This document shows positions 1-64,000 of a stretch of DNA of 64,000 nt, in pieces; within the stretch, counting starts at the first letter, position 1, and the number at the start of each line of letters is the position of its first letter. The notes beneath the pieces are model-generated. The model saw only the letters and a program-made list of their open reading frames with translations. It had not been told where the DNA came from and made no database searches. This stretch comes from Mimachlamys varia. Lineage: Eukaryota > Mollusca > Bivalvia > Pectinida > Pectinidae. The translations under genes were made by a program, and so were the position numbers. The stretch spans positions 31,060,229 through 31,124,228 of the forward strand of contig OX392533.1 of the NCBI GenBank assembly GCA_947623455.1. The letters run 5' to 3'.

Positions 1-235
1 AGTTGATATGTTGGTTAAATCTTAGAACAAACTTGACAATAATCCAAACAAAGCCAGTATTACTACTATTACGTTTTCTTATATAACTTTCTTTTATTAT
101 TGATAGACATATCTTTAAGGTGTCAAATGATTGTGATAAAGTTCTGAAAAAAACATGCTAGGAATGTAGAGAAAAAAAACTTCCAATATGGTGTCTACAA
201 ACAAGACCAGCTTTGCCTCCATTAAAAACTTCTTG
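1..235. other. AT-rich intergenic sequence, nothing recognised
   Basis: No open frame of useful length, tandem repeat or RNA gene is visible here. It runs up to a dispersed-repeat boundary near 236. Confidence 0.5.
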
Positions 236-285
236 AAACAAGAGGCCCAAGGGCCTTAACGGTCATCTGACTACCAATTGTGATA
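236..285. repeat. End of a bivalve-type dispersed repeat
   Basis: The segment reads 'aagaggcccaagggcctta' followed by 'cggtcatctga'. The reverse complement of the same end motif closes the repeat at 12585-12620, and a related 'gggcctcttgtt' end lies near 61275. It appears to be a terminal fragment of that family. Confidence 0.5.
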
Positions 286-439
286 CCATTATGGAATTAG
301 TTTAAACAATATTTTATTTCCATCAGTGTACATGTATATTACATATATAGAAATTGTACAAATAGTGAGGATTGGAAAACAAGCTAATAGCTTATATAAA
401 TTCCTCTCCTCTAGGAATTAGTAATACAATCATGTAACA

Positions 440-1190
440 ATATGCCACACAAATGTGGTTTTCAAGATGGTGATGATCCTGGATTTCTTCGGAACAGTGC
501 GAAAAATAACATTTGGTCAGAATCATTTTAGGCAAGTTTCAGATCATGGAAAGTGTTAGATGTGGATGCAAAATGGGGGCTGTTGCAGCCATCTTGGATC
601 TCTGACGGACTGGAGAAATAACAACATTTGGTTGGGACTATCTGGGGATCATTTTTCTATGAAAAGTTTTAAATGTGTATTCAAAATGGGGGCTGTGGCA
701 GCCATCTTGGATGTCTGACGGAACTTGAGAAGAAGTTTGAAATGTGTTTTTCAAGATGGCGGCTCTGAAGGCCATCTTGGATTTCCGACCAACCTGAAAA
801 ATAACAACACTTGGTCAGGACAATCTCAGAATCACTTCAGCCAAGTTTTAGCTTAATCCCACAGGTAGAACTTGAGAAGAAGTTGGAAATGTGTTTTGTA
901 AGATGGCGGCCATCTTGGATTTCGAACCGACCGAAAAGTAACAACTCATGGTCAGGACCATCTCAGGATAATTTCAGCCAAGTTTCAGCTTAATCCCACA
1001 GGTGAAACTTGAGAGAAATTTGGAAATGTGTTTTTCAAGATGGCGGCTCTGGCGGCCATCTTGGATTTTGGACCAACCCAAAAAATAACAACACTTGGTC
1101 AGGACCATCTCAGGATCGTTTCAGCTAAGTTTCAGCTTATTCCCACTGGTAGAACTTGAGAAGAAGTTGAAAATGGATGTGACCAATATT
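440..1190. repeat. Degenerate tandem repeat, ~140-bp unit ('aagatggcggc')
   Basis: Each unit contains a 'caagatggcggctctggcgg' core, then 'ccatcttggat', 'aataacaacacttggtcagg', 'atctcagga', 'agtttcagctta' and 'aacttgagaagaag'. The 'ccatcttgg' motif recurs near 589, 702, 772, 910 and 1056, so full units are about 138-146 bp and some are truncated. Short open frames at 811-993 and 1095-1328 are only readings of this repeat. No coding function is supported. Confidence 0.7.
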
Positions 1191-1330
1191 TACATGGCGG
1201 GTGTCGTCGATGAAGCAGAAGACGCTTACTCTTCCCGAAGAGGCGGTCTTTATATCTTTACTTTCACAAGAGTCTCTATGTATTTATTTTCTTTGTTCAT
1301 ATTTTGCCTCCAATTTAATCTATTTTGAGT
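1173..1330. repeat. Direct repeat flanking the RT fragment (left copy)
   Basis: 'ggatgtgacca', 'gcagaagacgcttactcttc', 'gagtctc' and 'atgta' recur in the same order at 2038-2170, in the same orientation. The pair brackets the minus-strand RT fragment. Confidence 0.5.
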
Positions 1331-1423
1331 TTTGATCATAGTTTTGTTGACGCTTTGGTATTCTATTTGGAGATAAAGATGACGACCATAAAACTTGTCC
1401 ATAGTCTTCATCAGTCTTCATCG

Positions 1424-1790
1424 TCAGCAGTTGATATCTATAACGAAAATATCGATATTCAGAGCAAGCCCCTGAATAACGAAACAACTGTTAACACCAT
1501 TGGATGGAGAAACAGTGATGTTACTATCAAGAAAGGGAAAGTTCATTGTCGGAAAATCGAAATCGCCACGTTTATCATTCAGCTTAGTAGTAGGTTGCCC
1601 GTGATGGTCATAGTTTAAGTAAAGATCGAGGTAAGAAGCTGATGTAGGAGAATCTGTCGTGTCTGTAATCTCAAGTTCAGTAGGGTATATACGATCGACA
1701 AGATGAGCAAACTTCTTGTTGTTTATAGACAACACATCGTCGATATACCATCAATAAAAGCGTTTTTTTCTTAAGAAATGATAAGCTTTG
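1424..1790 (-). pseudogene. Reverse transcriptase fragment with YIDD catalytic box
   Basis: Read on the minus strand, the sequence encodes Y-I-D-D-V-L-S-I-N-N around 1715-1747, followed by a conserved-looking segment (KFAHLVDRIYP, TDSPTSASYLDLYL, LNDKRGDFDFP, MNFPFL). The YIDD motif is the metal-binding centre of reverse transcriptases, and the downstream block resembles a retroelement RT family common in aquatic invertebrates (family recalled, not searched). An in-frame stop lies just before the YIDD box, and the C-terminal part drifts from the family after the FPFL motif, so the copy is dead. Two similar segments (1173-1330 and 2038-2170) flank it as direct repeats, which may be the element's terminal repeats. 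Confidence 0.65.
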
Positions 1791-2037
1791 TCCAAATTTA
1801 GTTTGAAGCATCCTTTAATGATGGGGAGTCAATTCTGTATAAATTGTGTGCTTGACACCCTAGAGGCAGCAGGACGGGCATAATATGAGAAACAGGGAAA
1901 TTACTTTAATTTCGGTTTTTGTCAGTTTGAATGAAGGTAGTTTGACCACATTTATACAGATTCATCCTCAGAAGAATGGAATTGGTAGTTCAGTGATTAA
2001 TAGATTAGGTAACGTTTTTGAGGATTGATGCTAAGTT

Positions 2038-2170
2038 GGATGTGACCAAGATTAAGCAGAAGACGCTTACTCTTCCGGAACACCTGGTCTTATTCTCTTT
2101 TGCTTTTACGAGAGTCTCCATGTAAATCTTTCTTGTTTTTTTTTTGCCTCTAGTTTTTTTTGTTGACACT
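2038..2170. repeat. Direct repeat flanking the RT fragment (right copy)
   Basis: Matches 1173-1330 in order and orientation, with a deletion of about 20 bp in its first half. A terminal-repeat role is inference. Confidence 0.5.
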
Positions 2171-2465
2171 TTAGTATTCTCTGATTTTTTTTTATAAAGA
2201 GACAGGCATTTATATTATGAACTGTCCAGGATAGCCTTACATTATGTGTTTGACATTAGACTAGATCTCTTTATACTAGAAAACATGACAAATTTCAAAT
2301 TTGTATTTTTAGAAAGCATCACAGGACATCAGACGCCTTTACCTTATTACAAAAATATATATAGGATTAACAAATATTTTCATGCTTTGTTTCTATTAAA
2401 AGGAAAGGTATGGTGTATAAAATGTGGGTGATAAGTTTTATCATATTGAAAATATGTCTTATCAC

Positions 2466-2573
2466 ACAACATCCTCTGTTTTAAGGACCTCTTTCACGAC
2501 TACTTCGGATTTTGCCCATGACCCGATTTAATCTGAAGTAGGCGCTATTTATAGCACCCTAACATACTCCCAA
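2466..2573. repeat. Dispersed repeat, inverted partner at 12636-12718
   Basis: Blocks such as 'cccgatttaatc' and 'tctttcacg' reappear in reverse complement at 12636-12718 ('ggattaaatcggg', 'cgtgaaaga'). The segment abuts the left arm of the 1.8-kb inverted-repeat element. Confidence 0.45.
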
Positions 2574-4399
2574 CAGGTCAGTGAGATCACTATATATGGA
2601 AGTAAGCATAAAATTACGTGACAACATTGCTCCCATAATGCATTTTTTAGATTCAGCCAATCGTTTGAATGAAGTTTGATCACGTGAGACATTTTACTAC
2701 GACTTGTATTACACAAAACACGTTGTACAATTTGGGGATAACCCCCCATGGGACGTGGTTTTATCTCAAAAGTCAAATAACAAGTTTGAAATTAATTAAT
2801 GTGAACATACACCATTATTTTTACCGTGGCGTTTTTTTTAGTAAAGGAGTAGAACTTTTTTGTAGACTATATATATATTAAAAAACATGCTACCATTATA
2901 AACACGGTACGTTGTGTTGGCTCAAGTTTTTACTGCTTAATTATGGATCATATATTTTAATTCCGTTTTGATACTTGCCTTACTTATATAAATGACAAAA
3001 AAATCAAGTGTTCTTCAGTATCAACTCATTGGATTTTATTCAAATTCTCTCTGTTCAATATCAGTACACCCTCACGTATCTCAGCAAGAACTCATAACAA
3101 AACAGATGTCGTTGCCTTCTTTAACATTTTGCACTTTGATTCTATTCACTCATTCGTCTTTCACACAATTATTCAGAAGTCTCACATTCTCCTAAATCAT
3201 TGCTAATAATTCAGTTTTGGTTCGGTTGCTTGATCAAAATTTCTTTTTTCATTTTAAGATAAAGGAATTTTCAAGAGTTGTTTTCTTTTTGAAGGGTATT
3301 TACCAGAACTGTTTTTGAATGTATCTAATAGTTTGTTAGCTCTTAACGTTGTGACACATATCTACTTAATTGTTAATGGAACAAACTTTCTTGTCTTTCA
3401 ATGGTGATATAATTAATGCAATGCTCTCAATTTTTTTCTCAATTCATCGCTTTCGGTAGTAAAGTAAGAAACAGGACGTGCAATATTTTCTGGTAAAGGG
3501 ATAGCCAAAAGTTTGAAAATTTCCGATGGAACGAAAAATGTCCAAGAATGTTTTCGATATATGTCTTCCGCCCACCATGTTGCATGGTTCTTCTTCTGGT
3601 TTGTGTTGAAACCAATCAGGATGTCTCGGGTTCCCACACGTTTTTATGAATCTTCCTTTGCCAAAAAACAGCATTAAAAAGCGGCAAAATCCATCAGAAA
3701 ATCATTCGCATTATGTGTCGTCTAGCAATAATATCTGAATATCTAAAAAAAATGTTATGGATAGTAATAAAATAGTGTATTGTTTTTTCTATTATAGCGC
3801 ATAACGTTCAGGAAAAGGGCACGTGCAATACAGTAGTTCGTGTTTTCTCGTTGTTCAGCTGCTAAAATGTGCCCTACATTTATCAGTGTTTATTTCACAC
3901 TGGTTGTGACCCCGGGGACGAGTACACCTGACACGTGCCACATTTAGCACATGTTAGATACACACTGCTCAAGGGAAACAAACACATTTGTGTGTACATT
4001 ACACCATTACGAATTGTATAAAAAAGGAGGTACTACGAAACTGGCACAATAAGAATTAAGAACTTAGATTTTGAATGTAAACTTTGTATTGCTGACTTTA
4101 TTTAGGCTTCAAAATAGTTCTACTTCTTTACTCAAAACAACGCCACGGTAAAAATAATGGTGTATGTTCACATTAATTAGTTTAAAACTTGTATTGGCTT
4201 TCGAGATAAAACCACGTCCCGCGGAGGGTTTATCCCCAGACTGTACAAAACAGTGTTTTGTGTAGTAAAAGTCGTAGTAAAATGTCCCACGTGATCAAAC
4301 TTTATTCAAGCGATTGGCTGAATCTGAAAATGCATTATGGGAGCAATGTTGCCACGTGATTTTATGCTTACTTCCTTATATAGTGATATCCCTGACCTG
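2574..4399. mobile_element. 1.8-kb element bounded by ~295-bp inverted repeats
   Basis: The left arm (2574-2866) and right arm (4105-4399) are inverted copies: 'ggaagtaagcataaaat', 'caacattgctcccataatgc', 'attcagccaatcg', 'gacgtggttttatctc' and 'taatgtgaacatacacca' occur in both, in reverse order and strand. Arms this long suggest a foldback or long-TIR DNA transposon. The interior holds a short minus-strand coding-like segment (3413-3674). I could not define a target-site duplication. Confidence 0.65.
3413..3674 (-). pseudogene. Frameshifted coding-like segment inside the inverted-repeat element
   Basis: Two overlapping minus-strand frames look coding in succession. The first gives 'KTCGNPRHPDWFQHKPEEEP' and the second 'TWWAEDIYRKHSWTFFVP', then 'FKLLAIPLPENIARPV'. 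The change of frame in the middle suggests a single protein broken by an indel. I do not recognise the family. Its position between the inverted arms suggests a decayed element gene. Confidence that it was once coding is moderate; its function is unknown. Confidence 0.35.
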
Positions 4400-5216
4400 T
4401 CCGAGAAATTATTGCTTAAAAATCGAAATTCCCATAGGTCTGAATCTTATTTTTGACGTTTACCGAGGGTGTGAGGCAGGGTTCAGACATGATTCTATAA
4501 TGAAGGCAATGACTTGCTATACAATATCGTATTACCTCTTATTCTGTTCTTCCGGTGACGGGTCCGAGTGCATCTTAATACTTTTGACGTTATTTGGTTG
4601 ATTTTAGTAAAAACAACACGGTAAATTGTCATTGAAAACGATAATTGCGATGAGTCGGAATCTCGAAATTGGGTTACGAATTTCTTATCATGCTTTTTTG
4701 TAAGTTATGAAATACCGAAAGATTTAACAAATTATATATTTAACCATCTTTGCACAAACAATAAGAGGCCCGGTGTCCTATAGGAATCAGTTAATTATAA
4801 CAAAAACATATTCGTATTCATTTTTCAATGTTTTGTCGATACCCGATCTCAAGTGAAATTGAAAACTGGATACTAAAGCTGTTTTACAATACACAGAAGC
4901 TCTGAATTTACGACAGGCTGAATGGAAAGTTGAAGTATTTGCCTGATGAATATGAATTTAGGACAATATTGATGTAACATGTGCATATAAGCCATGTTAT
5001 TTGCCCTGCATGACAAAAACAGTAATTTGCCTATGCATCCGATTTATTGCTTTCAAACTGAATCCAAACATGATACTTTGTCTGCGACATATGGCGTGAA
5101 TGAATCGGAACTCGAATGAGATTATCCGCATTCTGGTACACCCAGATATCATAGCCGTCCATTACTTGATGGTGCTCAAAGTTTGATCTGGTAAATTCAA
5201 CTTGCTAATGTCCGAG
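4400..5216. other. Intergenic DNA between two elements
   Basis: Only short, unconvincing frames and AT-rich sequence are visible. Nothing is recognised before the start of the transposase remnant. Confidence 0.4.
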
Positions 5217-5843
5217 TTACTCAAGATTCAACTGAGGAAATTTTGAAGCTTCAAGATTTTGCCATTCACTTTTGGCTCTGCGAGTCATGTTTGGATCATC
5301 TGCAACCCGTTTCGCAAGAACAGTATCTCTTTGCAAAAGAGACACCATACGAGTCGCCATTTGTATGTCTTGTTTGGGGTTCGAAGCATATATGAGCCCT
5401 CTGAATCCAATCAGGCTTGCTGTAACTATACGTACAAGTTGTCCAATTATCGTCACAAGATGATTGGAAGTATGTATATCTTTAAATAGTAACAATTTCT
5501 TTAATATTCCATGATAAGACTCCACAACCCTACGTTCCTTTGTGCAGCACCGATCATCGTTAGTTTGTTGATGATCCAGTTGTGACTTACAAGGGGGGAA
5601 AGATGGTATTTCCGCATCATATCCCAACTGGGCAAGGAGATCAAGCACGTTCCTGAAACCAAAGTCTACAATCATGTTGTCATTTTTGTGTAACCAGCAT
5701 CTCGGAAGAACAAAATTATCCATTATCATCTTTGTTATAGAAGCATCATTGGCGCTGCCATAATATGGACCAATTGTATCTAATATACATATATGTACAC
5801 ATACCCATCTGACACAATGAAAATGAATTACAGATAGTTGCAT
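5217..5843 (-). pseudogene. DDE transposase, C-terminal part (DDE_Tnp_4-like)
   Basis: The 208-codon minus-strand frame reads like the catalytic end of a DDE_Tnp_4-type transposase, the enzyme that cuts and pastes DNA transposons. Visible landmarks are IGPYYGSANDASI (the block after the first catalytic Asp), MIVDFGFRNVLDLL (second Asp in VDxGFR) and KERRVVESYHGILK (the catalytic Glu in VES). The family assignment is from remembered motifs. The frame opens without the N-terminal DNA-binding part. Upstream minus-strand sequence at about 6150-6900 carries a decayed Cys-rich piece of apparently the same gene. An ATG at 5843 exists, but the protein would be incomplete, so this is a remnant. Confidence 0.7.
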
Positions 5844-5871
5844 TTTTTCTGTCCCACATAAGAACCACTTT

Positions 5872-6027
5872 GAAACTCATTATGACTACTTTTGTTTAGA
5901 TAAAGGTATTATCTTTTAGGATAAGACATTGTTGCCATATAAATGTCTTTGAAACTCATGACTACTTTTGTTTAGATAAAGGTACATATGTATTATCTTT
6001 TAGGATAAGACACTGGTGCCATATAAG
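5872..6027. repeat. Two-copy tandem duplication, ~75 bp
   Basis: 'gactacttttgtttagataa' and 'tatcttttaggataagaca' each occur twice, with 'ccatataa' after each. The second copy has a small insertion. Confidence 0.7.
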
Positions 6028-6169
6028 TGTTTTTGTAATTACTATGTTGTGTGACATGGCTTTTTCGTGTGAAAGATGTACTGTTCAAAGATATGTTGGC
6101 ACAATTGTGTTCAAAACATCAACAACTATGTGGAAATATCAGGACAGTATTTCCTCAGACAAATGTATT

Positions 6170-6905
6170 CATGCTGTCAACTCGTTCGATGAAAGATAAG
6201 TTTTTGTTTTATCCAAAAGTACAGCAGAATGTCTACTGAACCGGCAGAGAATGTTGAAAGACCAAATTCACAATTCATGAATTTCTTTCAACTATTCCAA
6301 GGTTCACCTAGTCCATGCATGGCAATCAATATCAGGTAGGTTTAAAAAGTGCAACTTTGGTGAGATTTCATCTTTGGATACATCATGTATGATTTCACAC
6401 AAATCATTGACGACCTGCCTGTACAGAAGTGTCCCCATAGTTTAGCTTGTATTGTGTTCGATAGATATCTCAGTATCACGTTTCACGTAGTTACCAATGA
6501 GTGCATCAGGAGGGAACCACGGGTTTTTTTCTATCAGTAAAATATTGTGAACATACTTCAGTACATGAACACATATATCATTATACTGAAGCATATAGAA
6601 CATTTACAATGTGAAGATGAATCATATTTGATATCAGTGATGTGCAGGAGTGATGCGATTGGGGAAATATTTGTATGGGTTTGTGAATTCGATGTGGTTG
6701 TATTATTCACCACAACTACCACCAGAATAGGATCCCTGACCATGCACTCCGTCCTAATTGGGATATGGTCTTTTCTTCAGATATGGAGTGTAACATTTCT
6801 TGCAAATCTTAGTATCATCTTCTACACACACACCATCTTTCTTGTGGACATATTTAGTCAACAATTTAATGATTTTCCAGCCTTACTACAATCATTAAAT
6901 CGTAT
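6170..6905 (-). pseudogene. Decayed N-terminal transposase region (copy A)
   Basis: The minus strand reads KLLTKYVHKKDGVCVEDDT (about 6863-6807), then KICKKCYTPYLKKRPYP before a stop. This looks like a Cys-rich N-terminal region of the transposase whose DDE part lies downstream at 5217-5843. Further along, YLSNTIQAKLWGHFCTG is readable between stops. The plus-strand frame at 6547-6981 is its shadow. Most of this segment (6170-6807) is duplicated at 8436-9071. Confidence 0.45.
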
Positions 6906-7262
6906 AATACAACTTCGAATTATGCAAACATTACCCATGTGTGAAACAAACGCAATGTACCATGTAATGATCCAACTGTAATTAATGTTAAAATGTAAAA
7001 TGTAGATATCAAGATGTGCCTCCATAATCACATAATCCCATTATGATTGTGAAAGTCAATAATGACATTTTTTTTACTGTATTTAATTTTTGAAGTGGGG
7101 CTTCTTCAAGGAGGTCTTTTTAGATCCTGCAGTTATTGGCACTGCATTTGTATGGTATGTTTTCTTGGAGCATTGCATATTCATGATTGCTCCATATACG
7201 AGTTATACAGACCCCTTTTGTATTTTACAGTATTTATACAATAAAAATCTTATTACTATTTA

Positions 7263-7409
7263 GGGGATAGTTCGTTGTTTTGAGTGGCTATACTGGCGAT
7301 TAGAACATGATATTTGGTTTGAACTCGAGACCGACAGGTCGAGAGTTTAAACCAAATCTCATGTTCTAATCGCCAGTATAGACACGAAAAATAACGTACT
7401 ATCCCCATT
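7263..7409. mobile_element. Near-perfect foldback (MITE-like), ~145 bp
   Basis: The left arm 'ggggatagt...ctatactggcgattagaa' and the right arm 'ttctaatcgccagtatag...actatcccc' are reverse complements over about 58 bp each, around a short centre at about 7322-7350. As RNA it would form a long hairpin. It is non-coding. Confidence 0.75.
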
Positions 7410-8166
7410 CTAACACTCATTGACAAATTTAATACGCTTATTTGTTTAGATACATTGTATTTCCTTGCATCAAGTACGTAGTAAATTACTCTGTTACCTG
7501 GCTGGTAACGTGTCTTTCTATAGCCAACTGACCAATCAGAAGGAAGCTTTCAAAGGTCATTTAGCCACGCCTATACATGTACTGGCGAGCGCTTGGTCTG
7601 GATGTTGACGAGGCGGAATATTTGGATTTAGTTTCTTCGTGAACATATACATACGACATGCTTGGATTAACATTGACAAAATGGCTACAATTCCATGTCA
7701 GTATGAATGCAAATATGTTCGTATCGACAAAAGCGTGTGTTATTTTCAAGATCTGTTAAAATTTTGTGCAGATCATGCCAGATGCACACGACACAGTCAC
7801 AGTGAAATGTTTGTTTTGATTCCTGATAGAGATGCCTACACATGGATGGAATTAACGTTTCATGAATAAATGGAGGTAAGAACACGATATGATTACGTTT
7901 TATCCTTAATTCATTCAGCTAATACATTCAATCGGTCCTCTTTGCTCTGGTGCTTACTTGACGTACGCCTATCATCCAGTGGAATGTTCATCGATAGACG
8001 ATCCCCATCACGACGCCATATTGTTTTGGTAGAAACGGGGCGTGGCTTAAGCTCGATGGGAGGAGCTTGATACAATTGATCATGATTGACCATGATTCTA
8101 TCGCACATTAGAACATAGTTTATATCCAATCAAAACGCGTATTACAAACGTATCGTGTTAGAATGT
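7405..8166. mobile_element. Element with 'cattctaacac' terminal inverted repeats
   Basis: 'cattctaacac' at about 7405 is matched by 'gtgttagaatg' at about 8155-8165. A second inverted match, 'aatacgc' against 'gcgtatt', lies about 30 bp further in on each side. The right part (7959-8161) occurs again at 9071-9274. It contains a small open frame from 7681. The boundaries are inferred from the inverted ends only. Confidence 0.4.
7681..7869 (+). CDS. Small open frame in a repeat element, function unknown
   Basis: The frame from the ATG at 7681 (context 'aaaatgg', favourable for initiation) encodes 62 residues rich in Cys and His (MATIPCQYECKYV, then CADHARCTRHSHSEMF), ending in TAA. A GTAAGA follows a few bases after the stop. 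It lies between the inverted ends of a repeat element, so it may be a remnant of an element-encoded protein. No family is recognised. Chance occurrence cannot be excluded. Confidence 0.2.
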   Translation: MATIPCQYECKYVRIDKSVCYFQDLLKFCADHARCTRHSHSEMFVLIPDRDAYTWMELTFHE

Positions 8167-8431
8167 ATTTTTTGTTTTTTCACTAATCCGGCTGTACAGA
8201 GTTATATTAATAACAAAGTTATAAACACAGTTCTAAAGATTGTACTTTTAATAATTGATAAAAAAAAAAACACATTTTTTCTGTATTTCCTTGGGCATAT
8301 ATTTTCTCATGTCAAATTTCTCCATGTATATAAGTTGAAAATGTTTAACAGGTTCAACTAACAAACAAGAGTTATAGATATGATTCTGTACAAGCCCTTA
8401 CCTTCGTTATAGAGCCATTTCTGAACCTTAC
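7959..8431. repeat. Duplicated block B+C, first copy (uninterrupted)
   Basis: 7959-8161 matches 9071-9274, and 8158-8431 matches 11571-11834, at high identity. In this copy B runs directly into C at 'gtgttagaatg'. In the second copy the same point is split by a 2.3-kb element, so this is the empty-site version. Confidence 0.75.
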
Positions 8432-8435
8432 CCCA

Positions 8436-9274
8436 CATGCTGTCAACTCGTTCGATGAACGATAAGTTTTTGTTTTATCCAAAAGTACAGCAGAATGTCT
8501 ACTGAACCGGCAGAGAATGTTGAAAGACCAAATTCACAATTCATGAATTTCTTTCAACTATTCCAAGGTTCACCTAGTCCATGCATGGCAATCAATATCA
8601 GGTAGGTTTGCAAAGTGCAATTTTGGTGAGATTTCATCTTTGGATACATCATGTATGATTTCACACAAATCATTGACGACCTACCCGTACAGAAGTGTCC
8701 CCATAGTTTAGCTTGTATTGTGTTCGATAGATATCTCAGTATCACGTTGCACGTCGTCACCAATGCGTGCATCAGGAGGGAACCACGGGTTTTTTTCTAT
8801 CAGTAAAATATAGTGAAAAAACTTCGGTACATTAACACAAATCACTATACTGTAAGCATATAGAACATTTACGATGTGAAGATTAATCATATTTGATATC
8901 AGTGATGTGCATGAGTGATGCGATTGGGAAAATATTTGTATGGGTTTATGAATTTAATGTGGTTGTATTATCTACCAAACTACTACCAGAATAAGATTCC
9001 TGGCCATACTCTCCGTCCTGATCAGGATATGGTCTTTTCTTCAGATACTGAATGTAATATTTCTTGCAAATGACGTACGCCTATCATGCAGTGGAATGTT
9101 CATCGATAGACGATCCCCATTACGACGCCATTTTGTTTTTGGTAGAAACGGGGCGTGGTTTTAGCTCGATGGGAGGAGCTTGATACGATTGATCATGATT
9201 GACCATGATTCTATCGCACATTAGAACATAGTCCATATCCAATCAAAACGCGTATTACAAACGTATCGTGTTAG
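8436..9274. repeat. Duplicated block A'+B', second copy
   Basis: 8436-9071 matches 6170-6807 (for example 'catgctgtcaactcgttcga'). It then joins directly to the match of 7959 onward, skipping 1.15 kb present in the first copy. On the minus strand A' reads ICKKYYIQYLKKRPYPDQDG without the stop present in copy A, so A' is in places the less damaged copy of the transposase N-terminal region. Confidence 0.75.
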
Positions 9275-11570
9275 TACGATGGCCGATAGCGGCCAGACAT
9301 TTTTCATTGCTTTTATGTTTAAAAGTGTAACATGGTACACTTTTGTGGGGTACACTTTTCATAGCCTTTATAGGCAAAAGTCTAACATGGTACACTTTTG
9401 TATGGTACACACTAAGGTATCATTTGTCCCTCATTTACAGCCGAAAACGGCCACTGGATACACAATGTCTGAAGTTTGTCATTGGAGTCGCTGGTAATTA
9501 ATTAATCTTGACATAAATGGCGGCGGGGAAACATGTATGTTGTTTTTAACAACATAACTTCACCAGTGGTATGTGGTTTGTAACACAACTATTCCCCACG
9601 TATCAATATCAACAATATCGAAACAAGGGATGGTCGAATAATATTTAAAAAAAAAAAAGCCAGAATAGAAATATAAACGTATTCGTAATTCTATCTAGTT
9701 ATATTTCTTCAATCAGCCAAAATACTGGACTGATGCTTGGGCTTTTTAACAAGTTTATCTATATTTTCTTGAAATATTGATAATAACCAAAAGCATAACA
9801 AAAATGAAATCCAGCATAACCTAAAGATTTATTTAAATATTTCGTAAAAAATGCTTGACCTCTGCTCACAAACTTTATCACACGTTAGTACAGGTATAGT
9901 GTGGTCGAGGTATCGGAGTGACAAAAATATGTTTCACTTGAACTTTCTTCTGGTAAGTTGATTTTGCAGGAACAGACCAATATTATGTTCAGTGACTGCT
10001 GAGATGAAGGGTTCCAAATTAACAATGTGGTTTCTGTTATAATATCCAACTGTACATGTAAGACAATCTTAATCACGCGTGGGTTACAAATACGTTTATA
10101 TAAATTAATGTTGTTTCCCCTTTGGGTACCCACGTTCAATGATTAAAAAGGCCATGTGTTTTTGCTTTCTAACATTCCTCTACACGAAATGTCATTAATC
10201 AACATTTGGCCGCTTTTGGTCATCTAAAAGTGTACTATGTTACACATTTGACTATATTTACATTTGCGCTGCAACACACTATATGAACATTACCAGTATA
10301 AATGCCTTTTATAAAAGTATATTTACACCTCTCCCTTCTTGTGCTAAGTAAACTCTAACTGCGAATATATTAACGTATACGCAGTGAAAAAAGGCTCGGC
10401 GGATTGATATTTGTTCAAATATGGCGTCGTTCACGCTTCAGAAAAATAAGTATTCGCTGTCGGCCATTGTTTGGTTCCTACAAGATTTTGAAACATGGAA
10501 CAAATATGGAATCAATTTCTTTTGATTGAACAAAAAATAGTTTCTAGCAAACTTTTGATTCCTAATGATGCGCATGCGAAATTATTTGACGGTAACGCAA
10601 ACATGGCGGCGCCCTGCAGTTGTGACGTCTGACGTCGGACCGCGTCTTATTTAATAACAAATTTACATACGATATTATGAAGAAAAATAGTGTTGTTCAC
10701 AGTGTATTTTCTAAATCTACCAATATATTGATGAAATCCAATGGGACTATATTATCTTAGCAACCACGGCCATCGTAGTTACCATCTTAGCAACCCGCTT
10801 CGAATGCTTTTTTCTTCGTATAGCACTTGAAAATTAATAATGGTGTAAATATAAGGATTGTACCTAATTTTGACTGCGTATACGGTAGTATGCCCGTGGT
10901 TTAATTATGACGTCATAGATCAAGCTTGTTCAATAAGAGTCTTTTCGCGCCGCTTCGAATAACATGGAGATTGCCCTAGCGTCAAACGCTCAAATGACTC
11001 GTCATTATCATTGGCGCCAAATTTATTCAAGCTGGGCTGTTCCGCCAATGTCGTTTAAATTACGACGCCTATGGAAGCGCAGCTAATAACCGAATTATTT
11101 GGAAAAAATATAAATAGAATTCAGTATCTGGGTTATAGTAAAAATGTAAATATATGGATTGAAATTCATTTTTTTAACTTTCATAGTGCTATGAAAGGTC
11201 AGCCGTTACATCCATATTTAGCATGAAGCCCTAGCGGGCTTCATTCAATCCTTATGTAAAACTAAATAAAATTGTTCTGCTAAAAGTGTACCATGTGGTA
11301 CACTTTTGAATACATATGTGTTTAAAACTGTCCGGCCGCTATCGGCTGCTGGTGTTAAAAAGGTACAAATTTGATCGCTTTTATTTTCAAAAGTGTACCC
11401 CACAAAAGTTTTGCATATAAAAGTGATGAAAAGTGTACCCCACAAAAGTGTACCATGTTACACTTTTGAACATAATAGTGATGAAAAGTCTACCTAACAT
11501 AATTGTACCATGGTACACTTTTAAACATAAAAGTAATGAAAAGTGCCTGGCCGCTATCGGCCATCGTATA
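9275..11570. mobile_element. 2.3-kb long-TIR element with GTAC palindrome arrays
   Basis: The left end 'tacgatggccgatagcggcc' is matched by its inverse 'ggccgctatcggccatcgta' at the right end. Both arms contain repeats of the palindrome-like 'aaaagtgtaacatggtacac' and 'tgtggggtacacttttcat'. The right arm (about 11260-11568) holds more of these units than the left (9275-9420). The sequence TTAG lies on both sides (9271-9274 and 11571-11574), consistent with a short target duplication. The interior has no convincing protein, so it is non-autonomous. The paralogous empty site at 8158 supports insertion. Confidence 0.75.
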
Positions 11571-11834
11571 TTAGAATGTATTTTGTTATTTCAATAATCC
11601 GGCTGTACAGAGTTATATTAATAACAAAGTTATAAACACAGTTCTAAAGATTGTACTTTGAATAATTGAACAAAAAACACATTTTTCTGTATTTCCTTGG
11701 GCATAACTTTTCTCATGTCAAAGGTCTCCATGTATATTAGTTGAAAATGTTTAACGGGTTCAACTAAAAAACAAGAGGTAATATGATTCTGTATAAGCCC
11801 TTACCTTCGTTATAGAGCCATTTCTGAACCTTAC
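11571..11834. repeat. Duplicated block C' (match of 8158-8431)
   Basis: 'aatccggctgtacagagtta' and 'ataaacacagttctaaagat' are shared with 8158-8431 in the same order. The match ends at 'ctgaaccttac' in both copies. Confidence 0.75.
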
Positions 11835-11869
11835 TTCTCAACCTCGGCAAACGTCACAAATTAAATCAT

Positions 11870-12620
11870 AATTCAGGCGCTATGGGCCTTTTGATTTTTA
11901 GGTCATCTGATCCTAAGGGTCAGGATGCCGCCGTGCTTCGTCCGTCGTCGCCCGGGGTCACATGGGTCAAATATCTTAAAACCTTTAAGAGACTCATTAA
12001 CTGAAAAGTCCAGGGTACTGATATTTTGCTCGTAGCATGCTTGAAAGAAGGGCTACCAAGTTTGTTCAAATGAAATACCTTGACCAATGTTCAATGTCAC
12101 AGGGGTCAAATGTGTTAAAAATCTTCAAAGAACTTCTTCTCAATAACCTAAAGACCCGGTGAACTGATATTTGGCCTGTATAATGCTTTGATGAAGAGCC
12201 ACCAAGTGTGTTCATATGATTGACCTTTACCTACTTTCAAGGTCACAAGGTTAAGATTTAAAATATTTTAAATCTTCAAGTAACTTCTTCGTCACAGAAA
12301 GGCCTAGGATATCGATATTTTGTCTGTGCCATGCTGGGATGAAGGGCTACCAAATTTGTTCAAATGAATGACATTGATCTGATTTCAAGGTCGTGGGATC
12401 AAATGTCTAAAAATGTTTCAAACACATCTTCTCAGTAACTAAAGGCCCCATGATAAGGTTATTCTGCTGGTAGTATCACTATGCCGTGATGAAGGTATAA
12501 CAAGTTTGTTCATTGGCCCTCTTAGGTAATGGGTCAAATATGGTAATATCTTTAAACAATTACCAACAACAAAATTTATAGATTGTCAGATGACCGCTAA
12601 GGCTCATGGGCCTCTTGTTT
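11870..12620. repeat. Bivalve dispersed repeat with ~120-bp internal units
   Basis: The ends read 'tatgggccttttgat' / 'aggtcatctga' and 'cagatgaccgctaaggctca' / 'gggcctcttgtt', an inverted pair. Inside, about four or five degenerate units repeat 'gaagggctaccaagtttgtt', 'caaatgaat', 'aaggtcac', 'ggtcaaat', 'acttctt' and 'ctgatattttg'. I recall such arrays as abundant in bivalve genomes. It has no coding capacity. Confidence 0.65.
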
Positions 12621-12635
12621 AATCATTAATTTCAG

Positions 12636-12718
12636 GGAGTATGTTCGGATTAAATCGGGTTGTAGGCAAAAATTAATTGTCCGTGAAAGATGTCCTTTAA
12701 AACATTCACTTCTGGCGT
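12636..12718. repeat. Inverted partner of the 2466-2573 repeat
   Basis: Contains 'gggagtatgtt', 'ggattaaatcggg' and 'cgtgaaaga' in reverse complement to 2466-2573. Confidence 0.45.
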
Positions 12719-12826
12719 CTTAACTATTCTTGATGGGTTAAACAGGGAGGTAGTTTGATTCCTACTATATTTAATCTTTAGGTGAAGGTTCGACAATCCC
12801 TCTAGTTAATGCAGTAGCCACCCTAC

Positions 12827-13023
12827 CTGGCCCTGGTTTCATCAACGTTCCTTAACTTAAGGAAACTCCTTAACTTAAAAATCTCCATAGGAAAGCATTA
12901 CAGGATTTAAGGAAAGTTCCTTAACTAAGAATTTTCCCCTTAAATTCTGTAATGCTTTCCTATGGAGATTTTTAAGTTAAGGAGTTTCCTGAAGTTAACG
13001 AACGTTGATGAAACCGGGGCCAG
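12827..13023. mobile_element. Palindromic MITE ('ggtttcatcaacgttcctta' family), solo copy
   Basis: The left arm 'ggtttcatcaacgttcctta', 'ggaaactccttaacttaaa', 'ctccataggaaagcattaca' is inverted in the right arm, which ends 'aacgttgatgaaaccggggc'. The whole ~197 bp can fold into one hairpin. A second copy at 43126-43705 carries a nested insertion. Confidence 0.8.
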
Positions 13024-13225
13024 GAATTAGTCTTCTTCAAAGACCTTTATTGAAATCGGAATACATTTGTATATGTATGCAATAGAATATATTGAACTTG
13101 TTCGTTGGTTATAAAACAATTACATGGCAAACTTCAGATCCTTTAAACAGAATATTAAGGCTGACATCTTCAGAAAAATAGCCTATCGGATTTGTAACAT
13201 GTCAGTCTCATTTGCGACGCTTCTG

Positions 13226-13346
13226 AGTGCTGAGCAATCTGATTAAAATCATATCTTGATCTCCGCGCCGTTCCGTAGACTTCTCTCCGCTGCGTTAAAA
13301 CGGAGTGAGAACAAGGATATGTATTTTAATCAGATTGAGTGCTGAG
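13226..13346. mobile_element. ~103-bp MITE with 9-bp target duplication
   Basis: The ends 'caatctgattaaaatca' and 'attttaatcagattg' are inverted. AGTGCTGAG flanks it on both sides (13226-13234 and 13338-13346), a direct duplication of 9 bp. The interior includes 'tctccgctgcgttaaaacgg'. A half copy of the end motif occurs near 59730. Confidence 0.75.
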
Positions 13347-13708
13347 AAATGACGTTTAATTTAAAGTTTACTTATATACCCAGATCATGCGGAGCTTCAT
13401 TTCTCTTTTAATAATTGTTGAGAGGGAAGCCGACCTCATTTATACATATGTTTGTCCATTCGACACTACTAATGCCATAACAAAATCAAATGGTAATATA
13501 TTTTAGCAGATTGTAAATAAGAAAAAAGGCTAAGTAATCTTGACCGATATTACTAGAATTCTAAAACGTCATGATCACTATCGCGTCATCACTTTCCGCA
13601 GCGCAACCAGAGTAACGACACAATTTTGTCACAACTTCCATCTGCCATTGATGATGGCACGCACGATGCATAGAGTTTACCATTACAGCTTATGTCCTAC
13701 AGTAGGAA

Positions 13709-13740
<32 letters not shown>

Positions 13741-15060
13741 GGGTAACCAATCGCCCATGCAAGTACATTGTAAACAGAGGAATATATATATATACCCTGA
13801 GGTTAATATTTATGAATTCTAGTACTTGATTGAATACTCGGACTACAGCACACATGGGTGATGGTCTCTATTAATAGTACACAGCACAGCATGTTGCACG
13901 ACGTAACATTGGCTCGATAATGACGTAACGTCACTGTTTGGAAAACGCCGATGAAGGAAAGTGGAAAATGGGACACGGTGAAATTATATATCAATCCTTA
14001 GTGTACATAAAAAATATGAGATTGTGATTGATGGATCAGGTAGTATAGATAAGAAAACATTGAACTGTGACGGACACAGGGCGAGAACATTAAATGGCAT
14101 CACCTTTGCGCACACCAATTAAATGCACCAATAATTAAATCAGGAGTCACTATGTACTGCAAGAGTGACAATCGCTATAAGCATTAAGATTTGTTGCAAT
14201 ATAGAGTAGAAAACATATTGGCCAAATAGAAGAACTATTTGATGGCTTTCCTTTATATACAAATATAAGTCCGTTGTCCAGTGAAAGCACGTGCACATGT
14301 ATAGAGTGTATGAGGTCAGGAGAATAGGCATACTTATATCTTAGTGATAATATCATATTGAAATTATTATAGGCAAAATAATAATAAAAACAACTTTTGT
14401 GTTATTATTTTAACAAAAAATGAAATTTAAGAAATCCAAATATCGGCTTAATCCATTGTACGTCAAGCAGTTTCACAAAAAAATCGAGCATCTGTATATC
14501 CGACACACTTGTATCAAATGCAATAGTGACCTACTCTGCTTTATTTTTGGTATGACTGACAGCCTTTCATATTCATCAAATATACATAAAATATGAAATC
14601 TTAATTTGACTGATATGAATGCAATGTGTGTCCATCCATTAATCTTTGCTATTACATGTATGTATCTACATTGTATATATTTTTCATACATGATTAAAAA
14701 AAATATTTTTATATGTTACATGGTGTATTTGTTGTATTTCTTTAAGCTTTTCACAACAGCCCTTTGTTCAAAGAATCTATGTTGATGAGCTACCAACGTA
14801 AATTTTCCATTTATACAAAATAATTTAGCGACTCTTTTCAACAATTAACAATATAATTACCTTATTATAGTTATAACTGTAATGTTTTGGGGGAAACATG
14901 GGTGACACATAAAATATCTTCAAATAAATATTTTACACGTAAAACACGTGTGTTGCTACCTGGATTGCTCCATTAGAATTAATTCATGATAATATATTCA
15001 ACAGATGGTGAGTCAGCTGGCTTTTGAGAGCCACATGCAAAAATCGATTGCTTTTTCTTT
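13347..15060. other. Intergenic DNA upstream of TRAPPC8
   Basis: AT-rich sequence with a (TG)n run followed by about 18 consecutive G at about 13716-13743. Short frames only, none convincing. Distal regulatory elements could lie here, but none is recognisable. Confidence 0.4.
13716..13743. repeat. (TG)n tract joined to a poly-G run
   Basis: 'gtgtgtgtgtg' followed by an almost pure G run. Poly-G of this length is often length-variable and prone to sequencing error. Confidence 0.8.
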
Positions 15061-15090
15061 CTAATCATCGGGTAGGAGTTCTCTCCCTTC

Positions 15091-15215
15091 GATCACCGGA
15101 AGTAGATAACAACCAAAATGCGCATGATGGCTGCTGATCTGAAGCCATCACGTCCTCCAATTTACTGTTGTAGCTTATATTTGCAGATGCTGTGCTCAAA
15201 CTGAAACCTTTCAAC
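15091..15215 (+). promoter_or_regulatory. TRAPPC8: Probable TRAPPC8 proximal promoter / 5' UTR
   Basis: ACCGGAAGT at 15095-15103 matches the ETS-family core common in TATA-less housekeeping promoters. It lies 113 bp before the start codon. No TATA box is evident in the proper position. 'atatttgcag' ending at 15186 would also serve as a splice acceptor, so a 5'-UTR intron with an upstream non-coding exon is possible. The transcription start cannot be fixed from sequence. Confidence 0.35.
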
Positions 15216-15372
15216 ATGGCTCAGTGTAAACAGACTGCTCAGGAATTTATCCAGAACACATTTAACCCGCATGTAGCGGTGTTGTGTAGCCCCGACGCCG
15301 AGGTGTTGTGTCAGAAGAATAATTTGACGTTTGTGGAACTTGTGCAGCCCTTCTGTCATCTTACTACGGAAG
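15216..15372 (+). CDS. TRAPPC8: TRAPPC8 exon 1 (coding part)
   Basis: Residues 1-53. It begins MAQCKQTAQEFIQNTF, closely matching the human start, and includes FVELVQPF. The donor is GGAAG|GTGCCT, ending in phase 1. The same frame is open upstream to a GTG at 15192, but the ATG is supported by conservation. Confidence 0.93.
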
Positions 15373-18300
15373 GTGCCTTCTTTTCTCAATTTATATGTTA
15401 TGTGATTAACTGTTATTTTAAGCTTACAGACCCATTACATAACTGCTGTATGCGGTAATTTAGAGGTCGGTACGGGCTAAAATATTATTAGGGACATCGT
15501 GTATTTCATCGATCGAAAAGTGGGAGGGGTGGACTGCGTTGCAGACCATTTAGTTCTGTGGAATGGACGAAGTGTACAGTTTTCATAACTTTATTTTTGG
15601 TGTCCATTAGACTTCAGATTGTGTTTGAATCCTTAAGTGTGTTCTAAACAGTATTTTCATAATCGTAATTGAGTTAAAAATGTAATTTTAATTTAATAAG
15701 TATGCAGCTTGCTGAATATTGTAAACTGCATGTCCTTATTTATCAGTTGATTCAAGTCACTATAAAGGCTTGTTCTCTACAGTACTGTATCTAAGCAAAT
15801 AGGAAGGGACTAGTTTTTAAATTCATTCTTTTAGCTAGCAGTAAAAAAAAATGCTGGTACAGTGCATCATCTTTATATCATGTTGCATTTGTCAGACAAA
15901 AACATGACATTACCAGGAATGTGATATTAAGGGAAATATGTTTTCCACTAGATCTGGTGTATTTCCAATCTCCATAATTAAAAGTAAGCTATTCAATGTA
16001 AATATGCAGATGTATCAAAATATAGTTGGGGTTATTTTTTTATGCAAGATTTTCTACAAGTACGTTGTATCTGCAACCAATCGAAAATATATTATTTTCT
16101 AGGTAGTTTATATGATCAGTGAAAAAAAAATGATCTTAAGAGGAATTCACATCAAAATACATGATATTAATTGACCCGTGTTTGCACTGGTATTTTATTG
16201 TTACATTATAAATGGGGTACTTTCTGAAATAAATGGGTGCCTTAATTCTGTATAGTTTAAGTGGGAGTCCTGAAAATTATTACGGGACCTTTTCAGTTTC
16301 TATGCTTGAAAAAGATATAGGGACGGCTTCAATGCAAACCCTGATTAACCAAATAAAATTACAAAGATTATATAGAGGGGAAAATGGTGTTTTGGAAAAA
16401 CATACTATCAAGAGGAATGCAATATTAACAGACTAGGGGTGATACATGTATTATATTAGTGGAAAATACTGTAGTACACAAGGAACAACAATGCATGAAG
16501 ACAAAGTTATTGAATATCAAGTTTAGTACATATCACCTTGCTAAGTGACTCAAAATTCTTAAAATATTGTAACAATCTTTGTTAAAAGTTTCCGGTAATA
16601 ACACTATTTGTGTAGAGTGGTAATTCATAATGCAAAACCAACTTAACATAAGTGTTGATCTTCCTAAATTGTGAAAGGTATTTTTGAAATTGCAGGTAGA
16701 AAATTATGACTCTTTTAATTTGTTTCGAATAGGGTTTTATACTCTGTGTTCAACTTAAACACTTATACAAATATACATCATGTTTTCCCCATTCTTTATA
16801 ATTTCCTCATTGTAGTGACTACAACACAACAAAAGTTGTTTCAAAACAAAATTGCAACCATGAGTGACATACTGACTTCTGTACAATGTATGTACAGCTT
16901 TTCATAGATCCTATTTTGCTAGCAGGTTTGTTAATCAAAATTACAAATTTCATTCACCCCCTGAAATTACATATAATGGACCACCGTGGGTGTAACAACC
17001 TTTAAATTGAAAGTTAACAAAGGTGACATTGTAAATTGCTTTTACTGTGGCGGAAAAACAATAGAATTGAGTCTTAAGCCTCACATCTGCTACATTTCTC
17101 ATCTCTGGCTCTATTCAAGAATTTGATAGTTATGTAATTGGACGAGAAGAAGTGATAAAAGATAGTGCCGTTGCTGGGGCTTGAGCCTGTGACCTTTTGC
17201 TCTCCAGTTTGATGCTCTATCACTGAGCTAAAGGAAAGTTCTCTACAGCACACGCTTGTAAGGCAACCTATAATCAATGCACAACTTTTACACTTGTATA
17301 ACCTTTCCCAAATCCTGCCTGATCCAATTAAAGTCATCTATTTTTTTACTTGTTGAAAATATTCTAAAAGAAGTATTTGATTGAATGTTTGCAGCTCACA
17401 TCCGTGACCCTAACAATGTGCCACACTGTATTCGACACCTGAAAATTTCAATGGTGGATATGACAGCACAGCCACCGCAGCAAGCCATCGCCAGGAAGAT
17501 GATGAGCGATGCCGTCGCCAATGCCCAGCCCCAGCTGGTTGAAGGTGGGAGGGGAAATGTCATATCCATCGGCAACTATGACCTTCAGTTATCAGGTACA
17601 GTATTACTGTATTAGCGGGGGTTTAGCTGACCCGTAATGGATGCTATGATTTCTTAGGACCAAAATGATATATATTTGATCCATGATTTAAAAATGATAG
17701 TGTTTCTATATATAGGATCATTAACATTTTTAGGCATCTGATCATGATCAACGAAAGATATTAAATGACCATCTGTTTAATTTGTTTTTTTTATTTAATA
17801 GAAATGATACATAGCATAGAGTTATAAATATTTTAAATTATATGATTGAATGTTGTAAGATTTAATACCCATTTAGCATTATTTGATGTTTAAACATGTG
17901 TCATTCTTGCAGCATCTACGCCGTGGTTTGAAGCTTACCGAGATGTGTTTCTACAAGTGCTTCCTCCTAGTGACCATGAGTTCCTAAACCATTGTGTAGG
18001 CTGTATCCTTTAAATGTCATTACAGTACTGTACAGTACAGGAAATGAGCTTAATTTACTTTACAGTACAGGAAATAAGCTTAACTTACTGTACAGTACAA
18101 CAAATAAGCTTAATTTACTGTGCAGTACAGGTAACAAGCTTTACTTAACTGTACAGTACAGGAAATAAGCTGAACACTTACTTTGCAGTACTTATAAGCT
18201 TAACGTACTGTGCAGTACAGGAAATTAGCTAAATTTTCTGTGCAGTACAGGAAATAAGCTTAACTTATTGTGCAGTACAGGAAATAAGATTAAAACTTAC

Positions 18301-21300
18301 TGTGCAGTACAGGAAATAAGCTTGTTAATTTACTGTACAGTACAGGTAAGAGCTTAATTTACTGTGCAATACAGGAAATAAGCTTAATTTACTGAGAACC
18401 TGTTTAATATGTTATCCTGTAGGTGTTAACCTCTGAAACCTCCCTCATTCCACATTTCCTATGGGGGAGGAAATGCATAAATCAATGTGACTAACTGCAA
18501 TGCTCAATTTGGCTTTCCCTTTTAATGTATCAAAATAGCTTTAAAAAGTATTTATTTGATCTAGAATATGGTATAGAATTACACATACACTGCAATAACT
18601 GTGATATCATTTTACCACAAGATATAGATTTCGAATTTGTGTAAATTTTAACTAAATGAAGGTTTTGGAGGAGATCAGTAAAGTTTGGTCAAACTGAGGG
18701 AGTCTCCCTCCCAATAAAGGAGGGTTAACAGGATAAAAGTTATCCCTGTATTCAGAAATCTTGCCTAATCTCCATTATCCGACCCAAGTATATTGTCCAA
18801 CATTATGTCAGATTAGATGTATTTCATTGTATGATGTATAGATGTGTTAAACCAAGGGCAGATAACATCATGCATGTAGTCCAGTTGTTTTGTTTAAATT
18901 ATTGAAAGATTTTGAATACATCTCATTACGTTCTGAAAAAAGTTGATAAAAAGCTGTGAAACATTAATTTGAATATGACATTCTGTTGATGCAATTTGAA
19001 ATTCCTGCTTTGAGATTCCTTATGCTAATAGCAGTTACAGTATATGGTTATTATGTTCCATAACATGACTTTCTTGACTTTGAATTATTCTGGTATGTCA
19101 GAGTTTAGATTAAACCAAAAGTGCTTAACACAAAAAATAAAATGTTTTATTTGCTAATATAACAAATGTGGTACTGTTAACTGGTATCTATACTAGCTTG
19201 TCCAGATCCTGTGTATTAAACCATACGATAAATTTTACAAAAAAACTATTGTGGTGGACCTTGACCCTGTGACCAGGTGTATTTGTCGTGTCCTCCGGCC
19301 ACTCTGACCCTATCACAGGGTTCAATAACCTGGCCGGTCAGCAACATCAACAGCAGACCCAGTTTCCCAACAAGATGCCCCGCTGGCTGGCCCCCAACCT
19401 CATGAAGTATTACGTACTGCTGCATGACGTCACAGAAGGGGAGGATGCAAAGTACGACTTAACTCAGTATAAAAGTCATAACCTAAGGTGTTTGCTTGTC
19501 CTTCCCCGGAGGGTTTTCACTTATCAGTGTGGTGACCATGTAATATAGTGGCTTAGAGAAACCCTGATGATTCTAAGGCCCTGGTTAAATGCTGTAAGAA
19601 AAGCTGAAAAAAAATAGAATTTAAAACTCAGGAAAAAAATGTTTGGAAATGCTTTTCACCTTCTTTTATTTATAATGATCAAAACAAAATTTATGAATAT
19701 CTGCAAACAATTTTGAAATTGAAAAAAAAAATTGCATTAGAAATCATTTAGAAACGCTTTAAACCATCCTTCATTATAATTTAAATAAAATGTTACTTTA
19801 TTTATAGTCAATGAAATTCATTGAAAATAACCTAAAAAGGCAAAACATTTTGAATGAAATTCATTGATATCATTTTCATTTGTTGAAGGGGTTTATTGTA
19901 TTTTTGAGGAGAATCAAGTGCCAGGGTTCTCTAATACTTCCACTTACAGTAGTTAGATTTGCTGTTAAGTGTTTCCTAGCTGGGAAAAAAAACAGAATAA
20001 TTCCGCTGATTTTCCAAGCTTAAATCACTATTAATATTAGAAACACCTTTGCATGACTTTTGTGTTTGGTATGTACATCTGCTTAGAGAAATAACTTTGT
20101 TTACAATTTGTCCTTTTTACTGGTTTATATTTTACAGATTAGATATTTGTAATTAATTTTATATGCTGAAAAAGAGTGCTATTTATATGAAATAACATAT
20201 TTTTTTGGACTTAAGTAAAAAAATTGAGTGGTAATGCATATATTTTCTGCTTCTGAATTCTTTTGAATCAATGTATTGGATGACTTGTTTATTTTATTTA
20301 GATGATGATATATGTATCTTTTTCTTTCAAGATAATTTCTTTTATAAATCAATCTGTCTGTGGATGAATGTATTCCTTTAGTGATCTATACCAATATCAA
20401 CCCCTTTCCACTCTTTTTTTTTGTTGATTAAATTTTTCTAGCATTTAAAATTTTTCTTGTATTGCCTTCTTTTTAGGGTAGCTTTAATTACTACAACAGT
20501 AGCCTTAAATATTCTGGCATAAATCCAAAACCTGCATTTGAGCTAGATACATATATTAAACTCATCTGATATCTAGTCTCACACCTATATAAAATATGAT
20601 GGTTAATTATTAATCTGTTTAAAACTTCATAAAATTTGATTCCAATTAAAAAAAATCCTAATTTCATTGTAGAGATGTCTAGATATTTTTGAAGTTTATA
20701 TGTCCCTATAATTTGCTATACTGATGGAAAGTATAATGATCTGAATCTTAATATTGTCTTTGGAAAAAATTGCTATCAAAAGGAAATTGTTATCAAAATG
20801 ATATCGGACTGAATCATATATCGTTGATCATACCAAATTTAAGATATTTGTACTTCCAACCATCAATTACGAAATCTGAACTGGTTCCCACTACTAGTAT
20901 TAGCCTTGTATAGTTATTGACATATCGGTTACATTGTGTAGCATTAATCAACATAACAAAAGTACTAAGCAGACACAAAAATCAGCTTTTGAAAAAAAAA
21001 TTAACATACTAAGTTTTATTTCTGTATCTTGGTCCTGATCAGGATGAAGCCTTATGTATACCTTTACAGGCAAAACTACCTTAACAACCCTTACACTCGA
21101 ATATGCTTTGATCATTACCCTACTTTTAACTTCTGTATCAAGATATACCAGTTCTCCAATATTTACCCTGGGAAGTTACATCACTATTCAAATGTCAAAA
21201 GCAGGCTATAAGATTAGTGTCCATATAGAAATGGACATCTAATTCTGATTGAAGGAATGTGTTCATGAGAGGAAACCAAGTCAAGCCTTAATTTGATATA

Positions 21301-24300
21301 TTATGGAGCTTTTTGTAATGTTATTCTACAATATAATTTTATAGAGCGATAAGTAAGTCGAAAATTCTCCAATAAATTTCTGCATGATTGTTGTTGTAGA
21401 GGAACGTATGTTGTGTCGCCCGGTATCAATTTTGTTACGTGGGATTTTATTTTCGAAGTTTCAAAATCTTTATGTATTAAATGTTTATGAATATTCATAC
21501 AAGCTGAAACTAATACACTGTTTTATGTTTTTTCAATTCAGTGTATTAATATACTATTCATTTTTAAAAATTTCAAAATAATTTTTTTTCTCTCTTTTTG
21601 CTGCTACCCAGAGCTGATGCTATTTACCAGAGTATGAAATCGACATACGGAGCGAGTGGCTGTCATCTACTACACATAAATTCTCGCAGTATCAAAGTGG
21701 CCGATAGCATGAAGACAGACAGTAACCTGCCCGACCCGTGGAGTCAGTTCCTCAGCAAGCCTGTGGATAACTCTAATGTAAGTCTGGCTTTGACAATCTC
21801 TATATGTAATTATCTTTGTTAGCTATATATGATAGTGTACTAATCGGATGGAACCCTTGGCAAAAAGTATTTGGTACTTCAAAGATTTGTCCTATATATT
21901 ATATGAAATGTAACCCCCTGCTTGCCAACCTAACTTTTAAAACAAATGCTAGTTCTAACTCTTTACTCTTGGTAGAAATACTATTTTGTGTGCAGTGTTG
22001 AGCTTTTTATCATCAGTGTGTAAGTTAGTAAGGCTTTGATTTCTGCGTTTAATATATCTAGCGGATTGTCTAAGGGTTTATCAACTACGTGGCTCCTTCG
22101 TCTCGCTGACGGTATTTAGCAGATATTGGTTATGCCCTGTATACAGTACCCTCTTTGTGCAGTATAAGGAATTTTCTTGCAGAACATGAATATGATAATA
22201 ATCTTTATTTAAACTTGATGACATATTGAGTCAAGGACTCGTCTTATATAATATTAAGTATGATCAAATTTGTTTCACTGCAACATTCATTCATTGCAGA
22301 CATTTGGGGATGATGTCAGAATATTATTCCTTATTTCAGAAATTGATTTACATTGTAATTATGAAACTGAAAATTGCACTTCAGATGGGAAAAAAATGAC
22401 AATTTTGATTTATATGGCAATTGTATTATTGTACTGATGGTTATAGATATATCCTAGAAAAGATTCACTGGTCAGGATTATTTTGATAGTAGGGATATTT
22501 TAGAGCTTGTAAACATCATTCATGGTTTTGATAATTGGTTCATGATTGAAAATGATAAATATTATAGCTTTTAAGTTAAACAAACAGCCTCCTCAGATTA
22601 GATTTCAAAAGGAAACATATGCTGGTCAATGCCAGTTTAGAAAGTGTTTTTAAGCTTCAGCTGAAGACTAGGCAGTACTTTTAGAACTCTGTAGTGAGGT
22701 GTATGTAGAGCTAGTGTAGGACTAGGTGCTGTACATGTATCACTGGTAGAATTTAGAAGTAATTGCACAGTCATTTATTTACATAGCTACATGTACAACT
22801 GTTCTCACTGCTGAGGAAATCTCTAGCAGGCTATCATTCTATTTTTGTGAGGTTGTTAGGTGAACACTCAAGATGAACAGAAGAAAATACATTGATTAAA
22901 AAAAATGTCTTTCTCAACTTGAGTGACCACCTCATAGCTGAAACTAAGATAGAATGTTATGGTGTGTATTTACAGTTGTTTGGATTTTTTAGATGAATGT
23001 ATCAATGTATTAGTTTGAACTGTGGTTATATTTGTGAAATAATATAAAAAATCTGTTCAAGTGAGAGATGATTGACTGAAATGTGCAAATAAATAGGATA
23101 GTCGGGTGGTGCAGTGGATATTGCACTTGCCTTTCGTTTGCTTGATTCCCCGACTGGATGTGAAAAGGTATGGGGTCACCTGTCCGACCACGTGGGTTTT
23201 TTCCGGGTACTCCGGTTTATTTTCTCCCACAATAAGACCCCTTGCGTGCTAACATCGGGGCCAACAATAGTGATTTATATAAGTTGGATAACTTGTTTCA
23301 TAATTGTTGTAAATAGGATATATGTGTGTGGATTAAGGTTAGATATACATATATATACTGTATCAATATGAGCTATTATAAAGACAATGTATGAAAGGGA
23401 GAGAACTGTATGGACTTTAATGCCAAGTTCTTTATATGAGGGAGATGACAAAACCCTGTATACAAGGGGGGATAACTGTATGGGGTTAAGTGACTGATCC
23501 TGTCACAATGGAAATAATTATGTGGGAAAGAAATGCTGTCGTTACTCCACATTAACAGATCAAACTTTCATGATCATCTCACCCACAAGACGTTGCCCAC
23601 TGAGTCTTTGATTTCGCTATGACATATTCCAAGGGTATGCAGAGTGAAAGTACCACCAACCGTCCCTGTACCGTCCCAACCGGTTATGTGAATGCAGCCC
23701 AAATGTCAGACCCTACATACAAGGGAGATAACTTGTATAGTTTTCACTAACCGTCGACACCTCATGTAGTCACTAAAACCTTTTATTCCAGAAAAAACGC
23801 CAAAAGGCTAGATATTACATAGCATGGGTAAGTTGTAGTGGATCTCCTAGCTTTGGTTCTCATCTATCTGACTTTCGTTGCTCGTTGTTTTTTTTTTTTA
23901 TCTCCTACGTTTAGATATATGATGGTTTCAGTTGATGCTTGTTTTTCTGCTCCTTGTTTCCTGTGAAATCTCTGTATGGTTTCCTACTTTGGGTACCCTT
24001 AGCCAGACCGTGAATGATAAATGTATAATATGGTTGTTTTCATAATATGATTTTATTTTTAGTTTTTTTTCAGTGACAGTTTGTATTCTTTGTCAGCAAA
24101 AAGAAACCATTATATACAATAGAAAACATTTTTGCTTTGGATTTTAAAGTCCCAATATACGTAACTTTAGAGAAATTATCGTAATTCTGAAAAATTATGA
24201 AAAAAATCCAGTTGATAACCATGCAAAAATAAGCCTAAAACAAAGGAAAACTGAGCGGTAACTAACAAGAAACTCCTGACAGAAAAATCAAAAGAAGTGA

Positions 24301-27300
24301 AAATAATTCAGGTGGGGCCAAGTTCAACAACAAACCGTAGGTAGAAGACGGTTCGAAATGGACGCGTGTTTACAAATAGCGTGTTTCAACTGCTGCTGTA
24401 CCAGTAACCGCAAAAGAATTCATCTTGAATATTGCTGATATAAGTTAATCTTAACTAAATCTATAAATATAATAAGTTAATAGGCTTTATTTTCACTTCA
24501 AGTTTTGCCGAAAGTTGCGTATATTGGGCCTTTAAGTTTTTGCTCATGAAAGGCACTTTGTATATGCAAAATACGAATGATTTTTTTTTCCAGAATTTTT
24601 TAATTAAGAACGACTATTGTAGAATTTATTTTTACTGCTTTAAGTTTTTGAAATTGACTTCAAGCTGACACAGGATATGGTAGAATGAGATTTTTAACGT
24701 GAATGTTTATATATCGGACTGTTTTGCATCCCTTTATACCTTTTATCTTTGGTATGCTTCTGTCATTTATAATGAAAACTGGTATGTATTCAGATGTATT
24801 GAAGTTCCAGCATGTTGGAAATTTGCACAATTTTATAAAAGTATTGCCTGTCTTTGTCAACTGTATCACTAAATATATAACAGACAGGTGTTTTAAAGAA
24901 TTTAAGGACAGCACATCTAAAACCTTGATGGCAGTGAATTCTGAAATAAAACGGACTTACCAAGCAGGTGTTTGATAGAGTTTACTGTATGTTAAACCAC
25001 ACAGATTTGTAATAAGAGTTTGAATTATGATATGAGACACAAGCGTGGCTAATCTAGCCTGTTATACCCTTTGATTTACTGTTGAAGGATCCGGAGCTTT
25101 GTTACTGGCGAGTTCGATTCGGAAACAAAGGGGTGAGAGGGTTGCTAGTAGACGTGAATTATTTGAGTTTTTGAAATATTTTTCCATTCCATTTGCTTCC
25201 CGTCCCTTTCCTGAAACAAATGTTGGATTATTTGCTTTCACATTGTGTTGTTGTGTATTGTAGGATTAAGGCCATTTTGACAGTCTTTTTGCATGTATTT
25301 TAAAGTATTATAGCCTGCAGTCCTCGTCAGAAATTACTTCTACAGAAGTACCTATGTAGAAATGTTTGTGGTATTTTGTACTAGTAGACCAGAATATTTC
25401 ATTAGACACATTGAGATGTACATCAAGAATCTAAAAAATATCGTTGACTCTTAGCTGTTGCCTGCGGTATACATAATTATGTAAAATTATAGCTTCCGTA
25501 ACAAGTTGTTGTCCTGTAGGATACTTGCAATCCAAGATCATCCATTTGAGCTTCTAACCAGATGCTCCATGTCGGTGTGATGTTATGTTTTACCTGCCTT
25601 CCTTTTTGAGTTGCTCAAGATATTGTCAAACTGGAATGTCACTGTTTATAACTTCGTATAGGAACGGCCCGTTTATCAAATATTCCCTTACTTCAAAAAG
25701 TTACTTGATATATTTTTTCATTGGAAAGCGTTGCTGAAGCCTCAAAAAGATTCTTTTATCACAACCGGAAAAAACTTCTCGAAACCATGACAACCAAAAG
25801 ACTATTTGAGACCTTCTTTCTGGAATAACTTTAATTTTGATAAATCTTTTTTGAAAAGAAAACCATACCTTGCAAAACATGAACTCATTCACCCCTGAAG
25901 ACACATTTGAACTCTTCCATTTCAATGGTTGGAATAGTTCATAATGAAATATCAGGGATGAATGATTTAATGAAAAAAAAAAATGACATGAATATTGTTT
26001 AAAGTTTTTCCTTGACATGTAAATATTCAGCAGAGCTTTTAGTTTTTTACAATACTGGAAAAGTCCAGTCAAAGATATTTCCCCAAAGTTGAAAACATTT
26101 GTGTTAAGTTTTAGATAGCTAGCTTATATCATTTGATTGATTTTACTTTTAAGGCAATGTTACAGTATTTTAAGTTTTCATAGCATGTGGTCAGGTATAC
26201 ATGTTAAGTCTGTCTCGGTTCGCTGAACTGAATGTGCATGTGATAGCGTACGAACACAACCTAAAATGCTTCACACTTCTGCTTTATACGTTTACTCTCG
26301 GGCCAAATGAAATTAAATGTTATGTTTCCGCTTTCGACTCTCAAAATTCAGGATTTGTTTCCAGGAAGACAAAAAAAATTCATATATTTTTTGCTGAGAA
26401 AAGTTCTGCAACATTATTTCAGATAAAGATTTAATTTTTATTTTTTTTTGATTGAGGAAAAAGATAATAATAATCTATATATCGATCCATGTTGTGTAGA
26501 GAAAGTGGAAACATACTTTTTGGTTGGCCTCATACAAAAATTCAAATGATTCTACAAGAAGCAACTTAACACTATCTGTTCAGATTCCATATCTTGTAAT
26601 AGGAATATTTCTACAAAAAAAAATCCTATTATTTGAATAGTGTTATTAGAAATAACAGATTTTTTTAAAGTTCTTAATTCAGGAGAAAAAGAGAAGCTGA
26701 CATTATTATTGTACACATGTTTATCCCTATGTGTATGTCAAGTTTTGGAGCTGCTATCACTGAATCATTCACAACAAATGCTATTAGTGTTGAAATATTG
26801 TAACAATTAATACTGGCATTAAAATATTGACTGTTTAATAACTGCTAGTACATAATTATGTATATATTACACTTTCTAAACATGAGAAAATTTTAAGAAA
26901 CGGTTTTACTGATAGCTGTATCTCTTTATGAGAAGACTATGTAGCATAAAAGATATGGAAGAGAAAATAGGCAGATAAGAAATCTTTAAAATAATATTTT
27001 GAATAAAGTGTCCCACCTGAAACTTTTTAATCGAAATAATGCATTAATTATTGTGACACATTAATTTAAGAACTTACAGTATACTGTAAACCAACTTATT
27101 TTCATGGCGACTTAATTTCAATTTTCTTATGAAAAGACTTTTGCAGCGATTTAATTTCACGATAAATATGGTCATAAATCCTATGTACAGTACAGTACAG
27201 GTACTCCTACAGGTGGTATATATATATACATTTGATTGAAACTATTTCGCGGCAATAAGTTTTTCGTGAATTTTTATCAACATCGAAATGCGTGAAAATT

Positions 27301-30300
27301 AATCACACAGGAAAGTAAGTTGGTTTACAGTAACATGGGAATTTATACATGTTTGTTGGGAATTTTTTTGTTTATGAAAACATTTGGTAAGAAATAGTCT
27401 TGTCAGCATCCAGCAAGCTGAAATATTCCATCTTTAGTGGTTTGTTATCAACATAATAACCTGTATACATATAGATATATCATACATTTATATATATAGT
27501 CTATGTTTGAAACACATGTTCACTTAGATGTTCTTGTACAATGTCTAATAATAAACTTCCATAAAATACTGTACAGACCTGCACAAAAGTCTATTAGACA
27601 TATTGGTAAACATTATATATGTCTTCATCTGTATATGCAAGTAAAGCTTCTTTTAGAACTGAAGACTTCAAAAAGAATAGAATAAAACATGAGGTTGTTA
27701 TATATAATTTGGCAGAAAACACCATAAGGTGGTCACCATAGGCCTTCGTTACTCATACACAGCTAATTTAGGTACTGGTATTCTTTACACAGAGTTTATA
27801 GATTACTTTGAATAAGTTGGAAGCACTTGTGTGATAAAAATCTAGAGTTGATGTGGCTGTGAGGGCGATAAATGTTTTATTACTCTAAAAGTCAGTAGAT
27901 TTTTTTGCGGTGTGGAAATTTTCGCTTATTTCACTGGCATTAAATCTCTGTGAATATATACACATGCGAACATTATCAACAATACTGAAACTCTACAGTG
28001 TGTAATGGTATAATTGGTACAGTGAAATCAGCATGATTGACAGTGCAAATATTTCCACACCGTAAACAGTTTGGAGGCTCAGAAAACTTTAAAGCGAAAT
28101 ATTCGACGTGCGAAAATATTGGCTTTTAGCCTTTTACAGTAACCAATGTAACCAGCCCGGTGTCCTAGGCTATCTCACTCAACCAGACAAAAATAAAATG
28201 GGAAGTCTCAGCATTTCTTTAAATCCAGTTTACATTTCAATTTTTGTTCACAAATACTGAACTGTGTCACAGCCAAATGTCACACGCAGCTGTCTCTGTG
28301 TCCAGTACCACACTAGTGTAAATAAAAGTGACTTAGCACATTGACTTGATGTTCACTGTTTCTCACAATTCTTTTTAACATAAATATTGTGTTTTTATGT
28401 AAGGTTACGGAAACAATCATATAGTATTATACATGCACTACGTATACTGTAAAGTAATTATAAAACAAATTTAAAATCTAGTTCAAACATTTTCTCTGTT
28501 ATATATATAAACACGCTTGGTCATGGCTAGGTGGAAATCTATAATAATATGTTTTTTTAATTTTTTTATTGAAAAGTTATGTACTCTTTATATACTTGAA
28601 TGGTGAATACTACAAGAACAACTATATCAACATGATAGAAATACCAGAAGTTTTGATGTGAATTTTGTGTATAATTATGTTGACAAGTAGATTTATAACT
28701 ACTCAGTATTTCTTGAAAATGAATTTTTAGGGGCTGAAACATTTTTCTATTGAAAACCAATGATATACGTGATCCTGAAAGTGAGTGTAATGAAAATTGT
28801 TCACAGAAATGCATTTAGTTTCGCATTCATTTTCCATCATAAGATTACTTTCTTTGCTACTGCAAATTAAACGAATTATAAGATGTGCTTCGTTTCATTG
28901 AAAAAAGAGATGAATATTTTTATGCATATATGATTTTGAATCTTAAATAATTAAAAAAAAGTAGACCTTCCTTCTATAGGGAAACTGGTGATATACCATC
29001 GATCTGCACCTGTCCAGTTTGTAATTCATTTTTGTAAAACAAATCTACCTGTTGAGGCGTATGTACTGTGTGATCCAAAATGTTTATAGTGAAGACATGG
29101 AAAGATGTTAAACATTAGTTTTAAGATTTCATATCTAATATATCTTCCATTCTTCTTCAGAAGCTTGAGGTCTTACAATCTAGTTTTCAAAAGTAGTGTT
29201 TCATTGTGGTTGTGATTTTACAGGAGGGTGCCGATTATGACGTGTCGATGGGTAACGGCACTGATGACGGTGTGGCGTTTCCCGGGAAGGTTTCTGAAGG
29301 CACCCTCGAGTCCACCTCGCTCACCGATAGCTTACTAGTCGAATCAGCCTCCGAAGCGTTGGAAGGTCAGTCATTTCACATCCTGCTGGCCGAAATTGTT
29401 ACAATGCCAATGATGGGTCGTTTAATCTGTCATTAAATCATGCTTACCTTACTCAGCATAAAGGCAGACATCCCAAGGGTAATTGGAGGGGACTGTTGGA
29501 TGTTAAATAATATATGAAGGTTTCGGTGAACAGACGTGTAAAATATGCGATATATAGGCCTTTCCCAAAGTTGTTGTTTTTCCCTTGATAGGCCACAAAG
29601 GTGGATATTAGATGGACTTCTGGGAAGTGTTTGTGTGATTGACGTAATTCCCATTACCATATAATTACATGGTGCAAATTTGTTTCAAAAAGACATGATA
29701 TAGCAAACAAGGGAGATAACAACACTTTTGAGATAGGCCTATATACAAAAATGTATATGGTGGTTTCTCAATAAGTGGTGGTAGATAGTGTATTAATATT
29801 TATTGATCCACTGATACACTGACATAATTTAAAATAACACTGTGAAATCATCGTTATGTAGACTGCTGACAGAAAGTTAAGCTTCATCATATTTTAATGA
29901 ATAAACTATTTCAAATTATTACTGATAAAAGGCTTTCATGAAAGAAAAATCATTTGATTCATAAAAATCTGATCAAAAAATGATCATGACACACACCCTT
30001 AACCCACCCCTGAAGACACATCTGAACTCTTCCAAATCAAGGGTTGGAATACACAGGTAGTTCATTATGAAATTTCAGGGGTTAATGAGTTCAAAAGGTC
30101 ATTTGACTATAGATGTGAATTTTGAGATTGTGAAAAAAGGAACTTTCAGAACTTAAGGGTGTTTGGTAGAAATGAGAAAGTTTTGGTCAGAAGAAAGTAA
30201 GTTCCTTCTAATTCTTTCGATTTCTAGAAATATAGAGTTAACAGCTATATTAAACAATGGGTAATTGTGATAAATAAATCTTACCAGGGATCTTATCATA

Positions 30301-33300
30301 TCAAGGTGAAGCATATAGCAAGGTAGTTTATAGTGTTTGATAGTGATGTTTACAGTTAATGTCCCTGGTATAGAGTGTATGTTTGATTGTGATGTTTACA
30401 GTTAATGTCCCTGGTATAGGGTGTGTGTTTGATAGTGATGTTTACAGTTAATGTCCCTGGTATAGGGTGTATGTTTGATTGTGATGTTTACAGTTAATGT
30501 CCCTGGTATAGAGTGTGTGTTTGATTGTGATGTTTACAGTTAATGTCCCTGGTATAGGGTGTGTGTTTGATTGTGATGTTTACAGTTAATGTTCCTGGTA
30601 TAGAGTGTATGTTTGATTGTGATGTTTACAGTTAGTGTTCCTGGTAAAGAGTGTATGTTTGATTGTGATGTTTACAGTTAATGTTCCTGGTATAGGGTGT
30701 ATGTTTGATTGTGATGTTTACAGTTAATGTTCCTGGTATAGAGTGTATGTTTGATTGTGATGTTTACAGTTAATGTTCCTGGTATAGGGTGTATGTTTGA
30801 TTGTGATGTTTACAGTTAATGTCCCTGGTATAGAGTGTATGTTTGATTGTGATGTTTACAGTTAATGTCCCTGGTATAGGGTGTGTGTTTGATAGTGATG
30901 TTTACAGTTAATGTCCCTGGTATAGGGTGTATGTTTGATTGTGATGTTTACAGTTAATGTCCCTGGTATAGAGTGTGTGTTTGATTGTGATGTTTACAGT
31001 TAATGTCCCTGGTATAGGGTGTGTGTTTGATTGTGATGTTTACAGTTAATGTTCCTGGTATAGAGTGTATGTTTGATTGTGATGTTTACAGTTAGTGTTC
31101 CTGGTAAAGAGTGTATGTTTGATTGTGATGTTTACAGTTAATGTTCCTGGTATAGGGTGTATGTTTGATTGTGATGTTTACAGTTAATGTTCCTGGTATA
31201 GAGTGTGTGTTTGATTGTGATGTTTACAGTTAATGTTCCTGGTATAGAGTGTATGTTTGATTGTGATGTTTACAGTTAGTGTTCCTGGTAAAGAGTGTAT
31301 GTTTGATTGTGATGTTTACAGTTAATGTTCCTGGTATAGGGTGTATGTTTGATAGTGATGTTTACAGTTAGTGTTCCTGGTATAGGGTGTATGTTTGATA
31401 GTGATGTTTACAGTTAATGTTCCTGGTATAGAGTGTATGTTTGATAGTGATGTTTATAGTTAATGTTCCTGGTATAGACTGTATGTTTGATTGTGATGTT
31501 TACAGTTAATGTCCCTGGTATAGAGTGTATGTTTGATTGTGATGTTTACAGTTAGTGTTCCTGGTATAGGGTGTATGTTTGATAGTGATGTTTACAGTTA
31601 ATGTTCCTGGTATAGACTGTATGTTTGATTGTGATGTTTACAGTTAATGTCCCTGGTATAGAGTGTATGTTTGATAGTGATGTTTACAGTTAATGTTCCT
31701 GGTATAGAGTATATGTTTGATTGTGATGTTTACAGTTAGTGTTCCTGGTATAGAGTGTATGTTTGATAGTGATGTTTACAGTTAATGTTCCTGGTATAGG
31801 GTGTATGTTTGATAGTGATGTTTACAGTTAATGTTCCTGGTATAGAGTGTATGTTTGATAGTGATGTTTATAGTTAATGTTCCTGGTATAGACTGTATGT
31901 TTGATTGTGATGTTTACAGTTAATGTCCCTGGTATAGAGTGTATGTTTGATTGTGATGTTTACAGTTAGTGTTCCTGGTATAGGGTGTATGTTTGATAGT
32001 GATGTTTACAGTTAATGTTCCTGGTATAGACTGTATGTTTGATTGTGATGTTTACAGTTAATGTCCCTGGTATAGAGTGTATGTTTGATAGTGATGTTTA
32101 CAGTTAATGTTCCTGGTATAGAGTGTATGTTTGATAGTGATGTTTACAGTTAATGTTCCTGGTATAGAGTGTATGTTTGATTGTGATGTTTACAGTTAAT
32201 GTCCCTGGTATAGAGTGTATGTTTGATTGTGATGTTTACAGTTAATGTCCCTGGTATAGAGTGTATGTTTGATAGTGATGTTTACAGTTAATGTTCCTGG
32301 TATAGAGTATATGTTTGATTGTGATGTTTACAGTTAGTGTTCCTGGTATAGAGTGTATGTTTGATAGTGATGTTTACAGTTAATGTTCCTGGTATACATA
32401 TTTTAAGTGTAAGTTTTGTTTTGGTGTTTACAGCCGCGTCCTCAGGATCCGGGGCTGATAGTGACATGTTCGACCACCCTCTAGCACTAGACCATTCTAC
32501 AAACTCGATCAATCACGTGGACGAACGTCTATCACCAGACGAATCTGTCACCATGGAAACCAACCATACAGGAAATAACACCAAAGTACAGACAACTCCG
32601 GACAAAAAAGTGCGTGGACATGGCATGTGTTTGACCACTAGTGACCACGACCGACTCCGGATATTTATACACGAGTTCAGTGTCCGCGCTCTGATACCCT
32701 GGGCAGAAATGTCTATGAGGTATCTAAACGAACAGGTAAGCTTCTTGATAGGTAAAATATTGTGTCATTCTGATCCACAAATAGGTAGCTCATACCTTGG
32801 TTACAAGGTTTGCCAGTCTTCCCTAGTGACAGACCGGGTGACTTTATTATAGTGACCAAAATGGTCTACGTAACAAAGCGGATCATTTAACCCATGATCT
32901 TTGGTGATGTTAGTCACTCTTCTCAGCAGTATCTCTGGTTGATTGCCTTAGTAATAAAGATAATCTCTTTCCCTTGGATGGTAACTCTGGTCAAATTGAA
33001 TTAACTCCTGTTTATTATATTTCAAATGCATCCAGTTTATAAAACAGACTGAACTTAAATGCGAATGGATATTGTATTCAATGATTATTTGATGTGGCTA
33101 TGGTAGATAAATAATGTTACAGAGTATGCTGCAGCTTATGCTTATTTCACTTGACCTGTGTTTAATTTTCCAGTTGACCTCCAGGAAGGGTATTCCCAGG
33201 TCAATATTTAGTGTAACAAAGAAGTGGTTTGGGGGTAACAAGGCCACAGAGAAGGCTGCGGCAACCAACCAGAACACAACTGTAGTGTAAGTAACAAACC

Positions 33301-36300
33301 GTAGTGTAAGTAACAAACCTTAGTGTAAGTAACAAACCTTAGTGTAAGTAACAAACCGTAGTGTAAGAAACAAACGGTAGTGTAAATAACAAACCGTAGT
33401 GTAAGTAACAAACCTTAGTGTAAGTAACAAACCTTAGTGTAAGTAACAAACCTTAGTGTAAGTAACAAACCATAGTGTATTAGTAACAAACCTTAGTGTA
33501 AGTAACAAACGGTAGTGTAAGTAACAAACCGTAGTGTAAGTAACAAACTGTAGTGTAAGTAACAAACCGTAGTGTAAGTAACAAACCGTAGTGTAAGTAA
33601 CAAACTGTAGTGTAAGTAACAAACTGTAGTGTAAGTTACAAACCGTAGTGTAAGTAACAAACTGTAGTGTAACAAACCGTAGTGTAAGTAACAAACTGTA
33701 GTGTAAGTAACAAACTGTAGTGTAAGTAACAAACCTTAGTGTAAGTAACAAACCATAGTGTAAGTAACAAACTGTAGTGTAAGTTACAAACCGTAGTGTA
33801 AGTAACAAACTGTAGTGTAACAAACCGTAGTGTAAGTAACAAACTGTAGTGTAAGTAATAAATTGTAGTGTAAGTAACAAACTGTAGTGTAACAAACCGT
33901 AGTGTAAGTAACAAACCGTAGTGTAAGTAACAAACCGTAGTGTAAGTAACAAACCGTAGTGTAAGTAACAAACCGTAGTGTAAGTAACAAATTGTAGTGT
34001 AAGTAACAAACCGTGGTGTAGGTAACAAACCGTAGTGTAAGTAACAAACGGTAGTGTAAGTAACAAACAGTAGTGTAAGTAACAAACTGTAGTGTAAGTA
34101 ACAAACCGTGGTGTAGGTAACAAACCGTAGTGTAAGTAACAAACGGTAGTGTAAGTAACAAACTGTAGTGTAAGTAACAAACTGTAGTGTAGGTAACAAA
34201 ACGTAGTGTAAGTAACAAACTGTAGTGTAAGTAACAAACCTTTGTGTAAGTAACAAACCTTAGTGTAGGTAACAAACCGTAGTGTAGGTAACAAACTGTA
34301 GTGTAGGTAACAAACCTTAGTGTAAGTAACAAACTGTAGTGTAAGTAACAAACCGTAGTGTAAGTAACAAACCTTAGTGTAAGTAACAAACGGTAGTGTA
34401 AGTAACAAACTGTAGTGTAACAAACCGTAGTGTAAGTAACAAACGGTAGTGTAAGTAACAAACGGTAGTGTAAGTAATAAATTGTAGTAACAAACTGTAG
34501 TGTAAGTAACAAACCGTGGTGTAAGTAATAAACCGTACATCCTCGATATCCAGGGGTTACGATCACCGTTGTAATCTACACCCCTGGAATATATCATGGC
34601 AAAATTGAAAGCTCCCGGGTCTGCCACCTAGCGGTCGGTGTGCGTTGTGTCCCTTTAAATCACGTAATCACCGACCAATCAAAATTGCGTGTAACAAAAC
34701 GGCTTATGCAATGAATGTAAACAAGGGAGAACATCTCTTTCGGTTGATCTATGAAAAATTCAAGCTTGATCAAATTAGAAAGCATCAGGAAACGGCGATC
34801 GACGCACTGAGTCCTTGTCGTAAATGTGTCGTTGAAGATTGTTCTTCTCTGTTTTACTGGTAAAGATCCATGACAGAGTCGACACTGTGCCATGTTTGTT
34901 TACATTTTTTTCTGTCCCATAAGAAGAACGCGTGATCAAATGTAAGGTGCGCTCTGATTGGACGCAGCCAGACCTAGCTGCATCCAATGAAAATTCTCGT
35001 CGCGGGATTTACGAAATGTGGTCTATATATGCCAAGGGTGAAGATGAGTGTGCGGATCGTAACCCTTGGCTAGCGAAGATGTAAACCGTAGTGTAAGTAA
35101 CAAACCTTAGTGTAAGTAACAAACTGTAGTGTAAGTAACAAACCGTGGTGTAAGTAACAAACGGTAGTGTAAGTAACAAACTGTAGTGTAAGTAACAAAC
35201 TGTAGTGTAGGTAACAAACCTTAGTGTAAGTAACAAACCGTAGTGTAAGTAACAAACCGTGGTGTAGGTAACAAACGGTAGTGTAAGTAACAAACCGTAG
35301 TGTAAGTAACAAACTGTAGTGTAGGTAACAAACCTTAGTGTAAGTAACAAACCGTAGTGTAAGTAACAAACCGTGGTGTAGGTAACAAACCGTAGTGTAA
35401 GTAACAAACCGTAGTGTAGGTAACAAACCTTAGTGTAAGTAACAAACCTTAGTGTAAGTAACAAACCGTAGTGTAAGTAACAAACGGTAGTGTAAGTAAC
35501 AAACGGTAGTGTAAGTAACAAACCGTAGTGTAAGTATCAAACTGTAGTGTAAGTATCAAACTGTAGTGTAAGTAACAAACCGTAGTGTAAGTAACAAACG
35601 GTAGTGTAAGTAACAAACCGTAGTGTAAGTAACAAACGGTAGTGTAAGTAACAAACCATAGTGTAAGTAACAAACCGTAGTGTAGGTAACAAACCTTAGT
35701 GTAAGTATCAAACTGTAGTGTAAGTATCAAACTGTAGTGTAAGTATCAAACTGTAGTGTAAGTATCAAACTGTTGTGTAAGTAACAAACCGTAGTGTAAG
35801 TAACAAACGGTAGTGTAAGTAACAAACGGTAGTGTAAGTAACAAACCGTAGTGTAGGTAACAAACCGTAGTGTAAGTAACAAACCGTAGTGTAGGTAACA
35901 AACCTTAGTGTAAGTAACAAACCTTAGTGAAAGTAACAAACCGTAGTGTAGGTAACAAACCTTAGTGTAAGTAACAAACTGTAGTGTAAGTAACAAACCG
36001 TAGTGTAAGTAACAAACTGTAGTGTAAGTAACAAACCTTAGTGTAAGTAACAAACCGTAGTGTATTAGTAACAAACCGTAGTGTAAGTAACAAACCGTAG
36101 TGTAGGTAACAAACCTTAGTGTAAGTATCAAACTGTAGTGTAAGTATCAAACTGTAGTGTAAGTAACAAACCGTAATGCAAGTAACAAACCGTAGTGTAA
36201 GTAACAAACCGTAGTGTAAGTAACAAACGGTAGTGTAAGTAACAAACCGTAGTGTATTAGTAACAAACCGTAGTGTAAGTAACAAACCGTAGTGTAAGTA

Positions 36301-39300
36301 ACAAACCGTAGTGTATTAGTAACAAACCGTAATGTAAGTAACAAACCGTGGTGTAAGTAACAAACCGTAGTGTAAGTAACAAACGGTAGTGTAAGTAACA
36401 AACCGTAGTGTATTAGTAACAAACCGTAGTGTAAGTAACAAACCGTAGTGTAAGTAACAAACCGTAGTGTAAGCAACAAACGGTAGTGTAAGTAACAAAC
36501 CGTAGTGTAAGTAACAAACCATAGTGTAAGTAACAAACCGTAGTGTAGGTAACAAACTGTAGTGTAGGTAACAAACCGTAGTTTAGGTAACTAACCTTAG
36601 TGTAAGTATCAAACTGTAGTGTAAGTAACAAACCGTAGTGTAAGTAACAAACTGTAGTGTAGGTATCAAACCTTAGTGTAAGTAACAAACCGTAGTGTAG
36701 GTAACAAACCGTACTGTAAGTAACAAACCGTAGTGTAAGTAACAAACCGTGGTGTAGGTAACAAACGGTAGTGTAAGTAACAAACCGTAGTGTAGGTAAC
36801 AAACCGTAGTGTAAGTAACAAACCGTAGTGTAAGTAACAAACCGTACTGTAAGTAACAAACCGTAGTGTAAGTAACAAACCGTAGTGTAAGTAACAAACC
36901 GTAGTGTAGGTAACAAACCGTACTGTAAGTAACAAACCGTGGTGTAGGTAACAAACCGTACTGTAAGTAACAAACCGTAGTGTAAGTAACAAACCGTAGT
37001 GTAAGTAACAAACTGTAGTATGTAATGTGGCACTAAGTATTATTACTACAGTAGCTGTAAAAAGTAATAGTTATATCCTCACCAAGGAAGTTGAAAGGAG
37101 TAACGTTTTATAGGAAAATAAAGGAATCACCCTGTTTGTTCACGATCCTTGTGATAGCAATTCTTTATAAATCATTTGATGGTTTGTTTTGTAACAATTC
37201 AAAATACAAAATTATTATGATGATGTGTAGAAAGAAATGAAATGAGGTTTTGACTAGTTACTGGAGTTATGGCCCTTTTAACTTTTTGCTCAAGAAATCT
37301 CGAATCAAAATTCCTCCTTAACAGTTTGTTGGATATTTTTGTACCTTACACAATCAAATGCTGCCAAATTACATGTTCTTGGAAGACAGGCATTTTCAAT
37401 TCAACATGTTTTAGTTATGGCCCTGAAACTTTAAATTTTCTGCTCCAAAAAGTTTGTTAGAGTAAGCCAGGTATGTGTTTGTTATCTCGCTAACATGTTT
37501 ATCATATTTTATTTGTAACTGTCAATATTCATAGGGTTTCTGACAGTACACCTGTCCTGTGATTGTTACAGGTACTCTCAGGAAGCACCAGAACTACAGA
37601 TGCGACGACTAGCAGACTTGGCTTTCCTCTTCCAGATGTATGATTTTGCATACCAGACATACCACACGGCCAAGCGTGACTTCAATAATGACCATGCATG
37701 GCTGCACACTGCTGGTGCACTGGTGGGTATGGGTAGGAACTTATACAGCCAACTTAGAGATTAATCTATGGAATTCATGAAATTAAATTTTACTATTTAT
37801 TTGATATATTTACTCATTATTACATGGATATATATGTAGGACTTTATAATAAGCTAATCTGTCTGTCTGCTCAGTAGAAAAAGCAAATTATAGAGAACAA
37901 TTACATAGCTTCATATCCTGGAGTCTAAAAAAAATAAATCTTTATTTAAAATGAAACTTTTTATGCAAAATTTACCAGGTATGATTTAGGAAAAAGATAG
38001 ATCATAGATCTTCAAACTTTATTGAGGGCATCAAATGTGGGATTTCTTCAGTGACAAGGACATTTTTTGTATGAAAATATTCTGGCCTTGTTGTGTTGGT
38101 CCTGTACTGATGTAATTTTACCCTTACTCTGCAGGAGATGGCCAGTCTGTCTGTGTTTATGCAGGGCCCAGTCAGCTCACAGAAATATCCTTCTCACTAC
38201 ATGGAGTCAGCCATTACTACCTACTTACAATCATGCAAGTAAGTAACAGGGTGTTAAGGAACTTAGATGGTGCAGTATTGTGTACTTGCCTTTTTCATCA
38301 AAAAGGTGACAGGGGATATAGTCAGAATGTGAAAAGGTATGAGGTCTTCTGCTCAACCTCATTGGTTTTCTCTGGGTACTCTGGTTTCCTCCCAAAATAA
38401 GAATCTTCTGTCTTTTGACAATTGGATTGGTGTATGAAAACTAACTGGAGTCTTAGCAAACCAACCTATTTCAATGTATCCTTATCAGCATCAGTTTTGA
38501 TAAAGACTTTTCATGTGGGAAAATATCACTTTCGGAGAGGTGAGCCTTATGTTTGCTTTTGAAGTTAAAATTTCTAGCCTCCTCTTTAGCAATATGGAGA
38601 TGACTGCTTGATGATAACAGGGGAAAGCAGCATGAAATATTAAGTGTTGAAGGAACAAGTGTACTGGAAGGATGCAGAGCTGGTGAATGAAGCAGAGCTG
38701 GTGAATGAAGGGTTCTAGGTTCGAGTCAAAGCATCGCACTGTGTTGTAACCTTAGGCTAGATTTTTTGTTCCAGTCTACTCAACTGTACATGAGAATGCG
38801 GTTGGGTAGTGTTAAAATTTTTATAATGCTAGCTTTAAGGGCCAACATTGCAGCACTGGCTGTATGCCGTACAGTCAGGGAGTTCAGAAAGATATTGGTT
38901 GGCTGCAAAGGCACTATAACCATGGATAATAATTTGTGGATGGTTTTGAGACAACCTACAAACTAGGTTGTGATATATTAGCACCACAAATTATTATTAT
39001 TAGTCCCCTTTTAGTTTACCTTCCGTCTGTCCGACTGTCTGTCTGTCACCTTTTTGGGGTTTCCATGCATTATCTCTGCAACCTGTGCACATATTGAACT
39101 GAAATTTAGTGTACAGATACATCATGAAGATATCTAGGGCTAGTTCTGATTTGGTTATGATTGAATGATTTTTTACAGAGTTACGACCCTTGGACTTCGA
39201 AAATGAAATATGATTCAGTTTCCGGCATTATATCTACAACGCATGCACATATTGAACTTAACTTTGGTATACAGAAATACCATAGATATATCTATGCCAA

Positions 39301-42300
39301 GTCCCTGTAATTTGTTTGGTGAATCATTCCATCTTGATAGGTTGGGGGGGCCGGTAGGGGACATGTATTGCCTCAGCAATACTCCAAGGCAATACTCCAT
39401 ATACTTGTTGTAACAAGAGGTGTTGTGTTCCAGGAATCCGTTATATGCAGCGCGAGCGACCCTGGTAAGCAGTGAGGCCCTGAAGAGTAAGGGGATGTAC
39501 AATGAGGCTGCCTTACAGTTTATCAAGCTAACCAGCGAGGTACAAGTCGCACCTCTATACCTCACACAGCACCCACCCACCAACACACAGCACCTCTCCA
39601 GCGTACAAACCGTAAATCAAATTTACATCTACATCAGTCGAACCTCGTCATCTGTACATCAAATACATCCACAGTTAAAATTTGTTATTCGTACATCATA
39701 TTTACATCTACAGTTAAAACTCGTTATATTTACATCATATTTACATCTACAGTTAAAACTTGTTGCCTGCATGTAAATCATTTACATCTACAGTCGAACC
39801 TCTTTATTCGTACATCATATTCTCATCTACAGTTAAAACTTGTTGCCTGTAAATCATTTACATCTACAGTCAAACCTCTCTATCTATACATCAAATACAT
39901 CTACAGCTAAAACTTGTTATCTGTACATCATTTACATCTACAGTTGAACCTCTTTATTCGTACATCATATTTACATCAGAATTCTACAGTTAAAACTTGT
40001 TGCCTGTAAATCATTTACATCTACAGTCAAACCGCTTTATCTATACATCAAATACATCTACAGCTAAAACTTGTTATCTGTAAACCATATTTATATCTAC
40101 AGTTAAAACTCCTTTTCTTGAAGTTGGCAAGATCCTGGGCAAACTTGGAATTATCTGAGTGTTTGAGTTTTGCTAGTAAGAATGTTAAGTGTTAGGTAGG
40201 CCGGGACCACTGAATAATTTTAAATTAAACGGGATGTTTGAGTTATGGAAGTTCCAGGTTCAACTGTATGTTCAATTTCAACACCTTTTAACGTTCAATC
40301 AAGATTACATTACCATGTCGTAAAATACATTACTTTACAGTAATTGTGTTCTGATAGACTGATACTTTATCATTCAGATTTGTTTACCACTCAGCTTAAA
40401 TTTGTTTTCATTCACCCCAAGTTATCTCAACTAGACTTGGTTTGTGAGGGTTCAAATATGACTTTCGGGGTGAATTGGTTTACTACTGACCATGTTGGTA
40501 AGTCAGTTTAGGTAGGATTTTGTAACATATTTCTTAGTTTATTTCTGTCAATTTTTAAACAGTCTTACATATCTTTCTTCCTTAGGCACAGCTCAATGTA
40601 ATCTTGGTATGGTTTTTACATTGCAATATTTTAATCTTTTAAAAGGGCAAATGCCACCTGGACTCTTGCTCTTAAAAGAACCAGTATGTATATTTTGAAC
40701 TTTTTTCCCCAGGACTCCGACCTGAGAAGCGCCTTACTGCTGGAACAAGCGGCCCACTGTTACATCAACATGGAGACCCCCAAGGTCCGCAAGTATTCCT
40801 TCCATATGATCCTGGCTGGACATCGCTACAGCAAGGCTGCTCAGGTATATTTTGTCCGCAATATTTTGTCAGCTACCAGATTATCTTTAGGCCGGAACTT
40901 TACAACTTCTGACATATAATTTAAGTTTAACTTAGTAAAATCTGGCCCAATCCAGTGAGAAAAAGGTTGGTACAATAGTGGCTTTCAGTTCAAGTTACAT
41001 CTGGGTCTCAAATCATGCCACGATGCATATGCTTATGCCTAAATTTTGTATTCAAACTGACTTCCTTTAGCCTACTTATTGGTCATTGTGATTGTGAAAA
41101 AAACATTGAAAACAATGAAAATGATTCCAACATGAATTCAAGTCAAAATCTTAACTTCTTTCACTTGTTTGTTGTAACAAAAAAAATGCACTAGAGCACT
41201 GTTTCTGAGTTTTAGCAAGAGAATGAATTCCTTAATTCAGGCCCTGGGTTCAGTTTTTTTAACACTGACTATAATTATAAATTTATATATTATGTTGTTT
41301 GGTTACAGAGGAAACATGCACTACGAGCATACTCACAAGCTTTACAGGTGTATAAAGGCAAAAACTGGTCCTTGGCCGAGGTAAGTGAACTAAACAGAAG
41401 TTGGCATTACTGAAATCTAAAGGTTAATGAAAAAGAATTTCAAAGCAAGCATTTGGTTAATCTGTAAATTAAAGTCATGTGCTTCTAGAAGGATGGTACT
41501 AGGGTATATCCATTTATTTGTTAGGATAAATGTTTGAGTAGTTGGTTGGAACAGCAAAATGCACACAGCTTTCAAAAAGATAATTGGTGTTCGGTTTTCT
41601 AGTTTGAAAAGGAATGGCAGTACTTACGTGACCATATGTGTATTTCAGGTTACTCCAGGCCTGAAGTCATATAGATTTAAGCCTTTGCTTAGCTTGCTCA
41701 TATACAGCATCACTTATTATGATGTTATTTGTGATTGGCAAAATTTATAAAACATTTTGACCAGAGAATATTTCATTATTCTTTTGCCAGGTTTCGTCCA
41801 GCTTTTTGATATGAAACGCTCTTCCATCATTTGCAGTCATATTACTTTGTTTGCATTATGTATGGGATTTGAAATTTTTGTTTTTAGAAAAACTTTGTCG
41901 TTGCTCTACCTACCTTAGCTGCAACATAACTTCATGAAACTTGGTACAAGTGTTTGGTATGACAATGCCTTGAACAAGTGTGTATTTCAGGTTTTTGCAT
42001 GGACGGTCAAGATTGTTATAAACTCTTTTTAGAAAAACAGTTTTTTATTGCTCTTACAGGATCACATTAACTTCACTCTTGGTCGTCAGTCATTTAACCT
42101 AAAACAGTTAGAGAACGCCACAGCTGCCTTCAAACACCTGCTCACAGAAAACAGCAAGCAGATAGCCAGCCAACAGGGGGCCTTCCTTAGGGAGTACTTA
42201 TTTGTTTATAAGGTAAGACAAATAAAATAGTTCTCCACCTTGGGGCAAGAGAGAAAATATTTCCCCAATGGTTGAGATTTCTCCATCTGGCTCTAAGAAT

Positions 42301-45300
42301 ATAAAATGATGATAAAACACATAAATAATTGAGTCCTGTGTGGTGGAACATAAGTTGTTTCTGTACCCGAAATATATTATACTATACTATACTATAAATG
42401 AAAATTGTAATGTGATAATTTCCAGCAGATCAGAGTTATCTGCCATGATATGCTAATGTTAAGAAGACATCATTCAGAATATCCTCATGTCTGTAATTGA
42501 GTGCAAATGATTTGCCTTCAGTATAGGGCCAGCTAGCAGCATAATGTTTAATAATCTAGTCATGAATACAACATGTATTTAGCGTTTATTAAATGAACTG
42601 TTTAATGTTTTTCAGCAATTGTTGAGTCAAGAGGCTGGGGAGTATGGCCATCATTCTAGATCACTGCCAGAGTTACCCCTCCCCGTACTGGATAGCAATT
42701 CTACCAAGGTTCTGCTGGGAGCCAGGCCACAGCCAAGTCAAGGTAGGGCATTAACTTTACTGCTGTTTATCACACTATTGTCAGGTGATATAGCCAAGTC
42801 ACAGCCAAGTCAAGGTAGGGCATTAACTTTACTGCTGTTTATACCACTATTGTCAGGTGATATAGCCAAGTCACAGCCAAGTCAAGGTAGGATTCTGCTG
42901 TTTATACCACTATTGTCTCTGGTTATAGATATAATTTGTCCACATGATAGAAGTGTTGTTTGTGTTGTAATATGATAGAATTTACTTCAACCTGGGCTGA
43001 TATCACTTCATTCTGAGGGTGTTAATGAGAAGTATTAACATTTTTGAGGTAGTAATATTTATTGTACTCAATCATGGATTCTATAAAATGGTATTTTGGT
43101 CTAATACAGTTTTAAATAGTAAGTTCTGGCCCCAGTTTCATCAACGTTCCTTAACTTTAGGAAACTCTTTAACTTAAAATTCTCCCTAGGATTACAGAAT
43201 TTAATGAAAGCTCCATAACTTAAAGGCCCAATATACGTAACTTTCGGCAAAACTTGAAGCGAAAATCAAGCCAAATAACTTATTATATTCATAGATTTAG
43301 TAAAGATTAGCTGATATCAGCAATATTCAAGATGCATTCTTACGCGGTTACCGGTACAGCAGTAGTTGAAATCGGTATTTGTAAACATGCGTCCATTTTG
43401 AACCGTCTTATACCGTCAGTTTGTTGTTGAAGTGGGCCACACCTGAATTAATTTCAGTTCTTTAGATTTTTCTATCAAGAGTTTCTTGTTAGTTACCGCT
43501 CAGGTTTACTTCGTTTTAGGCTTATCTTTGCATGGTTATTAAATGGATTTTTTGTCAGAATTTTTCAGAATCACAAAAAAATTCCTGAAGTTACGTATAT
43601 TGGACCTTTAAGATTTTCTCCTTCACTTTTGTAATGCTTTCCTATGGAGAATTTTAAGTTCAGGAATTTCCTTAAAATAAGGAACGTTGATGAAACCGGG
43701 GCCAGTACATTTTGCAGCCCTCCACAATAGCACAAGACAATGTATTTTCAGGTAAATAAGGGAAATATAATGCACTGTACTGAAATGATTTGGTTTGTCT
43801 CCAGCTCCTGACAAGGTAGCTACGTCCGGGGTGTGGTTCGACCATAAGGAGAGCAATCACCCGCGATGGCAGAAGCTTGAGGAGGCGCTAGTAACAGCAG
43901 CTATGGGGAGCCTGTCCAATACATTCCGATCTACTTTACAGTGTTACACCAACAGAACAGATAACAAATACAGTCCGGTCGGCTTTGTTGGAGGTACGAA
44001 CAGTTCTAAGGAAGATTTAAATGTTTCTCTGGCTTAAGTTTGATTTGTTCTCAGGGCTTTAGTTTGATTTGTTCTCAGGGCTTCAGTTTGATTTGTTCTC
44101 AGGGCTTTAGTTTGATTTGACATGTATAAATTTGAACACCAAATAACATCTTCCCTGAAATATGTCAATGCAGTTCTGAATGTAAACCACTGAGTGAAAA
44201 GTCTGGAACTTCATACAAATTTGTAACTTTGCTATCATATATTATAATATACATATGTATAGTGTACAATATACAAATTTCCCAATGTGGTATAAACATA
44301 ATACATTGTATTATATTTGAAAATGAAGTTGTCACATGGAAAGTAAATTATTTATTAAAAGGGTCTTTCCTGGAAAAATATTCAGTGATTTAAGGAAATT
44401 GCGCCAAACAATATTATGTATAATTGATGTTTGGCACTGTATGATACACCATGATGTAAATCTACTGCCTGCTGACTAAGTCTGTTTAGCCCTGTGTGAT
44501 ATACAAGCTTTGTAAGTCTTCGATTGTTGTACAGAGCCTATAATTGTGGAGGTGTACCTGGCGAACCCCCTCAAGGTCATGTTAGTGCTAACAGAAGTCA
44601 CGTTGTTATGGAGTTTCCTTCCCACACTTCCGGGACAAGACAAAGCCCAACTCATCACCAACGAGGTGTCATCAACCTCTGTTAAGGTAGGCAATATACT
44701 CACTCTACTTGTAATAATGGTGATGGCTGTATACTTGTGTTGCGAGAAAATTGATAAAATTTATCAAAATGTTGATCCTATCAGTATGAGGCGGTTCATA
44801 TTTACAGTATTTGTCATTTCAATCTTACTCTTTATGAATTGAAAAGTCTTAAACATTTCTAAATAGTCCTAAATTAGTAATGTTCATGTATTTTCTTCAA
44901 ATGCTCAAGTTTGCAATTTATCATTAAATATGCATACCTTTGACATAGTACTGAGTTAAAATATTTCAATTGCATTTTGATATATATTTACTCTTGTTTT
45001 CCTGCAGAATACCTTGGCGAATGAAATTATACAAACACAAGTTATTGATGAAATCATTATGGATGCAAATACCAAATTGACGGTCAGTTGAAGTTATGTC
45101 CCTTTATGACCTTTAAACAATTTTGAATTCTCTTCCTAATGCTATATATATAATGTAAAACTTGTTTGAACAATTGACTACTTGAAACAATTTTGATGGC
45201 AAATATGCACATATTATGAGGGGATTATAATTTTTGTGTGAAACTTTTATGGATATTAATTTTAGGAGGCTTTGAACAAATAGTCTTTCATTTGTTTATA

Positions 45301-48300
45301 TCCTTTTGGCTTAGAAAGAGTGCAATTTGGGTAAAACAATAACTGGCAAATATCACAAATTAATGTTTTAGCTTAAATGAGAATCGAATGAGCTTTTGCT
45401 GTCTCTTACTAACTGACATTTTCTTTGAAATCAATAAGATCAGAACATGGTCTGACCAAGTCTTGTTATTCTTGGACTGGTTTGAAATCCAGTATATGGC
45501 AACCATGTCAACCATATTGTAAATTAATTTGGGACTTTTATTCTGACCAGATTGGTGTATTAAAGGCCCAATATACTTAAATATAACTTAAAGGAATTTT
45601 TCGTGATTCTGAAAAATTCTGAAAAAAAATCCAGTGAATAGCCATGCAAAAATAAGTCCAAATCTGAGCGGGTAATTACCAAGAAACTCTTGACAGAAAA
45701 TTCAAAAGAATTCAAAATAATTTAGGTGTGGACCACTAAAACAACAAACCAAAGTTAGACCACAGTTCAAAATGGATGCATGTTTACAAATACTGTGTTT
45801 CAACCCATACCCATGCAAGAATTCATCTTGAATAATGCTGATATCAGTTAATCTTAACTAAATCTATAAATATAATGACGTTATTGGGCTTGATTTTCAC
45901 ATAAATTTTTGCCGAAAGTAACGTAGATTGGGCCTTTAAACATTATTTAATGTATCATAGTGACTTTGTCGCCTTACAGTTTTGTTTAACCTTCCTCATT
46001 ATTTATGATAATTCAAAAACCTAACTCGAGCATTAATGACCCTTGTGTTTTGAGTTTTGAGAGAGACACTGACTGTTCGTTGACTTTTATACCAGACACA
46101 GATCACCTTGACACCACACCAGACGGGGGAGCTGAGGATTGTGGAGATATCGTATAACCTAGGAGGGGTGCTGATCGAGGGCAACGGTCCCAAACCAAAC
46201 ATGTCCAATACCATATTTGTGCGTGGTAAACAGAAGCTGGAGGTTCAGGGGCCGCGTCTCAACATCACCAAAGAAGACAAGGCTAACAAAGTGTATGGTC
46301 CTGATCGCCGACTAGATCTGGTCATACAACAGGAAATGCCCTTACTACAGGTCAGTATCGGGGTCATAGATATATTGGAGTTTACCAGGTGTGGCAGTGT
46401 ACGCTATTTATCCTTTGATACATCTTATTACCAGGTATGGGCTTCACGCAACACAAATAAGGTCCTGGATGAAGTCTTGTCGTGTTAAATCAGGCCTGTA
46501 GAGGAAACTTAACTTTGTGGTATTGGGGACAGTTATGTTGTGTGGATGGCAAATAACATTTAATTAATCAGTTGTGAAGAGAAAACTGAACCTTTTAAAA
46601 TGACATAATAAAACAATTCAAACACAATAAAAACATGTCAATGATGGAATATAATACAATTGAGGCAAAACCAGGATTCAAACCACAGAAGTTTTGATCA
46701 TTCTACTATTGTTGAAACCTCATGAGCTATCAGCAGGTTCGTGGAAGTCTTTTGAATCACATGTACTTCAGGTGTCAAAAAGAAAATAAACGAGATGTAA
46801 TAATGTATGTTTAGTCTTCAGATTGGGAATTTTGACAAATATGAAGAAAATGTTTACAGATAAGGGGATGTAACTCTCTACCATCTTCACCAAAAAGTAC
46901 AGTTGAATGCTTTGGTATTTGGCTTGCTGTAGGATAGGAATCCTCAGAAGAAATCTTTACTTTGAAAGTTAAGAGCTTTGGGCAGTTTTAGAATGTTTCA
47001 GTCAACATCAAAACTAAAGAAGGGCCATTTTATATAAAAAATGAAAAGAGAAATGATGGAGAAGAGGGGGCAACTTTTGGCAACATAAAATATGTATAAT
47101 TTCAATCTAAAGATTTGTTTCTTTAATTTCAGGTCTCATTTTGCAACTTCCCACGGACATTGTTGTGTGGCGAGGTGCATGCTGTGATGTTACAGTTTAC
47201 TAACGTTGGTTCTAGTCCCCTTCACAGACTCAAAGTCGCTTCCACGTCACCCGAGTTTTTTACTCTTGGTTGCCATGGACAACTCCCGAAATTTCCGTGT
47301 GTGTATCAAACAGCTATGGACGTGGGAGCGAGTGACAGTGAATGTATGTGCAATTCTATATCTAAAGACAGCGTGAATGTGACACGGGTTGTAGACATTG
47401 TCCTTCCTAGTGGAACTCTTCAGCCAAAAAGTACAATTTCAATACCCGCCTGGATACGGGGAAATGACATAGGCGGAATTCATGAGATTCACTTTATGTT
47501 TTATTACGAACCAGTGCAAAAGTTACCTAATATAAGGTAAGTGTACATAAAAATTAACTTATAATTGTACTTGAAGTTATTAACATTGTATTTTTCAACA
47601 AAGATGAGGTCAATAGGGCAAATAAAAGCTAGAAATTATACTTTAAAGTGTTGAATAAATGGAGATTGTGTATATGAAACAGGACCAAATGCCATTTGAT
47701 ATGTTGTAATAATTATCGTTGTTGTCTTAGTGAATCTTAGTTATAAAACAAAAGTTTTAACAATCAAATTATAAAAATCATCAGTTCTTACTGTTGCTTG
47801 AAAGTTGTACATAGAAAACATCCTGTTGGAACTTGATATATATATATACTTACAATTAACACTGCAGGTGACAAGTACACTGTAATGCTTAAGGTGACAG
47901 GTCAAACCAGTGCAAAACTTTCAGCCACATTTTGTTTGGGTCATTATGAGCTCACCTGACCCAAAGTGTCCATCATCCATCTAGTATCATCTTTTTACCA
48001 GTACTTAAAAAACGTCTTTGCAATAGCCAAAAAAGTCCTGGGATAAAAGTCCCAGGGTAGTGATATTTGGTGAGGAGGTACCTGGGACATAATACAGAGT
48101 CCTAAATGAATGACCTTGACTTATTACCACAGATTAGAATCCAGATTCCGCTGAAAATATCCTCTGTTTAAAAATGTCTTAAGTCCACATTTTCATTTCT
48201 TTTTCAGCCATAGACTTTTACGCCACACAGCAGTAGTAAATACATTAGAATCATTGAGCGTGCGAGCTGTCGCACATCGGGGAAACAACACCAGCTCACA

Positions 48301-51300
48301 TCCGAACAGCCACAGAGGTTCCTGTGTTGTCATGTGTGAACTAGAAAATCTAAGTCAGGTAAGATCAACTTCATTGATTTGTTAACTTAACAGCATTTAA
48401 CTAATTCAACCCTTAAGTTTCATAAAGAACTATTCCAACCTTTGAATTGGAAGAGTTCAAATGTGTTCCTGGGTGTGAGTGAGTTAAAGCACAAGTTTTC
48501 GGGCTGAATTGAAGTATAGAGTACATTGTTGAACATATTCAAGTTAAAAGTGTTCCATCAATTAAAATATACTCTTACTATTCTCATAAACTAGATTTCT
48601 GAAGTCATATTTTTGTCTCATCTTCGATGATAGTCAAGATAAGCGAGACTAAGGTGTTACTTTTCCTTCTGCCGCTGCGACCGCTTCAACATTTGCGCTA
48701 AAGTCCACTTTTCACAGTGTTATTGTTATCCGATGCATTGAAGTTTGGTTACATTACTCATTCTATCTTACTGAACAGGTAACTCCAATCTGGAGGGAAT
48801 TTGTTTGTGGGTTCTGTTGGTTGTGTATTTTGATAATTTACTTTACAGTTCAGTTTTCACAGTGAAATTGTTTACTTTTAATCTCTGTGCACAAAAGGTG
48901 AGACATATAATTACACATAATTCTTGTTAGAAATATTTTAGAAAATACATCTTGATTGGCATGTTGGGATGTTATTGAAGATTCAAGTGTTATATTTCAT
49001 TTTCACTTTATTTACAAAAAGTACACATGAATATGAAGACAAATGTCAACAAAAAACTTAGAACTACATCGTAACATATCTGCATTAAAATCTTACACTT
49101 TAATGATATAGATATACACAAAGGATAAATGCATAGGATCAAAATGAGATATGCATACCTTGACAGGGGAAGTAACTCTTAAGTCGGGGGATGGGGGGCT
49201 TTGAAAAAGAAGACATGCATTGCCTCAAAGAAACTCATTAACAGACACTCCTAATATAATACAAGGCATTGTCGCTAGGTTGTTATAGCAACATAATAAC
49301 CAGTTATGGACTATTTACAGATACAGAGTCAGCGAGCGTACGTGAAAGAGATTCAGATCAACCAGGTGTCCTGTGCCAGCGAAGAATGGTCTATACAGTA
49401 CCTTAATTCTCAACACGTCAAGTCAGAAATACAGATCGGTAGTAGGGAAACCATGCAGCTGTGTCTAAAAGCTGTCCGTAGTTCTACAAACTTAGGTAAC
49501 TATAGCCACGTTCTGGTAGCTATAGCCAAGTTTCTTCAGAAGGCAATACGGCTTCTGAAATTGGCCATTTGTAAAGGATATTTACATGAAAACAAAAGTT
49601 TTGACACAAGGACCTCATCTGGCTAAATTATTTTTGATTGCGTGTAAGGATTGATTAAAGATATAAGCGATCTGGTGTCATATCATATCTTACTCCATTT
49701 AACATATACAGTTATAATGACTAAATACATATTTTCAATCTGTTTATAAGTTGTGTTGAGGAGTTTGGTGGGGTGAACAAATAAAATATTTCAATGAAAA
49801 GTAAGGTTGAACCTTCCTGATAACTAGATATAAAACATTCAGATTTCTATTGATAAAAAAAAAAATGAAATATTATGAAAACCCTTATAAATATTGCATT
49901 GTATGCTATTGTTTGATACTGATGTATGTTATATTACAGATACCATTATGGGTAAAGAGTCGATTGTGTTCAGTGATGTTCCCTTTGACACTCAACAGGT
50001 AAGGTCTATAGTACTTTAATATCTTATTCTGTATGTAAATTGATACTGATGTAGTATCAGAATTTCGTTTGGGCAAATTTTCCATAGAAATATTGGTCTA
50101 TAGTATTTCACTAAATTGATACTATACTGTCAGAATTTTATTATGGAGCAATTCCATAATAATAGGATTAACATTAAGTTTTTTTGACAAATTCTCTCAC
50201 TGTTATACAGAGAAAATCCTAAAAGCCAATTGTATAGTAATGCAGCCATATGCAAGAATTTATGTGGAATTGACATTTTAAAACAAATCTTGACTTGTAT
50301 GAATTTTTTTCAGATATGTAGTGCAATGACACCATGTGCAGACTTTTTCTTCCGATCAAAATGCAGTATTAAGCCCCTTGATCCAGACACAGAGGTCCCT
50401 GTACCGCAGAGCAGACGGAAGACGCAAGAGTTCACCGACCTTAACTGTGCCATACAAGTGGGCTTCACACTTGTCATTCTGTGGAAAGTAAGTTGTGAAG
50501 TTCCAGAACACTAAAGATGTGGTTTTAATGCACAGTCTGGTTCTAAATGGCAGCTATCTTCCAAAATTACAAAATTCAACAAAATTTGGGACCATTTGTG
50601 TTCAAATATGAGTTACACAAGTATTGATTTTTGACCGTCTGTCTTTCTCTTGGAAATACTTGATTTCTTTTTCCCCCAGTTCTAAACAGACTCCATGAGT
50701 CATAACATAACAGGTTCGTCATTGGCTGCGTCATTCGAACCGAGAGGTTTTTGCGCATGATAACTTAAGTTCCCTTGGTCTTATCAAACTCAAACTTCAT
50801 ACAAATGTTCCTGACTGGAAGTCTTTGCTTGGAATCGTTTTTTAGATCTGAAGGTCAAAGTTCATGGTCACTGTTACTATAAATACAACTGACAGTTAAA
50901 CAAAGATTTCTATTTGATCACTTGAGTTCCATGGGTCTCTTGTGATTCTTGTTTATTTAAAAAAAAAATCCAATAAAAGTGTTTTTCTCTGTCTTGTTAT
51001 AATCTTTCCACTATAGGCCACACGGGTGACACATTCACTTCTATGGAATACTTGTTTAATGAGGTTTTGTTATCCACAGGCATGTGTAGTCAACGAGGAC
51101 GGAGAAGTTCAAATCAGGGTCGGTCAACACCACGTGACCATTGATAAGATTGACAACATCTTCACCTCATATCCTTATGTTCTTGTGAGTATTAGCAGGA
51201 AAAATCAGGGTCGGTCAACACCATGTAACCATTGATAAGATTGACAACATCTTCACCTCATATCCTTATGTTCTTGTGAGTATTAGCTGTAAACATCAGG

Positions 51301-54300
51301 GTCGGTCAACACCATGTAACCATTGATAGGATTGACAACATCTTCACCTCATATCCTTATGTTCTTGTGAGTATTAGCAGGAAAAATCAGGGTCGGTCAA
51401 CACCATGTAACCATTGATAGGATTGACAACATCTTCACCTCATATCCTTATATTCTTGTGAGTATTAGCAGGAAACATCAGGGTCGGTCAACACCATGTA
51501 ACCATTGATAGGATTGACAACATCTTCACCTCATATCCTTATGTTCTTGTGGGTATTAGCCGGAACTTATGCGGGAGAGATTGGAAGGAAATTGAATCAA
51601 TACAATTTCAAGAAATATTTTTATGAAAAAAGTTTTATGAAGACCCAATAGTACAGAAATTCATTTTGAACAAATCCTGTTGAACACAGCTTTTGGTTTT
51701 TAAGATAACCTTAAGATGACCTGTATTATTATATACTTACTATAAATACAGGGAAATAGTATACTTGATAAATACATGTGATTTTAAAACATATATCAGC
51801 TCACCGGGCCAATATGGGCAATTCTTCGCTAAGCGGGTAGAATACACTTGTGTATCAGTCGGCGTGCTGGGCGAGCCAAATACACTGTATCAGCCTGCTT
51901 CCGAATATGCCGTGACGTCATATGACGTTACAACAATGGAAATGGATAAGAGGACAGATGTTGACATTAAAATTTGTGAGAAAATTATGGAATCTCTCGT
52001 ATCAAGAATACTAGAGCTTGATGAATTAATAGAAGAAAAAGAGACATAAACTAAGATGCCGATGTAGATGAACAGGTAAATAATTCCGAATCCATTGCTT
52101 ATGGTATGAATTATTTTCTTAATCAACGTCCAGATGATGACAAAAGAAGGGACAAAAAAAGAGACATCATCAAAAATAGATTATCATGAACCGTCACAAA
52201 ATTCAAAGTATATAATAAATAGAATATGACATGGCCATTTCCATGTAAAATTCTCTATATAACAAGACTAGAATTGGTCAAATCTATCTGTGTAACAAAA
52301 ACTGTTTCTTAAAGCAGATCCCGACGGAACAGCCAGCAGTAAGGTTTGTGATGAAGGATCGAGAAGCCGAGGCGAGCACACCCGACTCAGAGGTCACCAC
52401 ACAGCTGGTTGACCTGAACTTTAACCATAGGTCAGAGGTCAAACATAACTTCTCAAGTGGACGGTAAGTTGAACTGCTGATATTAAACTTTTTTATTTTA
52501 ACAAGTGCATTGTAATTTTTATTTTTAAATGTCCTTCAAATAATTTGCTTAAGTTGAAAAAGGGTTCATTGTTTAAACAGTCTCTTGTTTAATTGTGAAA
52601 GATAGAAAAACATTAAAGAATTGACTTAAAATTCCTTATTTTCAAAACAAGATGATAAGAAGTAAATACAATGTGTTATTTAGTTATTTTGATCTGTTTG
52701 TTGAAAATGGAGACAATTTAATATATAATTGAGATTTATTTCATATTTCAGAAATTGTATTACCGTAACTACTGTTGATACTTATGTAGGTAAAATTTCG
52801 AAATGTTTTTTTCTGTATATTCGCAGATTGTGCCAAGTACCAGTGACATTACTTCTACAAAATTGCTCAAAAGTGACCCTGGATGTTCTTGTGGACACGA
52901 GTCAATCTCCAGACAGGTATGGCTGTCATAGAATTACATTGTAACATAGAACAAAATCCATGGTTTGTTCTTGATAAGTTAGAAATAATCTGTGATTTGT
53001 AGAGATAATATACAGCTTTACATGGGATTTGTTTGAAGATAAAATTGGGATCAGTTTGATTATTTTTTATCAGGTGCCTTAACTCTTTGCTCCCTAATAC
53101 CACCTGTAGTCGTGATGATTTAGGTCACTGTGCAGGCGAGTCCCGACTACAGGTTAGGTAAACAATGAATGTGCTTTTGATCGCAAATCCCGACTATAGT
53201 CGTGGTATTTACCTGTTGTTAAACGATGCGTGATTGGCTGGAATCAGGCATTCCTTTGGAAAACCTTGAATTTCAGCCAATCAGAGAGGGACTAATAAAG
53301 CTTTATACAGCTTCCAAAAATGGGGATTTCATTTTGACAAAAAGACGTGAATAATGATAAATATCTTTGGACTAAATTTTGTGAGTAAATATTTGAGTAT
53401 TTAGAAAGTTACACCAGTTTTTATTTGTTAGGCAATTACAATCTTCACTCCAGTCTCAGCAGCCATATTGTCTTAGGGCACTAGGGCCCAGTGATGGTTA
53501 GGGCAGCACTCACAGATAGCTGCTAGGGCTTAAAGAGTTAAATCAACAGGAATGAAACTGAGTTGCACTTAATAGCCAGCATCAGATCCAGAATAACGTA
53601 AATATGTAAATGTAAATACACCAACATACCACCTCCAGTAATTATTCTGACCCCTTACTTTTTGTTAGACTAGATTGTGTGTTTCCCCCCTGGGCTAACT
53701 GTAGATAAATACTATCAGGGGCTAAATGTAGATAAATACTGTCAGGGGCTAACTGTAGATAAATATTGTCAGGGGCTTACTGTAGGATAAATATTGTCAG
53801 GGGCTAACTGTAGATACATACTGTCGGGGACTAACTGTAGGATAAATATTGTCAGGGGCTTACTGTAGGATAAATACTGTCGGGGGCTAACTGTAGATAC
53901 ATACTGTCAGGGTCTAACTGTAGATAAATACTGTCAGGGGCTAGCTGTAGATAAATACTGTCAGGGTCTAACTGTAGATAAATACTGTCAGGGGCTAGCT
54001 GTAGATAAATACTGTCAGGGTCTAAGTGTAGGTTAAATACTGTCAGGGGCTAAGTGTAGGATAGATATTGTCAGGGGCTAGCTGTAGGATAATTATTGTC
54101 AGGGGCTAGCTGTAAGATCAGTTCTGTCAGGGGCTAAGTGTAGGATAAATATTGTCAGGGGCTTACTGTAGGATAAATATTGTAAGGGGCTAACTGTAGA
54201 TAAATACTGTCAGGGTCTAACTGTAGATAAATACTGTCAGGGGCTAACTGTAGATAAATACTGTCAGGGGCTAACTGTAGATAAATACTGTCGGGGTCTA

Positions 54301-56929
54301 ACTGTAGATAAATATTGTCAGGGGCTAACCGTAGGACACATACTGTAAGGAGCTATTTGATTGATAATTACTGAAAGTTAATTTCATTGTTTTACAGGTT
54401 GAGCAGTAAATACTGTAAGATAATTCATTGTTTTACAGGTTGAGCAGTAAATACTGTAAGATAATTTCCCTGTTTTACAGGTTGAGCAGTAAATACTGTA
54501 AGATAATTTCACTGTTTTACAGGTTGAGCAGTAAATACTGTAAGATAATTCATTGTTTTACAGGTTGAGCAGTAAATACTGTAAGATAATTTCACTGTTT
54601 TACAGGTTGAGCAGTAAAAACTGTAAGATAATTTCCCTGTTTTACAGGTTGAGCAGTAAAAACTGTAAGATAATTTCACTGTTTTACAGGTTGAGCAGTA
54701 AATACTGTAAGATAATTTCACTGTTTTACAGGTTGAGCAGTAAAAACTGTAAGATAATTTCACTGTTTTACAGGTTGAGCAGTAAAAACTTTAAGATAAT
54801 TTCCCTGTTTTACAGGTTGAGCAGTAAAAACTGTAAGATAATTTCACTGTTTTACAGGTTGAGCAGTAAATACTGTAAGATAATTTCACTGTTTTACAGG
54901 TTGAGCAGTAAAAACTGTAAGATAATTTCCCTGTTTTACAGGTTGAGCAGTAAAAACTGTAAGATAATTTCACTGTTTTACAGGTTGAGCAGTAAATACT
55001 GTAAGATAATTTCACTGTTTTACAGGTTGAGCAGTAAAAACTGTAAGATAATTTCCCTGTTTTACAGGTTGAGCAGTAAATACTGTAAGATAATTTCACT
55101 GTTTTACAGGTTGAGCAGTAAATACTGTAAGATAATTTCACTGTTACAGGTTGAGCAGTAAATACTGTAAGATAATTTCACTGTTTTACAGGTTGAGCAG
55201 TAAAAACTGTAAGGTAATTTCACTGTTACAGGTTGAGCAGTAAATACTGTATAAGATAATTTCACTGTTTTACAGGTTGAGCAGTAAATACTGTAAGATA
55301 ATTTCACTGTTACAGGTTGAGCAGTAAATACTGTAAGATAATTTCACTGTTTTACAGGTTGAGCAGTAAATACTGTATAAGATAATTTCACTGTTTTACA
55401 GGTTGAGCAGTAAATACTGTAAGATAATTTCACTGTTTTACAGGTTGAGCAGTAAATACTGTAAGATAATTTCACTGTTTTACAGGTTGAGCAGTAAATA
55501 CTGTAAGATAATTTCACTGTTTTACAGGTTGAGCAGTAAATACTGTAAGATAATTTCACTGTTTTACAGGTTGAGCAGTAAATACTGTAAGATAATTTCC
55601 CTGTTTTACAGGTAGAACAGTAAATACTGTAAGATAATTTCACTGTTTTACAGGTTGAGCAGTAAATACTGTAAGATAATTTCACTGTTACAGGTTGAGC
55701 AGTAAATACTGTAAGATAATTTCACTGTTTTACAGGTTGAGCAGTAAAAACTGTAAGGTAATTTCACTGTTACAGGTTGAGCAGTAAATACTGTATAAGA
55801 TAATTTCACTGTTTTACAGGTTGAGCAGTAAATACTGTAAGATAATTTCACTGTTACAGGTTGAGCAGTAAATACTGTAAGATAATTTCACTGTTTTACA
55901 GGTTGAGCAGTGAATACTGTAAGATAATTTCACTGTTTTACAGGTTGAGCAGTAAATACTGTAAGATAATTTCACTGTTTTACAGGTTGAGCAGTAAATA
56001 CTGTAAGATAATTTCACTGTTTTACAGGTTGAGCAGTAAATACTGTAAGATAATTTCCCTGTTTTACAGGTTGAGCAGTAAAAACTGTAAGATAATTTCA
56101 CTGTTTTACAGGTTGAGCAGTAAATACTGTAAGATAATTTCACTGTTTTACAGGTTGAGCAGTAAATACTGTAAGATAATTTCCCTGTTTTACAGGTTGA
56201 GCAGTAAATACTGTAAGATAATTTCCCTGTTTTACAGGTTGAGCAGTAAATACTGTAAGATAATTTCACTGTTTTACAGGTTGAGCAGTAAATACTGTAA
56301 GATAATTTCACTGTTTTACAGGTTGAGCAGTAAATACTGTAAGATAATTTCCCTGTTTTACAGGTTGAGCAGTAAATACTGTAAGATAATTTCACTGTTT
56401 TACAGGTTGAGCAGTAAATACTGTAAGATAATTTCACTGTTTTACAGGTTGAGCAGTAAATACTGTAAGATAGTTCATTGTTTTACAGGTTGAGCAGTAA
56501 ATACTGTAAGATAATTTCACTGTTTTACAGGTTGAGCAGTAAATACTGTAAGATAGTTCATTGTTTTACAGGTTGAGCAGTAAATACTGTAAGATAATTT
56601 CCCTGTTTTACAGGATGAGCAGTAAATACTGTAAGATAATCTCACTGTTTTACAGGTTGAGCAGTAAGTCCAATGAAGCTTCCTTGTATGATCATTCAGG
56701 AGAGTATCACCATAACAGCAGTTTTAACTGGGTGGGACAGACCATTACACAACTACGTCTGGAGCCAGAGCAGCAGGCCGCAGTGCGACTGTCAGCGTGT
56801 TTCAGCAAGCCGGGTATTTACAACCTGAACCGTGTGGCTGTGTTTGTGACGTACACACGAGACTCAAACCAGATGGTGCTGCAGAGACATCGATCTCCGA
56901 GTGTGGTGGTGATTGGGGAGGTGTCCTGA
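15216..56929 (+). CDS. TRAPPC8: TRAPPC8, trafficking protein particle complex subunit 8 (whole gene)
   Basis: This is the metazoan homologue of yeast Trs85, the TRAPPIII subunit. TRAPPIII acts as a Rab1 exchange factor at ER-Golgi and autophagy membranes (family knowledge). The spliced product aligns along its whole length with human TRAPPC8 (about 1,435 aa, recalled): MAQCKQTAQEFI at the start, DPWSQFL, DHDRLRIFIHEF, SALLLEQAAHC, NPLKVMLVLTEVTLLW, VRGKQKLEVQGPRLN, GGIHEIHFMFYYE, PCADFFFRS and VPVTLLLQNCSK near the end. I place 28 conserved exons and two candidate microexons, and every junction is GT-AG and phase-consistent. The length is 1,479 aa, or 1,506 aa with the microexons. The N-terminal two thirds should be helical repeats; the C-terminal third is beta-rich, Ig-like. 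ATG 15216 is chosen by homology. Introns carry several splice-site-containing minisatellites. The gene appears intact. Confidence 0.95.
17150..17245 (-). repeat. tRNA-derived SINE fragment in intron 1
   Basis: On the minus strand it reads 'tagctcagtgatagagcatc' (A-box-like), then 'aaactggagagcaaaaggtc' and 'ggctcaagcccc' (B-box-like). This is the order of a tRNA-derived SINE head. Poor pairing and the degenerate B box argue against a working tRNA gene. Confidence 0.5.
17395..17595 (+). CDS. TRAPPC8: TRAPPC8 exon 2
   Basis: Residues 53-120. Acceptor TTTGCAG, donor ATCAG|GTACAG, phase 1 at both ends. RDPNNVPHCIRHLKI aligns with human RDPNNQLHVIKNLKI, and NYDLQLS with DYDLNIS. Confidence 0.93.
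17913..18002 (+). CDS. TRAPPC8: TRAPPC8 exon 3
   Basis: Residues 120-150, 90 nt. Acceptor TTCTTGCAG. The donor GGCT|GTATCC restores Cys across the junction. TPWFEAYRDVFLQ and HEFLNH are conserved. A 30-bp tandem array starts about 22 bp after the donor. Confidence 0.9.
18020..18395. repeat. ~30-bp minisatellite just inside intron 3
   Basis: About 11-12 imperfect units of 'tgcagtacaggaaataagct' plus 'taatttac'. It begins about 22 bp downstream of the exon-3 donor. Most units contain 'tacag', and two read 'acaggtaac' or 'acaggtaag', a donor-like junction. Confidence 0.8.
19277..19451 (+). CDS. TRAPPC8: TRAPPC8 exon 4
   Basis: Residues 150-208. Acceptor TGACCAG, donor GCAAA|GTACGA (phase 2). 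PNLMKYYVLLHDVTEG aligns with human PNTLKYYVLLHDVSAG. It has a Gln-rich insert (QQHQQQTQ) before that motif. Confidence 0.9.
19452..21611 (+). other. TRAPPC8: Intron 4, no feature recognised
   Basis: AT-rich sequence of 2.16 kb with A/T homopolymers. No tandem array, mobile element or further exon is evident. Confidence 0.5.
21612..21777 (+). CDS. TRAPPC8: TRAPPC8 exon 5
   Basis: Residues 208-263. Acceptor TACCCAG, perfect donor AAT|GTAAGT, ending in phase 0. ADAIYQSMKSTYGASGCHLL aligns with human AEAIYEEMKQKYGTQGCYLL, and DPWSQFL with DPWSQYL. Confidence 0.92.
23097..23275 (+). repeat. tRNA-derived SINE in intron 5
   Basis: 'gggtggtgcagtggatattg' resembles an A box and 'gcttgattcccc' a weak B box. 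Then comes the tail shared by many invertebrate SINEs: 'gtgggttttttccgggtact' followed by 'ccggttt...ctcccacaata'. A more degraded relative lies at 38262-38420. Confidence 0.65.
23792..23827 (+). CDS. TRAPPC8: Candidate TRAPPC8 microexon a (36 nt)
   Basis: Acceptor TTTTATTCCAG and donor TGG|GTAAGT flank exactly 36 nt encoding KKRQKARYYIAW, with no stop. It is phase 0 at both ends, matching the phase-0 junction between exons 5 and 8. The 12 residues are basic and aromatic, unlike the acidic exon 8. No match is recalled in the human protein, so it may be an alternatively used cassette or lineage-specific. Confidence 0.6.
24144..24535. mobile_element. piggyBac-like MITE with TTAA duplication, copy 1
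   Basis: The ends 'AGTCCCAATATACGTAACTT' and 'TGCGTATATTGGGCCT' are inverted and flanked by TTAA on both sides. The interior matches the copies at 43220 and 45560 ('tctgaaaaattatga', 'ccatgcaaaaataagcc', 'aagaaactcctgacagaaaa'). TTAA target sites are the hallmark of piggyBac elements. It is non-coding. Confidence 0.8.
25088..25132 (+). CDS. TRAPPC8: Candidate TRAPPC8 microexon b (45 nt)
   Basis: The acceptor context TTTGATTTACTGTTGAAG is followed by 45 nt encoding DPELCYWRVRFGNKG and the donor GGG|GTGAGA. It is phase 0 at both ends, like microexon a and the flanking exons, so either can be skipped or included without changing frame. The acceptor has a weaker polypyrimidine tract. There are no stops in the frame, and the composition looks coding. 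Confidence 0.5.
25881..25970. mobile_element. ~90-bp palindromic repeat ('ttcacccctgaa' family), copy 1
   Basis: 'actcattcacccctgaaga' and 'tttgaactcttccat' are mirrored by 'ttggaatagttcataatgaa' and 'tcagggatgaatga'. Relatives lie at 29999, 48396 and 57938. Confidence 0.6.
27077..27331. mobile_element. Foldback MITE, 'actgtaaaccaactta' ends
   Basis: 'tactgtaaaccaactta' at the left and 'taagttggtttacagta' at the right are exact inverses, about 250 bp apart. The interior contains 'gtacagtacagtacagg' and no coding sequence. Confidence 0.75.
29224..29365 (+). CDS. TRAPPC8: TRAPPC8 exon 8 (acidic linker)
   Basis: Residues 264-311 (291-338 with microexons). Acceptor TTTTACAG, donor GGAAG|GTCAGT. 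It encodes EGADYDVSMGNGTDDG and a Ser/Glu-rich stretch, in the place of the poorly conserved acidic linker of the human protein. Confidence 0.85.
29999..30092. mobile_element. ~90-bp palindromic repeat ('ttcacccctgaa' family), copy 2
   Basis: 'cacccctgaagacacatctg', 'aactcttcca' and 'ttcaggggttaatgagtt' match the family at 25881. It has an insert 'acacagg' in the centre. Confidence 0.6.
30320..32396. repeat. 46-bp minisatellite with acceptor-like sites, end of intron 8
   Basis: About 45 units (length over period) of 46 bp, reading 'ggtatagagtgtatgtttga', 'ttgtgatgtttacag', 'ttaatgtccct'. Variants include t/a in 'gatt/agtg', ag/gg before 'gtgt' and c/t in 'gtcc/tct', and blocks of variants recur in order (higher-order repeats). 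Every unit has 'gatgtttacag', close to the real exon-9 acceptor 'ggtgtttacag' at 32423-32433, which lies only 37 bp past the array. Open frames across it on either strand are repeat readings. Confidence 0.95.
32434..32735 (+). CDS. TRAPPC8: TRAPPC8 exon 9
   Basis: Residues 311-411. Acceptor TTGGTGTTTACAG, donor AACAG|GTAAGC, ending in phase 0. The first half is a divergent Ser/Asp/Thr-rich linker. The second half has CLTTSDHDRLRIFIHEFS, aligning with human CLTLTDHDRIRQFIQEFT. Confidence 0.93.
33174..33286 (+). CDS. TRAPPC8: TRAPPC8 exon 10
   Basis: Residues 412-449. Acceptor TTTTCCAG. It encodes LTSRKGIPRSIFSVTKKWFGG (matching human LISRKGLSRSLFSATKKWFSG) and a less conserved tail. The donor is GTAGT|GTAAGT, phase 2, completed by G of exon 11 (V-Y-S-Q-E-A-P-E-L-Q). 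Its last ~13 bases (ACACAACTGTAGT) are themselves a diverged start of the 19-bp array that follows. Confidence 0.92.
33274..34537. repeat. 19-bp splice-donor minisatellite, left part
   Basis: Unit: GTAAGTAACAAACCGTAGT. About 65 units here. The first GTAAGT is the real exon-10 donor, and each later unit repeats AGT|GTAAGT. Variants: 'aactg', 'aaccgt', 'aacggt', 'aacctt'; GTAGGT in place of GTAAGT; 'gtgtattagtaac'; and 14-bp units that lose GTAAG. On the minus strand 19-bp periodicity gives long repetitive open frames of no significance. Confidence 0.97.
34538..35081. mobile_element. 544-bp TIR element inserted inside the donor array
   Basis: The ends are inverted: 'catcctcgatatccaggg' / 'gttacgatc' on the left and 'gatcgtaaccct' / 'tggctagcgaagatg' on the right. 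Similarity continues inward ('atctacacccctgg' against 'ccaagggtgaagat'), about 60 bp of TIR in all. TA flanks both sides (34536-34537 and 35082-35083), as for Tc1/mariner-type elements. The interior frame at 34645-34863 resembles no transposase. The repeat resumes immediately after. Confidence 0.8.
35084..37022. repeat. 19-bp splice-donor minisatellite, right part
   Basis: About 100 further units of the same 19-bp repeat up to 'aaactgtagtatgtaatgtg'. Added variants are 'gtaagtatc' and 'accgtactgtaag'. Longer blocks such as 'gtgtattagtaacaaaccg' recur at irregular spacing, showing block duplications. Array plus insertion fill about 87% of the 4,285-bp intron 10. Confidence 0.97.
37260..37460. 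repeat. Dispersed repeat fragment in intron 10 ('agttatggccc')
   Basis: 'gttatggccc' occurs at both ends of a ~170-bp stretch, in a style shared with the repeat at 38990-39400 ('gttacgaccc'). This is a weak assignment. Confidence 0.3.
37572..37722 (+). CDS. TRAPPC8: TRAPPC8 exon 11
   Basis: Residues 449-499. Acceptor TTGTTACAG, donor GCACTG|GTGGGT, phase 0. YSQEAPELQMRRLADLAF, YHTAKRDF and TAGAL match human YPPEAPELQIRKMADLCF, YHTAKKDF and AAGAL. Confidence 0.94.
38135..38238 (+). CDS. TRAPPC8: TRAPPC8 exon 12
   Basis: Residues 500-534. Acceptor CTCTGCAG, donor TGCAA|GTAAGT (phase 2). EMASLSVFMQG and YPSHYMESAITTYL match human EMAAVSAFLQP and YPAHYMDTAIQTYR. Confidence 0.93.
38262..38420 (+). 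repeat. Degraded SINE in intron 12
   Basis: 'gatggtgcagtattgtgtac', 'ttgccttt', 'gtgaaaaggtatgaggtc' and 'ttctctgggtactctggttt' follow the order of the SINE at 23097. Confidence 0.55.
38990..39400. repeat. Dispersed bivalve repeat in intron 12
   Basis: 'tagtcccctttt', 'ccgtctgtccgactgtctgt', then two loose internal copies of 'gcacatattgaact' with 'gtacagata' or 'atacagaaat', ending 'ggggggccggtaggggacat'. The copies are about 150 bp apart. No coding frame is supported. Confidence 0.5.
39434..39539 (+). CDS. TRAPPC8: TRAPPC8 exon 13
   Basis: Residues 534-569. Acceptor GTTCCAG, donor GCGAG|GTACAA, phase 0. GMYNEAALQFIKLTSE aligns with human SKYSEAAALLIRLTSE. Confidence 0.93.
39610..40115. repeat. 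~40-bp minisatellite in intron 13 ('tttacatctacagtt')
   Basis: About 12 imperfect units built on 'tacatctacagttaaaactt', 'gttatctgtacatca' and 'tttacatctacagtcgaacc'. Each unit carries 'atctacag', an acceptor-like string. It starts about 70 bp after the exon-13 donor. Confidence 0.8.
40713..40844 (+). CDS. TRAPPC8: TRAPPC8 exon 14
   Basis: Residues 570-613. Acceptor TTTTCCCCAG, donor GCTCAG|GTATAT, phase 0. DSDLRSALLLEQAAHCYINM and VRKYSFHMILAGHRYSKA are nearly identical to the human segment, the most conserved stretch of the protein seen here. Confidence 0.96.
41309..41380 (+). CDS. TRAPPC8: TRAPPC8 exon 15
   Basis: Residues 614-637, 72 nt. Acceptor GGTTACAG, donor GCCGAG|GTAAGT. RKHALRAYSQALQVYKG and WSLAE match human KKHALRCYCQAMQVYKG and WSLAE. 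Confidence 0.95.
42060..42212 (+). CDS. TRAPPC8: TRAPPC8 exon 16
   Basis: Residues 638-688. Acceptor GCTCTTACAG, donor TATAAG|GTAAGA. DHINFTLGRQSFNLKQLENA and QQGAFLREYLFVYK match human DHINFTIGRQSYTLRQLDNA and QQGAFLREYLYVYK. Confidence 0.96.
42616..42742 (+). CDS. TRAPPC8: TRAPPC8 exon 17
   Basis: Residues 689-731. Acceptor TTTTTCAG, donor AGTCAAG|GTAGGG, phase 1. LPELPLPVLDSNSTKVLLG aligns with human LPQLPLPYINSSATRVFFG. Two more copies of the donor, each 72 bp further on and in the same open frame, follow at 42814 and 42886, so the exon end is ambiguous. Confidence 0.88.
42727..42905. repeat. 72-bp triplication of the exon-17 donor
   Basis: The segment 'cacagccaagtcaaggtagg' plus 'gcattaactttactgctg', 'tttat...actattgtcagg' and 'tgatatagccaag' repeats with an exact 72-bp period (donors after 42742, 42814 and 42886); the third copy is shortened after the donor. 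72 is divisible by three and the frame stays open, so the later donors would add 24 or 48 residues. Confidence 0.93.
43126..43705. mobile_element. Palindromic MITE (12827 family) with a nested insertion
   Basis: 'ggccccagtttcatcaacgt' at the left and 'aacgttgatgaaaccggggc' at the right match the solo copy at 12827-13023. The palindrome is split at 'cataacTTAA' by the 43220-43611 element. Removing that element leaves about 190 bp, the size of the solo copy. Confidence 0.85.
43220..43611. mobile_element. piggyBac-like MITE with TTAA duplication, copy 2 (nested)
   Basis: AGGCCCAATATACGTAAC and its inverse at 43590-43607, flanked by TTAA on both sides. It lies in inverse orientation to the copies at 24144 and 45560. 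It is 392 bp including both TTAAs, the same length as copy 1. Because it sits inside another MITE, it inserted later. Confidence 0.85.
43805..43993 (+). CDS. TRAPPC8: TRAPPC8 exon 18
   Basis: Residues 731-794. Acceptor GTCTCCAG, donor TTGGAG|GTACGA, phase 1. Moderately conserved: RWQKLEEALV, SNTFRSTLQCY against human QWRELEEQVV, PSNFHPTQYCL. Confidence 0.9.
44036..44122. repeat. 24-bp repeat, three copies, early intron 18
   Basis: 'gtttgatttgttctcagggc' plus 'ttta' is repeated three times with a partial fourth, starting about 43 bp after the exon-18 donor. Each unit contains 'tgttctcag', an acceptor-like string. Confidence 0.85.
44535..44686 (+). CDS. TRAPPC8: TRAPPC8 exon 19
   Basis: Residues 794-844. 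Acceptor TTGTACAG, donor GTTAAG|GTAGGC, phase 0. EPIIVEVYLANPLKVMLV and LTEVTLLW match human EEPITVEVAFRNPLKVLLLL and LTDLSLLW. This begins the beta-rich C-terminal region. Confidence 0.94.
45008..45082 (+). CDS. TRAPPC8: TRAPPC8 exon 20
   Basis: Residues 845-869, 75 nt. Acceptor TTTCCTGCAG, donor TTGACG|GTCAGT. NEIIQTQVIDEIIM corresponds to human EMIGAEVISEFLI. Weakly conserved, but phase-consistent on both sides. Confidence 0.85.
45560..45939. mobile_element. piggyBac-like MITE with TTAA duplication, copy 3
   Basis: TTAA-AGGCCCAATATACTTAA at the left and 'ACGTAGATTGGGCCT'-TTAA at the right. The interior matches copy 1 in the same orientation, with small deletions. Confidence 0.8.
46096..46350 (+). 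CDS. TRAPPC8: TRAPPC8 exon 21
   Basis: Residues 870-954. Acceptor TTTTATACCAG, donor CTACAG|GTCAGT, phase 0. GELRIVEISYNLGG, VRGKQKLEVQGPRLNIT, YGPDRRLD and EMPLLQ match human GELHILGVVYNLG, VRGKQDLEIQGPRLNNT, YGPDRRLD and EMPLLE. Confidence 0.95.
47133..47536 (+). CDS. TRAPPC8: TRAPPC8 exon 22
   Basis: Residues 955-1089, the largest coding exon (404 nt). Acceptor TTTAATTTCAG, donor ATAAG|GTAAGT (phase 2). FPRTLLCGEVHAVMLQFTNVG, SPEFFTLG and GGIHEIHFMFYYEPVQKLPNI match human FPTGLLCGEIRKAYVEFVNVS, RPEFFTFG and EGVHEINFLFYYESVKKQPKI. Confidence 0.95.
48030..48135. repeat. Fragment of the bivalve multi-unit repeat in intron 22
   Basis: 'gataaaagtcccagggtagt', 'gatatttgg' and 'aatgaatgaccttgactta' follow the unit order of the repeat at 11870-12620. 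Confidence 0.5.
48208..48358 (+). CDS. TRAPPC8: TRAPPC8 exon 23
   Basis: Residues 1089-1139. Acceptor CTTTTTCAG, donor AGTCAG|GTAAGA, phase 0. HRLLRHTAVVNT and SLSVRAV match human HRILRHTAIICT and SLNVRAT. Confidence 0.93.
48396..48487. mobile_element. ~90-bp palindromic repeat ('ttcacccctgaa' family), copy 3
   Basis: 'attcaacccttaagtttcat' and 'ggaagagttcaaatgtgttc' with 'gggtgtgagtgagtta' match the reverse complement of the family. Confidence 0.55.
49321..49495 (+). CDS. TRAPPC8: TRAPPC8 exon 24
   Basis: Residues 1140-1198. Acceptor CTATTTACAG, donor AACTTAG|GTAACT, phase 1. YVKEIQINQVSCASEEWSIQ and SRETMQLCLKAVR correspond to human GVKEFHIVQVSSSSKHWKLQ and SREKGKFCFKAIR. Confidence 0.92.
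49940..49998 (+). CDS. TRAPPC8: TRAPPC8 exon 25
   Basis: Residues 1198-1217, 59 nt. Acceptor ATATTACAG, donor CAACAG|GTAAGG. It encodes DTIMGKESIVFSDVPFDTQQ, in the place of human YTFADIIFGNEQ. Poorly conserved, but required to keep phase 1 to 0 between its neighbours. Confidence 0.8.
50314..50487 (+). CDS. TRAPPC8: TRAPPC8 exon 26
   Basis: Residues 1218-1275. Acceptor AATTTTTTTCAG, donor TGGAAA|GTAAGT. SAMTPCADFFFRS and VGFTLVILWK match human SASPCADFFYRS and LNIVILWK. Confidence 0.94.
51080..51184 (+). CDS. TRAPPC8: TRAPPC8 exon 27
   Basis: Residues 1276-1310. Acceptor TTATCCACAG, donor GTTCTT|GTGAGT, phase 0. ACVVNEDGEVQIRVGQHHVT corresponds to human AYVVEDSKQLILEGQHHVI. Its last 70 bases plus donor are tandemly repeated downstream. 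Confidence 0.92.
51115..51570. repeat. 91-bp tandem array of exon-27 tail plus donor, five copies
   Basis: Unit starts at 51115, 51206, 51297, 51388 and 51479, an exact 91-bp period. Each has 70 bp of exon 27, then GTGAGT and ~15 bp of intron. Copies 2-5 keep the exon frame (VGQHHVTIDxIDN), differing by GTG to GTA (synonymous) and, in three copies, AAG to AGG (Lys to Arg). The last copy's donor is GTGGGT. The exon's acceptor is not included, so copies lack a strong 3' splice site. Confidence 0.95.
51765..52049 (+). other. Intronic 94-codon open frame, origin unknown
   Basis: The frame in intron 27 reads YGQFFAKRVEYTCVSVGVLG, then a helical acidic end (ICEKIMESLVSRILELDELI). It lacks good splice sites consistent with the TRAPPC8 phase and has no human counterpart. 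It could be a fragment of a mobile-element or exapted gene. Chance cannot be excluded. Confidence 0.2.
52318..52463 (+). CDS. TRAPPC8: TRAPPC8 exon 28
   Basis: Residues 1311-1359. Acceptor TTAAAGCAG, donor GGACG|GTAAGT (phase 2). A variable linker: PTEQPAVRFVMKDREAEAST, then QLVDLNFNHRSEVKHNF, in the place of the variable human segment before VPVTLLL. Confidence 0.87.
52827..52916 (+). CDS. TRAPPC8: TRAPPC8 exon 29
   Basis: Residues 1359-1389, 90 nt. Acceptor ATATTCGCAG, donor GACAG|GTATGG (phase 2). LCQVPVTLLLQNCSKVTLDV corresponds to human LCLVPVTLLLSNCSKADVDV. Confidence 0.94.
53084..53540. mobile_element. ~457-bp TIR element in intron 29
   Basis: 'ttaactctttgctccctaat' at the left and 'gctagggcttaaagagttaa' at the right form inverted ends. 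The interior contains repeated 'cccgactacagg' / 'cccgactatag' and an inverted pair 'gattggctggaat' / 'atttcagccaatc'. It has no coding frame. Confidence 0.6.
53690..54350. repeat. 27-bp minisatellite in intron 29
   Basis: About 24 units of 'gataaatactgtcaggggct' plus 'aactgta', with variants 'gggtct' and 'agctgta'. It is separated by only about 30 bp from the 42-bp acceptor array, with which it shares 'aaatactgt'. Confidence 0.93.
54380..56667. repeat. 42-bp splice-acceptor minisatellite ending in the last exon
   Basis: About 54 units of 'tgttttacaggttgagcagt' plus 'aaatactgtaagat' plus 'aatttcac'. The last unit supplies the real acceptor TTTTACAG|G and the first 12 bases of exon 30. Because 42 bp is 14 codons, the forward frame reads (LSSKYCKIISLFYR)n. 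Units of 40, 41 or 44 bp ('cactgttacag', 'gatagttcattg', 'ctgtataagat') break the frame at places. Each unit also has CT|GTAAGA, a donor-like string 17 nt after the acceptor. Confidence 0.97.
56656..56929 (+). CDS. TRAPPC8: TRAPPC8 exon 30 (terminal coding exon)
   Basis: Residues 1389-1479 and stop TGA (56927-56929). Acceptor CTGTTTTACAG. FNWVGQTITQLRLEPEQ and ACFSKPGIYNLNRVAVFV match human FTWLGQTQYKLKL and ACFVHTGVYNLGTPRVFA. The first 12 coding bases (GTTGAGCAGTAA) are the end of the 42-bp array. The in-frame upstream acceptors at 56613 and 56571 would add 14 or 28 residues. Confidence 0.93.
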
Positions 56930-57937
56930 TCGAGTCGGCCGAAACTCCTAATTGGTGGTACAAATGAGGAGGTCTTCTTTAAAGTCACAATGTCATTCCA
57001 GTTACTTGATTAGTGGAAATTATGGAGGTTTACTAATTACGACAACATTCACGATGTTGTCCCTGATTAGTGTAGCTTGCTATCACTGTGCAAAGAAAAA
57101 GATCTCGTCATTGGTGAAGCATTGGAGAGGACCATATTGGTCTAATGCCATCGATGACAACTTCTAGTCCATTCAAAATTGGTTAGGACATCATTCAAGT
57201 AGACAATGAGGTTGATCAATAAGACAATTGTTACATCCTGTGCTGGATTGTTTATCCAGAGTGAATCTAAACAGTTCTTTCATCAGTGGAAAGAGACATT
57301 TTGTGTTGTGTAAGGTGTTTCCGAAACAGGAGAGTTACAACACGTTTTATCATTGTGAGAGAGATTCTGGATGTGTAATTCATCAGACTCGTCACGAAGC
57401 AGTTTACGTGTTACATTGCATGTTATAACATTGTCACTGAGCACAATTTCTTCCATCCCCCCTGGTGATTATAACTGGCAAAGGTGAAATGGACACTGCC
57501 ATCATTTACAATTAATCTCACCGTATTCCACTAGGAACGAGATATCGGTGGCCGATCATTGTAATCAACTTCATATGTCTAGAGTCGTGCAATTCTCACC
57601 ACCGCTCACATGGTGATTGCAAAGATGGTGTTTGATTCAGTAAGAAACTTGATTGCCCATTTTGGCATTGATGTTCATCCACCGGGAAAGCTTTGAGGAG
57701 ATGTAACAGAACCATTCCAAAACCTGATTTATGCCTCGCTAACAAGTCATCTTTACCAAGGTCATCTTTACCAATCACACGCCCCATTGATGATATTCTC
57801 AGTATTTCAACCCTTTTTTTACCTCTGTATAACATAATGGACTCTTCCATTTTTTATACATGGTAGAGTCTACTTATGCTATGTAGGGTGAAAGGGTCAA
57901 GAAATTTCATTAAGTAACAACCATTGATAATTCACCA

Positions 57938-58028
57938 TTAACTTGGTCACTCTTAATGATGCATTTGAACTCTTCCAATTCAAAGGTTGGAATAGTCCAT
58001 GATGAAATTTCAAGGGTGAATAAGTTAA
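57938..58028. mobile_element. ~90-bp palindromic repeat ('ttcacccctgaa' family), copy 4
   Basis: 'tttgaactcttccaattcaa', 'ggttggaatagtcc' and 'ttcaagggtgaataagtta' match the copies at 25881 and 29999. Confidence 0.6.
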
Positions 58029-59057
58029 TACTGTCTGTATTTGTGTACTTATTGAGTGATAATATTAGAAATATTTCCAAAAAGTAAAATTTTACTGAAA
58101 AATATTCATGGATTAATTTCAAAGTTCTTTTCATAGCCAGGTGAATTTCATTGTCTTACTAACCCTATTGACATTTGGATGGTTTAGTTGTGACTTTTGT
58201 TATGGAAATATAGGGACAAGACGAGATTTGTGGGTTGCACGTCTGTGAGTTTGTGGGGCCACAGAAGGGGAAATGGGATTACAATACAGGTCACACTCTT
58301 ATTTATCTTATGGCAGAAAAGGCCAGTTTAGCCTGTGATAATTGTTTTCCATGATTTGGAGATATTAAGACAATATGTGTGAATATGATATCCAAGACAT
58401 TGTGAATTATGAATTTGCATATATTGATACTGTATCTTGTTAAATATATGAATAATGTACATATATGTAATTATTTAAAACAAAACTGCATACCTGCTGG
58501 CACTGATTTAATAGTAGAAGTCAGAAGGTCGTTGTGCCCCTTGTGTTCACACTTGTGTGAATTAAACACAGCAAACACTCTAAATTGAACAAGGACACTT
58601 ATTGGAGAAAATAATCTAGGATTTAAAATGTTCTTAGTTTGTTTAAAATGATTATTATGTTTTGTCTTGTTCGTTCCAATTTCAGTACATGACTTAAGTC
58701 GGAGATTAGTAACTTAAACAAGTATTAGCCATCTTTTTAGCAATACATACAAATGTAATTATTATTTATTTAAGTTGTACACCATGAATGCAAAAGTTAT
58801 AATCAAATGAAGTTCCATGTGCAATCAGACTGATAATCAGGGTGACTGTGTGTCCTGTTTACGACACTTTTCATACCTATTCAAAAATAGATGCGAAACA
58901 AGATTTCTGGTGATGTAGTATATAAATGTATGTTGATCATCAGTGAGAAGCTTGAAAAGTTTTAAGTTTTCTTTCTTCATTTATGTTGTTAAAACAGCTG
59001 GATTGTAGTTATGGGGTTGGACTTGGTATTTTTTTTTAATATTTCGGATGTCTATAA

Positions 59058-59063
59058 AATAAA
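59058..59063 (+). terminator. TRAPPC8: Candidate TRAPPC8 polyadenylation signal
   Basis: AATAAA, followed within about 40 bp by a T/G-rich stretch ('tcgtctgtctgatc'). Another AATAAA near 61931 is further away and less likely. Confidence 0.35.
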
Positions 59064-59714
59064 TCTGTTAGGCTGCTTTGAAGAATCATTCGTCTGTCTG
59101 ATCAATTTAGTCGTTTGCATACTGGTGCCTTAGCTATTTCTGCAACATAAATGAGGGGGGGAAATTAAACAAAGATTACTTCTGCATGATACTAGCTTTC
59201 CTTGACATGACAATACAGATATTGTACAGTATAGATGTGCTTTTTTATAAAATTTTAATCAGGAGCCGTACATATACCATATCTTAACAGTATCTGACCA
59301 GACAAGGTATGTGTTTCCCAATCTGATTGAAATCCAGATCCTTTTTGATGCACTGATTCTCTCCCCATGTCTAGGATCTGACAACTTCTCGTAAGGGTCG
59401 TATTCTGGGGAACTTTCACAATAGCCAATCAAGTTTCAGCTTACAGGATTTTGAAAGTGAATGTTGGTAGACGAAAAAGTTTAGATAATCCTATTTGTAT
59501 TTAAAATCATATTTCATCACATACAACTAGCTTGTTTTTTTGGTATAACTAGCTAATATATATATACATGTATATAAAATATGCATGTTGTGTCGAAATG
59601 ACTTGCTGCAGATAGCAGTCTCAATTAAAAAAATACAGTGTGAAGTACAGAAAGGTCACCAGAACATGAACTGTTATATGGGATGTTGCCAGATCCTTTA
59701 TGTAACAGAGTGCG

Positions 59715-59748
59715 AATAAGGATCTGCATTTTAATCAGATTGAGTTCC
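59715..59748. repeat. Half copy of the 13226 MITE
   Basis: 'aggatctgcattttaatcag' plus 'attgagt' matches the right end of the MITE at 13226-13346. Confidence 0.5.
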
Positions 59749-59835
59749 ACTGTTTGTTTATTAAGTACATAACAAGTGTAGAAATAAGAGTTTATCATGC
59801 TTCCATTCCTAACTTAGTATTTGATGTGCCAAGCG

Positions 59836-60238
59836 TCACTGTGAATTACACCCTATGTATACTAGTGTATATATTACAGGTACACAAGCATAGCTATGAT
59901 ATCTAGGAATCTTCTGCTTATGGAGAATATTTCTTTCATCTGCCTTTCCCACTAGCCCTCCTCTCTTGTTTGCTAATAGTAGATCAGTTGTACATGGAGA
60001 TAACTGTGGAATCACTTGAGTACCATTGTCATCAAACTCACGTAGGAAATATGCATTGTATATGAAGCTAAAAAATGGTGCCCATGACTTGATGACTGTT
60101 GGTACAACACGACAAATTTCCATGGTCAGTCCGGAGCATCTTGTAGTCATCTAGTAGACATAACAGCGCTAGCCCTGCTAGGATAAGCTGTTTGTCATAC
60201 TCGTCCGTGAATACCCGGTAGTCATGGTCAGTTGGTTC
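59836..60238 (-). pseudogene. Unidentified minus-strand coding-like segment, frameshifted
   Basis: Minus-strand positions from about 60235 down to 60140 read DHDYRVFTDEYDKQLILAGL and then ALLCLLDDYKMLR. About 90-100 bases on, the neighbouring frame (from 60150) takes over with TMEICRVVPTVIKSWAPFFS, FIYNAYFLREFDDNGTQVIP and LLLANKRGGLVGKADERN. The two look like parts of one protein joined by a frameshift or a missed splice. I do not recognise the family. It may be a decayed gene, a mobile-element protein or an exon of a minus-strand gene lying outside the window. Confidence 0.3.
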
Positions 60239-61059
60239 TCATTACAAAAGGCAGTGACAGTTTTCCAGAACACAATGCTACAGCTATATAGAAAAATGTT
60301 TTCAATACTTTGTCCTAAAACAAATGCCTTTTTGCATCTAGATTTGGATAAATGAAAATTTTCACCAAAGAAATTGGGTATTAAATGGAAAGAACTTTTG
60401 ACAGAAATACATCAAAAATTATTTTAGTTAGTCTGCATTGATATCATTAACGCAGTTTAGACAAAATCATTGTACAGTGTACTTCTAGGTGTCTGGTGCA
60501 GTATTATAATAAGGTGTAGTCCTCGCTCTGATCTATTGTCATATACATATACTCATTGAAGGGATCTTACTGCATATGGATCAAATATTTATTTATGGTA
60601 GCTACATAATTTGTTATGTACAGCGATTTCAAATGTAGGAAAGCAGATTTCTTGATAAGTAGATTTACAATGAAATCTGTCAGGTGTACATGTGTGGAAT
60701 CTGATGTGGATTAGACAGGGCTTTATGACATATACGTTTTATCTGGAAGTACCATTATTAAAAGGGATGGAACTGTATATGATATTAAAATACTCAAGGA
60801 TTGAAGTAGACAGGTTTCACTGTAAAACGTAGAATGTATATAACATATTTTGCTTGGTACACTTTCATCATAACATTCCAGTTTAAGAACCTAATGCAGT
60901 CTGTCTCAAAAGCATTGCTCTGTGAAATTCTCCTCTGTAGACTGTATCCAAAGATTACATTTTTAGCACACCTGCCTGAAGGCCCAAGTGTATGTGCTTA
61001 TGCCAAGCTGCCGTGTTTGTCAGGAGTCAACTTTTTTTTGCAAGCAAATTCTTCACATC

Positions 61060-61292
61060 AAAAGGCCTAGGATAAAAGGCTAGTAAGTTTGTTCAAGGTC
61101 AGAGTGGTCAAATATGTTGAAACATTATCACAATTTCTCCTGGATAAGCAATGAAGTGGCCCAGTGTTTCAATATTTAAGTTCTTTTGAATCAAATTGAT
61201 ATTTTGCCTGTAACTTTATGTTAGTCCACTTTTAGGAAGTGTAATATAAGATTGATACTAGATCAGTGATGCAGGACCATTGGGCCTCTTGT
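61060..61292. repeat. Fragment of the bivalve multi-unit repeat
   Basis: 'aaaggcctaggataaaaggc', 'taagtttgttcaaggtc', 'gtggtcaaatatgtt', 'gatattttgcctgtaac' and the end 'attgggcctcttgtt' follow the order seen at 11870-12620. Confidence 0.55.
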
Positions 61293-63180
61293 TATTTTTG
61301 AAGAGAAAAAAATATTTTTTAAACCACGCTTATTAAAACTGTATCATTTTATTTTAGCATTATAAGCTGTAAAAATACAATGGTCTGAATTTAATAGTTT
61401 TGAGGCGTGATAAAATTTATGCTAAAGATATCGACCAGTTAAAACAAAATTTTCATTCAGTATGTGTTCTAAATGAGATATAAAATTATTGTCTGAACAC
61501 AAGAAGTGCAAAAATATTTTAAAACATTGAGATTTTCTTTCATAAACCACTTACCTTTGATTAGTTAAGATACTGTAATGACTTGTTAGCCATAACTAGA
61601 TTTTAAATTCAGGTCTCTCTGCTATAGATTATACATTAGGGTTCATCTTTGATCATATTTCTTAAGTCAGATCAGTGGTTAGATAGAGAGAAGCCACTGT
61701 CTATGATTGTTTAGTTACACACAACTAGTGCATCTTTTAATGTTCTGCGTGTTTTCTTTTAATATAAGCATTTTGCATCTTTGAGACATCATGTTGTCTT
61801 TAATGCTTCAACTGAATTTGGACAGAAAAAGTTATCAATTTGTATTATGTAACATTGACACCAATATGTGTTAGTGTGTAAGATATATAGACCTATCTGA
61901 ATACATGACAATATTAGTAAATTTTAATTCAATAAAAGGGGGGTAACTCTTCATTGATTGTCCCTGTTACATTTCTCAAGGTAGGGAAATTAAGTTGGGG
62001 TTATCATGATCACATTTAAACAAGTGTTTTGTCATTGAAATGACTTTTAAACATCACTTTGTACTAGTTACTTAGCTTTCTACAGCAAATAGGCCTGCGT
62101 AGTCATTACTGCTAATAGAGTCTGTAACACACATATAAGCTGATCATACTTAAAATCTACAGATTTGACTGGTACTGGACACAGTGTGTTTGGTATGTGA
62201 TTTAGATTTGATTGGGACTGGACACAGGTCAGTGTGTTTGGTATGTGATTTTAGTTACTTTTCGACCATTGTTTTTAGCTGTAAATGATGCTGATCAATT
62301 TTAACTGAAATGAAATATTGAAGTTCATACAGATGCTGTATGTGTAGTTTTGAGCACAACATGAATTTCAATGTACGATAGCCATAAATGTTCATCAAAT
62401 CGTTCTTCCTCATCCTGTTAACACATACATAGTGCTGATAGAACTGTATTCTTGACGTACTGCACTGACATGAATACACAGGTCCCAGGGGGTCTGATAA
62501 ACCCATATATCAGAGTTAGGATTATAGCACACATATTCTATAAAGGAAATAGAATTGCATTTGATTTAAAAATACATGTATGTTACATTCGGGATTGATG
62601 AAGTCATATTTAGTGTAGCTTATATATGACATTAATTCATACATTTTAAATTAAAAAAAAAATATATATAACATCAATAGGAACAATTTTTAGTTGAAAA
62701 TCAGATTGAAAACTTATTATTTTCCTTTTGCGATAATTGGTAGAAAATGTATATCAACTATTGGAGAAGTTTAAATAGGGAACTTTAGAAAACTTAATGT
62801 ACACTGTTTAAACACTGGCCTTCAAGTAAGAACACTTCTCAAGTAAGTAAGGTTGAAATTGTCTAGATTTAAATTATAACTGTTGGGCGAGAACCTGTGT
62901 ATTTCCTTTGTTAGCTTGCATCATTTGCTGCTGTCGAAGTTGCTGATGAGAGTATGTTGAGCCCTGTATCTCTGTAGTATGTATGTAAGCTTGTTATACA
63001 TGTAAAGTTGCAGACGAAGCATTGTCGGTACAAGTACAAATGCCAGTCAGCAATCACCCAGGAAATATAAGTCACACTAGTAAACGTTCCTGGTTTGACT
63101 TCAACATTTTTTTCTGTCTGTGATTCATAGTATATGATGAATAAATAAAAAAATGCATAAATGAAAAAAAACACCAATTT
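61293..63180. other. Intergenic AT-rich DNA
   Basis: No gene is recognised. A two-copy ~50-bp tandem duplication at about 62163-62250 shares 'actggacaca' and 'gtgtgtttggtatgtgattt'. Open frames are short and not convincing. Confidence 0.4.
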
Positions 63181-63199
63181 GTTGTTTTATTTACATACC

Positions 63200-63680
63200 G
63201 ATATTTAGGAATTATGTTTCGTCCGCCATTGTCCACAGTGCGTCGTCTTTTAAACAGCTACTCCTCCTAACCTGTGTGGACGATTTTAACCAAATACAGT
63301 CTGAAACATCATCAGAGTGAGAAATCATTTCTTAAATACAAACAGTTGATTCGACCACTATGGACACGTTGGCTACGGCGTGAATGGGAAAGGATGGGTG
63401 TCTACCAACATGCATGGTAACAGGGATGACAAATATGTTCACTAAAAGTCTTGTAAGTATCTTTAAACAACTTTTTCAGAAATACATCGTCATCGGCCTA
63501 CTTTTGTGACGTCATACTGACCACTGTTTTTCTGAAGCCCACGATGTCCTTAACAAAATGGTATATGCCTTGACATTAGTTCACAAAATGCACACGGGAG
63601 CCTTTTTCACCCACTAAGGCCCCGGACTAGATACCCCGGGTAATGATATTTGACCAATAGAATATTAGGAAAAGTAGCAT
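63200..63680. repeat. Dispersed repeat-like region near the window end
   Basis: 'gtttcgtccgccattgtcca', 'gcgtcgtctttt', 'ctactcctcctaacctgtgt' and 'ccccgggtaatgatatttga' resemble fragments of the bivalve dispersed repeats above. This is a weak assignment. Confidence 0.3.
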
Positions 63681-64000
63681 AAAGTTTCAAGCCAAGAAAA
63701 CTCAACATATCTAATTTTTTGTAAAGGTACTTTCATTATCAATATTTTCACATGGTTACTGAGACATACAAGCCCCCTGTGTCCTCTTGTCAATTCGTTA
63801 CTTGAACTGCACTTTGACCATGAGGAAACCTGACGTCGAATACCGTTTTCATTAACTTTACACTTTCACTACGAGACATAATTTCGTAGAGTAACTGGAC
63901 AGATGATATGAGCATAGAATTCACGCTTTATCTCAATAATTGTAATAAATTACAAATTTCTGAAAGTTTTTTTTTTCCTTTATCATAGGTTTGAGAAATC

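Follow-up and report, generated by a model that had tools for sequence, protein, structure and literature searches.

The TRAPPC8 locus

The window, by which we mean the whole 64,000-nucleotide stretch of DNA analysed here (C7:31060229-31124228 in a 975-Mb assembly), carries on its plus strand a gene at 15216..56929 that is identified by homology as TRAPPC8 of the scallop Mimachlamys varia. The model comprises 28 coding exons and 1479 amino acids, every intron is of the GT-AG type and there are no internal stops. Most exons were located with a human TRAPPC8 guide sequence; splice edges were set manually and by reading frame, then corrected by alignment to the proteins of relatives, and the model was checked against two of these. 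The best homologue, TRAPPC8 of Ylistrum balloti, is 94% identical across the full length, and the second (90% identity) is a protein from a contig of 5159 nucleotides, which is too short to contain the introns and is therefore taken to be a transcript. Exon pieces from the window also match Drosophila TRAPPC8 (PDB code 7b6e). A lancelet origin of the window was considered and set aside, since the homologues are those of a scallop. When the exon-side junctions are joined, on genomic DNA only, the product agrees with the proteins of both Ylistrum and the transcript-length contig. A donor at 49515 in the draft model was rejected, the homologues having revealed an extra exon that moves the donor to 49495. 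An optional, in-frame micro-exon of 36 bp (23792-23827, plus strand) lies between exons 5 and 6; it resembles one in the Ylistrum protein, is missing from the transcript-length relative and is likely to be an alternative micro-exon.

Upstream of the gene, an open frame of 219 amino acids on the minus strand (window positions 5220-5876) gives a sub-threshold match to the Pfam family DDE_Tnp_4 (19.1 bits, cut-off 24.8) and is probably a transposase remnant, presumably of the Harbinger superfamily. Two near-identical open frames of 58 amino acids, at 6364-6537 and 8630-8803 and some 2.3 kb apart, suggest that a segment in this upstream region has been duplicated.

Arrays at the exon-intron junctions

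The positions of arrays with respect to junctions were derived by comparing arrays reported by TRF with the independently modelled exon edges, and all coordinates below refer to the plus strand. TRF found all eight of the arrays that the initial annotation had named at exon edges of this gene. By coordinates alone, five arrays contain a splice site, namely the donors 33286, 42742, 49495 and 51184 and the acceptor 56656. The 19-bp array (33273..37019) has a unit consisting of a 13-bp exon tail and the donor GTAAGT, with the real donor (33286/33287) in its first copy; since an insert of 548 bp at 34536-35083 splits the array, the true copy number is 168, not the 196 given by TRF. The 72-bp x 2.4 array (42720..42891) spans the donor 42742/42743 and takes in exon tail, donor and intron start. 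The 20-bp x 1.9 donor duplication (49495..49532, donor 49495/49496) starts at the last exon base, and the 91-bp x 5 array (51111..51565) is made of 74 bp of exon tail, the donor 51184/51185 and 17 bp of intron. At the acceptor side, the 42-bp array (54365..56667) holds 55 acceptor copies of a unit with 33 intron and 9 exon bases, the last of which contains the real acceptor 56655/56656. A 27-bp array (53692..54364) runs into it and forms the distal part of a compound acceptor array, 12 of 13 bases being common to both units.

A sixth case is the 46-bp array of about 45 copies at 30334..32433, upstream of the acceptor 32433/32434. TRF ends this array at 32396, 37.5 bp from the acceptor, and the initial annotation had it stop 37 bp short of that site. 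Alignment reveals instead that a last, diverged copy holds the real acceptor, matching the unit at 23 of 28 bases, the best score among 56 splice sites (shuffle P 0.002). The four arrays previously said to include a splice site all do so, and the count was too low, for the 20-bp donor duplication and the 46-bp array have to be added. Six of the nine splice-adjacent arrays are accordingly built from their own junction, five by coordinates and the 46-bp array by alignment, and in each of these the model splices at the array's exon-side edge. Viewed by unit, the best match among the 56 splice sites is the unit's own junction for six of the ten (shuffle P 0.002 each), and for the 27-bp unit its own junction likewise ranks first (shuffle P 0.006).

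The three further splice-adjacent arrays begin a short distance inside the intron. The 30-bp array (18026..18394) starts 23.5 bp past the donor 18002/18003, the 37/76-bp array (39612..40118) 72.5 bp past the donor 39539/39540 and the 24-bp x 3.7 array (44031..44119) 37.5 bp past the donor 43993/43994. No likeness to their own donors was detected by alignment of the 30-bp and 37-bp units (shuffle P 0.87 and 0.19, respectively), and the 24-bp unit bears only a marginal likeness to the exon tail at its donor (shuffle P 0.05).

Placement of arrays within TRAPPC8

Nine of the 11 intron arrays with a TRF score of at least 50 have a splice site within 75 bp (binomial P 2.3e-6), as do all eight that score at least 100 (P 3.6e-7). 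The null expectation is the fraction of TRAPPC8 intron sequence that lies this close once arrays are collapsed to points, 0.156. When arrays are re-placed randomly within their own introns the corresponding P values are 2e-5 and 1e-5, respectively, and the earlier contention that random placement would not favour exon edges in this way is therefore upheld by both calculations. Five in-gene TRF rows with scores of 40-42, situated 151-470 bp from a splice site, were left out; if they are kept the proportion becomes nine of 16.

A second comparison concerns the segments from which the arrays were founded. Segments of the observed unit lengths, dropped at random, would cross a junction in 0.75 of 11 cases; the number observed is five by coordinates (P 3.5e-4), or six with the 46-bp array (P 2e-5). 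At 40 TRAPPC8 junctions away from the arrays a search for hidden duplications yielded two that exceeded the random 95% level, as chance predicts. TRAPPC8 was chosen for this very pattern, so the P values for the gene are not to be taken at face value and a control from outside is needed.

Arrays in other genes

That selection lends weight to an alternative explanation, in which the arrays are ordinary members of a dense minisatellite population, falling anywhere in introns, and the window was simply a striking one to choose. The genome is certainly rich in such sequences. Arrays constitute 23.7% of a 200-kb sample (C1:20.0-20.2 Mb) that was picked by coordinate alone before its sequence had been viewed, and tandem repeats are given as 21.7% for the scallop A. 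pleuronectes (PMC10225492). What has to be decided is whether, in genes other than TRAPPC8, arrays are closer to junctions than this abundance predicts.

TMEM94, which lies in the C1 sample, was selected for modelling after the repeat units of the sample had been viewed. With the Ylistrum homologue as guide the gene was resolved into 28 exons encoding 1363 amino acids, with no internal stops. Of its 27 arrays with a score of at least 100, nine have a splice site within 75 bp, against a null of 11.4% (P 0.0023; P 0.0047 by permutation). Widening the limit to 100 bp leaves the count at nine of 27 and weakens the excess (P 0.015), and at a score of at least 50 there are 11 of 37 arrays within 75 bp (P 0.0022). 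Placement near exon edges is therefore supported in TMEM94 too, more weakly than in TRAPPC8. Most TMEM94 arrays (18 of the 27 scoring at least 100) lie more than 75 bp from every splice site, as the dense-minisatellite explanation would have it. Three arrays span junctions, a 59-bp array at an acceptor and 75-bp and 94-bp arrays at donors, and this is no excess (three of 37 where 3.1 would be expected, P 0.63); a post hoc restriction to units of 100 bp or less gives three of 31 against 1.6 (P 0.21). Two arrays of the sample, at 49698-51070 and 51593-52084, are 0.5 kb apart and have a common 59-bp unit. The nearer of the two extends across the exon 3 acceptor of TMEM94, and the farther, since it has the same unit, looks like a detached piece of the junction array.

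Junction-spanning arrays recur elsewhere. In the same C1 stretch the tail and donor of a NUBP-like exon (Pfam ParA) form an array of 68 bp x 13. When the whole assembly was searched with Pfam, 74 matches to myosin-head exons were listed, and three 10-kb stretches (L023, L024 and L025) were chosen for exon density; the open-frame readings of that search, which may run through stop codons, carry no weight here. In L024, on C18, four of nine arrays span donors of homology-supported exons where 0.36 would be expected (P 2e-4). One further exon, ending near 4065, was left out of this count because it had been recognised partly through its own duplication; its inclusion would give five of nine (P 1.1e-5). 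No array was seen to span a junction in L023, which has two arrays, or in L025, which has one apart from a trinucleotide run. For L023, L025 and L024 the junctions were set at 16, 10 and 12, respectively, which is twice the listed exon matches and not the outcome of exact models. Pooling of TMEM94 with the three myosin stretches results in seven spanning arrays of 43 where 2.1 are expected (P 0.004), or eight of 43 with the exon near 4065 (P 0.001). The pool includes the 31 of 37 TMEM94 arrays that have units of at most 100 bp; the six with longer units and the trinucleotide run in L025 were left out.

The units themselves carry a similar signal. Among 60 units from outside the window (period 12-120, score at least 80) seven hold a donor scoring at least 9, where random segments would give 2.0 (Poisson P 0.0045), and acceptor motifs in the same units are not clearly enriched (five against 2.9). 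A count over the complete assembly gave 1520 occurrences of the tandem pattern AAGGTAAGT-N6-34-AAGGTAAGT and 311 of its backwards control, raw counts that are unscaled for the frequency of the single motif; the latter, AAGGTAAGT, was found six times in 304 kb, against three for its own backwards control. The figure of 1520 is inflated by arrays of many copies, the first 100 listed places representing 11 arrays.

The near-junction enrichment in TMEM94, the pooled excess of spanning arrays and the donor motifs within units all argue against the view that arrays fall anywhere, and we regard it as unlikely despite the absence of a spanning excess in TMEM94. The genome of this scallop is rich in minisatellites and, with support from two genes and from the motif counts, these are nearer to splice junctions than random placement predicts. 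The excess of arrays that actually span a junction is supported for TRAPPC8 and for one myosin stretch, and not for TMEM94. That TRAPPC8 is special in itself, as the initial annotation had it, is not supported, given the array content of the C1 sample and the spanning arrays in myosin, NUBP-like and TMEM94 genes; the gene is an extreme case of something seen repeatedly in this genome.

Sequence of the repeat units

The copies in the TRAPPC8 arrays retain splice signals to a high degree. Of the 168 copies in the 19-bp array, 165 have the donor GT and 128 the full GTAAGT, and the AG is present in 46 of 46 copies of the 46-bp array and 55 of 55 copies of the 42-bp array. TRAPPC8 has 26 other acceptors; 48 of the 55 in the latter array score at or above the median of these, and all 55 at least equal the weakest of them. 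Distinct units number 59 in the 19-bp array with its insert included, 18 in the 46-bp array and 14 in the 42-bp array.

Such retention could mean that the arrays are functional, the repeated sites serving to recruit splicing factors, to support weak sites or to regulate isoforms. The quality of the 42-bp acceptors fits this idea, and so does the donor GT of the 19-bp array, which is conserved at 99.1% where other positions average 94.0%. The splice dinucleotides are among the best conserved positions. Several of the others in the 19-bp array are, however, conserved at 99-100%, and in four arrays other positions of the unit equal the splice dinucleotides, so that the comparison gives no clear sign of selection on splice dinucleotides within copies. 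Donor strength is likewise equivocal. The seven array-adjacent donors of TRAPPC8 (18002, 33286, 39539, 42742, 43993, 49495 and 51184) are weaker than the other 21 (two-sided p 0.005-0.010), and the difference holds when TRAPPC8 and TMEM94 are pooled (12 against 43 donors, p 0.005-0.006), as would be expected if arrays supported weak sites; the result is post hoc, and for TMEM94 alone it is not significant (p 0.15 and 0.42). The sequence that would follow on the use of inner sites also tells against a function. Any inner 19-bp donor, if used, would bring a TAA directly after the exon, and of 54 acceptors located by pattern in the 42-bp array only three, the real one included, are followed by an open frame. 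A function for the arrays in splicing therefore seems decidedly improbable.

Two arrays preserve a difference between the copy at the exon boundary and the others. In the 91-bp array the four intronic copies have changes in common that the exon copy does not show, a difference to be expected if the latter is constrained by coding. In the 46-bp array the boundary copy matches at 23 of 28 bases, compared with a mean identity of 96% among copies. Exclusion of the boundary copy from homogenisation, a trait of the lancelet arrays known as mirages, is thus found in both the 46-bp and the 91-bp arrays.

The initial idea that the units are unrelated is supported. At E 0.01 none of the ten has a match elsewhere in the window, its own array aside, and the 91-bp array, the only one searched against the whole genome, has a single match there, its own locus. 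On folding, only the 30-bp unit among the ten is somewhat more structured than shuffled sequences (z -2.15), and the ten have no strand skew in common.

The insert in the 19-bp donor array is a sequence element of a different kind. It occupies 34536-35083 and has imperfect inverted ends of 59 bp (76% identity) with TA at both edges. A Pfam search of two open frames inside it identified no family. A peptide encoded at the end of the element was recognised by eye in the C1 sample at about 196448-196633 on the minus strand, and the element thus looks dispersed and MITE-like.

Elements with internal tandem repeats are present in bivalve genomes, and with this inverted-repeat element lying inside the 19-bp array one might consider that mobile elements, either introners or repeat-bearing transposons, delivered the arrays by inserting at splice sites. 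The lack of matches elsewhere in the window, and the fact that six of the units are made of local exon and intron sequence, render that origin highly improbable. Least credible of all is a false tandem expansion during assembly, for although the copy numbers of the long arrays are open to misassembly, the copies differ from one another, an element sits inside one array and similar arrays occur in other genes.

Origin of the arrays

We consider it probable that the TRAPPC8 arrays are of the mirage type, that is, junction-spanning tandem duplications that have expanded and are tolerated as intron. Short segments spanning or close to an exon-intron junction would first be duplicated in tandem, and the duplicated segments would then grow by slippage or unequal exchange. 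Splicing would continue at the exon-side copy, leaving the protein unchanged, while the further copies, with their exon-derived part and splice signal, would become intron and could multiply at little cost. The arrays would thus be tolerated through continued use of the exon-side site, all extra copies being relegated to the intron. We infer that duplication came first and intronisation second, that the extra copies are neutral and that the exon-side site is the one used in Mimachlamys varia. Against the mirage reading, three of the nine splice-adjacent arrays, those with 30-, 37- and 24-bp units, are without convincing likeness to a junction.

Why might so many arrays have started at junctions? 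The initial annotation suggested that mutation is locally biased or that splicing is under selection, and either may contribute. We suggest, tentatively and with less confidence than we place in the mirage reading itself, that scallops may have a mutational process for which transcribed exon-intron junctions are the favoured starting points of tandem duplication. It might, for example, be coupled to transcription or to co-transcriptional splicing. If such a process does operate it would have produced a large, genome-wide population of donor and acceptor arrays, separate in origin from that of lancelets, which would be a standing reservoir for the lengthening of introns and for new exons and new introns. 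Should the enrichment prove to be genome-wide, scallops would represent natural experiments on how the spliceosome chooses among dozens of near-identical sites, and on the growth and gain of introns by tandem duplication, processes that have until now been argued from few genes; mirages would then be no peculiarity of lancelets.

Comparison with known systems

Several systems invite comparison. Introners and transposons leave dispersed related copies, which the TRAPPC8 units lack in the window at E 0.01 and, for the 91-bp array, also in the whole genome. A molluscan minisatellite is known from intron 3 of an abalone TSSK1-like gene, a tandem array with a 27-bp unit and variable copy number (PMC6905558). 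Like the TRAPPC8 arrays it is tandem and intronic; in the passages of that report available to us it is not described as being at, or containing, a splice site. No molluscan array that spans a junction was recognised in the open-licence PMC literature, as represented by titles, the starts of abstracts and some passages.

Introns can also be gained when a segment with splice signals is duplicated in tandem, examples being potato RdRp and ATP2A1 (PMC4974935). The scallop arrays resemble these cases in that the duplicated segment contains splice signals. They differ in that no exon is seen between the copies, all of which are internal to an intron that has a separate far end, and the protein across the junctions matches those of relatives.

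The closest parallel is with the mirages of lancelets, so that arrays of this kind are already known, from a few genes. In the accounts consulted, those of Adh3, globin (BflGb6 and BflGb9), troponin C (TnC) and PGBD5 are tandem repeats that extend across exon-intron boundaries, carry splice signals and leave mRNA splicing undisturbed (PMC3087553, PMC3902484). The TRAPPC8 arrays, as read from one haploid sequence, share the first two of these properties. Their units span the exon-intron boundary, in five cases by coordinates and in a sixth by alignment, and the splice signals are retained (GT in 165 of 168 copies, AG in 55 of 55 and 46 of 46). The scallop arrays differ in occurring in another phylum, in a bivalve mollusc, and in that enrichment near junctions has been tested here. 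They are also more numerous within a gene: six junction-spanning arrays of up to 168 copies occur in TRAPPC8, whereas the figures given for the haplotypes of lancelet BflGb6 are 6 and 3.
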